This document shows positions 1-64,000 of a stretch of DNA of 64,000 nucleotides, one piece after another. The stretch covers positions 2,976,001 through 3,040,000 of the forward strand of contig NZ_FSRU01000001.1 of NCBI RefSeq assembly GCF_900142845.1. Direction: 5' to 3'. The position numbers and the translations under genes were made by a program. Every line of letters starts with the position of its first letter. Within the stretch, counting starts at the first letter, position 1. The notes under the pieces were generated by a model. The model saw only the letters and a list, made by a program, of their open reading frames with translations, was not told the DNA's origin and did not search any database. Source of the stretch: Paraburkholderia phenazinium (GTDB taxonomy: Bacteria > Pseudomonadota > Gammaproteobacteria > Burkholderiales > Burkholderiaceae).

Positions 1-2
1 GG

Positions 3-461
3 GAGAAGCTCACGTTACCACTATGCCTCGCAATCGGTGCCCTGCTTGCGACCGTTCGGCTGGCGCGCCCCGGCGCCAAGGTTGGAGCCGGATGGCCCGT
101 CATGACGACACCGGTGCTGGTCGTCTGGATCGCGGCAATTATGATTGTCGTCACCGCGGCACCCAAAGACCGCCTGCCTGCGATACTCGGGCACTCATGG
201 CGGTCATGTCCGTTCAATATTCTTCTGCTCGCCGTTCCAGGTTTCATCGCCATATTCTGGGCCGTCAAAGGTTTGGCACCCACGAGTCTCCGGCTTGCCG
301 GTGCTGCCTCCGGGCTGCTCGCGAGTTCGATCGCCACAGTCGCGTACTGCTTTCATTGCCCTGAGATGAGTCCGGCATTCTGGAGCGTCTGGTATATGGC
401 TGGCATGTTGCTCCCAGCCGCGCTCGGAGCAGTGCTTGGTCACAAATTCCTTCGCTGGTGA
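3..461 (+). CDS. nrsF: NrsF-like (DUF1109) anti-sigma factor, 5' end cut by window edge
   Basis: The reading frame is open from the window edge and ends in TGA at 459-461, so the start lies outside. The visible 152 residues hold about four or five hydrophobic segments and align along their length with the complete DUF1109 protein at 2493-3134; both share the block P-E/S-EMS-x-x-FW-x-VWY and end in LRW. NrsF proteins are inner-membrane anti-sigma factors that hold a SigF-type ECF sigma factor and release it on metal or oxidative stress. A partner sigma gene would normally sit just upstream, outside the window. The next gene, a DUF2282 precursor, carries a SigF-like promoter, which fits this role. 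Family assignment is solid; the sigma partner is inferred. Confidence 0.82.
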   Translation, partial: EKLTLPLCLAIGALLATVRLARPGAKVGAGWPVMTTPVLVVWIAAIMIVVTAAPKDRLPAILGHSWRSCPFNILLLAVPGFIAIFWAVKGLAPTSLRLAGAASGLLASSIATVAYCFHCPEMSPAFWSVWYMAGMLLPAALGAVLGHKFLRW

Positions 462-543
462 GCAACGCTCCGACACTATGCAGTGGTGTCCCTGATCAAA
501 TGGCTGATGTCGACCACCACAGGCAAAAAAAGAAAACTCCCCT

Positions 544-569
544 GTAACCGGACGTCTGTGACCCACGAA
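544..569 (+). promoter_or_regulatory. SigF-type ECF promoter of the bufferin operon
   Basis: GTAACC (544-549), a 16-base spacer, then CGAA (566-569). From memory, this matches the Caulobacter SigF consensus GTAACC-N16-CGAA, which controls DUF2282/DUF692/DUF2063 operons. It sits 49 bases before the DUF2282 start and just after an NrsF anti-sigma gene. No sigma-70 element of comparable quality was seen here. Confidence 0.6.
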
Positions 570-618
570 TTAGATGACGTATCCATCACGGATACCTTCT
601 AACTTCTGGAGAAATTCG

Positions 619-930
619 ATGTCCACAAAAGCCACTGTTAGTTCCACACTGCTCGTCGGCGTTGTTGCGAGCCTGCTTGCATCAGTCGCCCACGCAGCAC
701 CGCTCACAAAAGCGGAAGAAGGTGCAGCCATTGCGGCCCACAAGGAAAAGTGCTACGGCGTCGCCCTGAAGGGGCAGAACGATTGCGCCGCCGGTCCCGG
801 CACGACGTGCCAGGGAACGTCGGCAATGGACTTCCAGGGTAACTCGTGGAAGTTCGTTCAAGGCGGCACCTGCACGAGTATCGAAGTGCCGGGCGGTGGC
901 CATGGCTCGCTCACGCCGCTAAAGTCCTGA
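619..930 (+). CDS. bufA: DUF2282 bufferin-type small periplasmic precursor peptide (BufA/GigP-like)
   Basis: A 103-residue protein with a Sec signal peptide (hydrophobic core about 8-22, AHA cleavage site at 24-26). The mature part holds four cysteines at 45, 56, 64 and 85 in the DUF2282 contexts KCYG, DCAAG, TTCQGT and GTCT. The start ATG at 619 is preferred because the signal peptide begins there and GGAGAA precedes it. Bufferins are copper-induced RiPP peptides whose cysteines are converted by a DUF692 (MNIO) enzyme with a DUF2063 partner, giving a periplasmic copper-binding product; related genes form the gold-induced gig cluster of Cupriavidus. Here the DUF2063 gene follows but the DUF692 gene does not. 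Whether the peptide is modified is therefore uncertain. Confidence 0.85.
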
Positions 931-1000
931 ACCGGCCAACGGCTTGATGAACGGGAGCGGCCATGAACGATACCTCAAGGACAACAGCGGTTTGCGAGCC

Positions 1001-1069
1001 TGGCTGTTCGAGTGGCACATCATGGCTGAGGAAACGGTGTCACTCGCTGAGGAGGCCAGCCATGCAGCC
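1001..1069 (+). pseudogene. possible 3' remnant of a DUF692 (bufB) maturation enzyme
   Basis: The frame running through 944-1141 contains LFEW (1004-1015) and then LAEEASHA (1043-1066). These resemble the last residues of DUF692 proteins (typically L-I-E-W-D ... L-x-x-E-A-x-x-A), and they sit where the 3' end of bufB normally overlaps the bufC start. Only about 20 residues resemble the family; the rest of the expected ~280-residue gene is absent. The match is short and could be chance. Confidence 0.25.
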
Positions 1070-1841
1070 GGAAAATCCTTCGGGCGGCCACGCCACCGCG
1101 TTTGCACTGGGTTTGACGGACCCATCGATCACCGCACCTGAAGACGTGATCGCCGCGCCGGGCAAGCGTGTGGTCAAGCGTTACAACGTTTATCGCAACA
1201 ACGTCACGGTCACCCTCATTGACGCGCTGGCTGCGGTCTATCCTGCTATCCAGCGCATCACAGGCGTCGACTTCTTCAGGGCGATGGCCCGTTTCCATCT
1301 CCGCGCGACGCCTCCCACTTCGCCGCTGCTGTTCGAGTACGGACGGGACTTTCCTGCGTTCATCGAATCCTACGAATATGCGCGTGAAATGCCCTGGCTT
1401 GCGGACACCGCGCGCATCGAGCGGGCGTGGCTGGATGCTTATCACGCAGCCGACATGCCTGTGCTCGCTGCCGAGGCGTTAGCCACGATCGAACCGGCGT
1501 CTCTCGCTGAAGTCCGTTTCACACCACACCCCGCCGCGCGGGTGGTGCGATCACGCTATCCCGCCGTCGCCATCTTTGCGATGAACCGGACCGATGGCCC
1601 CGTTACGCCGCTCCGCTCAGGCGAAGCGGAAGACGCGCTCGTGACGCGACCCGGACACGAGGTGCTGGTATCGCGCCTGCCGGCTGGCGGTGCGGCCTTC
1701 CTGACCCATCTTCTAGAAGCTGCATCACTGGGCGAAGCGGTCGCGGCGGCGTTACAGGAGGCGCCCTCCTTCGACATCCAGGCCAACCTGGCAGGGATGC
1801 TTTCAGCCGGCGTATTGACCGGCATTCAACACGGAGATTGA
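1062..1841 (+). CDS. bufC: DUF2063 protein, MNIO partner of the bufferin system (BufC/HvfC/GigB-like)
   Basis: A 259-residue soluble protein of the DUF2063 family. The early block R-YN-YRNN-x-x-x-x-LIDAL with YPA about ten residues later is typical of the N-terminal domain, followed by FFRAMARFH and the conserved LFEYGRDFPAFI. The ATG at 1062 is chosen because GAGGAGG lies seven bases before it and because homologues begin close to this point; a longer frame to 963 lacks family similarity. DUF2063 proteins bind the leader or precursor and deliver it to the DUF692 iron enzyme. The gene overlaps a possible DUF692 remnant and is followed five bases later by a DoxX gene, so it is operonic. Without a DUF692 enzyme nearby it would need one encoded elsewhere. 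Confidence 0.82.
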   Translation: MQPENPSGGHATAFALGLTDPSITAPEDVIAAPGKRVVKRYNVYRNNVTVTLIDALAAVYPAIQRITGVDFFRAMARFHLRATPPTSPLLFEYGRDFPAFIESYEYAREMPWLADTARIERAWLDAYHAADMPVLAAEALATIEPASLAEVRFTPHPAARVVRSRYPAVAIFAMNRTDGPVTPLRSGEAEDALVTRPGHEVLVSRLPAGGAAFLTHLLEAASLGEAVAAALQEAPSFDIQANLAGMLSAGVLTGIQHGD

Positions 1842-1846
1842 CCAGG

Positions 1847-2350
1847 ATGTCGAATCAACAAAACCTGAAACTGCCCTTTCCGGAGCCGCTCGTCTCCGCC
1901 ATTGGCGCGGCGAAGCGACTGATCCAGACGCTCGCGCAACCGTGGCTGGTTCAGCTCGTGCTGCGGCTTGCGCTGGCTGTGCCATTCTGGAAGTCGGGGA
2001 TTCTGAAGTGGCACGGCTTCCTGCAACTCAACGATACGGCGATCGACCTGTTCACGCAGGAGTTTCAACTGCATCTCCCGGGCGGTCCCTATCCGTTTCC
2101 TGCTCCCGCAGTTTTCGCGTTTCTGTCGGGCTGCGGCGAAGTCACATTTCCGGTGCTGCTCGTGCTTGGCCTTGGAACCCGCTTCGCCGCAGCCGGCCTG
2201 ATATTGATGACCTGCATCATCGAACTGACCGTGCCTGAGGGCTGGCCGATTCACCTGACCTGGGTGGCAATGGCACTGGGTATTGCGGCGTGGGGACCAG
2301 GGCTGATATCAATCGACTATCTGCTGGGTGACCGGTCGTTCAGGTCGTGA
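1847..2350 (+). CDS. DoxX family membrane protein (BufD/GigT-like)
   Basis: A 167-residue protein with about four hydrophobic segments and the DoxX-type block LRLALAVPFWKSGILKW near residue 45, followed by AVFAFLSGCGEVTFPVLLVLGLGTR. The ATG at 1847 has GGAG about ten bases upstream and lies five bases after the DUF2063 stop. DoxX proteins are inner-membrane proteins that accompany DUF2282/DUF692/DUF2063 operons; their exact role is not settled, with electron transfer or quinone-linked redox support proposed. It is the last gene of the bufferin operon here. Confidence 0.82.
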   Translation: MSNQQNLKLPFPEPLVSAIGAAKRLIQTLAQPWLVQLVLRLALAVPFWKSGILKWHGFLQLNDTAIDLFTQEFQLHLPGGPYPFPAPAVFAFLSGCGEVTFPVLLVLGLGTRFAAAGLILMTCIIELTVPEGWPIHLTWVAMALGIAAWGPGLISIDYLLGDRSFRS

Positions 2351-2492
2351 TCCCGTGAACGCATCTGACCGGACAAGCGAGGTGGCATCACGAATGCCGG
2401 GTTCGAAGTATTGTCTGTCCCGGACTGAGAGCTTGCCCGACAGCCGGTTCTCGTATTGCATCGCGTATCCGCTTTAAAAACGTTGCGGCAAC

Positions 2493-3134
2493 ATGAGAAC
2501 TTCAGATCTGATACTCAGGCTAACTAACAATCTGACACCGATTGAGTCGAATTTTTCTTCGAAGCGGCTCAATCGGGCGCTTAGTGTTGGCATGGCCAGC
2601 AGCACGGTTTTGCTGGTGGTACTTTACGGCATCCGCAGCGACATGCCGGAATTGCTACTGACGACGATGTTCTGGGTACGGCTCGCGTTTCCAGTAACGA
2701 CACTCATCGCTGCATTGAATCTCGCTGGACGTCTTGGTCGGCCCGGTGCACCCGTCAGGCTGGCATGGTTAGTGGTCACACTACCATTCATTACCATGTT
2801 GCTCGCTGCCACGTTCATGGTATTCGCGACCCCGCCAGGTTATCGCCTGCAACTGATGTTGGGTACCACATGGAAAGTCACCACAGCGAATATTGTTCTG
2901 CTCTCCCTACCATCGCTTGCCGCCGTGATGCACGCCTTGAAGGGACTCGCTCCCATCCACCTGATATTGGCAGGGACAGGCGCCGGACTGCTCGCCGGCG
3001 CGCAAGGTCTGCTCGTATATTCGCTTTACTGTTCAGAGATGTCGGTACCGTTCTGGGGTGTCTGGTACGTACTGGGCATCAGCATCACCGCCGGTATCGG
3101 CGCCCTAGTGGGTCCGCTCTATTTGAGGTGGTAG
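2493..3134 (+). CDS. nrsF: NrsF-like (DUF1109) anti-sigma factor, complete paralogue
   Basis: A 213-residue protein with six predicted hydrophobic segments after a charged N-terminus (RTSDLILRLTNNLTPI), the usual length and layout of DUF1109/NrsF. Conserved cysteines lie in the segment YSLYCSEMSVPFWGVWYVLG. It would sequester an ECF sigma factor at the inner membrane. No ECF sigma gene lies next to it, unlike the usual sigF-nrsF pairing, and it is a second copy 2.5 kb from the partial one at the window start. The 142 bases upstream contain no GTAACC/CGAA promoter. Its start codon has only a weak ribosome site. Confidence 0.85.
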   Translation: MRTSDLILRLTNNLTPIESNFSSKRLNRALSVGMASSTVLLVVLYGIRSDMPELLLTTMFWVRLAFPVTTLIAALNLAGRLGRPGAPVRLAWLVVTLPFITMLLAATFMVFATPPGYRLQLMLGTTWKVTTANIVLLSLPSLAAVMHALKGLAPIHLILAGTGAGLLAGAQGLLVYSLYCSEMSVPFWGVWYVLGISITAGIGALVGPLYLRW

Positions 3135-3166
3135 CCTGGGAAGAGCACCAGGAGAAATCACGTCGC

Positions 3167-3186
3167 AGGAAATCAGGTTTCCTGAT
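3167..3186. repeat. small nested inverted repeat between nrsF paralogue and chemoreceptor
   Basis: AGGAAA-TCAGG-TTTCCT overlaps ATCAGG-TTT-CCTGAT, so two alternative hairpins can form. There is no T-run after it, so a terminator role is doubtful; it could be a protein-binding site. Confidence 0.3.
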
Positions 3187-3254
3187 CAATACAGGTCGTC
3201 TGTGTTGATTCGACGCTGAGTCAACCGTTGCAACCTACATGCGAAGGAAAAGTC

Positions 3255-4952
3255 GTGAAAACCATTGGCAGTCTCAGGATAGGCGCTCGCCTTGGAATTG
3301 GATTTGGCGTGACGCTCGTTTTGCTATGTCTTGTAGGCGCTCTAGGCCTCGCCCAGACTTCCCGCATTTATGCTGGTACGCAAGATCTTGCAACCAATCT
3401 GCTTCCCAGTGTCCAGCGGCTGGGCAATATACGGGCGCTGGCTGATGAAACGCGCCAGGCGTCCTTAAGTTATCTGATTGCAACCAGCTCTTCGGAACGT
3501 CAGTTTCAGCGGTCGAAACACGACGCAGCGCTAAATGAGTTATCGCGGGTGTGGCCACAGTACGAGGCGGTGGTCGGCTCGGCTGAAGAACTGCAATTGT
3601 CGAACCAGATCAAGGCAGCATGGAGCACCTATCTCTCCCTGGACAAACGGCTGAACGAGCTTGCCGACAGTGGAGATGAGCATTTCAGTGACGCCCGGTC
3701 TTTCGCTGGAGGCGAGTCTTTGCGCGCGTTCACCAAAGTCACTGACCTCATTGCGCAGGACATTGCCCTTAATAGTCAGGGAGCGGACGACTCCAGTACC
3801 GAGGCTGCGGCCGCCTTCCACAGCGCCTTGCTGTTTACGTGCGTGCTGATCGGAATAGCCATCGCGTTGAGCCTGCTTGTTGCGTTTATCATCGCTCGCT
3901 CCATCACGGCCCCAATCCGCATGTCCGTGAAGATTGCCCAAACGGTCGCACAAGGCAACCTCACCTCGAAAATCGAAGTACGCGGCAAGGACGAAACGAG
4001 CCAGCTACTGCGAGCGCTCAAACACATGAATGAGCGACTCGCGGAACTGGTTGGACAGGTACGATCCGGCAGCGAGACCATTGCCACGGGCGCTGCGCAG
4101 ATCGCAGCAGGCAATACCGATCTGAGCCAGCGCACGGAAGAACAGGCTGCGTCGATTGAGGAAACCGCAGCGAGCATGGAGGAGCTGACTTCCACCGTCA
4201 GGCAAAACACGGAAAGTGCCCGGCAAGGCAGCGCGCTTGCGGCGAACGCGTCCGACATCGCGCAGCGTGGCGGCAATGTTGTAGGACGGGTGATCGAGAC
4301 CATGCATGCGATATCGGAAAGTTCGGCCAAGGTGAGCGATATCATCGCCGTGATCGAAGGTATCGCTTTCCAAACCAATATTCTCGCGCTCAACGCGGCA
4401 GTCGAGGCGGCACGTGCGGGCGATCAGGGGCGCGGTTTTGCCGTTGTCGCGGCAGAAGTGCGGACCCTTGCGCAACGAAGTGCCAGCGCCGCGAAAGAGA
4501 TTAAAGGACTCATCACACACTCAGTCGAGCGCGTAAAAGCCGGTTCGGATCTGGTGAACGAAGCAGGCATGACCATGGGTGAGGTAGTCCAGGCGGTCAA
4601 GCGCGTCGCCGACCTGATGGAAGAGATTACGACAGCCTCGCTCGAACAGCATACTGGTATCGAACAGGTCAACACGGCCGTTGCGCAGATGGACCAGGTG
4701 ACGCAGCAAAACGCCGCATTGGTTGAGGAAGCCTCGGCCGCCGCGCAATCGATGTCAGCGCAATCCGGCACGCTGCGCGAGATTGTGTCAATTTTCAAGC
4801 TGGCAGTTGACCCTTCGAAGACCGCCCCTGCGACGCCTCGAGCTGAGGTTGCTGCTGTACAACCATTCAAACCGGGCCAGAAAAGAACGGCAGCGGAAAC
4901 GCCTGCCATTCGCGACGCGGCGGAACAGCGTACGGAATGGGCTTCGTTTTAG
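3255..4952 (+). CDS. methyl-accepting chemotaxis protein (Tar/Tsr type)
   Basis: A 565-residue transmembrane chemoreceptor. TM1 is at about 10-32, a periplasmic four-helix ligand-binding domain at about 33-185, TM2 at about 188-213, then HAMP ([24 protein letters not shown]) and the signalling coiled coil. The hairpin tip [22 protein letters not shown] (split at about 368-390) is the near-invariant CheA/CheW contact region. The protein ends in WASF, resembling the C-terminal W-x-x-F docking peptide for CheR/CheB. GTG at 3255 is chosen because AAGGA lies six bases upstream and the sequence begins [10 protein letters not shown], typical of the family; TTG at 3228 is less likely. The ligand is unknown. 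No chemotaxis kinase genes are in the window, so it works with proteins encoded elsewhere. Confidence 0.93.
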
Positions 4953-5108
4953 CCGACGTTTGCTATTTACGCGTGACCAATGTGCGCGAAAGCCCGCGCC
5001 AGTCGCCGTTGAGAGCATCACGCCGTGGCAATACGACAGCAATGGAAAATCCAAACGCGGAGCGTGTGAGAAAAGCGTTAAGGTCAGACGAAAGCGAGCC
5101 TTTCGCTA

Positions 5109-6080
5109 TCAAAGATCAAGCACAAGCCGCTCATTCCGCCTCGAGGAACATGTACCGTGAGATACGCACATGTACATCACTTCATTGGCCTCGCGCTGCG
5201 CCGCGTTCAGGATGCTGTCGCGATGCACTGGTTGTCCGGCCACGACACGGACCTCGCACGCCCCGCAGATACCTTCCCTGCAACTATAGTCAATGTCGAC
5301 ACCTTCCTTGAGCAACGTATCCAATAGGCTGGCGCCCGGCGCTACCTCGATTGTCCGGCCACTGCGCGCCAGTTCGACCACATAGGTTTCCGTTGAAGCA
5401 GCCACGGCGCCTTCGACGGGATGAAACCGCTCAAGATGCACGTCACGAATCGACGCTCGCTCGCACGCCAGTTCGAACGCATCGATCATCGACTTCGGGC
5501 CGCAGCAATACGCATGCGTGCCATCAGGCCGCGTAGCAAGCCATGCATCCATGTCGAACCGCCGACCATGGTGCTCGTCGCTAAAGTGCAATTCGACCTC
5601 GATGCCGAGCGACTTCAAATCATCGACAAACGCTGCATCCACGCGAGAGCGCGCCGCATACGCGACGCGAACATCACGGCGCAGCGCGCGCAATCGACGC
5701 GCCATGCAGAGAATCGCGGTAATTCCGATGCCGCCCGCAATCAATGCGCTCGAGGTCGCCGACTCGTCGAGTGCGAACTGATTACGCGGCGAGCCGATTT
5801 CGATCTGTGCGCCACAACGCAACAACTCGTGGATATAACGGGATCCGCCGCGGCTATCCGGCTCGTCGAGGACAGCAATCACATACCGGTCAACTTCGGT
5901 TTGCGCGTTCACGAGTGAATAGCTTCGTACGATTCCATTGGGCAGATGCAGATCGATATGCGCGCCAGCAGTGAAAGATGGAAACGTCGTGTTGCCGGTC
6001 GGCACGAGTTCCACGCTCACAATGCGCGTCGCTTCGTATCGCAGCGTCCGCACCCGTGCTTTGAGTCGTTCAGCACTCAT
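5109..6080 (-). CDS. PDR/VanB-type FMN/FAD-NAD(P)H oxidoreductase with C-terminal 2Fe-2S ferredoxin domain
   Basis: A 323-residue single-chain electron-transfer protein for a Rieske oxygenase. Domains in order: flavin-binding barrel with RSYS at 52-55, NAD(P)H domain with GGIGIT at 116-121, and plant-type ferredoxin with Cys267, 272, 275 and 305 (C-x4-C-x2-C-x29-C). This is the layout of phthalate dioxygenase reductase and VanB. It is the only such reductase in the window, and the only Rieske oxygenase is at 34595-35929, so the two probably work together although they are 28 kb apart. The ATG at 6080 fits homologues better than the TTG at 6095. It is separated from the next co-directional gene by 574 bases and a plus-strand reading frame, so it may be transcribed on its own. 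Confidence 0.9.
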   Translation of the reverse strand: MSAERLKARVRTLRYEATRIVSVELVPTGNTTFPSFTAGAHIDLHLPNGIVRSYSLVNAQTEVDRYVIAVLDEPDSRGGSRYIHELLRCGAQIEIGSPRNQFALDESATSSALIAGGIGITAILCMARRLRALRRDVRVAYAARSRVDAAFVDDLKSLGIEVELHFSDEHHGRRFDMDAWLATRPDGTHAYCCGPKSMIDAFELACERASIRDVHLERFHPVEGAVAASTETYVVELARSGRTIEVAPGASLLDTLLKEGVDIDYSCREGICGACEVRVVAGQPVHRDSILNAAQREANEVMYMCVSHGTCSSRRNERLVLDL

Positions 6081-6169
6081 GGTTTCCACACTCAAAAGTT
6101 CATGGCGAGATTTTTATTGGCGGACAAAAATGGATTCGACAATTCATTCCTCGTCATCATTAGCCAACT

Positions 6170-6589
6170 ATGCGGACTTACAGGATCACGATAGGTTTCG
6201 AAGACCCACCGGAGGGCGGCGTCAACGCCGATGCTGTTGCTGCGACGCTAGCCACGGCTTTTCCCGGTTCAATCTACCAGGTAGAGCAAATAAGCGGCAA
6301 CACCCACACGCAAAACGCCCTTAAAAACAGGCTCGACTTGCCGCGCGATCAAAAGATCTACCTGTCACTGGCTCATTTCATCCAGACGTCGCCAAGCTTT
6401 GACGACCAGATGTTTCGCCTCGACGCGCATCGCGGCGTGGCCAGGGTTGAACTCATCGAGCCCGCATCAAAGTCGGCGCTGCGCTCCAGGTCGTACGCGT
6501 ACGAAACTTCAGATGACCACGAGATCGCATCGCTTGAAGCCGCGATTGCCGCCGACTTCGCTGTCGGCGCCACAACCTCCGATACTTGA
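6170..6589 (+). CDS. hypothetical protein, 139 aa
   Basis: No family was recognised. The product would be soluble, acidic and without a signal peptide or membrane segment, starting RTYRITIGFEDPPEGG. It lies on the opposite strand to its catabolic neighbours, filling the gap between the ferredoxin reductase and an SDR gene. Its codon third positions are less GC-rich than those of surrounding genes and no clear ribosome site precedes the ATG. It may be a real gene of foreign origin or a chance open frame. Confidence 0.4.
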   Translation: MRTYRITIGFEDPPEGGVNADAVAATLATAFPGSIYQVEQISGNTHTQNALKNRLDLPRDQKIYLSLAHFIQTSPSFDDQMFRLDAHRGVARVELIEPASKSALRSRSYAYETSDDHEIASLEAAIAADFAVGATTSDT

Positions 6590-6654
6590 GAGGTACAGGT
6601 CACAGCGGAGCGCGCAACCCGCGCTCCGCCCTGCTCGATGCCTCCCCGCCGTCT

Positions 6655-7461
6655 CTAGACGACGATCCCCCCGTCGATCACCAGTTCCTGCCCCGTGATA
6701 TTTCGTCCACCCTCGCTGGCAAGAAACGACACCATTGCAGCGATATCCCAAGGCTCGTTCAGCTTGCCCAATGCGGGACCCATCTCGGCCGTATAGCGCG
6801 CAACCGCAGTGGACGTATCCACCCCATCGCGACGACCGCGCTCGGCCCACCCGCGTTTCATGCGATCGACGGCAATCGGTCCCGGCGCAATGTAGTTGAC
6901 CGTCACCCCTGAACGTCCCGCTTCGAGCGCGGCGCAACGCGTCAGTCCACGCAGTCCCCACTTCGACGACGTGTAGCCGACCCGCCCTGCCCGTCCACGC
7001 ATGCCGTGATTGCCGCCAATGTTGATGATCCGCCCGTAGCCCCGCTCGATCATCACAGGCAGAAGATACGTCATCGTCAGGAACGGGCCGCGCAGGTTGG
7101 TGCTGATCATGGCGTCGAATTCGGCGATCGGCAGTTTTCCAATCGGCACTTCAACGGCCCCTGGAATAGCCGCGGCATTCACGAGTACATCGATGCGCCT
7201 GTCGGACCACTCGAGAACCGCCCCCAATGCGTCGGCCACCGCTTGCTCGTTCATCAGGTCGAACGCAAAGGCCTGCGCCGTACCGCCCGCTTCGAAGATG
7301 CAAGCCGCCGTCTCGTTCAGCGCATCGAGGCGGCGTCCTGCCAACGCGACGCGATATCCTTCAGACGCCAGCGTCAACGCGATTTCGCGTCCCGTTCCGC
7401 TCGAAGCGCCGGTGATCAGCGCGACGGGCATCTCCTGCTTCGCTCCAGAGGTGTTCATCAT
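6655..7461 (-). CDS. SDR-family NAD(P)-dependent oxidoreductase with Ser-to-Gly active site
   Basis: A 268-residue short-chain dehydrogenase with Rossmann motif TGASSGTG at about 17-24, the NAA motif near 95, and Y163-x3-K167. The catalytic serine, expected 13 residues before the tyrosine, is Gly150 in the sequence NIGGNHG. Two other SDRs in this island have the same change. The start overlaps the stop of the PhyH-type dioxygenase gene (ATGATGA), so translation is coupled. It is the last gene of the long minus-strand run and ends VIDGGIVV, typical of the family. The substrate is probably an alcohol, diol or ketone intermediate produced by the oxygenases in the island; the exact reaction is not known. 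Confidence 0.88.
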   Translation of the reverse strand: MMNTSGAKQEMPVALITGASSGTGREIALTLASEGYRVALAGRRLDALNETAACIFEAGGTAQAFAFDLMNEQAVADALGAVLEWSDRRIDVLVNAAAIPGAVEVPIGKLPIAEFDAMISTNLRGPFLTMTYLLPVMIERGYGRIINIGGNHGMRGRAGRVGYTSSKWGLRGLTRCAALEAGRSGVTVNYIAPGPIAVDRMKRGWAERGRRDGVDTSTAVARYTAEMGPALGKLNEPWDIAAMVSFLASEGGRNITGQELVIDGGIVV

Positions 7462-8342
7462 GGGTTCGTAACCGTGTCGAAGAAACGCGAGCGCGCCATC
7501 GTCTGCGTCTTGTAGATCGAACTGCCTTCACTCGGGAACGGTAAGGTCAGCGGGTTTGGTTCGATACGCACGCGGCTCGTCGGCTCACCCAGCACGATTC
7601 GCGAGTTATATTCGTTCCAGTCGACGTGATAGAACAACGGCCACGCGTCCACTGCGGCGAACTCCAGAAACAGTATGCGGCGCGGCGAGCCCGACCGGTT
7701 CAGGCCAGAACCGTGCACCGTCATCGGATGATGAAACGCAACCGTCCCCGCCTTTCCCACCAGCGGTTGCGCAGTCGAAAAATCAAGACCCTTGGTTGAC
7801 GGATCAATCGCGCCGACGAACCGGTCCTCGCTGTCATGATGCTCATGCAAGGGTCCAAGGTGACTGCCCGACAACACCTGCATGGCACCGTTTTCGACAA
7901 ACGCGTCGTCGATCATCACCGACGCCACGCAGGTCGACATATTGGTGTGCGGCGCAAACGCCCAGTCCTGATGCCACTCGAGGGTCGAACCGACCCGTGC
8001 AGCCTTCACATTGATCTTGCTGTGATTGAGGCGCACCGCGTCGCCCACCACACGGCGGACAAAACCTAGCACGTCCGGATTGCGAGCGAGTTCGAAATAG
8101 AACGGGTCCACGCGATGGGGCTTCTTCATGCGCTGGATCGGCGGCTTTTCGCCGCCCTGCGCGTCTTCGAAATCGAAAATCGCTCGATGCGCATCGTCAT
8201 CCACCGCATCGGCCATTAACCGGTCGGTCAGCGCGCGCAGCGCCTGGGTCACGTGATCGCCGAGCAAGCCCGGCATCACGACATAGCCGCGTTCCTGATA
8301 ATGTTCGACCGCAGCGTCGAATGTTTCGCTATTCAAGTTCAT
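7458..8342 (-). CDS. phytanoyl-CoA dioxygenase (PhyH) family 2-oxoglutarate/Fe(II) oxygenase
   Basis: A protein of about 294 residues with the PhyH iron triad H124-x-D126 (in EWHQDW) and H210 (in PMTVHGSG), and arginines at 221-222 for 2-oxoglutarate. Bacterial members hydroxylate diverse small molecules, not only phytanoyl-CoA. The start is uncertain: AAAGGAG directly abuts the ATG at 8342, so the TTG two codons later, spaced six bases from it, may be used. It follows the DUF1445 gene by 41 bases and overlaps the SDR gene at its 3' end, so an oxidation product could pass to that dehydrogenase. Substrate unknown. Confidence 0.87.
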   Translation of the reverse strand: MNLNSETFDAAVEHYQERGYVVMPGLLGDHVTQALRALTDRLMADAVDDDAHRAIFDFEDAQGGEKPPIQRMKKPHRVDPFYFELARNPDVLGFVRRVVGDAVRLNHSKINVKAARVGSTLEWHQDWAFAPHTNMSTCVASVMIDDAFVENGAMQVLSGSHLGPLHEHHDSEDRFVGAIDPSTKGLDFSTAQPLVGKAGTVAFHHPMTVHGSGLNRSGSPRRILFLEFAAVDAWPLFYHVDWNEYNSRIVLGEPTSRVRIEPNPLTLPFPSEGSSIYKTQTMARSRFFDTVTNP

Positions 8343-8383
8343 CTCCTTTAGTGCAGACGGCTCTCGCCACGTCGCGCCAGCCA

Positions 8384-9184
8384 TCACGCGGACGCAGCCA
8401 ATTCCTCGATGCGCAGATCGGTCACGACCATATGCGCCTTGTAATGGGTAATGCAAAACGGCAGACGGGCATGCATTGCTGCAAGTTGCGCAGTCGCACC
8501 ACACGCCCAGAACACCGGCAGCTCGTCTTCGCGCAACGTGGTCAGGCCGTGACCGCCATAGGACTGCGAAAGATCCTCAATGCCGATCAGTTGCGGCAGT
8601 CCAATATGCACCGGCGCGCCATGAAACATCGTGTGGCGGCTCGATACGAGCGTCGCGCGTATCGCGTCAGCCGGCGACAATGCGCGCATCGACACGACGA
8701 GCGGTCCTTTGAACGGCTCGCACGCTTCGGTTTGCAACGAGGTCACGTACATCGCGGAGACATTGCCTTCGTCGAGATGACGCAGCCGTACACCGTGATT
8801 TCGCAACAGCGTCTCGAACGAAAACGAGCAGCCCAGCACGAACGCAACCAGGTCGTCACGCCAGATATCGGTGATCGACTCAGGCGTGCTGCTTAGCTCG
8901 CCATCGCGAAACACCATGTAGCCGCCCACGTCCGTGCGCAGATCAAGGTCGGCGCCCAGCGCGGGCATGAACGGCACGCCCGGCTCCGATCGCGCCAGCA
9001 ACGGCAACGCCTGAGCGTTAGCCGCGCAAAACGCGGCGAATGCATCGGCATAGGCGGCAGGCACGATCATCAGGTTGCCCTGTACGTGATGCGGCGCGAT
9101 ATGGTTCGTGTATCCGGTCCAGCGCCGCTCACGGATCGCATGACGCAGGGCGAGCGGTGTATCGAACGTCGTGGTTGAGTTCAT
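8384..9184 (-). CDS. DUF1445 putative hydro-lyase (YcsI/D-glutamate cyclase-like family)
   Basis: A 266-residue protein with the family features GYTNHIAPHHVQGNL near the start, FPxxx-type core GCSFSFE, and the conserved FWACGATAQ near the C-terminus. Related proteins are annotated as putative hydro-lyases, and one mammalian homologue is a mitochondrial D-glutamate cyclase that interconverts D-glutamate and 5-oxo-D-proline. The ATG at 9184 overlaps the tonB stop (ATGA), fixing the start. A lactam- or glutamate-active enzyme here would fit the nearby HyuA/HyuB (oxoprolinase/hydantoinase) pair and the glutamine-synthetase-like ligase, but this is inference. Confidence 0.82.
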   Translation of the reverse strand: MNSTTTFDTPLALRHAIRERRWTGYTNHIAPHHVQGNLMIVPAAYADAFAAFCAANAQALPLLARSEPGVPFMPALGADLDLRTDVGGYMVFRDGELSSTPESITDIWRDDLVAFVLGCSFSFETLLRNHGVRLRHLDEGNVSAMYVTSLQTEACEPFKGPLVVSMRALSPADAIRATLVSSRHTMFHGAPVHIGLPQLIGIEDLSQSYGGHGLTTLREDELPVFWACGATAQLAAMHARLPFCITHYKAHMVVTDLRIEELAASA

Positions 9185-9888
9185 GGCGCGCTGAACTCCA
9201 CGGTCACCGTGAACGCATGCGCGTTTTCGCCGGTCCATGCATCGGCGGGGATGGCCGGATAACTGCCGCTTTCGACAATTGCGACTGCCTGCTTGTCGAG
9301 AATCGGCGAGTTGGACGTCCGCACCACGCTGACGTTGCTGACCGCACCCGCGCGGCTCAACGTGAAGCTCACCTCAACCGCACCCTCCGGGCGCAAGCGG
9401 CGTGCTTCACCGGACGGCGGGTATTGCGTGATCGACCGAATATACGAGCGTAACTTGCCCACGAAGCTGTTCTCGAGCGACGCGTTGTTCACTGGCGGCG
9501 CCACCGGGGCGGGCGGCGTCGGTTCGGCCTTCAGCGGCGCAGGTTGCGACGGCGGCGTAGCCTGAGGCGGTGGCACGGGCGCGGGTTTGGGCGCGGCCAC
9601 CGGCGTCGGTGCGGTCGTCGCATGCACCGGTGCCGGCACAGGTACCGGCCGGGGCTTAGGCGGCGGTGGAACCGGTTTGGGCGGCGGCGGCATTGGAGCC
9701 GGGGGGTGTACCGGCGCGGGAGGCTCGGGCGGCGGTGCCTGCAACGCCACCACGAACGTCTCCTGCTTCGGCGGAGCGGGCAACGGCGGGATAGGTCGCA
9801 GCGCGCCGAGCACGAGCAGCACGGACACAGCCACTACCATCCCGAACCCGGCCCCTTGACTCACTCGCTCCATAGGATCGGCACGCAT
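9181..9888 (-). CDS. tonB: TonB family energy transducer
   Basis: A 235-residue protein with one N-terminal membrane anchor (about 13-31, MVVAVSVLLVLGAL), a long proline/alanine-rich periplasmic spacer (about 32-140) and a C-terminal TonB domain containing YPPSGEARRLRPEGAVEV and the TonB-type SGSYPAIPADAW region. It links inner-membrane proton motive force to the outer-membrane receptor. It starts three bases after exbD, in the order receptor-exbB-exbD-tonB, so the complete uptake machine is encoded next to its receptor. An alternative ATG at 9873 would remove five residues. Confidence 0.9.
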   Translation of the reverse strand: MRADPMERVSQGAGFGMVVAVSVLLVLGALRPIPPLPAPPKQETFVVALQAPPPEPPAPVHPPAPMPPPPKPVPPPPKPRPVPVPAPVHATTAPTPVAAPKPAPVPPPQATPPSQPAPLKAEPTPPAPVAPPVNNASLENSFVGKLRSYIRSITQYPPSGEARRLRPEGAVEVSFTLSRAGAVSNVSVVRTSNSPILDKQAVAIVESGSYPAIPADAWTGENAHAFTVTVEFSAP

Positions 9889-9891
9889 CGC

Positions 9892-10296
9892 TTATTTCGC
9901 CTTCGTGATGATCGACGCGGCCGGCAGACCCGCATCTTTCAGTTGATCGAGCACGTCGACCAACACCTGCAGATTCGAGTGACCGTCGCCCGCGATGATC
10001 ACGCTCGGCTTGTCGTTACCCGCAATACTGCGCAAGGCCGCCGCAACCTGCGCAACCGGCGTCGGCTTGCCGTCGACCAGCACGTCGCCGCCCTGATCGA
10101 TCGTCAACGTAATGCGCTTTTGCTCCTGCACCTTCTCAGGGCTCGCCGAACTCGGCAACGCCACTTTCAATCCGAGCGCCGGCAACACATTCATGCTGAT
10201 CAGCACGAAGAACGCGAGCAAAAACATCATGACGTCGATCATCGGAATGATCTCGATGCGTGCCCGCCGTACTTCTCTTTGTGGAAATTGCCTCAT
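9892..10296 (-). CDS. exbD: ExbD/TolR family biopolymer transport protein
   Basis: A 134-residue protein with the ExbD layout: a short cytoplasmic tail, one membrane helix containing the conserved proton-pathway aspartate (IPMIDVMMFLLAFFVLI, about 18-34) and a periplasmic domain ending in DQLKDAGLPAASI. It works with ExbB as the proton-driven motor for TonB. It lies between exbB (34 bases upstream) and tonB (three bases downstream). Confidence 0.93.
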   Translation of the reverse strand: MRQFPQREVRRARIEIIPMIDVMMFLLAFFVLISMNVLPALGLKVALPSSASPEKVQEQKRITLTIDQGGDVLVDGKPTPVAQVAAALRSIAGNDKPSVIIAGDGHSNLQVLVDVLDQLKDAGLPAASIITKAK

Positions 10297-10330
10297 TTAA
10301 AGCCTCCGTCGACCTGGCTGGATAGTCGGC

Positions 10331-10975
10331 TCAAGCCGCGCGCTGACCGCGCATCTCGGCGCGCCGCGCCTGCCCCGACAAAGTCGCTTCAAGCAGGAAG
10401 GACTTGAATTCGTCGCTCAGGCTCTCGCCGAACCGGTGCAGGATGTTGTATCCGAGCAGGCCATACAGCGCCGTACCGATACCGATGGCAGTGGCGAAAA
10501 GCGCCGAGCCGATGCCACGGCTCACCGCGCCAGGGTCCGAAATCCCGCCTGCCGACAACGCATTGAACGTATCCATGATGCCGAGAATCGTACCGAGCAG
10601 ACCCAGCAGCGGCGCTGCCGTTACGATCGTGTCGAGAATCCACAAGCCGCGATTGATCTTGCGATCCACCCGCAGGAACAGCGCCGTCGACACGTCTTCG
10701 ACACGTTCGCGCGGCGCGTTCCCTTCACGCTGCACGTCCATATACTCGGACATGGCACGTGTCATCACGTCGGCGGCCGACTTGTCGAACTGCGGCTGCG
10801 GCCACGCTGGATCCTGCGCGACAGCCAACGCTAACGCCTTCGCAATGCGCGCCCGCCTGGCGGTCAGGTAAAAGTAAAAGACGAGTCGTTCGACGATCAC
10901 GAAGGTGAGGATCACCATCCCTGCATAGAGCAGGTGGATCGACGCGGCATGGAGAAATTCTCGATTGATTGGCAT
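10331..10975 (-). CDS. exbB: MotA/TolQ/ExbB proton channel family protein
   Basis: A 214-residue membrane protein: one N-terminal helix (about 12-35), a cytoplasmic loop, then the paired helices with the family core WILDTIVTAAPLLGLLGTILGIMDTF (about 120-145) and GIGSALFATAIGIGTALYGLLGYN (about 158-182). With ExbD it forms the inner-membrane ion channel that energises TonB. It starts nine bases after the receptor gene, so the receptor and its motor are in one transcript. Confidence 0.93.
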   Translation of the reverse strand: MPINREFLHAASIHLLYAGMVILTFVIVERLVFYFYLTARRARIAKALALAVAQDPAWPQPQFDKSAADVMTRAMSEYMDVQREGNAPRERVEDVSTALFLRVDRKINRGLWILDTIVTAAPLLGLLGTILGIMDTFNALSAGGISDPGAVSRGIGSALFATAIGIGTALYGLLGYNILHRFGESLSDEFKSFLLEATLSGQARRAEMRGQRAA

Positions 10976-10984
10976 GATGTTCCG

Positions 10985-13333
10985 TCAGAAGGCAGTTGCG
11001 AAAGTAACCATTGCGGTGACGCCGTTGCCCACGAGATACGTCGGGGCAGAGCCTGCGACCGACGAGCCGTCGAGGGCTTCGGTGGTCCTGGCATTCGTTG
11101 TCGCGCTATACACGCCCGACAGGTAGTGACGATTGAGCAAGTTCAGCATGTTGAGACGGATCTCAGGCTTCTTCAGGAACGCCGTGTTCGCGAAGCGCAT
11201 GCCGAGCGTGCCGTCCATCGTCATGTACGAAGGGATCTTTTCGTCGTTCATGAAGGTCGAGTATTGCGAGCCCACATACTTGACACCCAGGTTGGCGAAA
11301 TAGCGGCCGGTGTCGTAGTCGACTGCAAACGCGGCCTGCATGCGCGGCGATTCGACAGCTTCTTTCCCCGCCGTCGGGAGGTACGACGTACCCGTTTGAA
11401 TGTTGTCCTCGATTTCCGTATGCAGATATTCAAACGACACATACGGACGGAAGTTGTGGATCGGCTGCATGCCCAGTTCGAAGTCCACACCTTCGCCCAT
11501 CTGACGTCCACCATTGATCGGTTCGCTCAGGCAACCCGGATCGCAGATGCTCGACGAGATCTGACGGTTCTTGAAGTCATAGCGGAACAGCGTGGTGGAC
11601 GACGTGAAATACGGTCCCTGGTAACGGTAGCCGAGCTCGAACGACGTGGAGCTTTCGCCCGGTTGATGCGGGTTTGCCTTCGTCGTCTGCGTGCCGTTGT
11701 AGTAGTACGGATAGAGCGAGTTTTCCGGCAAGAGGCCGTAGCTCTCGGTCACGCTCGCGAAAAACTGGTGGCGTTCGGCCGGTTTGAAACTCACAGCGAA
11801 AGTCGGCAATGTCGCCATGTGCACGACTTCGTCACGCGGATCCGGATTCGGTTCGAGATCGTTACCCACACGGCGCAGCCACAGTTCCTTGAGACCCGCG
11901 CTGATCTTGAGCGAGTCGCCCAGGTAGCTCAGCGTATCGCCGAAGAAGAGTGCGCCGGAGTCGTCAATGGTGTTCCGGTTCAAGCCGGTAATCACCTGCC
12001 CGTTCGACAGGCGGATCTGGTCGCTGCTACCCGAGTAGTCGAGCGGCGTGGTGCCGTTCGTGTAGCTATACGGTTGATACAGGTGGTCTTGCGAGTGCTC
12101 GAACCACGCACCGGCGACGATGTCGTTGTTGCCAATCGTGTATTCGCCCTTGAGCGTCGTACCTTCGCGAACCGTGCTTTCGATATACGGCGTGTAGACG
12201 AGAACGTTAGTGTCGGTGGTCGTGCCATTGCGGTTGAGGTCGACCGGTTGAACCGTGTCGCCGTAACCCACCGCGCTTTCGTTCATCAGCGAGGCATCGC
12301 CCGAAGCACCGTAGCCATAGTAGACATATGGCGTGAAGGTCACGCGCAACGCCGGATTCACAACGAACGTGGACGGCATCGACACGAGCAGGTTGCGCCA
12401 CGGGTTCTTCAGCAATGCGTAATACGACGTGCCGCCGGCCGCGTAGCTCGCGGCGTAGTTCGACGCCGAGCCAAAGCCGCGATCCTGACTGTACTCCGCG
12501 AGCGTCGGGTTCTTATACGTATCGCGCACGATCTCCGAATAGGTCAGCGCGAGCTTTGTCGAACTGCCGCCGCCCCAGTCCTTCACAATACCCATGTCGA
12601 CGTGTTGCTTCTTGTCCTCGCCTTCGCCGCGGAAATGGTTGGCGTCGATGTTCGAAAACGAAATAAAGCCACGCAAACCGGTGTCGCCAATGTCGCCGCT
12701 TTCGAGTCGCACGAACTCACGACGCGCATCGTCCGTACCGTACGACATATCGACGAGTCCGCCGGCCTCGTGAGACGGGTTATGCAGGAACAGATCGACC
12801 ACGCCGCCCGTCGCGTTGACGTTCGGCGAAGCGAGGTCGGGCGTGCCCTGGTTCAACGTCACGACGTCGGTGTTCTCCGTATCGATCCACTCACCCGGAA
12901 ACACGGACCAGTTCGACACGACACTCAACGGCATGCCTTCGAAGTTGAAACCCATTTGCGAGCCCTGCAGACCGCGCACTGCGATCACGCCCTGGTTGAG
13001 ACCGTATGCATCGCCGGTGCCTGTCGTCGCACCCGGCGAGTACTTCAGAATCTGAAATACATCCGCGGACGGAGCCTGCTTCTGAATGAAATCGCGCGTG
13101 ACCGAGCTCTTTGACTTCGGCACGTCTTCGTCGACGATCAGACCGCCACCAGGTTCTTTACGCGTCACGCCCGTTGCCGAGGGCGTGTTGTCCGCGGTGG
13201 CCGTACTCGTACCCGTTGCGCTGACTTTGCCGATGTCGGTCGTGTCTTTGTCGGGTGTAGTCGTCTGAGCGAACACCGATGCCGGAACTGTGGCACCTAC
13301 GACCATCCATTTGATAAGCGTCTTGTTCTTCAA
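10985..13333 (-). CDS. TonB-dependent outer-membrane receptor
   Basis: A 782-residue receptor. A signal peptide (about 1-22, ending VFAQ) is followed by a plug domain with a TonB-box-like region and QAPSADVFQILKYSPGA, then a barrel that ends in phenylalanine (TFATAF) as outer-membrane proteins usually do. It resembles ligand-uptake receptors without an obvious siderophore signature, and it has no N-terminal FecR-signalling extension. The dedicated exbB-exbD-tonB genes follow within nine bases. Its placement inside a degradation island suggests it imports the substrate or a bound form of it. The 290 bases upstream (13334-13623) separate it from the aldehyde dehydrogenase gene and hold no obvious strong promoter, though a new transcript could start there. 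Confidence 0.9.
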   Translation of the reverse strand: MKNKTLIKWMVVGATVPASVFAQTTTPDKDTTDIGKVSATGTSTATADNTPSATGVTRKEPGGGLIVDEDVPKSKSSVTRDFIQKQAPSADVFQILKYSPGATTGTGDAYGLNQGVIAVRGLQGSQMGFNFEGMPLSVVSNWSVFPGEWIDTENTDVVTLNQGTPDLASPNVNATGGVVDLFLHNPSHEAGGLVDMSYGTDDARREFVRLESGDIGDTGLRGFISFSNIDANHFRGEGEDKKQHVDMGIVKDWGGGSSTKLALTYSEIVRDTYKNPTLAEYSQDRGFGSASNYAASYAAGGTSYYALLKNPWRNLLVSMPSTFVVNPALRVTFTPYVYYGYGASGDASLMNESAVGYGDTVQPVDLNRNGTTTDTNVLVYTPYIESTVREGTTLKGEYTIGNNDIVAGAWFEHSQDHLYQPYSYTNGTTPLDYSGSSDQIRLSNGQVITGLNRNTIDDSGALFFGDTLSYLGDSLKISAGLKELWLRRVGNDLEPNPDPRDEVVHMATLPTFAVSFKPAERHQFFASVTESYGLLPENSLYPYYYNGTQTTKANPHQPGESSTSFELGYRYQGPYFTSSTTLFRYDFKNRQISSSICDPGCLSEPINGGRQMGEGVDFELGMQPIHNFRPYVSFEYLHTEIEDNIQTGTSYLPTAGKEAVESPRMQAAFAVDYDTGRYFANLGVKYVGSQYSTFMNDEKIPSYMTMDGTLGMRFANTAFLKKPEIRLNMLNLLNRHYLSGVYSATTNARTTEALDGSSVAGSAPTYLVGNGVTAMVTFATAF

Positions 13334-13623
13334 TGCAGACCCCTGAGCATGCGAGTGGAAATGTCGGCGTGCAACTGAAGCTCAGCGTCACACCTTTCGG
13401 ATTCGAGTGACGTCCCGCTGCTGCGGACGTTTCGTGCGATTGAATGTATCGAGGTCAATTTCTTCCCACGAGTGCTTTTTTCGCAGGGCAACGACACCGA
13501 ACTGTCTACGCACACCAAAGTGTTTTCCCACCCATCTGTCGTATCGAACAACGTACGCGAGCGACGTCCATCCTTCGATGAAGCGCCGCTCATGCTCCCC
13601 TTGAAGTCACCGTATCGGCGCCG

Positions 13624-15117
13624 TCAATCGCGCCGGATCCACACGCCTTTGACGTTCAGGTAATCGTCGAGTTGTTGTGTTCCCGACTCGCGTCCATACC
13701 CACTCATCTTGTAGCCGCCGAACGGCATCGCGGGGTCCATCGCGTTGTAGCAGTTCACCCACACTGAGCCGGACCGAATGCGGCTCGCGAGCGTATGCGC
13801 GCGCCCCACATCGCGCGTCCACACCCCTGCGCCGAGGCCGAACGGCGTTGCGTTCGCGCGCGCGACGACCTCGTCCACCGTATCGAATGGAATGGCTGCT
13901 ACCACGGGCCCAAAGATTTCCTCTCGCGCGATGCGCATGTCGTCGTTCACGTTACGGAAGACTGTGGGCGGCACAAAAAAACCACCGTCGTAGCCTGCGC
14001 CCGCCAGCCGGCGCCCACCCGCAAGCGCATGCGCGCCCTCCTGTTCTCCCGCGGACAGATAGCCGAGCACCCGGTCAAGCTGCCTCTTCGAGACGAGCGG
14101 TCCGATATCGGTCTCGCCATCCACGCCATGCCCCACCTTCAGACTGCGTGCGGTATAGGCAACGGCTTCGACGAAAGCATCGAAGATGGGACGCTGGATG
14201 AAAAGCCGCGTGCCGGCGCTGCAGATCTGCCCTGCATTGGCAAAGGCAGCCATCGCCGCGGCAGGCGCCGCGCGATCGATGTCGGCGTCCGCGAACACGA
14301 TGTTGGGCGATTTACCGCCCAACTCGAGCGACAGCCGTTTCAGATTGCCCGCCGACGCCTTGACGATCTGCTGTCCCGTCACATGCGACCCCGTAAACGA
14401 GACCTTGTCGACGTCCATATGCGCGGCCAATGCCGCACCCGCCGTTGCGCCGTAGCCCGGCACGATATTGACGACACCTGGCGGCACACCCGCTTCGAGC
14501 AACAACTCGCCGAAGCGCAGCGGCGTCAGCGACGCGTCCTCCGCCGGTTTGAGCACCAGCGTGCAACCCGTGGCGAGCACCGGTCCGGTCTTCCAGATCG
14601 CGGCCATCAACGGGCCGTTCCAGGGCACGATGGCGCCGACGACGCCAACCGGCTCCTTGATTGCGCAGGCAAAGAGGTCGCCACCGAGCGACGTGTCCAC
14701 CGTCTGCCCATGCAGCGTCACGGCCATCGACGCGAAATAGCGCAGCAGGCCGACCATATGGCGCTTGCTACCGCGCGTGTGGCGAATCGGCGCGCCCATA
14801 TCCAGCGTGTCGAGCAGGCTTAGTTCGTCGAAGTGCGCGTCCACCAGGTCGGCGAGACGCAGCAGGATCGACTGGCGCTCATCGGGCTTCATCGCCCGCC
14901 ACGGTCCTTCGAAGGCACGCCGCGCCGCGCGCACGGCGCGATCGATGTCCGCCGCGTCGCCTTCGGCGATAGTGGCGAGCCATTCGCCGGTCGCGGGATT
15001 GCGCGAATCGAACGTCTTGCCGGACAGCGCGTTCACCCATTCGCCGTCGATCAGCATGTGCTTGACGCGGCCATCGAGAAACCCGGGCTTGCCACCCGTC
15101 GGATCAGCAGAAGTCAT
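13624..15117 (-). CDS. NAD(P)-dependent aldehyde dehydrogenase
   Basis: A 497-residue enzyme of the usual ALDH length. Visible features are PWN near 165-167, the general-base Glu265 in LELGGKSP, and the nucleophile Cys299 in GQICSAG. The C-terminal PFGGYKMSGYGRE motif is complete. It oxidises an aldehyde to a carboxylate. It lies 30 bases after the PLP enzyme and in the same run as two SDRs, so it could take the aldehyde from an alcohol dehydrogenase step. The specific aldehyde cannot be read from sequence. Confidence 0.93.
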   Translation of the reverse strand: MTSADPTGGKPGFLDGRVKHMLIDGEWVNALSGKTFDSRNPATGEWLATIAEGDAADIDRAVRAARRAFEGPWRAMKPDERQSILLRLADLVDAHFDELSLLDTLDMGAPIRHTRGSKRHMVGLLRYFASMAVTLHGQTVDTSLGGDLFACAIKEPVGVVGAIVPWNGPLMAAIWKTGPVLATGCTLVLKPAEDASLTPLRFGELLLEAGVPPGVVNIVPGYGATAGAALAAHMDVDKVSFTGSHVTGQQIVKASAGNLKRLSLELGGKSPNIVFADADIDRAAPAAAMAAFANAGQICSAGTRLFIQRPIFDAFVEAVAYTARSLKVGHGVDGETDIGPLVSKRQLDRVLGYLSAGEQEGAHALAGGRRLAGAGYDGGFFVPPTVFRNVNDDMRIAREEIFGPVVAAIPFDTVDEVVARANATPFGLGAGVWTRDVGRAHTLASRIRSGSVWVNCYNAMDPAMPFGGYKMSGYGRESGTQQLDDYLNVKGVWIRRD

Positions 15118-15147
15118 CGGAACTCAATATGAAGGTCGGTTGAGGTG

Positions 15148-16350
15148 TTACGCTGCGGCCGCGAGACGTTGGAAACCGCGTTCGAGATCGTCGATCAGAT
15201 CGTCGACGTCCTCCAGACCCACATGCAGCCGCAAGCCCCGGCCATCCGAAGCCCACGGACGCGCCGTGCGCAACGTGCCCGGATAGGTGGGCACAACCAG
15301 GCTCTCGTAGCCCCCCCATGAATAGCCCATCTGAAACAACGTCATGTGGTCGAGCATCGCGGCGAACTGCGCATCCGAACAAGGCTTCAGCACCAGACCG
15401 AAGAGACCCGAGGCCGCTTCGAAATCGCGCTTCCAGATGGCGTGTCCAGGATCGTCGGGAAGTGCCGGATACATCACGCTGTCCACCTCCGGGCGCTGCT
15501 GTAACCACTGCGCGACCTTGAGTGCGCTACGTTGATGCCGCTCCATGCGGATCGGCAACGTGCGCAGACCACGAAGCGCCATATACACGTCGTCGGGTCC
15601 GCCGCAATAGCCGGCTCCCGAAGCGGTCTGCTTGAGACGCACGAACACTTCTTCGGTCGTGACGGCAATACCGAGCATCAGGTCCGAATGCCCCGAGATG
15701 TATTTGGTGGCCGCATGAAGCGATACATCTATGCCGTGCCGCAAAGGCCGGAAGCCGATAGGTGACGCCCACGTGTTGTCCATGACCGACACGATGTCGC
15801 GCGCGCGGCATGCCTTGGCGATAGCAGGTACGTCGCATACCTCGAACGTCAAGGAACACGGCGACTCGAGGTAGACCACTCGCGTGTTCGGGCGAAACAG
15901 CGCTTCGATGCCCGCGCCAATCTGCGGATCGAAGTACTCGATATCCACGCCGAATTTGCGCAGGGTCTCCTCGCAAAATGCGCGGGCGGGACCGTACAGG
16001 CTGTCGACGATCAGCAGGTGATCGCCGGCCGACAGAAACGCCATCAGCGATGCCGCGATTGCGCCAAGGCCACACGACGTGACCACGGCACGATAGCCGC
16101 CTTCGAGTTCCGTCATGGCATCTTCGAGGGCGCGCGTGGTGGGTGTGCCTTCGCGGCCATAGGTGAAGCCCACGTAGGCACCGCTCGCGCGATCACGGCG
16201 CGTTTCGAGCAATTCGTCGACCGTCTCGAAGATAAACGTCGACGCGTGGTAGACGGGCGTATTCACAACGCCGTGAAAGTCGCGCGGCGTGCGGCCTGTG
16301 TGGACGACGCGGGTATCCGTCTTGTGCTGCCGTTCGGTTTTTTGGTCCAT
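15148..16350 (-). CDS. cystathionine beta-lyase-type PLP enzyme (Cys/Met metabolism gamma-family)
   Basis: A 400-residue PLP enzyme with the gamma-family order TPVYHASTF, YGREGTPTTRALE (phosphate contact), D191 in MDNTWASP, and the Schiff-base Lys216 in ATKYISGHSD. The C-terminus SWGGYESL fits cystathionine beta-lyase. The ATG at 16350 lies 26 bases after the preceding SDR and starts the family sequence; longer frames are not conserved. Such enzymes cleave C-S bonds, but no other sulfur gene is nearby. In this island it may instead act by beta- or gamma-elimination on an amino acid or sulfur-containing intermediate. Confidence 0.87.
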   Translation of the reverse strand: MDQKTERQHKTDTRVVHTGRTPRDFHGVVNTPVYHASTFIFETVDELLETRRDRASGAYVGFTYGREGTPTTRALEDAMTELEGGYRAVVTSCGLGAIAASLMAFLSAGDHLLIVDSLYGPARAFCEETLRKFGVDIEYFDPQIGAGIEALFRPNTRVVYLESPCSLTFEVCDVPAIAKACRARDIVSVMDNTWASPIGFRPLRHGIDVSLHAATKYISGHSDLMLGIAVTTEEVFVRLKQTASGAGYCGGPDDVYMALRGLRTLPIRMERHQRSALKVAQWLQQRPEVDSVMYPALPDDPGHAIWKRDFEAASGLFGLVLKPCSDAQFAAMLDHMTLFQMGYSWGGYESLVVPTYPGTLRTARPWASDGRGLRLHVGLEDVDDLIDDLERGFQRLAAAA

Positions 16351-16375
16351 GATGTCTGTCAGGTGGCGGAGGGGG

Positions 16376-17200
16376 TCAAACGAGCATGCCGGCATCGACC
16401 ACGATGTCCTGACCGGTCATCATCCGGCCGGTTTCGCTCGCGAGGTACAGGACGGCGCCCGCGATGTCGGAAGGACTCACGAGACGGCCCATGGCGGTTT
16501 GCGCGATGAAGCGGGCGTGCACGGCGTCATAGCTGATACCTTCCCGCTGCGCGGTTCGCCTGAACATCTCGGACAACCGTTCGCCTTCGATGCCGCCCGG
16601 CGAAACAAGATTCACGCGAATGCCAAACGCCCCCGCGTCGAGCGCGGCCGATTTGATGAGGCCGCGCAGCGCCCATTTCGACGCTGCGTACACGGAGAAA
16701 TTCTGCACACCCTTATGTCCATAGGTGCCCCCGATCGCGACGATGCAGCCCTGCTGGCGTTCGATCATCGCCGGCATCACGGCTTTCATCGCGAGCAGGG
16801 TGCCGAGCACGTTCAGATCGAAGCAGGCGCGAAAGTCGCGCTCTTCTGCCAGCCAGAGCGGCCCTTTCGCTGCCGAGGTTCCCGCCGCGCAAATCAACGT
16901 ATCGATCCGGCCATATTCGTCGAGCACGGCATGCGCCGCGGCATCGATTGCATCCTCGCGCGTCACGTCGGCCACGGCGACGCTCGCAAGGCCACCCGCG
17001 GCGCGAATCTTGTCCACCACCCGTTCGCCCGCGTCGATATCGCGTCCCACCACGACCACGGTCGCGCCTTCTTGCGCCAGCGCGAGCGCGAGTTCGGCAC
17101 CCACACCGCGGGTGCCACCGGTCACCATCGCAACCTGGCCATCAAGCCTTCCTGCGCCGGCCCTAAGTTCGAATTCCATTTCGCGCGACATCACACTCAT
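16376..17200 (-). CDS. SDR-family oxidoreductase with Ser-to-Gly active site
   Basis: A 274-residue SDR with Rossmann motif TGGTRGVG (27-34), Y171-x3-K175 and an active-site serine replaced by Gly158 in AIGGTYG, thirteen residues before the tyrosine. Its ATG overlaps the stop of the ABC permease gene (ATGA), which fixes the start at 17200 and shows translational coupling with the transporter. It resembles the SDRs at 6655-7461 and 30804-31595 throughout the active-site half. It probably acts on a diol, alcohol or ketone formed in the same pathway. Confidence 0.87.
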   Translation of the reverse strand: MSVMSREMEFELRAGAGRLDGQVAMVTGGTRGVGAELALALAQEGATVVVVGRDIDAGERVVDKIRAAGGLASVAVADVTREDAIDAAAHAVLDEYGRIDTLICAAGTSAAKGPLWLAEERDFRACFDLNVLGTLLAMKAVMPAMIERQQGCIVAIGGTYGHKGVQNFSVYAASKWALRGLIKSAALDAGAFGIRVNLVSPGGIEGERLSEMFRRTAQREGISYDAVHARFIAQTAMGRLVSPSDIAGAVLYLASETGRMMTGQDIVVDAGMLV

Positions 17201-18048
17201 GTGCCGCTCCGGTCGAGTACGGCCCGTTCGAGCGCGATAGTTAGCGTAAAGAACAGATACGCGAGCGTCGTGCTGACCGCGACCGCCGCCCACATCAGGC
17301 CAAGATTCTGTTTGGAGTACGCATCGAGCATCAGCGTGCCGAGGCCCGGTGAGCCGGAGAGCCATTCGGCAAACATGGCGCACAGGATCGCGGAACTCCC
17401 GGCAAGACGAAGCCCTGTGAATACGAACGGCACCGCGCTCGGCACCCGTACCTTGAGCAAGGTTTGCCAGAAGCTCGCGCCACAGGTCCGCATCAGTTCG
17501 AGCATGCTTTGGCTCGGCGCGTCGAAGCCCCGCTTTGCCGCGAGCATCACCTGGAAGAACGTCAGCAACGCCACCATGCCGATCGTGTTCCAGCGGTCAC
17601 GTCCAAACAGCACGACGACGAGCGGCGTGATGGCGATCATCGGAATGGAGCGAATCGCAATCAGCAGTGGCGTGACAGTCCGGTCGGCGAGCGGCGACAG
17701 CACGAACAGCAACGCCAATCCCACGGCAATACACACACTGACCGCAATGCCGACCACGGTGCACCACAACGTCAGCCATGTGGCGCCCGCGATTAATCCG
17801 CCGTTAGCGACCAGCGCGGCAGCGACCTCGGTGGGTGTCGGCAGCACATAGTCGGGCGCATGAAGCGCATAACTGATCGCCGCCCAGACGACGCAGACCA
17901 CCGCGCCAAAGGCCACGAAATCGCCAATGCGATCGACCAGCACGCGAGCGGCCGCCGCCTGCCACGTTCGCGCAGCGATAGCGTCCGTGGAAATCGTCGC
18001 GGCAAGCACGGGCGCTTGCGCGTAGTTCACTGGATTGGATCCGTTCAT
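17197..18048 (-). CDS. NitT/TauT-type ABC transporter permease
   Basis: A 283-residue inner-membrane permease with about six helices and the BPD_transp EAA region (MRTCGASFWQTLLKVRVPSA, split here) near 185-205. It resembles SsuC/TauC/ThiX permeases. It overlaps the preceding permease gene by four bases and the following SDR by four bases, so all are coupled. It pairs with the second permease (18045-18860), giving a hetero-dimeric channel with the ATPase and binding protein upstream. Confidence 0.9.
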   Translation of the reverse strand: MNGSNPVNYAQAPVLAATISTDAIAARTWQAAAARVLVDRIGDFVAFGAVVCVVWAAISYALHAPDYVLPTPTEVAAALVANGGLIAGATWLTLWCTVVGIAVSVCIAVGLALLFVLSPLADRTVTPLLIAIRSIPMIAITPLVVVLFGRDRWNTIGMVALLTFFQVMLAAKRGFDAPSQSMLELMRTCGASFWQTLLKVRVPSAVPFVFTGLRLAGSSAILCAMFAEWLSGSPGLGTLMLDAYSKQNLGLMWAAVAVSTTLAYLFFTLTIALERAVLDRSGT

Positions 18049-18860
18049 GCGGAAGCCCCTTCAATTACGCGATCGCCCGGCAATGCCAGACGTTCGATCA
18101 GACAGACATAGCCATAGGCCCCGAGAGAAATGACGCATGCAATGCACACCGTGCTCCACAACCGGTCGATTTGCAGGCTGAACATGGCATTGAGCATCAG
18201 CACGCCGAGTCCTGTACTCGCGCCGCTCCATTCGGCGACGAGCGCGCCGAGGATCGACAGCGGCGCGGCGACGCGCAGGCCGACGAACAGGTACGGCACG
18301 GCGACGGGCAACGCGAGCCGGGTAAAGCGCTGCAACGGACGGGCCGCCATGACGGTGAAGAGTTCGTCGAGGCGGCTGCCGACGGCCTGCACACCCTGAA
18401 TCGCCGACACCAGAATGGGAAACACACAGATGAGGCACGTCACCGCGATCCGGGTCGACACGAACGGTCCCATCCAGATCAAGAGCATCGGCATGATCGC
18501 CATGATGGGGATGCTGCTCAGCACGGCAGCGGCGGTCATCACCGTGGTCTCCACCCGGCGCACCGCGTAGACGACAAACGCGAGCGTCAGCGAGATCGCC
18601 GTCGCAGCAATGAAGCCGTAGATGGCCACGAACAAGGTTGACAGCGTTTCTTCGAACAACGCGTGCGCGTCGCGCCACATTGCGATGCCGACCGCCGACG
18701 GCGCAGGGAACGAGCGCGCGGCGACGCCCGCACGCGCGCACACTTCTGCCAGGACCAGCACCGCGACGATCAGCAACGCCGGCGGCATGAAGAATGACGC
18801 GAAGCGCGACGTAAAGCGCGAGGTGCGCCGCGCGGCGGGATGCGAGAGGCTAGGCTGCAT
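18045..18860 (-). CDS. NitT/TauT-type ABC transporter permease
   Basis: A 271-residue permease with six predicted helices and an EAA loop around FTVMAARPLQRFTRLALPVAVP. The ATG at 18860 is chosen because it overlaps the ATPase stop by eleven bases and begins just before the first membrane segment (FFMPPALLIVAVLVLAE); the longer frame is antisense to nothing conserved. It forms the channel with the permease that follows. Substrate family: sulfonates, taurine, nitrate, pyrimidines or similar small anions or heterocycles. Confidence 0.88.
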   Translation of the reverse strand: MQPSLSHPAARRTSRFTSRFASFFMPPALLIVAVLVLAEVCARAGVAARSFPAPSAVGIAMWRDAHALFEETLSTLFVAIYGFIAATAISLTLAFVVYAVRRVETTVMTAAAVLSSIPIMAIMPMLLIWMGPFVSTRIAVTCLICVFPILVSAIQGVQAVGSRLDELFTVMAARPLQRFTRLALPVAVPYLFVGLRVAAPLSILGALVAEWSGASTGLGVLMLNAMFSLQIDRLWSTVCIACVISLGAYGYVCLIERLALPGDRVIEGASA

Positions 18861-19638
18861 GTTCGAACCTCTGCTCGATGTCGCTGAACAACGAGCGCCG
18901 AACCCGATCCGTGAGCACACTGAATGCCGGCGTTTCGATATGCTCGAAGCGCCGTGGCCGCGGCAAATCCACTTCAACCACGTCGACGATGCGGCCAGGC
19001 CGCGCGGCCAGTACGAAAATGCGATCGGCCATCAACACCGCTTCATCGATCGAGTGCGTGACCATCAGCGCCGTCGTGCCGGTCTGCGACCAGATCCGCA
19101 ACAGCTCGAAATTCATCCGGTAGCGTGTGATTTCATCGAGCGCGCCGAACGGCTCGTCAAGAAGAAGAATGCGCGGCGCCACGGCCAGCGCACGGGCAAT
19201 TGCGCAACGCTGTTGCATGCCGCCCGACAACTGCGAAGGACGCGCATGTTCGAAACCATTCAGTCCGACGAGTTGCACGAGTTCGGCCGGCGTCAGTGCA
19301 CCGCGCTTGCCTTGCGTGCCGAGCATTTCGAGCGGCAGGCGGATGTTGTCGAGCACTGACCGCCAAGGCAGCAGCGTCGCCTCCTGAAACACGAAGCCGA
19401 TGTCATGCCGCAGTCGCGCCGTACGCGGCGGCGCATCGTCGAGCGTGATCGTGCCGCTCGATGGCGCGACGAGATCGGCGACCATGCGCAGCAGCGTCGA
19501 CTTTCCACAGCCCGACGGGCCGATGAGCGCGCCGAACTCACCCGGAGCGAGGTTGAGCGTCGCGCCTTCGAGCGCAACGAAGGGTTTGCCGTCGACAGTA
19601 AATGTCTTCGACACATCGGCAATGGACAGGCCAGGCAT
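18850..19638 (-). CDS. NitT/TauT-type ABC transporter ATP-binding protein
   Basis: A 262-residue ATPase with Walker A GPSGCGKST (about 37-45), Q-loop FQEATLLPW, signature LSGGMQQR, Walker B ILLLDEPFGALD and switch histidine MVTHSIDEA. This is the SsuB/TauB/ThiZ pattern. ATG at 19638 has GGGAG eight bases upstream. It powers the permease pair that overlaps its 3' end and lies 196 bases after the binding-protein gene. Confidence 0.93.
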   Translation of the reverse strand: MPGLSIADVSKTFTVDGKPFVALEGATLNLAPGEFGALIGPSGCGKSTLLRMVADLVAPSSGTITLDDAPPRTARLRHDIGFVFQEATLLPWRSVLDNIRLPLEMLGTQGKRGALTPAELVQLVGLNGFEHARPSQLSGGMQQRCAIARALAVAPRILLLDEPFGALDEITRYRMNFELLRIWSQTGTTALMVTHSIDEAVLMADRIFVLAARPGRIVDVVEVDLPRPRRFEHIETPAFSVLTDRVRRSLFSDIEQRFEHAA

Positions 19639-19834
19639 CGGAACTCCCAATACAGTACGGAATGGTACGAAGCGAGACGAGACGGACCGCGCCGGCTCGG
19701 CGCACGCCGCGGCAACACGTCTGTCTGAAGGTTAAGTGCACAAAAGCGGCGGACTCGTTGCCGATTTCGTGTGAAGGGGTTGCCGGTTTGGCATCACTCG
19801 GCGCAACCGGCGGCAGGCCGGGGTCAGCCGGTCA

Positions 19835-20929
19835 TCACGCCTTGCCCAGTGCCGCGCGAATCACGCTTTGCGTGACGATTTTCGACACGTCAACCGGCAG
19901 ATTCGCCGGCACCGTGCCCGCCTCGCGGCCCAGCGCCACGTTTTCCTCGAACACGGCGGGATCGATCCACAGCAAACCCTGTGTGCGGGCATCGCCTTCC
20001 GTCAGGTAGCTCTGCATCATGGCAACTTCTTCGAGCTGCTCGCTCAACTGCGTGCCCGGCGGCGCATAGCGCGCAACCACCAACTCGGCGGTCTCGCGCG
20101 GGTGTTGCGTCATCCACGACCAGCCTTCGATGAGCGCGCGCGTATAGCGCACGAGCACGTCGTGATGCTCTTCAAGCGTATCTCTGCGCGCCATCAGCAC
20201 CTGCCCGTAGCCGCGAAAGCCGAGGCTGGAGAACGGCAACACATGCGGATCCAGTCCAAGACGGCGCAAAGGCGGCACCACGGTCGTCTCCCAGCCGTAG
20301 TACGCATCCACCTGGCGCGCCGCGAGCAAGGCAGGGTCGCTACCAATGGGAACGAACTTGACGCCGGAAGAATCGATTTTCGCCCGCTGAAACAGGGCCT
20401 CCACCTGGCCACGAATGCTGTTCGGCAAGCCAATCGTCTTGCCGATCATGTCGCGCAACGAGTTGATTGGCCGGTCGCTCAGGCTCACAAAACAGCTTGG
20501 ATCGCGCTGCATCACCGCCGCGAAGGCGATGAGCGGCTTCTTGAGCACATAAGCACTGATCAGGCCGGCCGGGTTGCTCTCGCTGACCATTGCGCGACCG
20601 CTCGTCACCATGGTCTGATAATCCGTGCCCGGACCGCCCGGCGTGTAGACGACATCGAGCCGCTCACGCGCAAAGAAGCCTTTGTCGATCGCGACGAAGT
20701 CGCCACCAAACTGCACACCGTTGATCCATCCAAGCTGATGCGTGATGCGCGTCCGGCCCGCCACGGTGGCTTGCGCATTGCTGACCTGCGGCAGCACGTG
20801 CGCCGACAACAGGCCGACACCCAACACCGAAAGCGCACCGAGTGCAGCAAGCGCGGCGCGACGTTGACCATCCACCCCTGCGTGACCAGCCGGGGCCCCC
20901 GACGACTTGATTTGAATAGTCTCGCTCAT
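19835..20929 (-). CDS. NMT1/THI5-like ABC transporter substrate-binding protein
   Basis: A 364-residue periplasmic binding protein. The N-terminus has an RR pair followed by a hydrophobic stretch (QRRAALAALGALSVLGVG, about 22-39), so export may be by Tat or Sec. The mature part has the family block LGWINGVQFGGDFVAIDKGFF and TPGGPGTDY, similar to SsuA and to THI5-like pyrimidine-binding proteins. It is the first gene of the minus-strand run and precedes its ATPase and two permeases. A THI5-like binder would fit import of a nitrogen heterocycle, in line with the hydantoinase-type enzymes transcribed the other way. Confidence 0.87.
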   Translation of the reverse strand: MSETIQIKSSGAPAGHAGVDGQRRAALAALGALSVLGVGLLSAHVLPQVSNAQATVAGRTRITHQLGWINGVQFGGDFVAIDKGFFARERLDVVYTPGGPGTDYQTMVTSGRAMVSESNPAGLISAYVLKKPLIAFAAVMQRDPSCFVSLSDRPINSLRDMIGKTIGLPNSIRGQVEALFQRAKIDSSGVKFVPIGSDPALLAARQVDAYYGWETTVVPPLRRLGLDPHVLPFSSLGFRGYGQVLMARRDTLEEHHDVLVRYTRALIEGWSWMTQHPRETAELVVARYAPPGTQLSEQLEEVAMMQSYLTEGDARTQGLLWIDPAVFEENVALGREAGTVPANLPVDVSKIVTQSVIRAALGKA

Positions 20930-21262
20930 AGCTTCCGTGCGTACGACGATGAGGCGCTGTAACCCGCCCCGATTCACCGGCATCGCTGCCGGCACTCGCT
21001 TCGCTTGCTGCGCATGGAGGTGTCTCCCATGCGGAACGGAGACAAGCCTACAGCGCAAAAAACTGCGTCGGGTAGTAAAAAATAAAGCGTTTTCTTCGTA
21101 GTCAATTTCGTCGCGCGGCGACACGCAAATGGCACTCCCCCTGTATTTTGGCGAGCGTAGCCTTGCCCTCATTTGACGTTGCAGGGCTCGCCGGCGCTAT
21201 CTCCAGCGCCATGCCGATTGCTTGCAATGCCGCGCTCATCACCTGTTCATAAGGCCTTGATC
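20930..21262. promoter_or_regulatory. divergent control region between the minus- and plus-strand catabolic operons
   Basis: These 333 bases separate the ABC binding-protein gene (minus) from the 2OG oxygenase gene (plus). They include an AT-rich patch at about 21074-21106 that stands out from the GC-rich surroundings. No small gene was recognised. No clear LysR dyad was found. Confidence 0.5.
21079..21105 (-). promoter_or_regulatory. candidate sigma-70 promoter of the ABC transporter run
   Basis: Read on the minus strand: TTGACT (21105-21100), 15 bases, then TATTTT (21084-21079). The spacer is shorter than the preferred 17, so this is a weak candidate. It lies 150 bases before the binding-protein start. 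Confidence 0.3.
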
Positions 21263-22270
21263 ATGTCCCGCAGCTCAGAAGGCATTGAAGACAAAATCGC
21301 CGCACGTCCGGTGGATATCGCCGAGATTCCGGTCGTGGATTTCTCTCCGTTCCTGCGTGGCGATCTGTCGGGTAAGGCACGCGTCGCAGCACAGATCGCT
21401 GAGGCATGCAGCCGCATCGGTTTTTTCTATCTGCGTGGACACGGCGTCGATCAGGCGCTGATCGACGCTGCATTTGCGCAGTCGGCCGCCTTCTATAGCC
21501 GCCCCGTCGACGAGAAGCAGCGTACGCGGGCCACGCCCGACTGGTATCGCGGCTGGATCCCCATGCCGTCCAGTCAGCCTCTGTCGCGCAATAGCCGCCT
21601 TCACGAGCAGTTCCGCTTGCAGGACGAGTTTGACGACGGCGAAGTCGATCCGCTCTTCTATCGCCCCAACCGCTGGCCCGACGACATGCCCGAGTTCCGC
21701 CGCGTGTGCAAGCAGTACTACGATGCGATGACCGACCTGTCGCGTCATCTGCTGAATGCATTCGCGATCGGGCTGGGTCTTCACGAGACACGCTTCAACG
21801 GCTATTTCCACAAGCCGCTCTCGCAACTCAGCCTGCTCTATTACATCCCGCTGCCTGAGCATGCCGACATCGAAGTGTCCAATACGGTCTCCCATACTGA
21901 CGAAGGACCTTTCACGATCCTCGCGCAGGACTCGCGCGGCGGCCTCGAAGTCAAACGACGCGACGGCACATGGATCGAAGCGCCGCCCATTCCCGGCGCC
22001 TTCACCATCAATGTGGGCGACATGATGATGTGGTGGTCCAACGGACGCTATCTGTCCAACTATCACCGCGTGCGTAACCGTTCGCACTTCGAGCGCTATT
22101 CGATTCCGTTCTTCATGAACCCCGACCGCGACGTCACTGTGGAACCGCTGCCCGAGATACTGGCCGTGGATCAGGAGAAACGCTTCGAGGGCGTGCATGT
22201 GGGCAAGCATCTGAGCCGCTTCTACGAGAGCCTGAATCGCCGCGCGGCTGAAGAAAAGTCCGCCATGTAG
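21263..22270 (+). CDS. isopenicillin-N-synthase-like 2OG-Fe(II) oxygenase
   Basis: A 335-residue enzyme of the 2OG-Fe(II) dioxygenase superfamily: N-terminal DIOX_N block (IPVVDFSPFL at about 22-31, FFYLRGHGV at 54-62), iron ligands H211-x-D213 and H268, and 2-oxoglutarate contacts R278-x-S280. All are present, so it should be active. The ATG at 21263 begins the conserved N-terminal domain. It is the first gene of a plus-strand operon with hyuA and hyuB and is divergent from the ABC importer. It likely hydroxylates or demethylates the substrate before the ATP-dependent hydrolysis that HyuA/HyuB carry out. Confidence 0.9.
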   Translation: MSRSSEGIEDKIAARPVDIAEIPVVDFSPFLRGDLSGKARVAAQIAEACSRIGFFYLRGHGVDQALIDAAFAQSAAFYSRPVDEKQRTRATPDWYRGWIPMPSSQPLSRNSRLHEQFRLQDEFDDGEVDPLFYRPNRWPDDMPEFRRVCKQYYDAMTDLSRHLLNAFAIGLGLHETRFNGYFHKPLSQLSLLYYIPLPEHADIEVSNTVSHTDEGPFTILAQDSRGGLEVKRRDGTWIEAPPIPGAFTINVGDMMMWWSNGRYLSNYHRVRNRSHFERYSIPFFMNPDRDVTVEPLPEILAVDQEKRFEGVHVGKHLSRFYESLNRRAAEEKSAM

Positions 22271-22337
22271 TCACGGAACGCGCGCCGTCAGATCCGGCGC
22301 GCTCGCGAATCAACATGAACCAGCTGAGGATCACGCA

Positions 22338-24434
22338 GTGACCAGAGTTGCAGGAAAGGCGCGCATTGGCGCGGATATCGGCGGCACGTTTACCGACGTC
22401 GTACTGGAAGTGGAAGGACGCCGCGAGTCGATCAAGATACTCACGACCTACGATGCGCCCGAGCGGGCGCTGCTGGAAGGCATTGAGACGCTGCTCGCAC
22501 GCGCAGGGCTGCAGATCGCGGACGTCGGCCTGATCGTGCATGGTACGACGCTCGCCACCAACGCGCTGATCGAACGCAAGGGCGCAAAAACCGCCCTGTT
22601 GACGACCGCCGGGTTTCGCGACGTGCTGGAACTCGCGTCGGAAAGCCGCTTCGATCAGTACGATCTGACGATGCAAGCGCCGACACCGCTCGTGCCGCGG
22701 CCATTGCGTATTGGCATTCCCGAACGGATCGCCGCTGATGGCGCGCTGCTCGTACCGCTCGATCGCGACGCCATTTGCGCCGCCGCGCGTCTGTTCGAGC
22801 AGGAACGCGTGACGAGCGTCGCGATTGCGTTCCTGCATAGCTACGCGAATCCCGCACATGAGCGCGAAGCGGCGCAGCTACTCGCGGAACTGATGCCGGG
22901 AGTCAGCATCTCGCAGTCGTCGGAGGTATCTCCGGAGATTCGCGAGTACGAGCGCTTTTCGACGACGGTCGCCAACGCCTATGTCCAGCCGCTCGTTGCA
23001 CGATACCTGCGCCGGCTCGAAGAGAAACTGGCGACGCTCGGATTCACATGTCCGTTGCTGCTGATGCTGTCGTCCGGCGGTTTAACCACGGTCGAAACGG
23101 CCGCGCGGTTTCCGGTGCGACTCGTTGAGTCGGGTCCGGCCGGCGGCGCGATTTTCGCCGCCAGCGTGGCGGCCGAACACGGTATCGAGCAGATGCTGGC
23201 GCTCGATGTGGGGGGAACGACCGCGAAGATCTGCTTCATCAACGATGCGCGCCCGCAGATTTCGCAGATGTTCGAAGTGGCGCGCGTGCATCGCTTCCGC
23301 AAGGGCAGTGGCTTGCCGCTGCGCATTCCGGTTGTGGAGATGGTGGAGATTGGCGCGGGCGGTGGCTCGATTGCACAGATCGACTCCGCACGCCGCTTGT
23401 CGGTCGGTCCGCACAGCGCCGGTTCCGAACCCGGTCCCGCCTGCTACGGACGCGGCGGCACAGCGCCCACCGTCACCGACGCCGATCTCGTACTTGGCCG
23501 CATCGACCCCACCGCGTTTGCCGGCGGCACCATCCTGCTCGATATCGACGCCGCCACAGACGCCTTGAAGCATCTCGACGCATGGGATGCGTCGGCCGCG
23601 CAGCTCGCGCTGGGTGTCAGCGAGATGGTGGACGAAGCGATGGCCAGCGCCACGCGCGTTCACGCAATGGAGAACGGTGCCGACGCGGCCGCGCGAACGC
23701 TGTTTGCGTTCGGTGGCGCCGCGCCGCTGCATGCGGCGCGGATCGCTGAAAAGCTCGGCATCGCGCGGATCGTGATTCCGCGCAGCGCGGGCGTCGGGTC
23801 AGCAGTCGGCTTTCTGCGGGCGCCGATCGCGTATGAATTGTCCCGCAGCCTGCATCAACGCCTCACGCAGTTCGATCCCGCGCCGGTCAATGCGATGCTC
23901 GAACAGATGGCTGCCGAAGCACACGAGATCGTCGCCCGCGCACACACGGGTGCGCCCTGTATCGAGCGTCGCACCGCGTTCGCGCGCTATTGCGGCCAGG
24001 GCTTCGAAGTGGCCATCGACGTGCCGTCGCGCGCATTGACTGCGGATGACGCCGACGTACTCGCCGAGACCTTCGCTCTGGCTTATCGCGCACTGTATGG
24101 CGCGACCGCTGACGGTCTCGCCGTGGAGGTGCTCACGTGGCGCGTGTCGGTGACTGCCCCCTCCGCGCCTTATGAGCGCATCGCAACGACACCGCGCACG
24201 CGCACCGTCAAACCGGGCGGTTATCGACGCGTGATGGACCCGGCCAGCGGCGAAGCGATGGACTTCGCAATCGTTGGCCGTGAAGGACTCGAAGCCGGCG
24301 ACCACATTGCCGGTCCCGCGCTGATTGTCGAGAAGGAAACCACCACGGTCGTGTCGCCCTCGTTCGACGCGATGATCGACGCGCATCACTACATCGTGCT
24401 CACGCGGCGCGAGCAAACAGGAGCCCGGCAATGA
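22338..24434 (+). CDS. hyuA: hydantoinase/oxoprolinase subunit A (N-methylhydantoinase family)
   Basis: A 698-residue ATP-binding subunit. The N-terminus ARIGADIGGTFTDVV is the hydantoinase A/ASKHA nucleotide-binding motif; HGTTLATNALIERKGAK and ALDVGGTTAKICFI follow in the expected places. The GTG start at 22338 has TGAGGA about seven bases upstream. With subunit B it hydrolyses a cyclic amide (N-methylhydantoin, 5-oxoproline) using ATP, or carboxylates ketones in related enzymes. The gene overlaps hyuB by four bases. Confidence 0.92.
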   Translation: MTRVAGKARIGADIGGTFTDVVLEVEGRRESIKILTTYDAPERALLEGIETLLARAGLQIADVGLIVHGTTLATNALIERKGAKTALLTTAGFRDVLELASESRFDQYDLTMQAPTPLVPRPLRIGIPERIAADGALLVPLDRDAICAAARLFEQERVTSVAIAFLHSYANPAHEREAAQLLAELMPGVSISQSSEVSPEIREYERFSTTVANAYVQPLVARYLRRLEEKLATLGFTCPLLLMLSSGGLTTVETAARFPVRLVESGPAGGAIFAASVAAEHGIEQMLALDVGGTTAKICFINDARPQISQMFEVARVHRFRKGSGLPLRIPVVEMVEIGAGGGSIAQIDSARRLSVGPHSAGSEPGPACYGRGGTAPTVTDADLVLGRIDPTAFAGGTILLDIDAATDALKHLDAWDASAAQLALGVSEMVDEAMASATRVHAMENGADAAARTLFAFGGAAPLHAARIAEKLGIARIVIPRSAGVGSAVGFLRAPIAYELSRSLHQRLTQFDPAPVNAMLEQMAAEAHEIVARAHTGAPCIERRTAFARYCGQGFEVAIDVPSRALTADDADVLAETFALAYRALYGATADGLAVEVLTWRVSVTAPSAPYERIATTPRTRTVKPGGYRRVMDPASGEAMDFAIVGREGLEAGDHIAGPALIVEKETTTVVSPSFDAMIDAHHYIVLTRREQTGARQ

Positions 24435-26074
24435 ACCATGCCATGACCGATCTGCGCCAGCAGCTAATGTGGACTCGCCTGATATCGGTGGTCGAGGAAT
24501 CCGCGCAGGCGCTGATGCGCACGGCGTTCTCCACCACCGTGCGCGATGCAGGCGATCTGTCCGCCGCGATCTTCGACACGCGTGGACGCATGATTGCCGA
24601 AGCCGTGACCGGCACGCCAGGACACGTCAACTCGATGGCCGAGGGCGTGCGGCACTTCCTTGCCCGCTTTCCCATCGACGCGATGGAAGACGGCGATCAC
24701 TTCGTGACCAACGACCCCTGGCTCACGGCCGGTCACTTGCACGACATCACGGTGATCAGCCCGGTGGTGGCGCACGGAAAAGTGGTCGCGATGATCGGCT
24801 GCTGCTGTCACCAGGTGGATATTGGCGGCCTCGGGCAAGGTCCCGACGGTCGCTCGATCTTCGAAGAAGGGCTACAGATCCCGTTGCTCAAGCTCGCGTC
24901 GCGCGGTGTGCTGAATCAGGACCTGATGAGCATTCTGCGCGCCAATGTCCGCACGCCGTTGCAGGCGGAGGGCGACATGCTGTCGTATATCGCCTGCAAT
25001 CAGTCCGGCGCGGTGCGCCTGCGTTCGATGCTCAACGAATACGGCCTGCAAGACTTCGATGCCCTCGCTGATTACATCATCGATCAATCGCTGGCGGCGA
25101 CTCGGGATGCCATTGCGAAACTGCCGCGTGGAAGCTGGTCGGCCGACATGACAATCGACGGCTACGATGCGCCCATCACGCTGCGTGCCAGATTGACCAT
25201 CGCCGCCGACACCATCTCGGTGGACTACGCGGGCAGCGCGGACGCCGTGAGTCAGGGCATCAACGTCGTACTGAACTACTGCCGTGCGTATTCGATCTTC
25301 GGCCTGAAATGCGTGGTGGCGCCGCAGGTGCCCAATAATCATGGCGCACTCGCGCCGTTCATCGTCGATGCCCCCGCTGGCAGCATCCTCAACGCGCAGC
25401 GTCCTTCCCCTGTCGCCGCGCGTCATGTGATCGGCCAGATGTTGCCGGACCTGGTATTCGGTTGTCTCGGCCAGGCGTTGCCTGAGCGTACGCCCGCCGA
25501 GGGATCGTCATGTTTATGGAGCGTTCAGTTGCGCGGCGTCGACGCCGCGGGTGGCACGACCTTCGATACGGTGTTCTTCAATAGCGGCGGCTCCGGCGCG
25601 CGCGCGGTGCAGGACGGGCTTTCGGCGACGGCGTTTCCGAGCGGCGTCCGGGCGATGCCCGTCGAAGTGACGGAAGCCGGCGCGCCCATCGTGATCTGGC
25701 GCAAGGAGCTGCGCGCGGATAGCGGTGGCGCCGGCCGCACGCAAGGTGGACTAGGACAGGTCGTCGAAGTGGGCACGCGCGATGGCGAGAGTTTCGAAGT
25801 GCTCGCGATGTTCGAGCGCGTACGTTCTGCAGCACGGGGCCGAGCGGGTGGTCTCGACGGTGCGACGGGCACAGTGCACCTCGCATCGGGTACGGCGTTG
25901 CGCGCGAAGGGCCTGCAACGCATTCCGCGCGGCGACCGTCTCGTGCTCGCGTTGCCGGGTGGCGCAGGCCTCGGCGATCCGGCAGAGCGCCCGGCCGAGC
26001 GGATCGAAGCGGACCTTGCACATGGCCGAATCTCGGCCGCATTTGCCCGCGACGCTTATCCTCACGTCGGTTGA
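24431..26074 (+). CDS. hyuB: hydantoinase/oxoprolinase subunit B
   Basis: A 547-residue subunit with typical hydantoinase B features: LRTAFSTTVRDAGDLSAAIFD-type start (residues about 26-46), EDGDHFVTNDPWLTAGHLHDITV, and the C-terminal LPGGAGLGDPAER. Start overlaps the hyuA stop (ATGA). It forms the catalytic partner of HyuA. The pair is cytoplasmic and its cyclic amide substrate may be produced by the preceding oxygenase. Confidence 0.92.
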   Translation: MNHAMTDLRQQLMWTRLISVVEESAQALMRTAFSTTVRDAGDLSAAIFDTRGRMIAEAVTGTPGHVNSMAEGVRHFLARFPIDAMEDGDHFVTNDPWLTAGHLHDITVISPVVAHGKVVAMIGCCCHQVDIGGLGQGPDGRSIFEEGLQIPLLKLASRGVLNQDLMSILRANVRTPLQAEGDMLSYIACNQSGAVRLRSMLNEYGLQDFDALADYIIDQSLAATRDAIAKLPRGSWSADMTIDGYDAPITLRARLTIAADTISVDYAGSADAVSQGINVVLNYCRAYSIFGLKCVVAPQVPNNHGALAPFIVDAPAGSILNAQRPSPVAARHVIGQMLPDLVFGCLGQALPERTPAEGSSCLWSVQLRGVDAAGGTTFDTVFFNSGGSGARAVQDGLSATAFPSGVRAMPVEVTEAGAPIVIWRKELRADSGGAGRTQGGLGQVVEVGTRDGESFEVLAMFERVRSAARGRAGGLDGATGTVHLASGTALRAKGLQRIPRGDRLVLALPGGAGLGDPAERPAERIEADLAHGRISAAFARDAYPHVG

Positions 26075-26177
26075 TGAAACGGGGTTCCGGCTTGATGCGT
26101 CGTCAGGCAAGCCCGAACCCGTGCGCCATCTGACATATCACGCGCGCGTGGAAGCATGCGCGCGTGATCCCATCTAG

Positions 26178-29100
26178 CTACAGCGCCCGCTCGCGATAAC
26201 CCTTCCCCCAGGTGCCGAATCCGCGCATCGGCTGTCCTTCTGCCAGCAGATCGAGCGGCACCAGCATTCCACAACACGACGCCTGCACACATTCGATCCA
26301 GCGCGGATCGTGCCACCAGTATTGCGCGCGAGCCGTGGGATTCGCTGCGTCATTCACCTGGCGCGCCGGGGATTGCGCGCGGAATTCGCCCTTTTGCGCG
26401 ACGTGCTCGAACGGCGCCAGCAGACTTTCAACCGTACGATATTTGCCGCCGATCATCACGCCATTCACATGAGTCGCGTCGTCGATGTTCACGGTCGGAT
26501 CGCCGTCGACGAACACGAGGTCCGCGAGCGCACCCGGCACGATCGTCCCCAGATCGGGATACAGCGCCGCGCCGGCATCGCGTGTCGCCGTCTTCAACGC
26601 ATCGATGGGGCGCATGCCATAGCGGACCATCGCCCTCAGGTTCAGATGCAGGCTGATCGCGGGCGCGACCATCGGATAGTCGCTCCCTGTCACCACCTTC
26701 ACGCCTGCATCGATCATGCGAACGATGGCGTCGACCTGGCGGGCGACACTCGGAATGGGCTTCGATGGGCCGCCTGCCGCTGCTCGCCGTAGCGCTTCGC
26801 GATCGGCGTGCGTGAACAGCACAGCCACTCGACGGTCGTCTTCGATCAGCGAAGGTGTGTCGCCCAGCATCGCTTCGAGGCCAAACAGTGTCGGCGTCCG
26901 GTAGCACCCCGCCGCAGCCGACAACGCGAGCACATCGTCATACATGGTGCCCAACGCACTGCCCGTACGCGAATAGCCGAACCGGCTCGTCTCGCCCATA
27001 TGCTCGTAGCCGTCGCCACCAAACGCCACAGCGGGAAAGAGATAGTGCGACGTGATCGGAATGCCGAGCGCATGCGCGCCGAGCGTCGCGCGCTGCTGAA
27101 GATCCGGCGGCAGACGCACATAGCATTTGATGAGATCGTATTCGAGCTGCGCCGCGCGTTCGAGCTCGCGATCGAGCTGCGCGACGTCGGCAATCGGACG
27201 CATGCCGTCCCAGAACGTGCGCGTGCCGTCGAGTGCGTCGCCCGTGCCGAAGTGGCGCGGGCCCGCCCGTTTGCCGGCGTCTACCGATTCCTTGTTCTCA
27301 AGCGCGAGATACGGGTTATCGGACAAGCCACGCGTGCTGGTAATGCCGAACGAGAGAAAGATACGCGGATCGCGCGCGCCAAGCTGATTACCCATCTCGC
27401 GATGCGTGTGCATGTCGATCATGCCGGGCATTACCGTCAGTGCGCTCGCGTCGATGTGCGCCGTCCGCGGATCGTCTGCGCCGGAGAACCGCGCTTCATC
27501 GTGTGGCGACACGGACACGATACGGTCGCGCTCGATCACGATGTCGACATCCGTCAACGCGGCGTCGGCCGCGCCGTCCCACATGCGCCCCGCGTGGATC
27601 ACGGTGCGGTGGTCCGGACGGTGAACGGTCCATTCCAGATCGAGCGGGACCGGCGTCAGGTTGCCGCGCTCCAGCTCAAGGATATACAAGGCGGCGTTCG
27701 ATAGAAACAGCACGTTGCGTCCTGTCGCATCGGCACTGAGTGCATCGCAAAGTATCTCTGTAACCCGCTGCGAATCGCCCACCGGCTGAAAAGCTGCGTC
27801 GATTCCCAGCGACCACAGTTCACCGCGCATCGTAAACAGCAGACGCGAACGGGCGCCTTCATGCGAACCGCCGCCCGCGATCCAGAGGGGACCGTTCGCA
27901 TTGCGGACATCGAGCGCGCCCTGCGGCGCAGGTGGGTAATAACGCGTGTCCGCACTCTCGATGTCGTAAATCAGGATCGTGTTGCGCGCCTCGCGATAGC
28001 GGGCGGAGTACGGTTGCACGGCAGCGAGCGTCAACCGCGTGCCGTCCGGCGACCACGAAGGCCGCCCCGACCAGACCGTTTGATGCCAGGTGCGCGTCAA
28101 TTCCCCGGTTTTTGCATCGACCACGTAGATGACGCCATCGGCCGATCCGCACGCGAGTCGACCTCCATCCGGCGCCCACACGCATTGCTTGAGTGCGTGA
28201 GCCGCGTGCGTCAGTTGACGGTCAAGCCCGGTCGCCAGATCGCGGACCCAGATGTCCATATTGCCGCCGCGGTCGCAGATATACGCAAGCTGCTTTCCAT
28301 CCGGCGAGAACGCGGGCCAGATTTTCGCGTAGACGTCATCGGTCAATGGTTGAGGGCGCGCATCGCCAATCTTCAGAAGCCACAACTGGTTCAGCGCACC
28401 AAAGGCCACGTGGCCGGCATCGGGTGAGATGACCGGAAACGAAATGCCCTTGACCCTCCGGGGCGCGTCCGAAGCGTAATCACGCCAGCGACGTGCATAG
28501 CGGTGCCGCTTGACAGCAACCGTTGCGCGAAACGGCACTACGCCGAGAAAGCCCCGCGACAACGAACTTCGCCGGATCTCACCGTGCGCCGTGTGGAGGA
28601 AGATGTCGTCGTCCACGAACGCGACGGGCAACGGAAACACCTCCACGTCTTCCGGCGTCAGCGCAGTACCGTCAATGCACAGACGACTCGTGCGCCAGTC
28701 ACGGTGCTTGCCGGTCAGCATGCGGTACATCAACGACTGGCCGCCGGGCGTCCATGCAGGGGCGGCAAGCAGAGCGCCCGGGTGTTGGCAGCGCGCCACG
28801 GCGGGGTGAACGCGATCGCCGCCGCGCGAGGACACGCATGCCAATTGCCCGTCCCGCACGAAGGCGATCCACGCACCATCGGGTGACCAGGCGGGCTCCG
28901 ATAGCTCGGCAGCTTCCGCTGCGATGCTGCGCATGGCGCCGCTCGCCAGGTCCATCGCGTAGATCGCGAACCGGCCGCCACGATCCGACGCGAACGCAAG
29001 TTCGCGGCTATCAGGCGAGAAGCAGGGCTCGCGATAGTCGAACTCGCCGTGCGTGAGTTGGCGTAGGTCGTCACCCGCCGGATCGATCGACCACAAATGA

Positions 29101-29387
29101 AAATTGCCGCTGCGGTACGACTGGAAGACGATCCTCGCGCCGTCCGGCGACCAGCGGGGCCAGGCAATGTCGCCAAGATCGTCGGTGAGACGGCGCGCCT
29201 CGCCGCCGCTTATCGGCATCACCCAGAGAATGCCCTGAAGGTCCATTGCGATCCGCTGTCGATCCGGCGAAAGCGTAATGGCGAGGTTGGTGCCTTGTTC
29301 GAGAGCGACCTCGATGGTCTCCTCATCGATATCGGCCAAGGACAACGGTAAGGATTGGGAATCGTATTGCGGACTGGAACCGGTCAT
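26178..29387 (-). CDS. TolB-like beta-propeller fused to amidohydrolase
   Basis: A 1069-residue two-part protein. Residues about 30-600 contain repeated PD40/WD40-like motifs (SPDG, WSPDGARI, FSPDSRELAF and others) forming one or two propellers. Residues about 620-1040 are an amidohydrolase: metal-binding MHTH near 655, a lysine in DLIKCYV, HY in ITSHYLF, and the aspartate in TGSDYP near 902. ATG at 29387 begins just before the propeller. No convincing signal peptide is visible, although related proteins are often exported. The gene is on the minus strand, convergent with hyuB (104 bases away). The propeller could hold a peptide or polymeric ligand while the other domain cleaves an amide bond; the substrate is unknown. 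Confidence 0.88.
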   Translation of the reverse strand: MTGSSPQYDSQSLPLSLADIDEETIEVALEQGTNLAITLSPDRQRIAMDLQGILWVMPISGGEARRLTDDLGDIAWPRWSPDGARIVFQSYRSGNFHLWSIDPAGDDLRQLTHGEFDYREPCFSPDSRELAFASDRGGRFAIYAMDLASGAMRSIAAEAAELSEPAWSPDGAWIAFVRDGQLACVSSRGGDRVHPAVARCQHPGALLAAPAWTPGGQSLMYRMLTGKHRDWRTSRLCIDGTALTPEDVEVFPLPVAFVDDDIFLHTAHGEIRRSSLSRGFLGVVPFRATVAVKRHRYARRWRDYASDAPRRVKGISFPVISPDAGHVAFGALNQLWLLKIGDARPQPLTDDVYAKIWPAFSPDGKQLAYICDRGGNMDIWVRDLATGLDRQLTHAAHALKQCVWAPDGGRLACGSADGVIYVVDAKTGELTRTWHQTVWSGRPSWSPDGTRLTLAAVQPYSARYREARNTILIYDIESADTRYYPPAPQGALDVRNANGPLWIAGGGSHEGARSRLLFTMRGELWSLGIDAAFQPVGDSQRVTEILCDALSADATGRNVLFLSNAALYILELERGNLTPVPLDLEWTVHRPDHRTVIHAGRMWDGAADAALTDVDIVIERDRIVSVSPHDEARFSGADDPRTAHIDASALTVMPGMIDMHTHREMGNQLGARDPRIFLSFGITSTRGLSDNPYLALENKESVDAGKRAGPRHFGTGDALDGTRTFWDGMRPIADVAQLDRELERAAQLEYDLIKCYVRLPPDLQQRATLGAHALGIPITSHYLFPAVAFGGDGYEHMGETSRFGYSRTGSALGTMYDDVLALSAAAGCYRTPTLFGLEAMLGDTPSLIEDDRRVAVLFTHADREALRRAAAGGPSKPIPSVARQVDAIVRMIDAGVKVVTGSDYPMVAPAISLHLNLRAMVRYGMRPIDALKTATRDAGAALYPDLGTIVPGALADLVFVDGDPTVNIDDATHVNGVMIGGKYRTVESLLAPFEHVAQKGEFRAQSPARQVNDAANPTARAQYWWHDPRWIECVQASCCGMLVPLDLLAEGQPMRGFGTWGKGYRERAL

Positions 29388-29572
29388 CGTTTGACACTCG
29401 TCGTGACTACCCGTCGCGCGCGCATTGCTGCGCGCGCAAAAACGGCCTGCCACATGCAACGACCAAACGACGCATGTGATGGGCCATGCCGTCTTCGAGG
29501 CGGATAAGGACGACGTCGCAGTGCACCGCCGTCGATCGCGGTGCATAACAGACGCGCAGTGGTGCACGCAGG

Positions 29573-30547
29573 TCAGTCGGTCTGGAGCATCGCATCAGCA
29601 TCTGCGTGGATGCCCGGCACATCCTGCGACGGCGTGGAACGCCACTCGTGGAGCTTGCGCGCGAGTTGCTCGCCGAACTTGGCTGTGGCGAGCGGCAAGG
29701 CACGTCCACGTAACTGACCGAGCACGAGCGGGCCGAATGCAGCATCGCGTTCATCGACCGGCACCACAGCAAGCATCGGATCCTGCCGCCAGCCGAGCGT
29801 GCCGATGTCGATCTGAAACGTGATGATCCGCGATTGCCGTACGAGATCGACCAGCAAGTCGAATGAGTTCGCCTCGATGATCGGATTGAGCTGCACCGAA
29901 CTCCGCGCGACGATCTCGTCGATGATCTCGCGACCGGAAAAACTGCTGTCCACGAGACCGATCTCATACTCCAGGCATTCGCGCATCCGCACGGATGGCC
30001 GTCCCGCGAGCGGATGATCCGCCGACATCACCGCGACCAGCCCCTGCCCGATCGACATCAGCGGTTGAAGCTCCGCTGCCTGCGGTGGCCGGAACACCAG
30101 CACGAGGTCCGTTTCATACGCAATCAATGCACGCATGGCGCGGCCATGGTCGCAGATGGTCACATGAAACTTGACGAGCGGATGCTGCGCCCGGAAGTCG
30201 ATGATCTCCTGCAACAGAAAACCCCGCGCCACCGCCTGGCTTGCCGACACACGCACCTCGCCGCGCCGTAGCCCCGAGAGCGATTCGATCTGCGACATCA
30301 CGTGACGCAGTCCCGCGTTCTGCGTGCGTATCCAGCCGAGGAACAGTTCGCCGGCCGCAGTCAATTGCGCACCCGCCGAGGTCCGCTCGAATACCGGCGC
30401 GCCGAGTTCTTCCTCAATGTCCTGAATGCGCCGCAAGAGCGCCGACGGCGTGACATACAGGCGTTCGGCCGCCCGCCGTATCGAGCCCGCACGCGCGACC
30501 TCTTCCAGATAACGCAGAACTCGCATGCTACGAAGCGTCACGGCCAC
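29573..30547 (-). CDS. LysR-type transcriptional regulator of the catabolic island
   Basis: A 324-residue LysR regulator: winged helix-turn-helix at about 8-67 (VARAGSIRRAAERLYVTPSALLRRIQ) and effector domain from about 90. It uses S-A-L-L in place of the common S-A-V-S at the recognition helix start. It is transcribed away from the SDR/amidohydrolase/Rieske operon, with a LysR-box dyad in the shared 256-base region. It is the only regulator within the 5-37 kb island, so it is the best candidate to control it; its inducer is likely the substrate or an intermediate. Confidence 0.9.
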   Translation of the reverse strand: MAVTLRSMRVLRYLEEVARAGSIRRAAERLYVTPSALLRRIQDIEEELGAPVFERTSAGAQLTAAGELFLGWIRTQNAGLRHVMSQIESLSGLRRGEVRVSASQAVARGFLLQEIIDFRAQHPLVKFHVTICDHGRAMRALIAYETDLVLVFRPPQAAELQPLMSIGQGLVAVMSADHPLAGRPSVRMRECLEYEIGLVDSSFSGREIIDEIVARSSVQLNPIIEANSFDLLVDLVRQSRIITFQIDIGTLGWRQDPMLAVVPVDERDAAFGPLVLGQLRGRALPLATAKFGEQLARKLHEWRSTPSQDVPGIHADADAMLQTD

Positions 30548-30651
30548 ACTCCCTATCCAGATTTCGAAGCACCCGCAGTCTAGCCAGACTCAATTCAAGA
30601 CTCCATAGCCAGTTAAACAACAGGGGCGAACCAAATTAACACCTCGTCCTT

Positions 30652-30670
30652 CGATATTGATCAAGTATCG
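30652..30670. promoter_or_regulatory. LysR-box dyad controlling the divergent lysR / SDR operon
   Basis: CGATA-TTGATCAAG-TATCG, an inverted repeat with a TTGATCAA core. T30655 and A67 of the same dyad (30667) are separated by 11 bases, matching the T-N11-A rule for LysR sites. It sits 105 bases upstream of lysR and 134 bases upstream of the plus-strand operon start. A looser GTTAA-N19-TTAAC repeat lies at 30612-30640. Confidence 0.5.
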
Positions 30671-30803
30671 TGAAGACAACTCCCTGGTGCCTCAACGGGT
30701 TGAATCGAACGAGCGTGCCGCGGATACAAAGCAAGGTTGATGCCAATTTCAGAACAGGCCGCGAGCATCGACCCGGGACAGATCTCTCTATAAAGGACAA
30801 TCA

Positions 30804-31595
30804 ATGGATTTGCAGCTGCGCAACAAAGTCGTGGTAGTGACGGGCCCAGCAAAGGGAATGGGTCCAGCGATCGTGCGCGCGTTTGCCGCCGAAGGCGCGA
30901 AGCTGGTCCTCGCGGGACGTGACATGGCTGCGATTGAAGGTCTCGTGCAAGACCCCGCTTTAAGTGGCGCAGACATCCTGATGATTCGTTGCGATGTCAC
31001 CGATGCGGCCGACGCCGACGCGCTCGCCAACGCTACGATGGCCCGCTTCGGTTGTATCGACGTACTCATTAACGTGGCGGGCGGCACCGGTCCCGTAGGC
31101 GGCACGACGTGGACCACCACGAATGAAGAGTTCGAGGAGATCGTCGATGTCAACCTGACCGGCTGTTTCAACATGATGCGGGCCATCATGCCGTCCATGA
31201 TCGAACGGCGCTACGGGAAAGTCGTCAACGTGGGCGGTACGTTCGGCATGCGCGGCCGCGCCGGTCGCATGGCTTACTCGGCTTCAAAATGGGGGCTACG
31301 CGGCGTGACCAAGTCGGCAGCGCTCGAAGCCGGTCGCTACAACATCAACGTCAATTACGTTGCGCCCGGTATGGTCGACGGCGAGCGCTTTCGCACGAAG
31401 GTCGTGCCCGACGTCATGCGCAAGCTGTCCATCGGCGAGGAAGAAGCCGTCGCGCATCACGCGCAGGACTATGCGCTCCAACGCATCAGCAACGATAGCG
31501 ACGTGGCGCACGCGTGCCTGTTTCTCTCCTCCGATGTATCACGTCAAATTACCGGAGTCGATCTGCCTGTCGACGGCGGATGGGCCATGCTCTGA
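30804..31595 (+). CDS. SDR-family oxidoreductase with Ser-to-Gly active site
   Basis: A 263-residue SDR with cofactor motif TGPAKGMG (13-20), Y158-x3-K162 and Gly145 in place of the catalytic serine (NVGGTFG). It is a close paralogue of the SDR at 6655-7461: both share GMRGRAGR just before the tyrosine. AAAGGA lies about six bases before the ATG. It is the first gene of the plus-strand operon with two amidohydrolases, a Rieske oxygenase and a GS-like ligase. The role is likely dehydrogenation of a dihydrodiol or alcohol. Confidence 0.88.
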   Translation: MDLQLRNKVVVVTGPAKGMGPAIVRAFAAEGAKLVLAGRDMAAIEGLVQDPALSGADILMIRCDVTDAADADALANATMARFGCIDVLINVAGGTGPVGGTTWTTTNEEFEEIVDVNLTGCFNMMRAIMPSMIERRYGKVVNVGGTFGMRGRAGRMAYSASKWGLRGVTKSAALEAGRYNINVNYVAPGMVDGERFRTKVVPDVMRKLSIGEEEAVAHHAQDYALQRISNDSDVAHACLFLSSDVSRQITGVDLPVDGGWAML

Positions 31596-31637
31596 CCGCT
31601 GGTCTGCCACAGCACTTACTTTCCTCGCAAACACACC

Positions 31638-33068
31638 ATGATTGCAGACCTGATCATTCGCGGCGGCACTGTCGTCACCGACTCCACCCAATACGTCGCA
31701 TCCATTGCGATCAAGGACGGCCGCGTGCTGTGCATCGGACACGATGCGAGCATGCCCGAGGCGAAAGAAACGCTCGATGCGCGCGGCAAGCATGTGCTGC
31801 CCGGCGCGATCGACGTTCACGTTCATTTCCGCGAACCCGGCTACACCCATAAGGAAACATGGGCAACAGGGACGGCGAGTGCTGCGATGGGTGGCGTCAC
31901 GACGGTGTTCGAAATGCCCAATACGAACCCGCCGACCGGCACGCCCGATGCATTGAAGCTCAAGCTCGAAGCGGCACAGAAGGCATACGTGGACTACGGC
32001 ATCTATGGACTGCTCGCCGAAAACAATCTGGATCAACTGGAGAGTCTGATCGACGGCGGCGTGGCGGCGTTCAAGTGCTTCATGGGCAACACGTTCGGCA
32101 ACCTGCCCTCGCCGCCCACCGGCGCGATGCTCGAAGGATTTGAAATCGTCGCGCAGCATGGCATGCGCATCTCCCTGCATGCGGAAAACGCGTCGATCAT
32201 GGCGCGACGTCAACAGCAACTCAAAGCGGCTGGCCGGCATGATCCGCTCGCCCATCTCGATGCGCGACCACCCGTTGTTGCCGTAGAAGCGGTGGCCCGT
32301 GCGGCGATTCTCGCTGAATGGACCGGCGCCCGCATTCACATCCTGCATGTTTCGTCGGGTGATGAACTGCGGCCGCTTGCGGAAGCGAAGGCGCGCGGCG
32401 TCGACATCACCGCCGAGACAGCACCGCACTATCTGCTGCTCGACGAACGTGCGTACCGCGAAAAGGGCTCGCTGATTCGCGTGAATCCGCCGATTCGTCA
32501 GAAGCAGCATCAGATCGCGCTATGGGAAGGCATTCGCAACGGCACGATCGACATGATCGCGACCGATCACGCGCCGCACGCCGAAACCGAAAAGTTCAAG
32601 GACGACATCTGGTGCGCCGATTGCGGCTTCACCGGCGTGGAAACACAAATGCCGTTGATGTTGACGCAAATCGCGCAAGGCCGTCTCACGCTCAACGACT
32701 ATGTGCGACTCACCGCGACGGCGCCCGCGAAGGCGTTTGGCCTCTTCCCGTACAAGGGCATTCTGCAACCGGGGGCGGACGCCGATATCGTCGTGATCGA
32801 CATGGAGCGCGAAGAAATCATTACGTCCGGGCGGCTCAAGTCGATCGGCAACTCCACGCCGTTCAACCTCACACCCGTCAAGGGCGTGCCGGTACATACG
32901 CTCGTGCGTGGACGCTTTGTGATGCGCGATCGCGAGCTGGTCGAAAGCGCGCGCGGGCATGGGCAATCAGTGCGCCGGATCCAGAAGATGCCCGCGGCTA
33001 CCCCACGCAATCTCGATCAGAGTACGGCCGCGATCACGTCGTCGCATCCGCAAGAAAGCGTGCTTTGA
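31638..33068 (+). CDS. dihydroorotase-like cyclic amidohydrolase (allantoinase/hydantoinase relative)
   Basis: A 476-residue enzyme of the DHOase/hydantoinase group: metal motif HVHFREPG (about 58-65), carboxylated lysine in AFKCFMGN (about 149), HAEN (about 183), HILHVSS (about 238) and ATDHAPH (about 312). All metal ligands are retained. A C-terminal extension of about 30 residues is not part of the fold. True pyrimidine-synthesis dihydroorotase is unlikely because of the catabolic context; opening of a five- or six-membered cyclic diamide (hydantoin, allantoin, dihydropyrimidine-like) is more probable. The next amidohydrolase begins within its stop codon. Confidence 0.88.
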   Translation: MIADLIIRGGTVVTDSTQYVASIAIKDGRVLCIGHDASMPEAKETLDARGKHVLPGAIDVHVHFREPGYTHKETWATGTASAAMGGVTTVFEMPNTNPPTGTPDALKLKLEAAQKAYVDYGIYGLLAENNLDQLESLIDGGVAAFKCFMGNTFGNLPSPPTGAMLEGFEIVAQHGMRISLHAENASIMARRQQQLKAAGRHDPLAHLDARPPVVAVEAVARAAILAEWTGARIHILHVSSGDELRPLAEAKARGVDITAETAPHYLLLDERAYREKGSLIRVNPPIRQKQHQIALWEGIRNGTIDMIATDHAPHAETEKFKDDIWCADCGFTGVETQMPLMLTQIAQGRLTLNDYVRLTATAPAKAFGLFPYKGILQPGADADIVVIDMEREEIITSGRLKSIGNSTPFNLTPVKGVPVHTLVRGRFVMRDRELVESARGHGQSVRRIQKMPAATPRNLDQSTAAITSSHPQESVL

Positions 33069-34546
33069 CTGCCGGCGTGGACACACAGGTGCTGCGGGTG
33101 GGCCGGTTGTTGACGGCGCCCGGCCGGCACGCGCCTTCGGGACCGTCTGCGATTCATGTGCGGGACGGGCGCGTGGCCGCAATCGAAGCGCTGCCGCATG
33201 ACGCGACGGACCGTAGCCGCTCGTTGATTGCGCTGCCTGCTCCCGTCAATGCACACGACCACGGACGCGGACTGCGCACACTCGCGTTCGGCGCCGCGGA
33301 TGGTCCGCTCGAAACGTGGATCGCCGCGCTTGCGCGCGAGCCACGCGTCGATCCGTATCTGCGCGCCGCCGTGGCGTTTGCAGGACTCGCCGAAGGCGGC
33401 ATCTGCGCGGCCAATCACTGTCACAACACGCAGAATAGCCAGGCGCTCTACGAAGAAGCCGTGGGCGTGGCAAAGGCCGCGTATGACGTAGGCATTCGCG
33501 TGGCGTTCGCCGTGCCGTTTGCAGGGGCGAATCCGACGGTGTATGGCAACCTCGGCGCCCTCCTTGCGCGTCTGCCTGAAGACGATCGGGCGGTATTGCT
33601 CGCCACGCAGCGGCCGTCGCGCACGCTCGCTGACAACCTCGCGTTGACTGAGCGGATCGCTGCCCTCCAACATCCGTGGTTCTCGGTGCAATACGGGCCG
33701 GTCGGGCCCCAGTGGGTCGACCATGCGACGCTGGAAGCGGTTGCGCGCGCATCCGCCGAAACGGGCCGACGCGTCCACATGCATCTGTTCGAAACGCGGC
33801 AGCAACGCGAATGGGCAGACGCCCGCTATGGTCCAGGTGGACTGATCGCTTATCTGGCCGGCATCGGTATGTTGTCGGCGCGCCTCACGGTTGCGCACGG
33901 CGTCTGGCTCACGCCGGATGAATGCGATGTGCTTGCGCGTTATAACGTGACGGTTTCGATCAATACGTCATCGAACCTGCGTCTTCAGTCTGGGATTGCA
34001 CCGCTTGCTTCGATGATCGAGCGCGGAGTGCGTTTTGGCATTGGCCTCGACGGCATGGCACTCGACGACGACGATGACATGTTGCGCGAGATGCGTCTGC
34101 TGCGCCATGTCCAGCAAACGCAATCGCACGCCACGCTATCCATAGGCGAGCTGTTCGACGCGGCGTGCCGGCATGGCCGCTCCACGGTCGTCAGCGATGG
34201 CGGCGGCAGCATCGAAGTGGGCGCGCCCGCGGACATCCTGATCGTGGACACGACCCGGATCTTCCGTGACAGGCTCAACGACAGCGACGAAGGTCTGCTC
34301 GACCTGCTGCTTGCGCGTCTGACCAAAGCCGATATCGCCACCCTGGTCGTGGCGGGCCGCACGATCGTCGAGCGCGGTCAATGTTGCTCCGTCTCGCGCA
34401 GCGCGCTTGAACAGGCACTGCTGAACGACGCGCGACGTGCACGCGAGATCGCGCCGCTTCAACCCGCCGACACAGCACGGTTGACCCGGCTACACACGGC
34501 GCTCGGCGACTTTTACGCCTGCGGTTGTCACCGCAAACCGGATTGA
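33065..34546 (+). CDS. amidohydrolase family protein (chlorohydrolase/cytosine-deaminase-like)
   Basis: About 493 residues of the amidohydrolase superfamily: an N-terminal LTAPGRHAPSG-type beta domain, HDHGRG (about 62-67) where the usual H-x-H lies, HMHLFET (about 238-244), TVAHGVW (about 276) and GLDGMALDDDDDM (about 328-340) with the catalytic aspartate. This pattern is like AtzB/TrzN, guanine and cytosine deaminases. The start is uncertain: TTG at 33065 overlaps the previous stop (TTGA), and GTG at 33077 is an alternative. It could hydrolyse the ring-opened product, or remove an amino group from the ring. It lies one base before a possible start of the Rieske gene. Confidence 0.82.
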   Translation: MTAGVDTQVLRVGRLLTAPGRHAPSGPSAIHVRDGRVAAIEALPHDATDRSRSLIALPAPVNAHDHGRGLRTLAFGAADGPLETWIAALAREPRVDPYLRAAVAFAGLAEGGICAANHCHNTQNSQALYEEAVGVAKAAYDVGIRVAFAVPFAGANPTVYGNLGALLARLPEDDRAVLLATQRPSRTLADNLALTERIAALQHPWFSVQYGPVGPQWVDHATLEAVARASAETGRRVHMHLFETRQQREWADARYGPGGLIAYLAGIGMLSARLTVAHGVWLTPDECDVLARYNVTVSINTSSNLRLQSGIAPLASMIERGVRFGIGLDGMALDDDDDMLREMRLLRHVQQTQSHATLSIGELFDAACRHGRSTVVSDGGGSIEVGAPADILIVDTTRIFRDRLNDSDEGLLDLLLARLTKADIATLVVAGRTIVERGQCCSVSRSALEQALLNDARRAREIAPLQPADTARLTRLHTALGDFYACGCHRKPD

Positions 34547-34594
34547 ATGAACCGGCTGGTCACAGAAACCGGCCCGCTACCAGGAATCGGACTC

Positions 34595-35929
34595 ATGGAA
34601 ACAGCAGCAGACAACGAAATGATGACACGCGTCGGACCGACGACGCCGGGTGGGACGCTGTTGCGCGCGTATTGGCAGGCGGTCGCGCTGGTGGAGGAGC
34701 TTGACGGGCCGCGCCCCGTCAAGGCCGTGCGTCTGATGGGCGAAGACTTCGTGCTGTTTCGCGACGAACTGGGACGCTACGGCCTGCTCGATCGTCATTG
34801 TCCGCATCGCGCCGCCGATCTCGCGTACGGCCGGCTCGAAAACGGCGGCTTACGCTGCCTGTTTCACGGCTGGCTGTTTGCGGTTGACGGCACCTGCCTC
34901 GAAACGCCGGCTGAGCCGCCCAATGTGCGTCTTTGCGACCGCGTGCGTCAGACGGCTTATCCGGTGGTCGAACGATCGGGCATCCTGTTCGCCTATCTCG
35001 GCAAGGGCACGCCGCCCGCGTTTCCCGCATTCGATTGCTTTGTCGCGCCGTCGAGCCATACGTTCGCATTCAAGGGTCTCTTCGAGTGCAACTGGCTGCA
35101 GGCATTGGAGGTGGGAATCGATCCATCGCATGCGTCGTATCTGCATCGTTTCTTCGAAGACGACTCGCCGTCCGAAAGCTACGGCAAACAGTTTCGCGGC
35201 ACATCGGCGGATTCCGATGTCGCGATCACGACGGTTTTGCGCGAATACGATTGCCCCACGATTCAGGTCGAGTCCGCTCCTTACGGCCTGCGCTTGACGG
35301 CGCTGCGTGACCTGGGCCACGCGCAAACCCATGTGCGCGTGACGAACCTCGTATTTCCGCAAGCGTTCGTGATTCCGATGAGCGCCGAGATGACGATCAC
35401 GCAATGGCATGTGCCGGTCGACGACACCCATTGCTATTGGTACGCCATCTTCACCAGTTTCACGGAACCCGTCGACAAGGCGCAAATGCGCGCGCAGCGG
35501 CTGGAACTCTATGAATTGCCCGACTACACGTCACGCCGTAATCGCCGCAACGAGTATGGCTACGACGTCGACGAGCAACATCGCGAGACCTACACCGGCA
35601 TGGGCCACGACATCAACGTTCATGATCAGTGGGCGGTCGAATCGCAAGGCCCCATCCAGGATCGCACCCGGGAACATCTCGGCACCGCCGACAAAGGCAT
35701 CGTGCGTTACCGCAGGTTGCTGAAGGATTCGATTCGCGCGGTTTCGCGCGGAGAGCGTGCGCCGATGATGGTCGATGAGAGCGAAGCGCGGAACTTGACG
35801 GGCCCCGCGTCGATCGACGGCATCAGTCATGGCGTAGAAGCGGCGACTTACTGGCAGGACGCCGACCAGCGTCGCCGCGAAGCATGCGAATGGGCTTCGC
35901 GCGCGCAATCGACGATGAAGGAAGCGTGA
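34595..35929 (+). CDS. Rieske 2Fe-2S aromatic ring-hydroxylating oxygenase, alpha subunit (phthalate 4,5-dioxygenase type)
   Basis: A 444-residue oxygenase of the single-type alpha3 group. The Rieske cluster is C69-x-H71 and C88-x2-H91; the mononuclear iron site is in EVGIDPSHASYLH (D-x2-H-x4-H), with the bridging aspartate present. The N-terminus MMTRVGPTTPGG...YW matches phthalate dioxygenases and decides the ATG at 34595, which has AGGAA nine bases upstream; ATG at 34547 is possible but less conserved. No beta subunit is encoded, as expected for this group. Its electrons probably come from the reductase at 5109-6080. It is followed directly (one-base overlap) by a GS-like ligase gene, a pairing also seen in aniline dioxygenase pathways. 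Confidence 0.92.
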   Translation: METAADNEMMTRVGPTTPGGTLLRAYWQAVALVEELDGPRPVKAVRLMGEDFVLFRDELGRYGLLDRHCPHRAADLAYGRLENGGLRCLFHGWLFAVDGTCLETPAEPPNVRLCDRVRQTAYPVVERSGILFAYLGKGTPPAFPAFDCFVAPSSHTFAFKGLFECNWLQALEVGIDPSHASYLHRFFEDDSPSESYGKQFRGTSADSDVAITTVLREYDCPTIQVESAPYGLRLTALRDLGHAQTHVRVTNLVFPQAFVIPMSAEMTITQWHVPVDDTHCYWYAIFTSFTEPVDKAQMRAQRLELYELPDYTSRRNRRNEYGYDVDEQHRETYTGMGHDINVHDQWAVESQGPIQDRTREHLGTADKGIVRYRRLLKDSIRAVSRGERAPMMVDESEARNLTGPASIDGISHGVEAATYWQDADQRRREACEWASRAQSTMKEA

Positions 35930-37383
35930 TGCCGTCACGTCCATTCGCCGAACAGCACGCGCTGTGGTCCGACGCGCAGCACGACGCCGCGTCGCTGCTG
36001 GCCGCTCGTCTGGAAAGTGGCGACTTCGACACCGTGCGCTTTGCGTTTCCCGATCAGCACGGCATCTTGCGCGGCAAAACGCTCGTTGCTGCAGAAGCCG
36101 CGCGCGCGCTGCGCTCGGGCGTTGGCTTCACGTCCACGATGTATGCGAAAGACACGTCGCATCGCTCGGTGTTCTCCGTGTTCACCAGGGAAGGTGGACT
36201 CGGCCTCGACAACATGGCGGGCACATCCAACAGCGTGCTGCTGGCCGACCCCACTACGTTCAAGGCGCTGCCGTGGAGCCCGCGTACGGGCTGGCTGCTC
36301 TGTGATGCGTATCTGCCCGACGGACGGGCGGTGCCCTATGCAACCCGTCCGATCCTCGCGAAAGCAAACGCGTTGCTCGCGGAGCGAGGCTGGCAGTTGA
36401 CAACCGGCCTCGAGGTCGAGTTTCACGTTTTTCGCGTGACCGATCCGCATATGCAACCGGAAGATGCGGGACAGCCCGGACGTCCTGTCGATGTCGAACT
36501 GCTGACGCATGGCTATCAATATCTCACGGAGTCGCGTTACGACGCCGTCGACGGCTTGATGCAGTTGCTGCGCGAAACGTGTGAGCGACTTGAGCTGCCG
36601 GTCAGTTCGCTGGAGATCGAGTTCGGTCCTAGCCAGTTCGAGTTCACCTTTGCGCCGCAATCCGCGGCGGCATCGGCTGACGCCATGTTGCTGTTTCGCA
36701 GCGCCGTCAAACAGGTGTGCGCCCGACACGGCTATCACGCGACCTTCATGTGCCGCCCACGCATTCCGAACGTCGTGTCGAGCGGCTGGCATCTGCATCA
36801 GTCGCTTGTGTCGATTGATGCTGCAGACGCGGGTTCCAATCTGTTCAAGCCCGATGCGACCGGACATCCCCTATCGCCGCTCGGCCTTCAGTTCATGGGC
36901 GGCCTGCTCAGACACGCGAGTGCATCGACGCCGTTCGCGACGCCGACCATCAACGGATACAAGCGTTTCAGAAGCCAGTCTCTAGCGCCGGATCGCGCAT
37001 GCTGGGCGCACGACAATCGCGGCGCCATGCTGCGCGTGCTCGGTGGCGTGGGCGATAACGCGACGCGCATCGAAAACCGCATTGGCGAACCTGCGGCGAA
37101 TCCCTACCTCTATTTTGCTTCGCAGATCTTCTCCGGCCTCGATGGGGTCGATCAGGCCATCCATCCTGGCGAGTCGGCCGATCAACCGTATTCATCGCCC
37201 GCGCCACGCTTGCCGACCACCCTGGCGGCTGCGCTCGATGCGCTGGCCGCGGATGAAGTCTTACGTTCCCAGTTTGGGCCTGGGTTTGTCGACTACTTCA
37301 TTCATCTGAAGCGCGCCGAGCTGGAGCGGTATCAAGCTGAAGTGTCCGAGTGGGAGCAACGCGAGTACTTCAATCTGATGTAG
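35929..37383 (+). CDS. glutamine-synthetase-like gamma-glutamyl ligase
   Basis: A 484-residue GS fold protein. The N-terminal beta-grasp (DTVRFAFPDQHGILRGKTL) is followed by the catalytic domain with LEVEFHVF, EIEFGPSQFEFTF, and YKRFRSQSLAP. It is not housekeeping GlnA: it is longer at the N-terminus, and it lacks the tyrosine adenylylation segment that I would expect near the C-terminus. GS-like enzymes in degradation clusters (PuuA, IpuC, TdnQ) attach glutamate to amines before oxidation. The ATG overlaps the Rieske stop by one base (TGATG), so they are co-translated. It probably glutamylates an amine substrate or intermediate. Confidence 0.88.
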   Translation: MPSRPFAEQHALWSDAQHDAASLLAARLESGDFDTVRFAFPDQHGILRGKTLVAAEAARALRSGVGFTSTMYAKDTSHRSVFSVFTREGGLGLDNMAGTSNSVLLADPTTFKALPWSPRTGWLLCDAYLPDGRAVPYATRPILAKANALLAERGWQLTTGLEVEFHVFRVTDPHMQPEDAGQPGRPVDVELLTHGYQYLTESRYDAVDGLMQLLRETCERLELPVSSLEIEFGPSQFEFTFAPQSAAASADAMLLFRSAVKQVCARHGYHATFMCRPRIPNVVSSGWHLHQSLVSIDAADAGSNLFKPDATGHPLSPLGLQFMGGLLRHASASTPFATPTINGYKRFRSQSLAPDRACWAHDNRGAMLRVLGGVGDNATRIENRIGEPAANPYLYFASQIFSGLDGVDQAIHPGESADQPYSSPAPRLPTTLAAALDALAADEVLRSQFGPGFVDYFIHLKRAELERYQAEVSEWEQREYFNLM

Positions 37384-37633
37384 ATCCGTGTGGCCGTGGT
37401 GCAAATAGGTGGCGAGATCGTATTCATCAACCGGGATGGGGCTTCTCGAACCTGCGTTTCTAGTTGCCCCCAGACTTTGGACACAATCGCTTAACCTTTG
37501 ACGTGCGCCTACACCGATGCCCTGATAGTGGCGGCGCGGGCGATTCTCAGACTATTGCACAACGCTTGGGCTCGGGATTCCATCGAACCAGCCGGTTGTT
37601 TCGCCTGGGCCGCGATGCAGTCTTCAGGCACGC

Positions 37634-38479
37634 TCACTCGGGAACAAAGCCCGTTTTACCCTCCAACATCACGGACCCGGCAATGTCCTTTTGCGCCTGT
37701 AGGGCGGCCAGACTCCTGGTGTAGCCGGCTTCCAGCACTCCATAGGCATCACCGCCCAGGACGGTGCGCAGCGGCGGCTCCGGCATCTGGCTGATCGTAT
37801 AGATAGCGTCGGCCATTTTCACGGGATCGCCCGAAGCATTTGCGTCACCGTTTTCCTCGATCCAGCGACGTAGCTTGCCAACCGCGCTGCCCTTGTAGTC
37901 TTCAAGTTCCTGAGTCCAGTGGATATTGGCCACGAAGCCGGTCCTGATAGAGCCCGGTTCAATAATGATGGTCTTGATGCCGAACTCGGAGACTTCCTGG
38001 GCCACCGCTTCGGCAAAGCCTTCAAGTCCGAACTTCGCGGCGTGATATAGCGCGCCTCCCGGGAAGGCGGCACGTCCGCCGACGCTACTGACATGGATGA
38101 ACGTGCCGCGCTTCTTTGCGCGCAGCGTGCCGAGGAATGCACGAGTGACATGGATGGGCGCGAGCAGATTCAGGGTGATCTGCTGCTGGATATCAGCTTC
38201 GCTCATTTCCTCCATCGCGCCAATCACGGCGCCGCCCGCATTGTTCACGACTACGTCGACATCGGGATGGCGCGCTGCGACGCTTTGAACCTGTTCGCGA
38301 TTGGTCAAGTCGACCGACTCAACTTCGAGCAGATCCGGCCACGCCTGCTTCAGCGCCTGCATCGCTTCAACACGGCGCACCGCTGCAATCACAGGATGCC
38401 CCTCGGCAAGCACCTTTGTCGTGAGGGCGAGCCCCAGACCGCCAGACGCACCGGTAATGAACCACTTCTGACCAGACAT
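37634..38479 (-). CDS. SDR-family oxidoreductase (classical active site)
   Basis: A 281-residue SDR with TGASGGLG (8-15), NNAGG (about 79-83), and an intact Ser-Tyr-Lys site: HVSSVGG then Y-x3-K (YHAAK) 13 residues after the second serine. The length and TRSLAALQAQKDIAGSV C-terminus fit 'oxidoreductase, SDR family' proteins often annotated as retinol-dehydrogenase-like. Start ATG at 38479 begins MSGQKWFITG. It is convergent with the GS-like gene and divergent from a LysR gene 282 bases away, which may regulate it. It does not belong to the Ser-to-Gly group of the neighbouring island. Confidence 0.88.
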   Translation of the reverse strand: MSGQKWFITGASGGLGLALTTKVLAEGHPVIAAVRRVEAMQALKQAWPDLLEVESVDLTNREQVQSVAARHPDVDVVVNNAGGAVIGAMEEMSEADIQQQITLNLLAPIHVTRAFLGTLRAKKRGTFIHVSSVGGRAAFPGGALYHAAKFGLEGFAEAVAQEVSEFGIKTIIIEPGSIRTGFVANIHWTQELEDYKGSAVGKLRRWIEENGDANASGDPVKMADAIYTISQMPEPPLRTVLGGDAYGVLEAGYTRSLAALQAQKDIAGSVMLEGKTGFVPE

Positions 38480-38761
38480 TATGCCGTTCTCCCTTCAAAT
38501 TGCGTGACTCAGGACATACCCACTGCTCATTCCGGTTGCCCTCACGATGGCGGGCCGTTTCTGGTCCCTCGCCGGCGTGATGACAACTAGCGTTGGCCAC
38601 ATGGTCGGTGTAAGGCAGGCGTGCGCAACGACCTCGTGCTGTCGGCTTTCCGCGAAGGCCGATCCTGTACATCAAACCACGCGTAGACTTCAGTTTGGGA
38701 TCGTCTCGACCGATGCGTCCAATACTTCGTTTTCATCCATTTAATGCTTGGAAGGTATCAG

Positions 38762-39676
38762 ATGGAACTTCGGCACTTGCGGTACTTCGTCGTCGTTGGC
38801 GAAGAGCAGCATTTTGGACGTGCGGCTGAGCGCCTCCGTGTTGCTCAGCCCTCCCTGTCGCGGCAGGTCCGGGATTTGGAGAGCGAACTGGGATTCCCTC
38901 TGTTCGACCGATTGCCGCGAGGAGTTCGATTGAGCGCAGCGGGGAAACTGTTCCTGGACGACTCGCGACGCATCTTGCAAGATGTCGATGAGGCGAGGCG
39001 TCGCGCCGAGCGGATCGCCCTTGGCAGAGCCGGTACGCTTCGAATCGGAATTGCCACGGCGTTGTCCTGGCATGCAATGGTTGTCGACTCGATTCGCGAA
39101 CTTCGGCGCCGACAGCCAGATGCGGAGTTGATGCTGCACCACATGCTTTCTATTCATCAGATTGAAGCAGTCTTGTCGGGCCGGCTGGATGCCGGGTTTT
39201 CCGCTGCCATCACGCCGTGGCACAAGGATCTGGCGCATTGGGAGTTCGCGCAAGACAGGATCCTGCTTGCAGTGCCCAAAGGTCACCCCTTAACGAAGCG
39301 GCAAGGAATTCGATTGCGGGATCTGCAGGACATGCCGTTCATCTGGTTCCAGCGATGGGCTAATCCAGGCTTCGATGATCAATTGATGCGGGCGTGTGCT
39401 CGTGGCGGCTTGCGCGCTCCGCACATCGTCCAGGAGGCAATGGACCGCGACACACTATTGGGTCTTGTGCAATGCCAGATTGGAATCGCCTGGTCAACAG
39501 AGTCGACGCGTTGGCACTGCCCTCGAAGCGTTGTGTTACTTCCGGTTGTTGACATGAATGTCCGGCTCCCGTTCAATCTAATCTGGAAAAAAGACAATTC
39601 GTCGCCCTTACTGCAGAAGTTTGTCGCTCAGGTACAGGCGGAGGGCAATTCTGTCCAGTCACACCGGCCGGAGTAA
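38762..39676 (+). CDS. LysR-type transcriptional regulator
   Basis: A 304-residue regulator: MELRHLRYFVVVGEEQHFGRAAERL is the winged helix-turn-helix start, followed by SQPSLSRQ-type recognition helix (AQPSLSRQVRDLE). The effector domain starts near 90. GGAAGG lies seven bases before the ATG at 38762. It is transcribed away from the SDR gene at 37634-38479 with 282 bases between; no clean LysR dyad was found there. The pair is a common regulator/target arrangement. Confidence 0.92.
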   Translation: MELRHLRYFVVVGEEQHFGRAAERLRVAQPSLSRQVRDLESELGFPLFDRLPRGVRLSAAGKLFLDDSRRILQDVDEARRRAERIALGRAGTLRIGIATALSWHAMVVDSIRELRRRQPDAELMLHHMLSIHQIEAVLSGRLDAGFSAAITPWHKDLAHWEFAQDRILLAVPKGHPLTKRQGIRLRDLQDMPFIWFQRWANPGFDDQLMRACARGGLRAPHIVQEAMDRDTLLGLVQCQIGIAWSTESTRWHCPRSVVLLPVVDMNVRLPFNLIWKKDNSSPLLQKFVAQVQAEGNSVQSHRPE

Positions 39677-39857
39677 GCGCTTGATGCAGAGGCATAGTCC
39701 CGAAGCTATCGTCGTTTTGAGTTTTGACACGGCCTCGGCCGTGAGCCGCAGGTATCAGGCGCGTTCGATTGCGCTCATATGCATCCGGTCGAATCAGGGA
39801 ATAACTGACGCATCGCCACGGTCTTGCAGGTATGACAGACTCGAAACGGGTGATCAA

Positions 39858-40148
39858 ATGAACATCGTCGACATGGCACATGCATCGGGATTTGCCGTCA
39901 TCCTGGACGGCAGAATCGGTCGCGAGGAATACCAGAGCGTATGCGGTTCGGTATCGGCATTACAGCGATTCGCCGAAGCGGTACGTCAGGACGCGGCGAG
40001 TCAGCGCGAATCTGCGCCGCTGAAGTCGCCGCCGGCTGATCTGTCTGGACGGTTACGCCGCAGTTTTATTGGAGGTACGAGAAAATCTGGCGGCCAGGCG
40101 GCGTTTGCTCGTCGCGCGTCGCACAACGCTTGCCGGATGCAGTCATGA
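39858..40148 (+). CDS. small protein of unknown function, 96 aa
   Basis: The sequence begins NIVDMAHASGFAVILDGRIGREEY, which resembles a group of short Burkholderia proteins of unknown function that I recall only from general familiarity. About 50 residues fit that group; the remaining C-terminal half is basic and may be divergent. The ATG at 39858 is supported by this similarity; no strong ribosome site is seen. Its stop overlaps the ATG of the next gene (ATGA), so the two are coupled. Confidence 0.55.
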   Translation: MNIVDMAHASGFAVILDGRIGREEYQSVCGSVSALQRFAEAVRQDAASQRESAPLKSPPADLSGRLRRSFIGGTRKSGGQAAFARRASHNACRMQS

Positions 40149-40906
40149 CGGCGCAGATGCAAACCGTTCTGCGTCGGTTGCAGCTTGGGTCTGGCGTGGT
40201 GTTGCTGATCTACCTCTTTCTTCATCTGGTCAATCACGCGCTCGGGATCTGGTCACTCGAACTGGCTGGACGTGGCCTTGCTTTAGCGCTATGGCTCTGG
40301 CACAGCACACCTGGAACGATTGCGTTGTACGGTGCGGCTGCGCTCCACTTTGCGCTGGCCGTGCGCACGATATACGGGCGCCGTCACTGGACGTTACCGT
40401 TAGCTGAGTGGGTTCGCCTGTGGGCAGGACTCAGCCTGCCGCTGCTGCTTATCCGCCATGCAGTGACGACCCGGCTCGCGTCCTCGCTCTATGGCTTCGA
40501 GCCTGACTATGAGCGCGTCGTGATCGTCCTGCTAACGAGTGGTACGCAGGGTTTGCAGCTTGCGCTGCTCGCGCCTGGATGGATACACGGATGCCTCGGA
40601 CTATGGTTTCGATTGCGTCACTTCCCGTGGGCGCGCCGCATGAAACCAGCACTGTTGGCTTTGGTCGCCCTATTGCCATTACTATCCGCGGCAGGCTTTA
40701 TCCGGATGATGCGAGCTGTCGAGGCGAAGAGCGTTGTACTTGCGGCCCCCGATCCAATCCTGATTGCGCATCGGCTCACCCTGGATGTCTGGCGTCACGA
40801 TCTCGTGACCTTCTATTTGTCCCTGATCGTCAGCGCGTTTGCCGCAGGCCAATTGCGCAACGGCCTTGAACGCCGGAGGTTGCGGAAAATTTCGCTGAAT
40901 TCGTGA
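40145..40906 (+). CDS. membrane domain of a class III adenylate cyclase-type protein, C-terminal catalytic part missing
   Basis: A 253-residue polytopic membrane protein with about six helices and histidines typical of a haem b or succinate-dehydrogenase-like membrane domain (LHLVNHALG, IRHAVTTRLA, GWIHGCLGLWFRLR). It resembles the N-terminal half of adenylate/guanylate cyclases that continue into a 2Fe-2S ferredoxin and a cyclase domain; here the frame stops right after the last helix (RRRLRKISLNS). No ferredoxin or cyclase sequence follows in any frame. It is either a natural stand-alone membrane subunit or the remnant of a longer gene. Coupled by ATGA to the small gene before it. Confidence 0.7.
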   Translation: MTAQMQTVLRRLQLGSGVVLLIYLFLHLVNHALGIWSLELAGRGLALALWLWHSTPGTIALYGAAALHFALAVRTIYGRRHWTLPLAEWVRLWAGLSLPLLLIRHAVTTRLASSLYGFEPDYERVVIVLLTSGTQGLQLALLAPGWIHGCLGLWFRLRHFPWARRMKPALLALVALLPLLSAAGFIRMMRAVEAKSVVLAAPDPILIAHRLTLDVWRHDLVTFYLSLIVSAFAAGQLRNGLERRRLRKISLNS

Positions 40907-41007
40907 CACGGCTACGACCCTGCGCGAGAGCGCCGCTGCTGAGTCGCAGGACCGAGGCCAGCACCTCCAGGATTTTCTGGTCTTCGTCCCGGGTCTGGAT
41001 TGTTTTT

Positions 41008-41025
41008 CCGACATCGTGATGTCGG
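41008..41025. repeat. perfect 8-bp inverted repeat between convergent genes
   Basis: CCGACATC-GT-GATGTCGG. It lies in the 230-base gap between the cyclase membrane-domain gene and the end of the ADP-ribosylglycohydrolase gene. T-rich sequence follows on the plus side (TCAATTTCTG) and T-rich sequence precedes it, so it may be a weak bidirectional terminator. No gene was recognised in the gap. Confidence 0.4.
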
Positions 41026-41136
41026 TCAATTTCTGTTTCAAGACCTTCTCTCGCTGAACTGACCTGCCTGGCGGTCAATCCGGTGGCCGACCCTTCGGCC
41101 GCAACAGCCCACCGGGCGCCGGGACCCGGGCGCCAT

Positions 41137-43254
41137 TCAGGACGTTCTGGCGGATTCCGGTCTACTGCTCACCCGTATCTCGGCAGTGGACAGTGCGCCC
41201 TCGTTGATCACGAGCCCGATCCCGCCATTCTCGTAGCCTTCCGTGGTGTCGCTGATCGAGAAGACGGGCTGCCCGTCGATCGAGCAGTCGATCTCGCTGC
41301 CGCTCAGCGTCACCGACATCGGATAGGATTGCTCGAGATTCCACGAGTACGCCTTCTCGGCGAGTACCGTCCGCTTGCCATCCCTGACCTTGATAAGGCG
41401 CAGATAGCCGTCGCGCGACAGAAGCATGGCGTAATAGCGGCGCAACCCCTGAACCCGAACCGCTAGTCCACCCTCGTGTCCCAGGTGGATAACGATGCTC
41501 GACGATACGGTGTAGTCGCTCCACTGCCGTGTGCCATGAATGATGATGCCTTCGCCCACGCTTTGCGAAATACGGAATGCCGCCGGAAAATTCTTGCTGA
41601 AGATGCTCACGCTATTGATCCACGCGAGACGCCAGAAATCGCCCGGCTCGTCGGGGCGGCGCAGACGAAGCTCCGGCGGTCCGTCACAGCGGAGATAGTC
41701 GACGAGAATCACCCCCTTGGCCTGCGGCGCAGCGGTCGCCAGATTGAAGCCGATTTGCTGGATCGGCTGGCCGCCGGTATCGGGCAGGCGCCAGCGCAGC
41801 AACGTGCTTTGCCCAGGGGCCAGCGTCTGCGACTCGCCGTCGATCGTGTTCAGCGTATCGCCTTTGCCATACACTTTTAGCCGAAGGTTGACGGACACGG
41901 GCGCCGAGTTGCCCGGCCCGGCGGCAATGCTCGCCTCGACCCATTGCCCCGGGTAGATGAGCGGCGTAGCCATCAACTCGTACACCGGCATTTGCGGCGC
42001 ATTGGGTGGCGAAAAAGTCGGCGTCATCGCCGACAGCTTCTGACCCGGCGCGAGAGACTGGATGCGCAGTGCAAGCTTGCCGCCGCTGTTCTCCACGCTC
42101 AACGCGCCCGGCGAACCACTCCTCGTGTCGGCCTCAAAACCCTGCACGCTGCCCGGCAATGAGAAGTGAAAGAGCGCACCGTTCTTTGGCCTATCCGGTG
42201 CGGGCATGCCGGCGAGCTGGTGGCCGAACCCGGCGATCTGGTAGGCAATCCGCACCGCATCGGTGACCGCGTTGCCGCCATCGGCCGAAGAGATCAGCAT
42301 CCGGTCCGCGATCGGGCCGCGCCAGTCAGGCCCCGCATCCACGCCTGCGAGCCCAAGCTTGATGCCCAGCAAACAACCGAGATTGCCCGAATTGCAGTCG
42401 GTGTCCCAGCCGGACGTGTTGACTATCATCAGCGCCTTTTGCAGGTCGTCCGGCGCGTAAAGCAGACTCATGATGATGAGTGCGTGATTGGGCACCACAT
42501 GGCAGTTGCCTGGGAATTTGTCGTAGCCGTAGTGGTCCTGGATGCGTTGACGGCAATCGCGCCATTCCGGCAGTTCGGCGTGCCAGCGGCGCACGTCGGC
42601 AATCAGGCGGGCGATCAGACTGTCCTCGGGAATCACGGAAAGCCCAACTTCAATCAGATGGGTGACGTCATCCGAAACGAATGCTTCGGCCTCCATGGCA
42701 GCGAGCAACTTCGCCGCATGAACGGCCTCACCATCATGGCTCACCTTCGCGGCCTGTTCGGCGAGGCGCGCTGCGAGCTGGGGCTGGCCGGGCGCGACCA
42801 TGGCCCAGCCGTCAATGAAGATCTGCGCGCCGATCTGTTCCGCGACGGTTTGCCCGTTGACGGCAATGGAGCCGCTCGCGGGCGCCGGAACGCCTCGCTT
42901 CAGGTTTAGCCATGCCGTATGCTCGCTGGAGTTGCCGCTGCCGCCCCACCAGAGAATCGCGCGGTTCTCGACAATATTGTTGAGCCACGTCTTGCCGATT
43001 TCCTCGGCCGAGAGTTCCGGCTTGACACCGTGCTCTTCGAACGCACGTAGAAATGTGAAGGTGCCGGCGACGTCGTCGTCGGTCACGACGAGCGGAACGC
43101 CTAGCCGGTCGTGAACGTAGTAGTCGATAGTGCCAAGCTCCGCCATGATGCGCTGATGAGTCCAGTTTTCGAAAGGCCTGCCGAGGAATACGCCGATAAG
43201 CTTACCGAGCACGCCGGCGTAGACGCGTTCCAGATAATCTTGCTGAAGAGACAT
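41137..43254 (-). CDS. ADP-ribosylglycohydrolase family protein with C-terminal LamG-like domain
   Basis: A 705-residue protein. The first ~380 residues are an ADP-ribosylglycohydrolase/DraG fold: VYAGVLGKLIGVFLGRP start, TDDDVAGT (58-64) and WDTDCNSGN (about 281) supplying the dinuclear magnesium site. Residues about 550-705 look like a concanavalin/LamG-type jelly roll (YAMLLSRDGYLRLIKV, IDCSIDGQPVFSI). The start at 43254 has AGAGG upstream; longer frames are not conserved. No signal peptide is visible. It sits last in an ABC importer operon under a LacI regulator, so it probably cleaves an N-glycosidic or ribosyl bond of the imported compound rather than reversing protein ADP-ribosylation. 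Confidence 0.87.
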   Translation of the reverse strand: MSLQQDYLERVYAGVLGKLIGVFLGRPFENWTHQRIMAELGTIDYYVHDRLGVPLVVTDDDVAGTFTFLRAFEEHGVKPELSAEEIGKTWLNNIVENRAILWWGGSGNSSEHTAWLNLKRGVPAPASGSIAVNGQTVAEQIGAQIFIDGWAMVAPGQPQLAARLAEQAAKVSHDGEAVHAAKLLAAMEAEAFVSDDVTHLIEVGLSVIPEDSLIARLIADVRRWHAELPEWRDCRQRIQDHYGYDKFPGNCHVVPNHALIIMSLLYAPDDLQKALMIVNTSGWDTDCNSGNLGCLLGIKLGLAGVDAGPDWRGPIADRMLISSADGGNAVTDAVRIAYQIAGFGHQLAGMPAPDRPKNGALFHFSLPGSVQGFEADTRSGSPGALSVENSGGKLALRIQSLAPGQKLSAMTPTFSPPNAPQMPVYELMATPLIYPGQWVEASIAAGPGNSAPVSVNLRLKVYGKGDTLNTIDGESQTLAPGQSTLLRWRLPDTGGQPIQQIGFNLATAAPQAKGVILVDYLRCDGPPELRLRRPDEPGDFWRLAWINSVSIFSKNFPAAFRISQSVGEGIIIHGTRQWSDYTVSSSIVIHLGHEGGLAVRVQGLRRYYAMLLSRDGYLRLIKVRDGKRTVLAEKAYSWNLEQSYPMSVTLSGSEIDCSIDGQPVFSISDTTEGYENGGIGLVINEGALSTAEIRVSSRPESARTS

Positions 43255-43321
43255 GAGTGGCACCTCTGCATACGGTACGGTTGACGAAGGTGGTGAAAGA
43301 CCGGGTCGCGTAAAGCGGCAC

Positions 43322-44155
43322 TCAGCCTTTGACCGATCCGCTTGCCATGCCTTCGATAAAGCGGCGTTGCATGACAAGAAAAAAAGCGACCATCGGCGCG
43401 ACGATAATAAGCGCCGCGGCCATGATTTCGCCCCAATCGCTGCTGTACTGACCGCCCATCGAGTAGAAGCGGACCACGGCGGTCTGCACGGCGTGTCCTT
43501 GCAGGAACGTCGTCGAGATCAGGAATTCGTTCCAGGTGTTCATGCCCGCGATCACCGCTACGGTCAAAAGTCCCGGCGAAACGAGCGGAAGCGTGACGCG
43601 GCTGAACACCTGCCAACGCGTCGCACCGTCCATGATCGCGGCCTCTTCTATCTCCACCGGAATCGCCAGAAAATAAGTGCGCAGCAAAAAGATCGAAAAC
43701 GGACTGTAGATCGCCGTATAGATCAGCGAGGTCGCGAAGATACTGTCCACGAGGTTCAACTTCGCAAAGCCGAAGTACAGCGGGAACAGGTAGAGCTGGA
43801 TAGGCAAGGTGGTGGTGGCGAGAAAGTACACCGCAATCCAGCGGGAGCCACGCACTTTCTGCCGGGCGAGCGCATACGCCGCCATCGAACCCGTCGCGCA
43901 GATCAGCACGACCGTCAGACCGGTCACTTTCACGCTATTGAGCAGCGACCTCGCCATCTCTGCGTCGCGCCACGCCCGTGCGAAATTGATCCACTGCGGC
44001 ACGTGCGGCAGTGACAGCGGATCGGCCACGATCTCCGCGCTCGTCTTCAGCGCGCTGACGACCATCAACGCAAGCGGGAACAGTGCGACGACGGCGCCCA
44101 GCGCGAGGATCACATAAGTGATCGTCAAGGTGCCTCGGCTTATCGCATGGTTCAC
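43322..44155 (-). CDS. carbohydrate ABC transporter permease (MalG type)
   Basis: A 277-residue permease with six helices; the EAA loop is EEAAIMDGATRWQVFSRVTLPL (about 180-201, split). The C-terminal FIEGMASGSVKG is the usual MalG/UgpE ending. Overlaps the preceding permease gene by four bases. It acts with that permease, a separately encoded ATPase (none is in the operon, so a shared MalK/MsmK-type ATPase is likely) and the binding protein at 45076-46440. Confidence 0.93.
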   Translation of the reverse strand: MNHAISRGTLTITYVILALGAVVALFPLALMVVSALKTSAEIVADPLSLPHVPQWINFARAWRDAEMARSLLNSVKVTGLTVVLICATGSMAAYALARQKVRGSRWIAVYFLATTTLPIQLYLFPLYFGFAKLNLVDSIFATSLIYTAIYSPFSIFLLRTYFLAIPVEIEEAAIMDGATRWQVFSRVTLPLVSPGLLTVAVIAGMNTWNEFLISTTFLQGHAVQTAVVRFYSMGGQYSSDWGEIMAAALIIVAPMVAFFLVMQRRFIEGMASGSVKG

Positions 44156-44991
44156 GATTCAAGCTCCTGTTGCTGAACGCGAACATAGAAGATCGTCGCT
44201 ACCAACCCGAACAGACTGATCACCAGCGCCACAGCGGCAGCCGGCCCCATCGTGAAGTTATAAAATGCGTAGCGATACGAAAGCGTCGAGAGCACTTCGC
44301 TCGAAAACGCGGGTCCTCCTTGGGTCAGCACATAGACAAAGTCGAACGCGAGAAACGACCAGATCACGGTCATGATCATCATCAGCACGATGGTGGGCCG
44401 GATCGCCGGAAGCAGGATGTAACGCATCAGTTGGAAGTAGCCGGCGCCGTCGAGCCGGGCCGCTTCGATCTGTGCGCGATCGACCTGACGGAAAGCCGCG
44501 AAAAATATCACGGCCATAAAGCCCCACCAGTGCCAGAGATCGACGGAGGCAACGGCCAACAATGCCGTGGACGGATGCGCGAGGGGGTCGTCGAGGTGGA
44601 ACCCGAAGATATGCAGCCACCCTATCAGCCCGCCATCCGGGTTATAGATCATCCCCTGCCACACCCGGGCGATCACCACGGTCGCGATGATAGCGGGAAG
44701 AAAATAGACAATCTGGAAAAAGGTCCGTCCTTTCCGCACCATCAGCAGCAAGGACGCAGCGACGAGGCCCATGATGATCGGCACCGTCAGGAATAGCGCG
44801 GTCCACTTGACGTTGTTGAGAAGCGCCGAGGAAAACACGGGATCGGCGAACATCGCGCGAAAATTGTCGAACCCTGCGAACACGGGATCCGACGTGCCGT
44901 CCCAGCTGACAAACGCCATGGCAACGGTGAGCAACGCCGGGATCAGGATGATCAGCAGGTTAATCAGCAAGGCTGGAAAGAGAAACCACAT
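44152..44991 (-). CDS. carbohydrate ABC transporter permease (MalF type)
   Basis: A 279-residue permease with about six helices and EAA loop IEAARLDGAGYFQLMRYILLP. An in-frame TGA lies four codons before the ATG at 44991, so this start is the only ATG; the protein therefore begins directly at its first helix, without the usual short cytoplasmic tail. The binding-protein gene lies 84 bases upstream, with a strong hairpin between them. Confidence 0.9.
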   Translation of the reverse strand: MWFLFPALLINLLIILIPALLTVAMAFVSWDGTSDPVFAGFDNFRAMFADPVFSSALLNNVKWTALFLTVPIIMGLVAASLLLMVRKGRTFFQIVYFLPAIIATVVIARVWQGMIYNPDGGLIGWLHIFGFHLDDPLAHPSTALLAVASVDLWHWWGFMAVIFFAAFRQVDRAQIEAARLDGAGYFQLMRYILLPAIRPTIVLMMIMTVIWSFLAFDFVYVLTQGGPAFSSEVLSTLSYRYAFYNFTMGPAAAVALVISLFGLVATIFYVRVQQQELES

Positions 44992-45023
44992 AAGGTCAGC
45001 TCACAGCGGCATTTGAACGATTT

Positions 45024-45051
45024 AGCGCGGCAGCTTCATGAGTGCCGCGCT
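45024..45051 (-). repeat. intercistronic hairpin between binding-protein and permease genes
   Basis: AGCGCGGCA (45024-45032), ten-base loop, TGCCGCGCT (45043-45051): a perfect 9-bp GC-rich stem. There is no U-run, so it is more likely an mRNA-stabilising or attenuating element that raises binding-protein output over permease, as in malE-malF operons. Confidence 0.6.
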
Positions 45052-45075
45052 TATTGGGCACATCAGCGGGGCGAT

Positions 45076-46440
45076 TCAACGCGGTGGCAACGGAGGCACC
45101 TTGCCGTCCTTGAGTTCCTTGGCGAAGGTATCCTGCATGGTCTGGAGGTATTGGTTGACGGTGATCTTGCCGAGCCAGACCTGTTCGATACCCCGGATCA
45201 GATAGTCCTCTGTCGCGGGCGGCCAATAGGTCCAGGTCGTATAGCCGTAGTTGCCGTCGCGCACGCCTTTCGAAAACGACGTCACCGTGTTCGCGAACAA
45301 CGGCGAAACATTCTTCTCCAGCTTGGTGGCATCCACCGACGTCAGCGGTAAGTTCCAGTCGCCCGGCCAGTCCTTGCTGATCTTGTCGTAGAACGCATCG
45401 GAGTAGAGATAGTTCAGAAATGCGGCGGCAGCGTCCGGATTGCTTGAGCTCTTGTTGATGGAAAGCGTGCTGCCAATACCGATCTCGTAAGTCGGGTAAG
45501 GCACGCCGTCGCGCAGACTGGGTAGCGCAACGACGCCGAGTTCCTGGCCCGTCTGGGCGAAGGCCTTGGTCATGAAGTCGAACGAGAACGTGCCGTTGGG
45601 TGCCATCCCGGCCTCTCCCTTGGCGAGGCGTAATGCCTGCTGGTCGCTCGTCAACGAGAAGTAGTCCTTGCCGAACCAGCCCTTCTGGTACCAGTCGTTC
45701 AGGAGACCGATCGCCTGCTGGAACACCGGCGCCGTCCACGGCAGTTCGCCCTTGAGAGCCTTGTACACATTGTCCGGTCCGGCGAAGTGATTGAGCACCA
45801 CCGTCACATGCCATTCGTTCGCATCGCGCCAGTCGCCGTTGCCTACGGAGAACGGCGTGATGCCCTTGGCCTGCATCGCAGCCGCGAGTTTGTTCAGATC
45901 GGCTAGCGTCTTCGGCGGCTGCCAGCCGTTCTTCTCAAACAGCGTCTTGTTGTAGTAGAGCACCATCGTCTCGAAGGTACGCGGCAAGACGTAAATATGG
46001 CCCTTGTAGATCCCGGCCTTCAACGCCGGTGCAAGGATGCGCTGGTCGAGGTGATACTTCTGGATATAGGCATCGAGAGGAAGAAGATGGCCCGACTCGA
46101 TCAGCGGAAGCGCATAGCTTGGCCCTGGCGTCATCACAAGGTCCGGTCCTCTGCCTGCGAGTACCGCCATGCGAATCTGCTTGTCGCCGGACCCACCGGC
46201 GCGGACATCGAGCGTTAGCGGACTGCCGGGATTCGCAGCATTAAAAGGATCGACGAGATCCTTTTGAAGGATGCGCTGCTGGTCCGGCGTGGCGCCGCGC
46301 TGGTACCAGAGCGAGATAGGATCGCCGGCGAAAGCTGACGTCGCCGTGGCCGGCACGAGGACTGAGAGCATCGCACAGATCAAAGCCATGCGCCGCGACG
46401 CAGTGACACAAGATTTCACCACCACCGCTCTGCTCTTCAT
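45076..46440 (-). CDS. carbohydrate ABC transporter substrate-binding protein (family 1)
   Basis: A 454-residue extracellular solute-binding protein. Signal peptide about 1-38 (hydrophobic stretch ALICAMLSVLVPATATSAFAG). The mature protein has the SBP_bac_1 features LWYQRGATPDQQ near the start, NKTLFEKNGWQPPKTLADL and WRDANEWHV in the central region. It delivers a sugar-like ligand to the permease pair. It is the first transport gene after lacI, 40 bases downstream. Confidence 0.92.
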   Translation of the reverse strand: MKSRAVVVKSCVTASRRMALICAMLSVLVPATATSAFAGDPISLWYQRGATPDQQRILQKDLVDPFNAANPGSPLTLDVRAGGSGDKQIRMAVLAGRGPDLVMTPGPSYALPLIESGHLLPLDAYIQKYHLDQRILAPALKAGIYKGHIYVLPRTFETMVLYYNKTLFEKNGWQPPKTLADLNKLAAAMQAKGITPFSVGNGDWRDANEWHVTVVLNHFAGPDNVYKALKGELPWTAPVFQQAIGLLNDWYQKGWFGKDYFSLTSDQQALRLAKGEAGMAPNGTFSFDFMTKAFAQTGQELGVVALPSLRDGVPYPTYEIGIGSTLSINKSSSNPDAAAAFLNYLYSDAFYDKISKDWPGDWNLPLTSVDATKLEKNVSPLFANTVTSFSKGVRDGNYGYTTWTYWPPATEDYLIRGIEQVWLGKITVNQYLQTMQDTFAKELKDGKVPPLPPR

Positions 46441-46480
46441 TGCTGTCTCCTCCTGGTAGGCGGGATCGTCGTCGCCCTAT

Positions 46481-47500
46481 TCACGCGGATTGGCGCCGCA
46501 TGATCTCAAAGGGCATTTCCCGGTGCCGACCGGGCGTGTTCTCGGGTAGTTCCGTTAGCCGCTGCAGCATCATGTGCGCCGCCACCTGCCCGAGGACGTT
46601 CTGAAACTGGTTGACCGTACTGAGCGCCGGTGTGAGTACCCGCGCAGCGAAAATATCGTCGAACCCCATGACAGCGATGTCGTCAGGAATGCGATATCCG
46701 GCGTCGCGTATGACCGACATCGCGCCAATCGCCATCAGGTCGTTGGCGGCGAAGATCGCGCTCGGACGCTCTGGGCGCAGCAGCACTTCGCGGGTTGCCT
46801 GGATACCCGCTTCCTCATCGAAGCCGCTATTGACGAGGATGTCGGGAACCAGTCCTGCTTCGAGCATGGTGCGCTGGTACCCGAGGGCGCGGTTGTCCTG
46901 CGGGCCGCCAGTCCCGGTAATCATCGTGATGCGCCTGTGCCCACGCTCAAGCAGATAGCGCGTTGCTGCCGTGGCGGCGGCAACGTTGTCGACGAAGAGA
47001 TTGTCGATAGGAAGCGGCCCGCTTTTTTTGGCCGACGTTTCGATTCGCAGGACGCCAACGTTCGCGCGAGTCAGTGGTTCAAATTCCGTCGCCCGTAACG
47101 CGAAGAACACGCCGATGATGCCGTCGACGCGCCCCTGCATTCCCCACTCGAGCACGCGCCGCTCGCGGTCGGCGTCGGACTGGGTGTTGAGTGCGATGAC
47201 GTCGTACCCCGCGTCCTCGGCCGCGAGTTGCACACCGCGTACCAGGGCGGGATAGAAGGGGTTGCCGATGTCCGGCACGACGCAGGCGAGCGTCATGGTC
47301 CGCTGCGTCTTGAGGGCCTGGGCCAGCCTGTTGGGCATGTACCCGAGTTCCCGTGCGGCGCGGAAAACACGCTCAAGCGTGTCCCCGGGAAACGACTGGG
47401 TAGTCGAATTTCCAAGGATGAGAGATACGGTGGTTTGCGACACATTCGCGAGACGTGCGACCTCCCGCTGCGTTGCCCGTCTCGACGGCATTAGCTTCAT
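46481..47500 (-). CDS. LacI-family transcriptional regulator
   Basis: A 339-residue repressor with HTH RATQREVARLANVSQTTVSLILG (split; residues about 7-29) and a sugar-binding domain (CVVPDIGNPFYPALVRGV, AVMGFDDIFAAR). It is co-directional and first in line before the binding protein, permeases and ADP-ribosylglycohydrolase. A 23-bp near-perfect palindrome lies just upstream of its start, so it probably represses the whole operon and its own gene until the substrate is present. GCGGAA precedes the ATG. Confidence 0.94.
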   Translation of the reverse strand: MKLMPSRRATQREVARLANVSQTTVSLILGNSTTQSFPGDTLERVFRAARELGYMPNRLAQALKTQRTMTLACVVPDIGNPFYPALVRGVQLAAEDAGYDVIALNTQSDADRERRVLEWGMQGRVDGIIGVFFALRATEFEPLTRANVGVLRIETSAKKSGPLPIDNLFVDNVAAATAATRYLLERGHRRITMITGTGGPQDNRALGYQRTMLEAGLVPDILVNSGFDEEAGIQATREVLLRPERPSAIFAANDLMAIGAMSVIRDAGYRIPDDIAVMGFDDIFAARVLTPALSTVNQFQNVLGQVAAHMMLQRLTELPENTPGRHREMPFEIMRRQSA

Positions 47501-47509
47501 TTCCGCAAT

Positions 47510-47532
47510 AATCCGAATTAGTAATTCGTATT
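47510..47532. promoter_or_regulatory. LacI-family operator
   Basis: AATCCGAATTA-G-TAATTCGTATT, an 11-1-11 palindrome with one mismatched pair, starting 10 bases upstream of the lacI start codon. A LacI-family dimer would bind here to repress the lacI/ABC/glycohydrolase operon. No second copy was seen in the gap before the binding-protein gene. Confidence 0.7.
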
Positions 47533-47641
47533 AGTAGGAAATGTATCACCCAATTTTGCGTGGAGCAACAAGAACGCACTCAGAGAAAACCCGGAACGCC
47601 GGCTCAGCCCGAGCGGCCGAACAACTGCACCACGAGTCCGC

Positions 47642-47821
47642 GAAGCCATCTACAGGAACCGGGCACGGATGGACGGCCAGTTCGTTCAATTTCGCCAGCG
47701 CCTCGCCGATGTGCCGCGGCAGCGTCGCAATGAGGTCGGTGCTTTTGATGATTGCGCCCAACTCAAGGAAGCCCGGCAGTTCCAGCACCACGTCCCGCAA
47801 TTGAACGTGCGACGGAGCAGC
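47642..47821 (-). pseudogene. LysR-type regulator C-terminal fragment
   Basis: About 60 codons encode the end of a LysR effector domain (APSHVQLRDVVLELPGFLEL, STDLIATLPRHIGEAL, PCPVPVDGF). The next residues do not continue the family pattern and no HTH domain is nearby on either side. Its upstream end meets the stop codon of the RraA gene. It is a decayed remnant, and suggests rearrangement at this boundary. Confidence 0.7.
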
Positions 47822-47823
47822 CG

Positions 47824-48567
47824 TTACCCGCCGGTCTTCGACACAGCGCCCGACGCAACATTCGCCGCGTCATAACGCGCCCGGTTTGCCTCATTCGGCG
47901 GGTAGAGGCCTGGCAAAGCAGCACCGTTTTCGACCTCGCTCATGATCCAGTTTTCCAGTCGCTCCTGTTCGACCGACGCGGCAACGACCTCGTCAAGAAG
48001 CGCGGCCGGAATGAGCACAGCGCCGTCCTGATCGACCACGATGACGTCGTTTGGAAATACCGCGACGCCACCACAGTCGACGGGTTCCTGCCAACCGACA
48101 AACGTCAGGCCCGCCACGGAAGGTGGCGCTGCGGTGCCCTGGCACCAGACTGGAAGGCCCGTATTCAGCACGCCCGCAATATCCCGCACCACGCCGTCCG
48201 TGACAAGCGCTGCGACTCCACGCTTGTGCATCCGTGCACAGAGGATGTCGCCGAAGATTCCCGCATCGGTTACACCCAGTGCGCCCACGACGGCAATACA
48301 ACCGCCTGGCATGGCTTCAATCGCCGCACGGGTTGAAATGGGCGAGCCCCATGATGCGGGCGTCGCAAGGTCTTCCCGCGCCGACACGAAACGAAGTGTG
48401 AATGCACGGCCGACGAGCCGCGGCTGACCTTCCGCTATCGGCCGGGTACCGCGAAGCCACACGTTGCGAAGACCATGTTTGAGCAGCACCGTCGTAAGCG
48501 TGGCGGTAGATACGCCCGAGAGAGCTGCAACGATCTTTTCGTCGAGCGGAAGTGAGTCGATGGTCAT
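47824..48567 (-). CDS. RraA-family aldolase/decarboxylase
   Basis: A 247-residue class II pyruvate aldolase-type protein. The core GALGVTDAGIFGDIL, then GVAALVTDGVVRD with the metal/substrate residues (G-x20-R-D), and TAAPPSV follow the HMG/CHA aldolase pattern. Some family members act as 4-hydroxy-4-methyl-2-oxoglutarate or 4-carboxy-4-hydroxy-2-oxoadipate aldolases and oxaloacetate decarboxylases; others are RNase E inhibitors or regulators. In this catabolic operon an aldolase or decarboxylase role is more likely. It is 26 bases after the atypical SDR gene. Confidence 0.85.
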   Translation of the reverse strand: MTIDSLPLDEKIVAALSGVSTATLTTVLLKHGLRNVWLRGTRPIAEGQPRLVGRAFTLRFVSAREDLATPASWGSPISTRAAIEAMPGGCIAVVGALGVTDAGIFGDILCARMHKRGVAALVTDGVVRDIAGVLNTGLPVWCQGTAAPPSVAGLTFVGWQEPVDCGGVAVFPNDVIVVDQDGAVLIPAALLDEVVAASVEQERLENWIMSEVENGAALPGLYPPNEANRARYDAANVASGAVSKTGG

Positions 48568-48593
48568 GGTTTGGCGCTCCCAAAGAAAAGTGA

Positions 48594-49379
48594 TCAGATG
48601 CTGGCGATGAGGCCGCCATCGATCCGGACTGTCGAGCCAGTAATGTATGAAGCTCGGGGACTCGCAAGGAAGGTCACCACATCGGCGTACTCTTGCGGCT
48701 CGCCATACCGCCCCACCGGAATCGATCCAGTGCTCTCGGCAGCAACGTCCTCGACCGCTCGTCCTTCGCGCCCGGCCTTCGCTTCGTCAAGGAAGCGGAT
48801 GCGATCGGTGGCGATACGCCCGGGCAGCACGATGTTGCAGGTTACGCCGTCGCGGCCGACTTCCCGCGCCAGTGTCTTCGACCAGCCGACCAGAGACATG
48901 CGCAATGCGTTTGATAGTCCGAGGTTCGGTATGGGCGAGACAACACCCGATGAAGTGCTGGTGATCACCCTGCCAAAACCACGTTCGCGCATGCCTGGAA
49001 GCACCCGGTCGGTGATCGATACCACCGACAGGACCATGCTCTCGAAATGCTTGCGCCACAGTGCTGCATCCTGTCCATGCGCCGGCGTCGGCGGGGGGCC
49101 TCCGGTGTTGTTGACCAGTATGTCGATAGGCCCCAGTTCGTCCTCGATCCGACCGACGTGACTGTCCACAGTCGACAGATCGCCAAGATCCCACTGAAGC
49201 GCAATGGCATGCGAGCCCGCTTCTCTCACCGCTGTTGCGGTCTTTTCGGCTGCCGTCAGATCAATGTCGGCAACGGCAACGCGTACGCCCTCAGCCGCAA
49301 GCGTTCGCGCGATGACGCCGCCCAGACCGCCACCACCGCCAAGCACGAGGGCGGTCTTATCTTTTAGCTGTAGGTCCAT
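48594..49379 (-). CDS. atypical SDR-family protein lacking the catalytic Tyr-Lys pair
   Basis: A 261-residue SDR-fold protein with a modified cofactor motif ([10 protein letters not shown], about 11-20). At the active site it reads ITSTSSGVV, then [12 protein letters not shown] where other SDRs have Y-x3-K, so both Tyr and Lys are missing. It belongs to the beta-ketoacyl reductase-like subgroup that departs from the SDR tetrad. ATG at 49379 is preceded by AGGAAA. It lies between the RraA and RidA genes in one operon. Its function, reductase or otherwise, is unclear. Confidence 0.87.
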
Positions 49380-49410
49380 CGTCTTTTCCTGTGAAAAACT
49401 GGTTAGCCAT

Positions 49411-49797
49411 TTACTGCTGCTCGCGGACCGGCACGTCACCGGGCTCCGCAACAGCGTCAACTTCAATACGCACGCCGTTCAACGCGCATCCGATGGTGGT
49501 GCGTACGGGCGCGGCACTGCCCATCACTTTGGCGTACACGGCGTTAAAGCGCGGGAATTCGCTGATGTCCGACAGATACACCTGGACGCGAACCAGCCGG
49601 CTGAAATCAGTGCCGGCGTCTTCCAGAACAAGACGCAGATTGTCGAGCACCGCGCTCGTTTGCTCTTCGATCGTGTCGCCAATAATGTTTCGCTCAGGAT
49701 CTCGCGGTACCTGACCCGCCACGAAAATCAGTCCGCCTGCGCGGCGCCATAGGCTGTAGTGACCGCCTGTGGACGGTTGCTTGCTCAATTCGGTCAT
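49411..49797 (-). CDS. RidA-family enamine/imine deaminase
   Basis: A 128-residue RidA/YjgF/Rid protein with [11 protein letters not shown] near the start, and the conserved catalytic arginine in VRTTIGCAL plus the IEVDAVAE ending. It is the usual length and trimeric fold. RidA hydrolyses reactive enamines and imines made by PLP enzymes. The gene is in an operon with a PLP-dependent aldolase/dehydratase-like enzyme, so it likely clears an enamine intermediate of that reaction. ATG at 49797 is chosen because homologues begin at MTELSKQ-like sequence. Confidence 0.9.
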
Positions 49798-49858
49798 GTG
49801 TGAAGTCTCAAGGTGGGAAGAATAGGGACATGAATCCGCAGGCATCCGTCTTCGGCGA

Positions 49859-50959
49859 TCACCGGGTCAACGCGACAACCGAACGCTCGTTGCCGAGTTG
49901 CTCGCGGTATTCCCACTGCCCGTCGAGGGATCGAACCAGGGCGTTGCTGTACAGGTAGGCCGTGGTACACGTGTGCTCCGGGATCAGTAACAGCCGGTCG
50001 CCCGTATGAAGTGCGTCGCTGCGAATGACCGTGTGCTCCTCGTTCATCATCACGATGTCGCCGGCGCCTTCAAAACGCTGTAGCAGCGGCTTGTCCGGTG
50101 AGATCGCCTTACTGCCGGCGTCCAGCGTCGACGTGCCGTTGCGCGTTGAAACAACCGTCGTCAACACGAACCCGGCCGCAACCCAGTTGTGATGCGTGAG
50201 CTCCCTCAGGTGCTGGGCGTTCGAATACACCCAGGTGCCCGGCGACACATATCGCATCACAGAGCGCGGCCACAGGTCGAACGTATAGCTGCATGCGCCG
50301 ACGACGTCGGCATCGATGCCGTCTTCACGCAGGCTCGACTGCAGCAACTCCAACGTACCGGCAAGCTTTTCCACTTTAGCTTTACGCTCGTCATAGGCGC
50401 CGCGAATATGGCCGTCGTAAACATGCCACCCCGCAAGCCGACCTAGCCGCTCCACCCCACGCGCGAGTTCGAGTGCTGCCTCGTCCATCGCCACGCCTGT
50501 ACGCCCCATCCCCGGATCGAGGTCGACACGCAGCCGGACGGAAGACGAGGCGCCGTCGAGTAGCCGCGTCCATACGTCCAGTCCCTCGCGAGAGTCGATG
50601 AGGCCCGTGAGTTCGGCCTTCGGAAACACCGAAGCCAATTCGATAAACCGGGCGATGTTTTGCGGGTTGACGGTAGGGAACGCCCAGGTGACGCGCGTGG
50701 CGCCGGCAGCCAGGACCATTTCGACTTCGGCAAGCGTGCTTGCCTTGAAAGCGTCGACGCCATTGGCCAGCAGCAATGCAACAAGCCACGCGGCGCGGTG
50801 GGTCTTCACATGCGGCATCAGCCGCTGAACGCCGCCGCACGCTTGCGCGGTGACCTTCAGATTGTGCAGGACGCGGTCCTCCATCACCACAAAGCACGGT
50901 GTCGAGACCGCCGGCACCAGGTCCGCGGCAACCGGATTGAACGGGTTATTCGTTGTCAT
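49859..50959 (-). CDS. D-threonine aldolase / D-serine dehydratase-type PLP enzyme
   Basis: A 366-residue fold-type III PLP enzyme: VSTPCFVVMEDRV N-terminus, Schiff-base Lys52 in PHVKTHR, DPGMGRTGV, and a C-terminal metal site with His in IPEHTCTTAYLY (HTC). This matches D-threonine aldolases and D-serine dehydratases (DSD1). It cleaves or dehydrates a D-beta-hydroxy amino acid. It is the first gene after the amino-acid ABC importer run, in the same direction, and precedes RidA, SDR and RraA genes. Confidence 0.88.
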   Translation of the reverse strand: MTTNNPFNPVAADLVPAVSTPCFVVMEDRVLHNLKVTAQACGGVQRLMPHVKTHRAAWLVALLLANGVDAFKASTLAEVEMVLAAGATRVTWAFPTVNPQNIARFIELASVFPKAELTGLIDSREGLDVWTRLLDGASSSVRLRVDLDPGMGRTGVAMDEAALELARGVERLGRLAGWHVYDGHIRGAYDERKAKVEKLAGTLELLQSSLREDGIDADVVGACSYTFDLWPRSVMRYVSPGTWVYSNAQHLRELTHHNWVAAGFVLTTVVSTRNGTSTLDAGSKAISPDKPLLQRFEGAGDIVMMNEEHTVIRSDALHTGDRLLLIPEHTCTTAYLYSNALVRSLDGQWEYREQLGNERSVVALTR

Positions 50960-51040
50960 AGAGTCATAGTGATAGAGCGTTGGAGTCGTCTCGCGCGGAT
51001 GAATCGCATCGAAGAACGAACTCGCATCGACGGCGGTTGG

Positions 51041-51766
51041 CTAGTGACGCAGGTCGGACAGGAATGCCTTTGCCCGCGGGTGTTGCGGCGATCGAAAAAA
51101 TGTTTGCGGATCGGCTACCTCGAGAATCGCGCCGCGATCCATGAACCAGACGCTGTCGCTCACTTCCCGCGCAAACCCCATTTCGTGGGTCACGCACATC
51201 ATCGTCATGCCATCTCTGGCAAGCGACTTCATCACGTTGAGCACTTCGCCAACCATCTCAGGATCAAGCGCGCTGGTCGGCTCGTCGAACAGCATTACCG
51301 GCGGCTCCATGGCCAGCGCGCGCGCAATCGCGACGCGTTGTTGCTGTCCTCCGGACAACTGCTGCGGATATGCGTTCGCCTTGCTGGCCAGACCCACCCG
51401 ATCGAGCAGCGCCAATGCCTGCCGCTTCGCATCCGCACGGTTTTTCCCGGCCGCCTTCATCGGTGCGAGGCACACGTTGTCGAGCGCCGACAGATGAGGA
51501 AACAGGTTGAACTGCTGAAACACGAAGCCAACACGGGTGCGAAACCGGTTCAGGTTCAACGAAGCCTGATGGACACTCGTTCCGTCGACCGTGATCCCGC
51601 CACCCTGAATCTCCTCGAGGCGGTTGACGGTGCGGATTAGCGTCGACTTGCCCGACCCGGAAGGACCGCACACGACCACCACCTCGCCTCGCTTCACCTC
51701 GGCGGTGACGTCGACGAGCGCCTGATACTCGCCGTACCACTTATTAACTTTGGAGAACTGAATCAT
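51041..51766 (-). CDS. polar amino acid ABC transporter ATP-binding protein
   Basis: A 241-residue GlnQ-type ATPase with Walker [18 protein letters not shown] signature, [15 protein letters not shown]alker B and VTHEMGFA switch. It begins at 51766 with AGGAG nine bases upstream and overlaps the preceding permease gene by 23 bases. With the two permeases and binding protein upstream it forms a full importer. Confidence 0.94.
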
Positions 51767-52481
51767 TGATGACACTCCTGACTTCTTGCATCTTTCCTGA
51801 GGCACGCCGACGCGCGATAGACCGCTCTATGAGATGTGCGCATTGGGTGAGCGTGTAGCACACCACAAAGTAGGTCAACGCAAGAATGAAGAAAACCTGA
51901 AACGGTTTGGTAAGAAGACTGGCGTTAATCTGCTGGGCTGAAAACGTCATTTCCTGGACACTGATCACATAGCCTATCGACGTGTCCTTCACCGTCGATA
52001 CGCATTGACTGAGAATGCTAGGCAACATGTTGTACAGCGCCTGCGGCAGAATCACGTGACGCATCGTCGCGCCGTAACTCATCCCGAGTGAGCGTGCGGA
52101 CTCGGTCTGCCCTTTCGGCAAGGATTCGATGCCCGCGCGGACAATCTCACTCAGGTAGGCCGCCTGATAGATCACCAGCGTGACGACCAGGGTCGTGAAT
52201 GCGCTGACCAGATGACCGATCAGGCCCGGCACGAGGAAATAACTCCAGAACACCAGCATCACGAGCGGCACACCGCGCACGATGTAGACGAGCACCGTCG
52301 AAGGCACGCTCAGCAATCTGTAGGGCGAAACCCGGCATAACGCCAGCAGCACGCCAAGCGGAAACGCAAAGGCGAGACCGAGCAGCGCGAGAATCAGTGT
52401 GAGCGCGAGACCGCCAACCGGTCCGTTCGGATATTGTCCGAGCAGCAGGAAATGCGCGTTGTGGATGAGTATGTCGAGCAT
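51744..52481 (-). CDS. polar amino acid ABC transporter permease (HisM/GlnP type)
   Basis: A 245-residue permease with five to six helices and the amino-acid-permease EAA loop [21 protein letters not shown] (split at about 127-147). Starts three bases after the other permease. Forms the heterodimeric channel for the importer. Confidence 0.93.
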
Positions 52482-52484
52482 CGC

Positions 52485-53183
52485 TTATTTCGCCAGGATA
52501 CGGGTGCGGCGCGCGACCGCCGCGCCCACACCCATCAGGCCCAATGAAATGGCCAGGTAGATGACCGTCCCAACCAGATAGATCTCAAAGGTTCGAAACG
52601 TCTGATTCTCGATGTCACGCACGGTGTAGGTCAGTTCCGCAACACCGATGGCCATCGCCAGACTGGTATTCTTGAAGAGCACCACGGTATGGTTAATGAA
52701 CGGCGGCATGGCGATGCGAAAGCCTTGTGGCAGGATCACGTAACGCATCGACTTGGCAAAGCTCAAACCCAGCGAGCGGGCGGCCTCATGTTGACCGGCG
52801 GATACCGCCCGCAGGCCGCTTCTAATATCTTCCGAGTAGTACGCTGCCATGCACAGGCCAATGGCAATCGACGCGAAGATGAATTCGCCCCCATGTGAGT
52901 TGATCCATGCTTGCGCGCTGTCCGGCAGCAGCGTCGGAACCCCGAAGTACCAGAGGAACAGTTGCGCGAGCATCGGCACGTTCTGATGGAAGGCAACGTA
53001 ACCGGCGACGATCTTCTCGATGAGCGGGTTACCTATCGCGCGCAGCGTCGCCAGCACCGTGCCGAGCGCAACAGCGAGTACCCAGCTCGTCAGTGTAAGC
53101 AGCACGGTGTACTGCATTCCCCACATGAGGTGCTTCAAATTCTGAGCCGTGAAGATGCTCGAAAAATTGAGATGCGATAACAT
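52485..53183 (-). CDS. polar amino acid ABC transporter permease
   Basis: A 232-residue permease with five helices and the loop HEAARSLGLSFAKSMRYVILPQ (split). It lies 34 bases after the binding protein and starts the channel pair. Typical GltJ/HisQ-type protein. Confidence 0.93.
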   Translation of the reverse strand: MLSHLNFSSIFTAQNLKHLMWGMQYTVLLTLTSWVLAVALGTVLATLRAIGNPLIEKIVAGYVAFHQNVPMLAQLFLWYFGVPTLLPDSAQAWINSHGGEFIFASIAIGLCMAAYYSEDIRSGLRAVSAGQHEAARSLGLSFAKSMRYVILPQGFRIAMPPFINHTVVLFKNTSLAMAIGVAELTYTVRDIENQTFRTFEIYLVGTVIYLAISLGLMGVGAAVARRTRILAK

Positions 53184-53217
53184 ACGGAATCCTCATCACA
53201 AAAAAGCAGCTCGGAGT

Positions 53218-54042
53218 TCAGCTTTTGATCGGCCCGACCTTGAAATCGCGATGCATCTGATAAATCGTGTTGGGGCCGAGCCATTTGTCGAAAATCTGCT
53301 GGGCCTCACCTGACTTTTCCATTCCGTCCAGCGCGTTATTCACTGCGTCGAGCAAAGCGGGTTCGCCCTTCTTCATACCCAGTCCCCAGTATTCGAGACC
53401 TACCGGCGGCAACAGCGCTTCCACTTTGGTGTCTTGACCGAGTTTGGCGGCAAAGCGATGCATGATGGGCTCGGACACGACAAAGCCATTGACCTTGCCC
53501 TGCACCATGGCCAGGAATGCGGATGGCGAATCGTCGTAGCTGACGAGCTGCACGCTCGGCATGACCTGACTCATGATTGCGATATTGCTGGAGCCCTTGA
53601 TCGTACTGACGCGCTTGCCGTCGAGATCGTCCCGCGCCTTGAACGGGCCGTCGGTCTTCACCGCAATGACCTGCCTTGCGACGTAATACTGATGCGTGAA
53701 TGCGAGCTGTTCGGCGCGCGCCGGCGAGTAGCCAAGCACAGCGGCGAGCACATCGACACGGCCTTGCAACAGTTCCGGAATGCGCGCTTCCATCGACACC
53801 ACCTGCAACACGGGTTTGACGCCCAGCGCCTTCGCAACGCCCTTGCAGTAGTCGACGTCGTAACCCACGATCTCCCGTGACGCCGGATCCTGAAAGCCAA
53901 ACGGCTCGAAGTTGGCCAGCACTCCGCACACCAGCGTTCCGCGCGCTTTGATATCTGCGAGCTGGTCAGCCTGTGCGGTACCCGCAACCAGGGCTAGGGC
54001 GAACCCAAGCAATGCGGCGGCTATTTTGTTAGACGATTTCAT
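53218..54042 (-). CDS. polar amino acid ABC transporter substrate-binding protein
   Basis: A 274-residue periplasmic binding protein: signal peptide 1-25 (LLGFALALVAGTAQA), then LADIKARGTLVCGVLANFEPFGF, which is the SBP_bac_3 N-terminus, and GYDVDYCKGVAKAL. ATG at 54042 has GGAG upstream. First gene of the importer operon. Ligand is probably a polar or D-amino acid, judged only from the enzymes downstream. Confidence 0.92.
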   Translation of the reverse strand: MKSSNKIAAALLGFALALVAGTAQADQLADIKARGTLVCGVLANFEPFGFQDPASREIVGYDVDYCKGVAKALGVKPVLQVVSMEARIPELLQGRVDVLAAVLGYSPARAEQLAFTHQYYVARQVIAVKTDGPFKARDDLDGKRVSTIKGSSNIAIMSQVMPSVQLVSYDDSPSAFLAMVQGKVNGFVVSEPIMHRFAAKLGQDTKVEALLPPVGLEYWGLGMKKGEPALLDAVNNALDGMEKSGEAQQIFDKWLGPNTIYQMHRDFKVGPIKS

Positions 54043-54148
54043 GCGATCTCCGTAGACAGTGTGCTTCAAAGCGCAACCGCGAGCGTTCGATGTGCTCGAT
54101 CTGCATTGCTGGGGACTTGGAGACCCTATTCTTGGTGGAAAAAAATAC

Positions 54149-54166
54149 CAAATAAAGAGATATTTG
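54149..54166. promoter_or_regulatory. inverted repeat in the divergent amino-acid importer / lysR region
   Basis: CAAATA-AAGAGA-TATTTG (6-6-6) in an AT-rich patch between the binding-protein gene (minus) and the lysR gene (plus, 54213). It fits a LysR-type binding site and lies about 47 bases upstream of the lysR start and 107 bases upstream of the importer start. Confidence 0.5.
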
Positions 54167-54212
54167 TGCATACTTGTCCATTCCAAAATGAGATTGATTT
54201 GAGAGGGGCTGC

Positions 54213-55160
54213 GTGGCACATCAGATCACTTTTCTGCAACTCGAAGCATTGGTTGCAATCGCGGATATGGGTTCGTTCGAAGCGGCCGGGCGCAAGCTCG
54301 GCAGCGTTCAATCCGGCGTATCGCGCCACGTTCGCGAGCTGGAGAATCAATTCCCGAAGCCGCTTTTCGACCGCGGTTCACGATCGGCACGGCTGACCGT
54401 CGACGGCCTCGAGGTACTCTCGCAAGCGCGCACGATTCTTCAGCAACGCGATGCGCTGGTCAGTCAATATGCGAGCGAGAAAGTATTGCGGCGCTCGTTG
54501 AGGCTGGGTGTGACTGAACTTGCGGCGCTAACCTGGTTACCTGGCTTCATCGACGCACTGCGTTCTACCTATCCGCTAGTGGATGTCGAACTTGAAGTGG
54601 GTGGTGTCGCTGTGGAACTCTACGAAAAGCTCAGACTGGCGCAACTGGATCTGGTCATCGTTCCCGACACGCCACGCTGGGCGGACATGTTGAGGTTCCC
54701 GCTCGCGAACGTGCGTAACGGCTGGTTCTGCAGTCCCACGTTCGGCCTCAAGCGGCGCAGGCTCGCCGTGTCGGAACTCGGTCAGTTAACCTTACTATCC
54801 CAGTCTGCCGACTCGGCGGTGGGACATGTCATGAGCAAATGGCTCGAGCGTAATGGTGTGCAACCGCGCAGCATCCTCACCTGCAACAACTTCGCGGCGC
54901 TTGGCGGCATGGCGAGCGCCGGTCTGGGTGTCGCCAGTCTGCCGGACGCCATCTCCGGCGAACTCGTGACGCTGGGACTGTTGCGTGAAGTTCTTGTGAC
55001 GCCGGTAATGCCGCCGGTGCGCTATGTCGCCGTTGCGCGGCAAGACTCGCTGACCCCGTTCCACCGCAAGGTCATCACGCTCGCGCGCGCGACGTGCAAT
55101 TATGGAATGCGCTATCAGGACGCCGACGCACGCGAACCGCTCGCCAACGAGGCTAAATAG
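54213..55160 (+). CDS. LysR-type transcriptional regulator
   Basis: A 315-residue LysR with HTH AIADMGSFEAAGRKLGSVQSGVSRHVRELE (split; about 14-43). The GTG at 54213 has GAGAGGGG five bases upstream and starts with the family pattern. It is divergent from the importer/D-amino acid operon and probably regulates it. It is followed two bases after its stop by a second LysR gene. Confidence 0.92.
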   Translation: MAHQITFLQLEALVAIADMGSFEAAGRKLGSVQSGVSRHVRELENQFPKPLFDRGSRSARLTVDGLEVLSQARTILQQRDALVSQYASEKVLRRSLRLGVTELAALTWLPGFIDALRSTYPLVDVELEVGGVAVELYEKLRLAQLDLVIVPDTPRWADMLRFPLANVRNGWFCSPTFGLKRRRLAVSELGQLTLLSQSADSAVGHVMSKWLERNGVQPRSILTCNNFAALGGMASAGLGVASLPDAISGELVTLGLLREVLVTPVMPPVRYVAVARQDSLTPFHRKVITLARATCNYGMRYQDADAREPLANEAK

Positions 55161-55162
55161 CG

Positions 55163-56074
55163 ATGCTGACCGTCAAGCAGATTGAGACGTTCTACTGGGT
55201 CGCGAAGCTCGGGACGGTTCAGCGGGCGGCCGACAAGCTGCATATCACGCAATCCGCGGCAACCAAGCGCCTGCAGGATGTCGAAGCGAAGTCCGCTGCG
55301 CGTTTGTTCGAAGGAAGCGGCAAGAAAGCGAGGTTGTCTGCGAAAGGGCACGAAATGTTCGCCCTGTGCGAGGGTTTGCTGGACAGCATTGGGCGACTGG
55401 AAGCCTACCAGGACGCCGACCGGCATATGGCCCGCGTGCTGCACATCGGCCTGACCGAACTGGTGGCGTTGACGTGGTTCCCGGCGTTCCTCCAGCAGAT
55501 GCGCGAACTGTTCCCCAATCTCGTTCTGCAACCCCATGTGGACATGTCCGGACCGCTGCAAGAGCGGGTGCTCGATGGACGCCTCGACCTCGCAATTTTG
55601 CCCGAGGCCGAGTTGCCCGCATCGGTCGAGCGCGTGGTGCTTGGGCGTGCCCGCTTCGCCTGGTTTTGCCGTCCCGGCGCGTTCGACAGCAAGCGCACAG
55701 TGCCGCTGCACGAACTGGGCACCGTTCCCGTCATCGAGCAGATTCCCGCATCCATCATCACGATCCTGAGTTCAAGAACCTTCGAAAGTGCGGGCGTCGA
55801 TCCTGAGCGTATTTGCGGCGGCAACAACGCGGTCGTGGTGGGCGGCCTCGTAGCGGCCGGAGTTGGCGTGAGCCTGCTGCCCGTCGATCTTTTCAGGCAG
55901 CAAATCCAGAACCGGCTCATGCAAATCGTGATGACCAACCCACCTGCACCGATGGTTCGCTACGACGCGATTTTTCTGAAGCAATCACATTCTGCGCTGG
56001 GGTACATGGTGGCCGACGTTGCACGGCGTTGCTGCGACTTCACTTCATCGGTGCAACAACCGGCAGCGCGTTAA
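55163..56074 (+). CDS. LysR-type transcriptional regulator, tandem copy
   Basis: A 303-residue LysR protein beginning MLTVKQIETFYWVAKLGTVQRAADKLHITQSAATKRLQ-type HTH (split). It follows the first LysR by two bases, so both are probably on one transcript. Both share the ligand-domain block LRLGVTELAALTWLP/LHIGLTELVALTWFP, so they are paralogues that may form heteromers or act on linked operons. Its target is likely within 47.8-60 kb. Confidence 0.92.
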   Translation: MLTVKQIETFYWVAKLGTVQRAADKLHITQSAATKRLQDVEAKSAARLFEGSGKKARLSAKGHEMFALCEGLLDSIGRLEAYQDADRHMARVLHIGLTELVALTWFPAFLQQMRELFPNLVLQPHVDMSGPLQERVLDGRLDLAILPEAELPASVERVVLGRARFAWFCRPGAFDSKRTVPLHELGTVPVIEQIPASIITILSSRTFESAGVDPERICGGNNAVVVGGLVAAGVGVSLLPVDLFRQQIQNRLMQIVMTNPPAPMVRYDAIFLKQSHSALGYMVADVARRCCDFTSSVQQPAAR

Positions 56075-56185
56075 AGGCAATCCGCCGAAGTCCATCTGTT
56101 CCGCTAGCCTCAAGACCGCGCGAAACATGGCCAGCCGCCAGAGCGGCAGCCCCATGAACAGCCGGGGATTGCCGAGGCGGCCTGC

Positions 56186-56743
56186 TTACCCGGTGTGCTG
56201 CGCGGTAGAACCACCGAGAAGGCGATGCGTTGCAATCGGACTGAGTCCGGTCTCGCATGCGGGTGTTCCCTTCTCCAGATGGATAACCAGGTCGTGGGTG
56301 GTGGAGCGGCGTGTGAGCATGAGGCAGGTGACTTCGTTCTGCAGGACGCGGGTCGAATGCCAGCAATGTGGCCGCATGCATACGCCCTCGCCAACCGGTA
56401 TCAGGAACGCCTGCAGGGAATCGAGATCCGGACGGCCATCCGGGGTGCTCGTCGCGACAATCTGTATGACTGACCCGGTCAACGGAACGATTGCCTGCTG
56501 TGTCAGCCAGTGAGCCTCAAGACTCTCTACGGTATCTTCGCTGTTTCTGTATTTGACCCACAGGACTTCCGTCTCCCCAGCCATGCCTGTGTCGAAGAGG
56601 TGCTCGTGCCAGAAATCTGAGGATGGACTGGTGTACGACGGAATGCCATCGGCGATCCGCAGCGGTTTACCCAGCATCCAGCCGTAAGCTTCAAAGGCGT
56701 CGGCGGTCAGTGGCTCGATTGTCAGGGATCGAAGAATCGGCAT
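56186..56743 (-). CDS. ureidoglycolate lyase (AllA)-like cupin protein
   Basis: A 185-residue cupin. LEPLTADAFEAYG-type start (ITIEPLTADAFEAYGW), LEAHWLTQQAIVPL and MRPHCWHSTRV are characteristic of the ureidoglycolate lyase/AllA family, with metal-binding histidines retained. AllA releases urea from ureidoglycolate, and many relatives act on other ureido or related acids. No other purine-degradation gene is present in the window, so the substrate could be a product of the cyclic-amide enzymes elsewhere, or an acid related to RraA. It stands alone between two LysR genes and may be controlled by the one upstream at 57748. Confidence 0.83.
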   Translation of the reverse strand: MPILRSLTIEPLTADAFEAYGWMLGKPLRIADGIPSYTSPSSDFWHEHLFDTGMAGETEVLWVKYRNSEDTVESLEAHWLTQQAIVPLTGSVIQIVATSTPDGRPDLDSLQAFLIPVGEGVCMRPHCWHSTRVLQNEVTCLMLTRRSTTHDLVIHLEKGTPACETGLSPIATHRLLGGSTAQHTG

Positions 56744-56803
56744 TTCGGAAAACCTTTGCGCTTAAAGGGTGACAGTGAGAACGGTACGGTTTGCCGCGCC
56801 AGC

Positions 56804-57748
56804 CTATGAGTTCGGCGGCGCGGCCCCCGTATCGGGAAATAGTGCGAATTCCGGGCCGTTGGCCAGGCTGAAATCGAGCACCACTTTCAGCGCCAGCCGC
56901 GTAATGGATTCAAATAGCAGACTGTCCGGGCTACGACGGAACGAGGCCACCAGCGCAAGTGTCGGGACGCGATGCGTCACCTTGAGCAATTGCAGATGTC
57001 CGGACTCCAGTTCGCGCATGACAAAGGCCGTCGGCAACACCGCAATGCCGAAGCCGTCGAGGACCAACCGGATGATCGCGGCAACCGACGAAACACAGTT
57101 GATCTGGACATGCGACTCGCCACTTGTCGCGAACAACTCGTTTAGAAAGACATGCGGTGACGAATGCCGTGCGAAGCTGATGATAGGAAAAGCAGCCAGT
57201 TCCCCTTCCGACATCGCTTCGGCCGACAGGTTGAGGGACGGGCTCGCTACCCACCGCATCGGCAGACTACCGAGAGGGACATTCACGGCATCGGCACCGG
57301 TGACGTTCGTCGTCAGCAGTGCGATGTCGACATTGCCATTGACGAGTTGAGCCGAAAGATGGGCTGTCGTGTCGGAGGTCAGTTCAATGGCCAGATTCGG
57401 GTACTCTTCCCGCACCCGTCTCAACAGGTCGGGCAGCCAGGTGTGCACAACCGACTCGATCACGCCAAGGCGCAGCAATCCCGCGACCTTGGAACGGTCA
57501 CTGACGCTTGTGAACATGTCCTGGTTCAGCTTCAGGATCTGCTCTGCGAACACCAGGGCCTTGCTTCCCTCCTGGGTGAGCGTCACGTCTCGCGGCCCCC
57601 GCTCGAACAGCCGCACGCCGAATTCCTGCTCGAGGGCCGAAATCCGGCTGGAGATCGCGGCTTGCGTCGCGTGCAGGCGTTCGGCGGTCAACCGGAAATT
57701 GCGCAGCTTGGCCAGCCATACAAACGTTTCAAGAAAACGGATGTTCAT
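56804..57748 (-). CDS. LysR-type transcriptional regulator
   Basis: A 314-residue LysR with the start MNIRFLETFVWLAKLRNFRLTAERLHATQ (split at about 1-29) and a full effector domain. It is transcribed away from the amidase gene at 58106; the 357-base interval contains an inverted repeat compatible with its site. Its 3' end lies 60 bases from the AllA-like gene in the same direction, so it may be co-transcribed with it. Confidence 0.92.
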   Translation of the reverse strand: MNIRFLETFVWLAKLRNFRLTAERLHATQAAISSRISALEQEFGVRLFERGPRDVTLTQEGSKALVFAEQILKLNQDMFTSVSDRSKVAGLLRLGVIESVVHTWLPDLLRRVREEYPNLAIELTSDTTAHLSAQLVNGNVDIALLTTNVTGADAVNVPLGSLPMRWVASPSLNLSAEAMSEGELAAFPIISFARHSSPHVFLNELFATSGESHVQINCVSSVAAIIRLVLDGFGIAVLPTAFVMRELESGHLQLLKVTHRVPTLALVASFRRSPDSLLFESITRLALKVVLDFSLANGPEFALFPDTGAAPPNS

Positions 57749-58105
57749 GGGACACCGTGTTGATGCGTCGAATAGCAAACGGCGAACAGCGGGCAATCCA
57801 GCATGTTGGCGACATATGGATATTTTCGGTCAGTTTATCGCGGTGCCGTGCCGTGCGTGACAAGAAAAATTAACCGCTCGGACCAACATTTATTTGTTAG
57901 ACATTGAGTCCCTGCTCGTCAAGACTGACATTCGAGACTCAACTCGGGACTCCACTCGGCAGTGGTGCCGCACGTGACGCTGGTTCGCCCGTCCGTCAAC
58001 CCGGTGAAAGGTAGCGATGAACACACTTGAATGTGAAATCGACGGCAGTACAGGTTTGCGTCACCTCTACTCGGTCGATATGCTGGCCCACACTGGGTAG
58101 CGCCG
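57749..58105. promoter_or_regulatory. divergent control region between lysR and amidase
   Basis: A 357-base interval with no recognised gene. An AT-rich patch at 57865-57902 contains the inverted repeat listed separately. A 27-codon open frame at 58017-58100 has no recognised similarity and is not called. Confidence 0.5.
57883..57900. promoter_or_regulatory. inverted repeat, candidate LysR site
   Basis: CCAACA-TTTATT-TGTTAG, 6-6-6 with one mismatched pair. The amidase gene starts 205 bases away and the lysR gene starts 134 bases away on the other strand. Confidence 0.4.
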
Positions 58106-59485
58106 ATGAAACCTATTCGCCAACTGCATGAAGCGCTTGCCGATTCGAGGCTTTCCGCAAGCGAATTGCTCGAGCAAAGCGCGGCCACAATCGCCCGCGA
58201 CGCGGGCAGAAACGATTCCACCTACACAAGTCTCGACATTGCCGGCGCACGCGTGGCGGCGGCAACCAGCGATTCGTTGCGCCAGCGCGGCTATGTGCCG
58301 TCGTCATTGGCCGGTTTGCCCGTATCGGTCAAAGATCTGTTCAATATCAAGGGGCAACGTACGACCGCCGGTTCCCGGGTCTTCTCCGACGCCGCGCCGG
58401 CCGTCCGCGACGCGCTCGCAGTCGCACGATTACGCGACGCAGGTGCAGTCTTTGTAGGCCGCACCAACATGAGCGAGTTTGCGTTCTCAGGATTGGGGCT
58501 CAATCCGCATTACGGAACGCCACCCAACCCGCTCGACACACAGTGGGTGGCAGGGGGATCGAGCTCAGGTGCGGCAACCTCGGTAGCCCTCGGCCACGTC
58601 GTCTGTGCGCTGGGTACTGACACCGGCGGGTCGCTACGTATTCCGGCAACATTCTGCGGGTTGACCGGCTTCAAGCCCACGGCCCGCCGCGTCCCTCTGG
58701 ACGGAGTATTGCCCTTGTCCACCTCATTCGACTCGGTCGGCCCGATCGCTCGAAGCGTCGACTGCTGCGCACTGGTTGATGCTGTGCTGTCGGGGCAGGT
58801 ACTCGATACGGCCGCACGCCCTTTGTCCGGCGTGCGTTTCGGCGTCACGACTGACTACGTCAGCGACGACATCGACGAAGCGATTCGCTACGCGTTCGAT
58901 CGCGCGGTCGGTCTGCTGCGCCGCGCCGGCGCATCGGTCGAACACTTCGCATTCCCCGAACTGTATGAAATGGCAAACCGCTATCCGCTTGCCGGAATCA
59001 CAGCCATCGAGGCATGGGCATGGCATCGCAAGTGTGTCGATCGCGCGCCAAACGCGTACGATCCGCGCGTGCTGAAACGTCTGAAGGTAGGAGAGGGGCG
59101 CAGCGCGGCCGACTATATCGAGTTGCTCGCTGCGCGCGAGGGGTTCATTCGGGCAGCGCGGATGCGTCTTCTGAAGTTCGACGCCTGGCTCATGCCAACG
59201 GTTGCCATCGCGCCACCGGAAATCGCTGCTCTGGAGCAGGACGACGGTTACTTCTTTGCCGTGAACTCGAAAGTGCTGCGCAACCCGAGCATCATAAACT
59301 TCATGGACGGCTGCGCCCTATCCGTGCCATGTCATCGTCCGGGCGAGCCGCCGGTAGGACTGTCGATCTGCGGGACAGCGCTTGCCGACGCCGCGATCCT
59401 GTCAATTGGACGCAGCGTCGAGGTGCTGTTGAGCGACGCTTCAGCATCGAACAAAGCATCAGATTTGTTTATTGCTCGCCAATAA
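58106..59485 (+). CDS. amidase (GatA/AtzE-like signature family)
   Basis: A 459-residue amidase-signature enzyme. Catalytic triad Lys76 (PVSVKD), cis-Ser in GGSSSG (152-153) and nucleophile Ser176 in GTDTGGS. All required residues are present. It hydrolyses an amide to acid and ammonia. ATG at 58106 begins the family N-terminus. It is divergent from a LysR gene and is followed 136 bases later by a binding-protein gene, so an imported amide may be its substrate. Confidence 0.92.
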   Translation: MKPIRQLHEALADSRLSASELLEQSAATIARDAGRNDSTYTSLDIAGARVAAATSDSLRQRGYVPSSLAGLPVSVKDLFNIKGQRTTAGSRVFSDAAPAVRDALAVARLRDAGAVFVGRTNMSEFAFSGLGLNPHYGTPPNPLDTQWVAGGSSSGAATSVALGHVVCALGTDTGGSLRIPATFCGLTGFKPTARRVPLDGVLPLSTSFDSVGPIARSVDCCALVDAVLSGQVLDTAARPLSGVRFGVTTDYVSDDIDEAIRYAFDRAVGLLRRAGASVEHFAFPELYEMANRYPLAGITAIEAWAWHRKCVDRAPNAYDPRVLKRLKVGEGRSAADYIELLAAREGFIRAARMRLLKFDAWLMPTVAIAPPEIAALEQDDGYFFAVNSKVLRNPSIINFMDGCALSVPCHRPGEPPVGLSICGTALADAAILSIGRSVEVLLSDASASNKASDLFIARQ

Positions 59486-59621
59486 AATTAGTCGTTGGAC
59501 GGCGCAAATTGGCGTTTGAATACTGCGCCTCATGCCCGGCGTCTGCTGTCGTTACACGCCACGGGTCCCCGGATGCCAAAACATACGGCTCTTCGTCCAC
59601 TCTCGAATCAAGGATCTACTC

Positions 59622-60785
59622 GTGACTCACTATTCCAGCACGCTTCGCCTGTCGCGTCGTCCCCTCACGATCCTGGTCGGTGCGGCCCTTCTGGCGTTCG
59701 GCGGCCGCAGTTTCGCCGCCCCTTCCGTCGTCCTGATCGGACATGCCGCCCCGCTGACCGGACAGCTTGCCCACATGGGAAAGGACAGCGAAAACGCGGC
59801 ACGGCTGGCGATCGATGAGATTAACAGCCAGCATCCCGTGATTGACGGAAGGCCCGTGATGTTCCAGCTTGACTCGCAGGACGATGCTGCCGATCCGCGT
59901 ACCGGCACGCAGGTCGCACAGAAGCTTGTCGACGACGGCGTGGTGGCGGTTGTGGGCGACATCAATTCGGGCGTGTCGATTCCTGCCTCGAAGATTTACA
60001 GCGGCGCAGACATCGTACAGATTTCGCAGGGCTCGACGAACCCCACGTACACGCTGCAGGGTTACAAGACAACGTTCCGCGTAGTCGCAACTGATGCGCT
60101 TCAGGGACCGGCGCTTGCCAACTATGCGCTGGACTCGCTGCACGCCAGGACGATTGCCATTGTTGACGATTCAACGGCCTACGGCCAGGGACTTGCCGAT
60201 GAATTCGAAAAGGCCGCGAAGGCGAAAGGCGCCAATATCGTCACGCGTGAAGCAACCAACGACAAGGCGATAGACTTTCGCGCAATCCTCACGAAGATCA
60301 AGGGCCTGCACCCCGACGTGATCATGTACGGCGGCTCGGATGCAACAGCTGGACCGCTAGCGAAGCAGGCGGCGAACCTCGGGATCACGGCGAAAGTGCT
60401 GGGAGGCGATGGTGCATGCACGGACAAGATGATCGATCTGGCTGGCGACGCGATAGGCAACGTTACATGCTCGGAGGCAGGTTTGGCATTGTCGAGAATG
60501 CCGAAGGGACAGGACTTCGACAAGCGCTACGTCGCCCGTTTCAGGACCCCGATCGACGCCTACGCGCCATTTACCTACGACGCGGTCTACGTCATCTACT
60601 CCGCAATGAAGCGGGCGAATTCGACCGAGCGAACGAAGATCCTTGCCGCGATGCCTTCAACACAGTATGACGGCGTCATCGGTCACATTGCGTTCGATCC
60701 GCACGGTGACCTCAAGGATGCAGCCATCACGATCTATCAGTTTAAGGACAAAAAGAAAACGGTGATGGACGTCATCAAGATGTAA
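59622..60785 (+). CDS. branched-chain amino acid/amide ABC binding protein (LivK type)
   Basis: A 387-residue periplasmic binding protein with signal peptide at about 1-33 (LTILVGAALLAFGGRSFAAP) and the LivK core IGHAAPLTGQLAHMGKDSENAARLAIDEI. The GTG at 59622 gives the correct signal peptide and has AAGGA nine bases upstream. No LivHMGF genes are nearby, so it depends on components elsewhere. It follows the amidase gene and could bind the amide that enzyme uses. Confidence 0.9.
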   Translation: MTHYSSTLRLSRRPLTILVGAALLAFGGRSFAAPSVVLIGHAAPLTGQLAHMGKDSENAARLAIDEINSQHPVIDGRPVMFQLDSQDDAADPRTGTQVAQKLVDDGVVAVVGDINSGVSIPASKIYSGADIVQISQGSTNPTYTLQGYKTTFRVVATDALQGPALANYALDSLHARTIAIVDDSTAYGQGLADEFEKAAKAKGANIVTREATNDKAIDFRAILTKIKGLHPDVIMYGGSDATAGPLAKQAANLGITAKVLGGDGACTDKMIDLAGDAIGNVTCSEAGLALSRMPKGQDFDKRYVARFRTPIDAYAPFTYDAVYVIYSAMKRANSTERTKILAAMPSTQYDGVIGHIAFDPHGDLKDAAITIYQFKDKKKTVMDVIKM

Positions 60786-60815
60786 CTGACGAATCCATCG
60801 AGCACCGCGGTCTCA

Positions 60816-60833
60816 CGAGGCGTTCGAGCCTCG
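60816..60833. terminator. hairpin between convergent livK-like and tetR genes
   Basis: CGAGGC-GTTCGA-GCCTCG, a 6-bp GC stem in the 137-base gap between two converging genes. No T-run follows, so this is a weak terminator call. Confidence 0.35.
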
Positions 60834-60922
60834 GTTCATCCCGACCAACGGACCTTCACACGGACGATGTTGGGCGTCTTGCCTTAACGGCTCGACGCCG
60901 GCACGCGTTCTGCCTTGCCCCT

Positions 60923-61558
60923 CTACTGTCTTGCCGAAGTGGGCAGCCCCAAGAGGTCGCACGCAAGACTAACGACCTTCTCGATTTCCTCGGGCGCGCG
61001 TGGATCCAGGCCAGTCATCCGGCTGTACTCGTTCGCAAACACAATGCTGGTGTTGATGATGCCAATTATCGCGTAGTGAAGCTGCCCCGGATTGCCGGCG
61101 CGTACTACGCCCGCCAGTTGTCCGGCGCGAATGGCCTGCGTGGATATCTCGTAGGACGGACGGATGTAATTCTCGATCAACCAATCGAATCGGTCGCTTT
61201 CTATCTGACCTTCAAACGCGACCAATCGATGGAATTCGGGATGCCTCGCAGTGAAGGTCGCGAATGCGTGGAACATGTCACGCAGCACCATACCCGGTCC
61301 CTCTGTAGCCGCTTTCTCCACCCAGTGCGACGCGCTTAATTCCCGCGTGCTGTCGCCAAAAATCGACCTGACGACCTCGCGCCACAGCGCGTCTTTAGTC
61401 TTGAAGTGGTAGACGACCAACTGATGCATTTCGCCAGCATGCTTGGCAATCTGACGCAGACTCGATCCCTCGAAGCCCGACGTGGCAAAAACTTGCAGCG
61501 CCGAGGCCAGGATGCGGGAGCGGCCATCGGATGGGTTTCCCGATTTGGAAGTGTTCAT
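60923..61558 (-). CDS. TetR-family transcriptional repressor
   Basis: A 211-residue TetR protein with HTH ILASALQVFATSGFEGSSLRQIAKHAG...VVYHFKTKDALW in residues about 15-62 and a ligand domain after it. ATG at 61558 is chosen because the HTH starts just after it. It is divergent from the oxidoreductase operon, and two 18-bp palindromes lie in the 104-base gap, so it very probably represses both. The inducer is unknown. Confidence 0.92.
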   Translation of the reverse strand: MNTSKSGNPSDGRSRILASALQVFATSGFEGSSLRQIAKHAGEMHQLVVYHFKTKDALWREVVRSIFGDSTRELSASHWVEKAATEGPGMVLRDMFHAFATFTARHPEFHRLVAFEGQIESDRFDWLIENYIRPSYEISTQAIRAGQLAGVVRAGNPGQLHYAIIGIINTSIVFANEYSRMTGLDPRAPEEIEKVVSLACDLLGLPTSARQ

Positions 61559-61592
61559 GCTGACGCCCTTCAGTGCCCGTAAAACGGGATTG

Positions 61593-61620
61593 TTGACTTT
61601 CCGACTGGAAAGTATATCAT
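61593..61620 (+). promoter_or_regulatory. sigma-70 promoter of the oxidoreductase operon
   Basis: TTGACT (61593-61598), 16 bases, then TATCAT (61615-61620), 43 bases before the gene start. It overlaps the first TetR palindrome, so repressor binding would block it. Confidence 0.6.
61596..61613. promoter_or_regulatory. TetR operator 1
   Basis: ACTTTCCGACTGGAAAGT: 7-bp arms ACTTTCC/GGAAAGT with a four-base centre (GACT). Overlaps the promoter of the oxidoreductase operon. Confidence 0.7.
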
Positions 61621-61627
61621 CGCAATA

Positions 61628-61645
61628 ACTTTCCGATCGGAAAGT
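61628..61645. promoter_or_regulatory. TetR operator 2
   Basis: ACTTTCCGATCGGAAAGT, a perfect 18-bp palindrome. Its centre is 32 bases (about three helix turns) from operator 1, so two dimers could bind the same face of DNA. Confidence 0.75.
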
Positions 61646-61662
61646 CAACAAATGAGGACATG

Positions 61663-62760
61663 ATGAAACGGGTAATCATCGTCGGAGGCGGCTATGCCGG
61701 CGCAAATCTCGCAAGAGCGCTGGACAAGGTCGCAGAGGTGTGTGTCGTCGAGGCGCGCGACCATTTCGTCCATAACGTTGCGGCGATACGCAGCGTGGTC
61801 GATCCGTCGCTGCTGCCGCAGATCGTGATTCCCTACGATCGCCTGTTGCGGCGCGGCCGGGTCAGGCAAGGTCTCGTGACTAGCGTGTCTGACGGTGGCG
61901 TCACACTGGCGAACGGCGAGACGATCGAGGGCGATGCGGTGATTGTCGCGACCGGCTCGAGCTATGCGCGCCCGTTCAAACCCGCCTGGCATTTTGCGCA
62001 GGCATTCACGGACAGCATGAAGGACGCCCATGCGGGTCTGCTCGAAACGGATCGCGTCGCGATCGTCGGCGGCGGTGCGGTGGGCGTGGAACTGGCCGGC
62101 GAGATCGCGGCGGCGCATCCGCGCAAGCGCGTCACGCTGATATCCGGCGCGCCCACGCTGATGCCCGGTTACCCGGAGAAGCTGGCCCATTCGCTTGAGG
62201 CACAACTGCGCGCCAAGGGTGTCGCCCTTCATTTCGACACACGGGTCGCGAATCTCGAATCGACGGAATACCCGTATCTCGGCACGCTGGCGTGCATGCC
62301 CGACACGTCCGGTGAGCAACTGATCTTTCCCGCGCTCGGTGCGCGACCTGTCACCGCTGTGTTCCAGCAGATGCCGAACGCCCGCTTCAATCCGCAAGGC
62401 AGAGTCAAGGTCGACGCATGGTTGCGGCCGGCGCGTGCACAACGGGTGTTCGCGTTCGGCGACGCCGCGGCCACCGGCGACCCAATGACGATCGTCGCCA
62501 TCACCCGCCAGGTGCCATGGCTCGTCAAGGTCGTGGCGGCCATGCTTGACGGGCAGTCAGTGGAGTCGCAGCCTACCTATCTTCCGTGGTCATCCAGGGG
62601 CATTCTCGTGCCGCTCGGCCCGCGCGACGGTGCGAGTGTGCTGCCGGTCACGCGCAACGGTGTGCTTGTCGGTAAATGTCCCACGGCATTGATCAAGGGG
62701 CGCGACCTGTTCATTCCCCGTTACCGCAAGGACTTCGGCTATTCGGGGCAATTCGCATGA
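61663..62760 (+). CDS. FAD-dependent NAD(P)H oxidoreductase (NDH-2 / AIF-like family)
   Basis: A 365-residue pyridine-nucleotide disulfide oxidoreductase-type flavoprotein: FAD motif VIIVGGGYAG (4-13) and NAD(P)H motif VAIVGGGAVGVELAGEI (about 129-145), with no redox-active CxxxxC disulfide. It resembles single-subunit NADH:quinone oxidoreductases and ferroptosis-suppressor/AIF-like proteins. A start at 61663 is favoured over 61660 because GAGGA then has a four-base spacing. It is the first gene of a TetR-controlled operon and overlaps the DUF422 gene by four bases. Confidence 0.88.
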   Translation: MKRVIIVGGGYAGANLARALDKVAEVCVVEARDHFVHNVAAIRSVVDPSLLPQIVIPYDRLLRRGRVRQGLVTSVSDGGVTLANGETIEGDAVIVATGSSYARPFKPAWHFAQAFTDSMKDAHAGLLETDRVAIVGGGAVGVELAGEIAAAHPRKRVTLISGAPTLMPGYPEKLAHSLEAQLRAKGVALHFDTRVANLESTEYPYLGTLACMPDTSGEQLIFPALGARPVTAVFQQMPNARFNPQGRVKVDAWLRPARAQRVFAFGDAAATGDPMTIVAITRQVPWLVKVVAAMLDGQSVESQPTYLPWSSRGILVPLGPRDGASVLPVTRNGVLVGKCPTALIKGRDLFIPRYRKDFGYSGQFA

Positions 62761-63632
62761 GTACCTCGCAAACCACGCACCGTGTAGCCGGGGCGTCGTG
62801 GATCTCGCCCGCGCTCTGGGTTCTGGCGATCGCCAGCGTGGTGTCTCACTTCACGGCCGTGCTGTTGCATCTGCCCCAGGCGGTCGGCGGGGCGATGCTT
62901 GCACTGTCGCTACTGCTGTTTGGCCTGCTGCACGGCGCGTCCACTTATGGATGGCGCGGCATTCTGTTTTTTATCGTCGCCTGCCTCGGCATCAGTAACG
63001 CGTTCGAGAATCTGAGCATCGTCACGGGCTTTCCGTTCGGGGCGTATCACTACACCGATGCGATGGGCCCGAAACTATTTCTCGTTCCGCTGCTGATCGG
63101 CCCGGCATACTTTGGCGTCGGGTACCTGTCGTGGACGCTTGCGCGCGCCATTCTGGGCGACGTGTCCGGCAAGCTGCGTGGCGTGCTGTCTGTTGCGACG
63201 CCTGTTATCGCGAGCTTCATCATGGTGAGCTGGGATCTGACCATCGATCCGATGATGTCGACGATCACCGGCAACTGGGTCTGGCATCACGGCGGCGACT
63301 ATTTCGGCGTGCCGTTCGTCAATTTTCTCGGCTGGTATCTGACTGTTTATGTGTTCTACCAGGTGTTTGCGCTATACGCGCGGCGCCTTGACTCACCGCA
63401 CTCGGAGATACCCGGTTACTGGATCAAGCCGTTGCTTGCCTACAGTTCGATGATTGTCGCGCCCGTTTTAAGCTTGCTGTTAGACACGCAGGCGGGGTCG
63501 GTGACCGATCCCGCTGGCACTGTGTGGCAGCTCCATGACATTCGGGCGGTAACAACTCTCGTGGGCCTGTTCACGGTCCTACCATTCTGGCTACTGGCCG
63601 TATTCCTTTCGGTCCGCCGTGTTCGGGAGTAG
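62757..63632 (+). CDS. DUF422 carotenoid-biosynthesis-type membrane protein (CruF-like)
   Basis: A 291-residue membrane protein with about seven helices and the DUF422 motifs SNAFENLSIVTGFPFGAYHYT and VSWDLTIDPMMS (split; residues about 80-100 and 158-170). Relatives include CruF-type carotenoid 1,2-hydratases and bisanhydrobacterioruberin hydratase. No phytoene synthase or desaturase lies nearby, so it may act on a different polyprenoid. The ATG overlaps the oxidoreductase stop (ATGA), showing coupling. Confidence 0.86.
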   Translation: MSTSQTTHRVAGASWISPALWVLAIASVVSHFTAVLLHLPQAVGGAMLALSLLLFGLLHGASTYGWRGILFFIVACLGISNAFENLSIVTGFPFGAYHYTDAMGPKLFLVPLLIGPAYFGVGYLSWTLARAILGDVSGKLRGVLSVATPVIASFIMVSWDLTIDPMMSTITGNWVWHHGGDYFGVPFVNFLGWYLTVYVFYQVFALYARRLDSPHSEIPGYWIKPLLAYSSMIVAPVLSLLLDTQAGSVTDPAGTVWQLHDIRAVTTLVGLFTVLPFWLLAVFLSVRRVRE

Positions 63633-64000
63633 GAGTGCTCCAAGGCGACTCTGGCGTGCGGCAGGGCGCTGAGCCGGTGCAATTGTCGTCCTGCCATGTT
63701 GCCCTCCAATCCTACCCACAAGGCGCTTTAAAATCAGCGGTCTACAGGACGTCTACGGAAAATACCGGAATGCCCGGGAAGCCTTGACTGGCGGAAGGCA
63801 GCAGGCGCCAACAGTCGCCGGCAAAGCCACACCAGGTTTGACTCCCGCACACCCGAACCACGACGTACCTATCATCCTACCCATACAGCAAAATCAATCG
63901 TCTGGACAGGTCAGAAAATGGCACGCAGGCGCTTCCGATCCGGTCCTTGCGAACTGGCCTCGAATCCCCACTCGATCATCAACAGACCACCCAAACCCGC
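63633..64000. other. terminal stretch with no recognised gene
   Basis: The last 368 bases follow the DUF422 stop. An open frame starts with ATG at 63918 and is still open at the window edge; its first 27 residues (MARRRFRSGPC...) are basic and match nothing I recognise. Nothing else was seen. Confidence 0.4.

Follow-up and report, generated by a model that had tools for sequence, protein, structure and literature searches.

A putative catabolic island pairing cyclic-amide hydrolases with an amine ligase and Rieske oxygenase in Paraburkholderia phenazinium

A stretch of 64,000 nucleotides from Paraburkholderia phenazinium (NZ_FSRU01000001.1; hereafter, the window) carries oxygenase, hydrolase and transport genes, raising the question of whether these form a single catabolic system and for what kind of compound. 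Open reading frames and domain scans place the catabolic gene set at 5109-37383 of the window and resolve it into 25 genes (Table 1). Every component named in an earlier note on this DNA was recovered: PhyH, a 2OG-Fe(II) oxygenase and a Rieske oxygenase with a LigXa_C domain; HyuA, HyuB, allantoinase/dihydroorotase-like and TRZ/ATZ-type amidohydrolases and a PD40-propeller amidohydrolase; a GS-like ligase, a flavin/2Fe-2S reductase, three SDRs, an aldehyde dehydrogenase (ALDH), a cystathionine-beta-lyase-type PLP enzyme and the LysR gene at 29573. Of the transport genes named there, the scans found the NMT1/THI5 binding protein, two permeases, ATPase, TonB-dependent receptor, ExbB and TonB, and ExbD, assigned from position and sequence alone, completes the TonB system. 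The D-glutamate-cyclase/DUF1445 family gene is an additional member absent from the earlier list, scoring 305 bits in NCBIfam, below the cut-off of 324. Some reading frames have N-terminal extensions that are probably untranslated, as inferred for SDR2 and for the TRZ enzyme (start near 33070), and the PhyH start is probably placed too far upstream. A tRNA-Cys call inside hyuA was taken as false.

Table 1. Genes of the catabolic set, with window positions, family evidence and identity to counterparts in the three other islands.
Gene product	Position	Strand	Family evidence	Identity in other islands
Reductase, NAD-binding and C-terminal 2Fe-2S domains	5109..6095	-	Pfam Fer2, NAD_binding_1; no NCBIfam model above cut-off	no match
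SDR1 dehydrogenase	6655..7461	-	Pfam	55-57% in three
PhyH-type 2OG-Fe(II) oxygenase	7458..8504	-	PF05721	53-57% in three
D-glutamate-cyclase/DUF1445 family protein (DGluCyc; 'putative hydro-lyase')	8384..9238	-	PF07286	66-68% in three
TonB	9181..9888	-	PF03544, TIGR01352	no match
ExbD	9892..10296	-	position and sequence	no match
ExbB	10331..10975	-	PF01618	no match
TonB-dependent receptor	10985..13333	-	PF00593, PF07715	41%, G817 only
Aldehyde dehydrogenase	13624..15117	-	PF00171	57-68% in three
CBL, PLP enzyme of cystathionine beta-lyase type	15148..16395	-	TIGR01324	71-75% in three
SDR2 dehydrogenase	~16376..17149 (start inferred; ORF reaches 17383)	-	Pfam	51-57% in three
ABC permease 1	17197..18048	-	PF00528	58% in G1196
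ABC permease 2	18045..18977	-	PF00528	46% in G1196
ABC ATPase	18850..19650	-	PF00005	67% in G1196
NMT1/THI5-type substrate-binding protein	19835..21172	-	PF09084	60% in G1196
DIOX, isopenicillin-N-synthase-type 2OG-Fe(II) oxygenase	21173..22270	+	PF14226, PF03171	59-64% in three
HyuA, ATP-dependent cyclic-amide hydrolase subunit	22338..24434	+	PF01968, PF05378, PF19278	63-67% in three
HyuB	24431..26074	+	PF02538	68-74% in three
PD40-propeller and amidohydrolase protein	26178..29567	-	PF07676, PF01979	no match
LysR regulator	29573..30547	-		50-59% in three
SDR3 dehydrogenase	30804..31595	+	Pfam	65-67% in three
DHPase, allantoinase/dihydroorotase-like cyclic amidohydrolase	31638..33068	+	TIGR03178, TIGR00857	72-76% in three
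TRZ/ATZ-type amidohydrolase, probable aminohydrolase	33062..34546	+	PF01979, motifs	49-57% in three
Rieske oxygenase with LigXa_C domain	34547..35929	+	PF00355, PF19301	59-68% in three
GS-like ligase, aromatic-amine (GoaS) type, basic amine-entry loop	35884..37383	+	PF00120	51-53% in three

The grouping of these genes is maintained in three further genomes, which carry the only other islands found: island genes recur in one locus in Novosphingobium sp. RL4 (15/25), G817 (16/25) and G1196 (19/25), and 15 of the 25 are common to all four islands, with 49-76% identity to the window. Two of the other islands belong to the class of G817 and one lies on a Novosphingobium plasmid (RL4). Neighbours that part company in other genomes had been set beforehand as refuting a single island; here they stay together. 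The window and G1196 share a DIOX-HyuA-HyuB block, a divergent importer-SDR2-CBL-ALDH block and an SDR3-DHPase-TRZ block divergent from LysR, and LysR and SDR3 are divergently oriented in each of the four islands; in G1196, an SDR1-PhyH-DGluCyc block lies about 13 kb from the GS-like gene. Motifs of the PLP, Rieske, 2OG, HyuA, TRZ and DHPase enzymes are retained across the four islands, as are the HxD and second His of PhyH. The earlier reading is supported, but transport is not shared, which speaks against a fully common system: TonB, ExbB, ExbD, the reductase and the propeller-amidohydrolase, the last predicted to be a window-specific accessory, match nothing in the other three islands, and the receptor and the ABC importer each have a match in a single island.

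The island is a rare gene set. No second strong match to DIOX was found among 329 genomes of the family, and beyond the three islands the next best DIOX is 39% identical among the matches listed (ten plasmid rows). HyuB matches with E-values no higher than 1e-100 occur in 33 of 144 same-genus genomes, its own among them, with the best other at 59%. In two relatives from the same genus, alignment with the left flank extends to window positions 4978 and 4903; in the stretches of these relatives that were compared, no further window sequence was found beyond these points, nor any right-flank match that would mark an empty insertion site. On the right side, neither of the two genes that follow among those scanned, SDR4 and LysR2, is matched in any of the other islands. 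GC content is 62.5% inside the island, 58.7% to its left and 60.0% to its right.

Taken together, we consider it likely that the region forms a single catabolic island, spread horizontally and equipped with a LysR regulator, which degrades one N-heterocyclic compound that contains or yields an anionic aromatic amine. The grouping exceeds chance: it recurs in three other genomes, while loci chosen by the GS-like gene generally carry just the Rieske gene, which was present in 79 of 80 loci selected in this manner. Up to 10 kb to each side, no other island genes were convincingly detected in these loci except in L053, where the pair adjoins relatives of SDR3, DHPase, TRZ and LysR. The Rieske and GS-like genes are therefore a widespread two-gene unit; because this unit is common without the remaining genes, we abandoned the idea of defining the island by it alone. 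This distribution also favors a reading in which two systems are neighbors by chance, one a pathway for heterocycles and cyclic amides, the other an independent Rieske-GS pair for arylamines, as does the branching of the window pair with betaproteobacterial stand-alone pairs in the inferred trees. However, the pair lies inside all four islands at differing positions (its placement in the window is unlike that in G1196), a repeated association that favors a joint role, and the L053 locus again brings it beside island relatives, making chance proximity improbable. An AU test of single origin yielded p-values of 0.033 for GS and 0.087 for Rieske, single origin thus not being rejected for the latter, with long branches present in the trees. 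Position and phylogeny suggest that the window pair was probably recruited separately, and that recruitment occurred more than once among the islands.

Among solved structures, the GS-like ligase scores 443.8 bits against NpaA1 (8wwu), one of the NpaA1/AtdA1/TdnQ ligases for aromatic amines such as aniline and 1-naphthylamine (PMC11335346), and 161.1 bits against the next chain. It presents an acidic EIEF patch and, in place of the Glu that the flap position of ammonia GS carries (PMC11335346), the SLAPDR motif also seen in NpaA1 and TdnQ. By these features the ligase is closer to characterized organic-amine ligases, named glutamyl organic amide synthetases (GoaS) in PMC11335346, than to ammonia GS. 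In contrast with the hydrophobic entry loop of NpaA1 (V68'-M81'), the alignment reveals a basic segment, TMYAKDTSHRS, the Lys of which (Lys89) is shared by all 84 of the pair relatives compared. With Asn replacing His, this basic loop also occurs in the Rieske-GS pair that Novosphingobium resinovorum SA1, a sulfanilate degrader, carries on plasmid pSA3 (61% and 57% identical to the window Rieske and GS, respectively), and trees place both pairs, each with adjacent Rieske and GS-like genes, in one subfamily. An anionic arylamine is hence the likely substrate, and the ligase probably glutamylates it in a GoaS-like manner, but on a different kind of amine.

The 4-aminobenzenesulfonate dioxygenase of Hydrogenophaga intermedia PBC (SadA/SadB/SadD) likewise has a Rieske gene beside a GS-like gene (PMC5632844), a layout that suggests homology of the window pair to SadA/SadB. 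Unlike SadAB-type systems, the window pair is embedded in a heterocycle island and has no adjoining ferredoxin gene; the island offers just the 2Fe-2S reductase, 28 kb away, a possible electron donor to the Rieske oxygenase whose layout we take to be that of phthalate dioxygenase reductase. The aniline cluster (tdn/atd) of Delftia plasmid pLME1 differs in carrying a glutamine-amidotransferase-like gene and a Rieske beta subunit, both absent from the island.

DHPase scores 341.1 bits against dihydroorotase-type TIGR00857 (cut-off 279.05) and 363.6 bits against allantoinase TIGR03178, narrowly above the cut-off of 357.85, and its 390 bits to dihydroorotase PRK09060 lie under that model's cut-off; the Arg of its HVHFREPG motif is presumably a dihydroorotase-like trait. 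HyuA and HyuB both have the full Pfam domains of the ATP-dependent hydantoinase/oxoprolinase family (N-methylhydantoinase, caprolactamase), with HyuA scoring 391 bits to N-methylhydantoinase chain 7hk5; against caprolactamase models, whose cut-offs are 1000, the two subunits reach 469 and 198 bits. CBL exceeds the TIGR01324 cut-off (485.6 versus 365.9 bits) and retains, by alignment to 1cl1 and motifs, what we take to be the PLP Lys and carboxylate-binding Arg; the position presumably occupied by the Asp that binds the distal amino group of cystathionine is Ala in the window and G1196, Asp in RL4 and His in G817. Malate synthase G adjoins the RL4 copy, which suggests a glyoxylate product. No ring-cleavage enzyme for catechol was recognized within the island, a point against the single-island reading. 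NCBIfam gave no match for DUF4863 as the 4-hydroxylaminobenzoate lyase that we take it to be.

The families, retained motifs and grouping in four genomes constitute the sequence-based part of a putative pathway, the step order of which is a guess. The compound would enter through the TonB-dependent receptor and THI5-type importer. The two 2OG oxygenases, three SDRs and ALDH would oxidize side groups, the TRZ-type enzyme would hydrolytically remove an amino group from the heterocycle, and DHPase and ATP-dependent HyuAB would open cyclic amides. The PLP enzyme would cleave a beta-substituted alanine fragment. The GS-like enzyme would glutamylate the anionic arylamine, yielding a product that the Rieske oxygenase would turn into a diol feeding central aromatic pathways. 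The previously proposed amine glutamylation, ring oxygenation and cyclic-amide hydrolysis are consistent with these families and motifs.

A smaller LysR/SDR3/DHPase/ABC/TRZ core occurs in Skermanella rosea, Azospirillum sp. TSH58 and G765 (SDR3 63-65%, DHPase 60-71%, TRZ 43-48% and LysR 45-53% identical to the window), where Skermanella and Azospirillum also carry acetamidase/formamidase and DUF3830 genes, and Skermanella a cyanuric acid amidohydrolase gene; no HyuAB, DIOX, CBL, GS or Rieske matches were found in the compared stretches of these three. This last amidohydrolase, the allantoinase score of DHPase and the RL4 malate synthase G would suit an ordinary ureide or pyrimidine pathway (allantoin-, hydantoin-, uracil- or thiamine-pyrimidine-like) supplemented by oxidative genes, in which the amine used by the ligase would be an aminopyrimidine acid and not benzenoid. 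Further in its favor, the binding protein matches only 4nmy and the thiamine-pyrimidine binder 3ix1 in the PDB, and DIOX matches thymine dioxygenase (140 bits). We nevertheless deem such a pathway quite unlikely: DIOX scores higher, at 197 bits, against a chain annotated as ethylene/succinate-forming enzyme; riboswitches, TPP or otherwise, were absent at the Rfam gathering score from the window and from loci L159, L166 and L167; and plain allantoin or uracil use leaves the sulfanilate-type ligase, Rieske oxygenase, beta-lyase and HyuAB without reason. That the genes instead make a modified natural product is very improbable since, even though relatives of PhyH and the 2OG oxygenase include EvdO2, SnoK and isopenicillin N synthase, no scaffold-assembling enzyme was among the families found, and the importer, several hydrolases, ALDH and RL4 malate synthase G suit breakdown.

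For a single catabolic island, mineralization of folate/pterin-type compounds is a tentative substrate assignment, and a doubtful one. A 2OG oxygenase would sever the bridge between pterin and p-aminobenzoate, and the p-aminobenzoate half would be glutamylated and dioxygenated in the direction of protocatechuate. The pterin half would be oxidized to the 6-carboxylate, deaminated by TRZ and reduced by an SDR, after which DHPase and HyuAB would open it; of what remains, the PLP lyase would act on a 2,3-diaminopropionate-like unit and malate synthase on a glyoxylate unit. The absence of pteridine reductase among the 25 NCBIfam models listed for SDR3 is unhelpful to this assignment, and an M20 protein in G817 falls below its family cut-off (205.2 versus 217.6 bits). 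We know of no earlier gene set for complete pteridine breakdown, of which the island would be the first if the assignment is true. Other candidates were rejected. Sulfonamide drugs fit in their sulfanilyl and aminopyrimidine moieties, but no S-N cleaving enzyme was recognized and the islands appear too divergent for a recent compound; indoleacetate/oxindole, in whose breakdown HyuAB-type enzymes occur, leaves TRZ and DHPase unexplained; and no beta-oxidation genes were seen for biotin.

A conserved, transferred set of about 15 genes in distant Pseudomonadota, in which we recognize no pathway, implies a compound met repeatedly in nature. It also shows a larger pathway incorporating amine glutamylation and Rieske oxygenation, probably on more than one occasion. 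The basic loop, KD(T/S)x(H/N)(R/K), provides a marker by which anionic-arylamine ligases may be told apart from aniline ligases. It has been suggested that sulfanilate dioxygenase has a structurally similar natural substrate (PMC5632844), and the Rieske-GS pair family makes the question of that substrate testable. Additional islands may surround the nearest Rieske proteins, which among the best 120 of 7814 matches are 82-86% identical to that of the window and include one labeled Burkholderia gladioli pv. gladioli.

The gene inventory given in an earlier note for the island was borne out by ORF lists, Pfam and NCBIfam, which also revealed a gene beyond that inventory, encoding a D-glutamate-cyclase/DUF1445 protein (DGluCyc); with it, the island counts 25 genes. 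The window spans C1:2976001-3040000 in an 8.5-Mb genome, and the layout of its island is tabulated together with features of related loci.

Gene blocks of the island, in order, and other features of the window, the genome and related loci (L-numbers)
Feature	Location	Strand	Remark
Binding protein, ATPase, two permeases, SDR2 (SDR1-3, dehydrogenases), CBL (cystathionine-beta-lyase-type PLP enzyme), ALDH, receptor, ExbB, ExbD, TonB, DGluCyc, PhyH, SDR1, reductase		minus	island
DIOX (isopenicillin-N-synthase-type 2OG-Fe(II) oxygenase), HyuA, HyuB (cyclic-amide hydrolase)		plus	island; divergent from the first block
Propeller-amidohydrolase, LysR		minus	island
SDR3, DHPase (allantoinase/dihydroorotase-like), TRZ (TRZ/ATZ-type amidohydrolase), Rieske, GS		plus	island
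tRNA-Cys (ARAGORN)	window 23696-23790		inside hyuA; treated as a false call, the coding region there being conserved
ADP-ribosylglycohydrolase-family protein	window 41137-43377		outside island; 746 residues
Second HyuA/HyuB pair, same genome	C1:3467075-3470763		52% and 51% identical to island HyuA/HyuB
Malate synthase G, RL4 plasmid	L159 16281-18386		directly adjoins DHPase
Second Rieske oxygenase (Ring_hydroxyl_A), flavoprotein, molybdenum-hydroxylase-type protein	L200 11949-19873		past the G1196 island
Cyanuric-acid-amidohydrolase-type protein, Skermanella rosea plasmid	L160 29618-30727		549.6 bits (cut-off 360); adjoins relatives of SDR3, DHPase, TRZ
folP (dihydropteroate synthase), SA1 plasmid	L115 1337-2167		near Rieske-GS pair

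A contig search with the GS-like ligase, from which 80 of 574 confirmed loci were kept, found the Rieske oxygenase gene adjoining GS in 79 of the 80, the remaining locus (L059) lying on a contig that stops before the Rieske position. Within up to 10 kb per side of these GS genes, other island genes were absent, save in Methylobacterium sp. DB0501 (L053), where relatives of SDR3, DHPase, TRZ and LysR lie near the pair. By themselves, these loci would have spoken against the earlier note's reading of the island as one catabolic unit for a nitrogen-containing compound, but searches with other members reversed that outcome. Plasmid NZ_CP141945.1 of Novosphingobium sp. RL4 carries 15 of the 25 genes within about 26.5 kb. 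With DHPase, strong matches in 398 genomes of the phylum were confined to three, the window's own, G817 (16 island genes on a single 26.6-kb contig) and G765, which carries a smaller core only; with DIOX, 318 genomes of the class of G817 yielded two, G817 and G1196 (19 genes in about 36 kb, among them the ABC importer, with a block order mostly the same as in the window). All four islands share 15 genes, with 49-76% identity to the window copies and the highest conservation in DHPase, CBL and HyuB. Extra genes encode malate synthase G and DUF3830 (RL4), an ArgE/DapE-like protein scoring below cut-off (G817) and a NUDIX protein (G1196). Both the original observation and its class-level reading stand.

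DIOX at E 1e-85 had no match besides its own genome among 329 genomes of the family, and no same-genus relative of HyuB exceeded 59% identity in 144 genomes. This patchy presence, the plasmid copy, a left synteny break (window 4978/4903 in two relatives) and a higher GC within the island suggest, from sequence, horizontal transfer.

TRZ, whose best match is atrazine chlorohydrolase (94 bits), retains HxH, HxxE, His and Asp motifs. DHPase, with the motif HVHFREPG or HVHFRDPG in the islands, scores narrowly above the NCBIfam allantoinase cut-off and clearly above a dihydroorotase-type one, and HyuAB falls below every curated NCBIfam subfamily cut-off scored. CBL retains key residues of E. coli cystathionine beta-lyase, which we take to be catalytic and carboxylate-binding, and one Asp of that enzyme, presumably cystathionine-specific, varies among islands. 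The binding protein matched a thiamine-pyrimidine binder and one further PDB chain. As a guess from gene content, folate/pterin would be the specific candidate compound that accounts for the largest number of island enzymes.

The nearest solved structure to GS is NpaA1 of 1-naphthylamine degradation (8wwu, 443.8 bits; next 161.1), an enzyme in which, according to PMC11335346, the amine entrance is lined by a hydrophobic loop, E232 and E234 supply acidic residues and the flap Glu of GS is missing. With a shift of 15 deduced between the numbering of that paper and the 8wwu chain, the window GS retains both acidic residues and likewise has SLAPDR in place of the flap Glu, whereas its entry loop is unlike that of NpaA1. 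Among 84 relatives from Rieske-GS pairs, Lys89, Asp90 and Arg94 or Lys94 are invariant and His93 occurs in 83; the four islands likewise present Lys, Asp, His and Arg/Lys, in contrast with Phe, Asp, Ser and Thr in the aromatic-amine ligase TdnQ of Delftia. The sole relative with Asn93 comes from N. resinovorum SA1, whose pair lies on pSA3 near a maleylacetate reductase. PMC5632844 presents this strain as a 4-aminobenzenesulfonate degrader. The paper also describes a dioxygenase gene, sadA, a glutamine synthetase gene, sadB, and a ferredoxin, and suggests that the dioxygenase has a structurally similar natural substrate. Near the pair, benzoate-CoA ligase occurs in 26 and a benzoate-catabolism-type regulator in 31 of the 80 loci, and some loci have nitroreductase and DUF4863 as neighbours. 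We infer that the pair probably acts on an anionic benzenoid amine. The aniline route runs via gamma-glutamylanilide, according to PMC4539516. Of the stand-alone pairs (L048-L114), many are in Bradyrhizobium.

The pair also differs in position, the order being ALDH-Rieske-GS-receptor in G1196; in the window the receptor comes after ALDH and the pair lies behind the TRZ gene. Trees built from 28 GS rows and 27 Rieske rows place the window copies in a group of 14 rows, most of them betaproteobacterial, with support of 99/98 and 96/96, respectively. The RL4, G817 and G1196 GS form one group (98/97), a grouping that is not clear for Rieske. Island copies have long branches, and none of 200 bootstrap trees united the four islands for either gene. 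AU tests (21 rows each) gave p 0.033 for GS and p 0.087 for Rieske, the Rieske value being compatible with a single origin.
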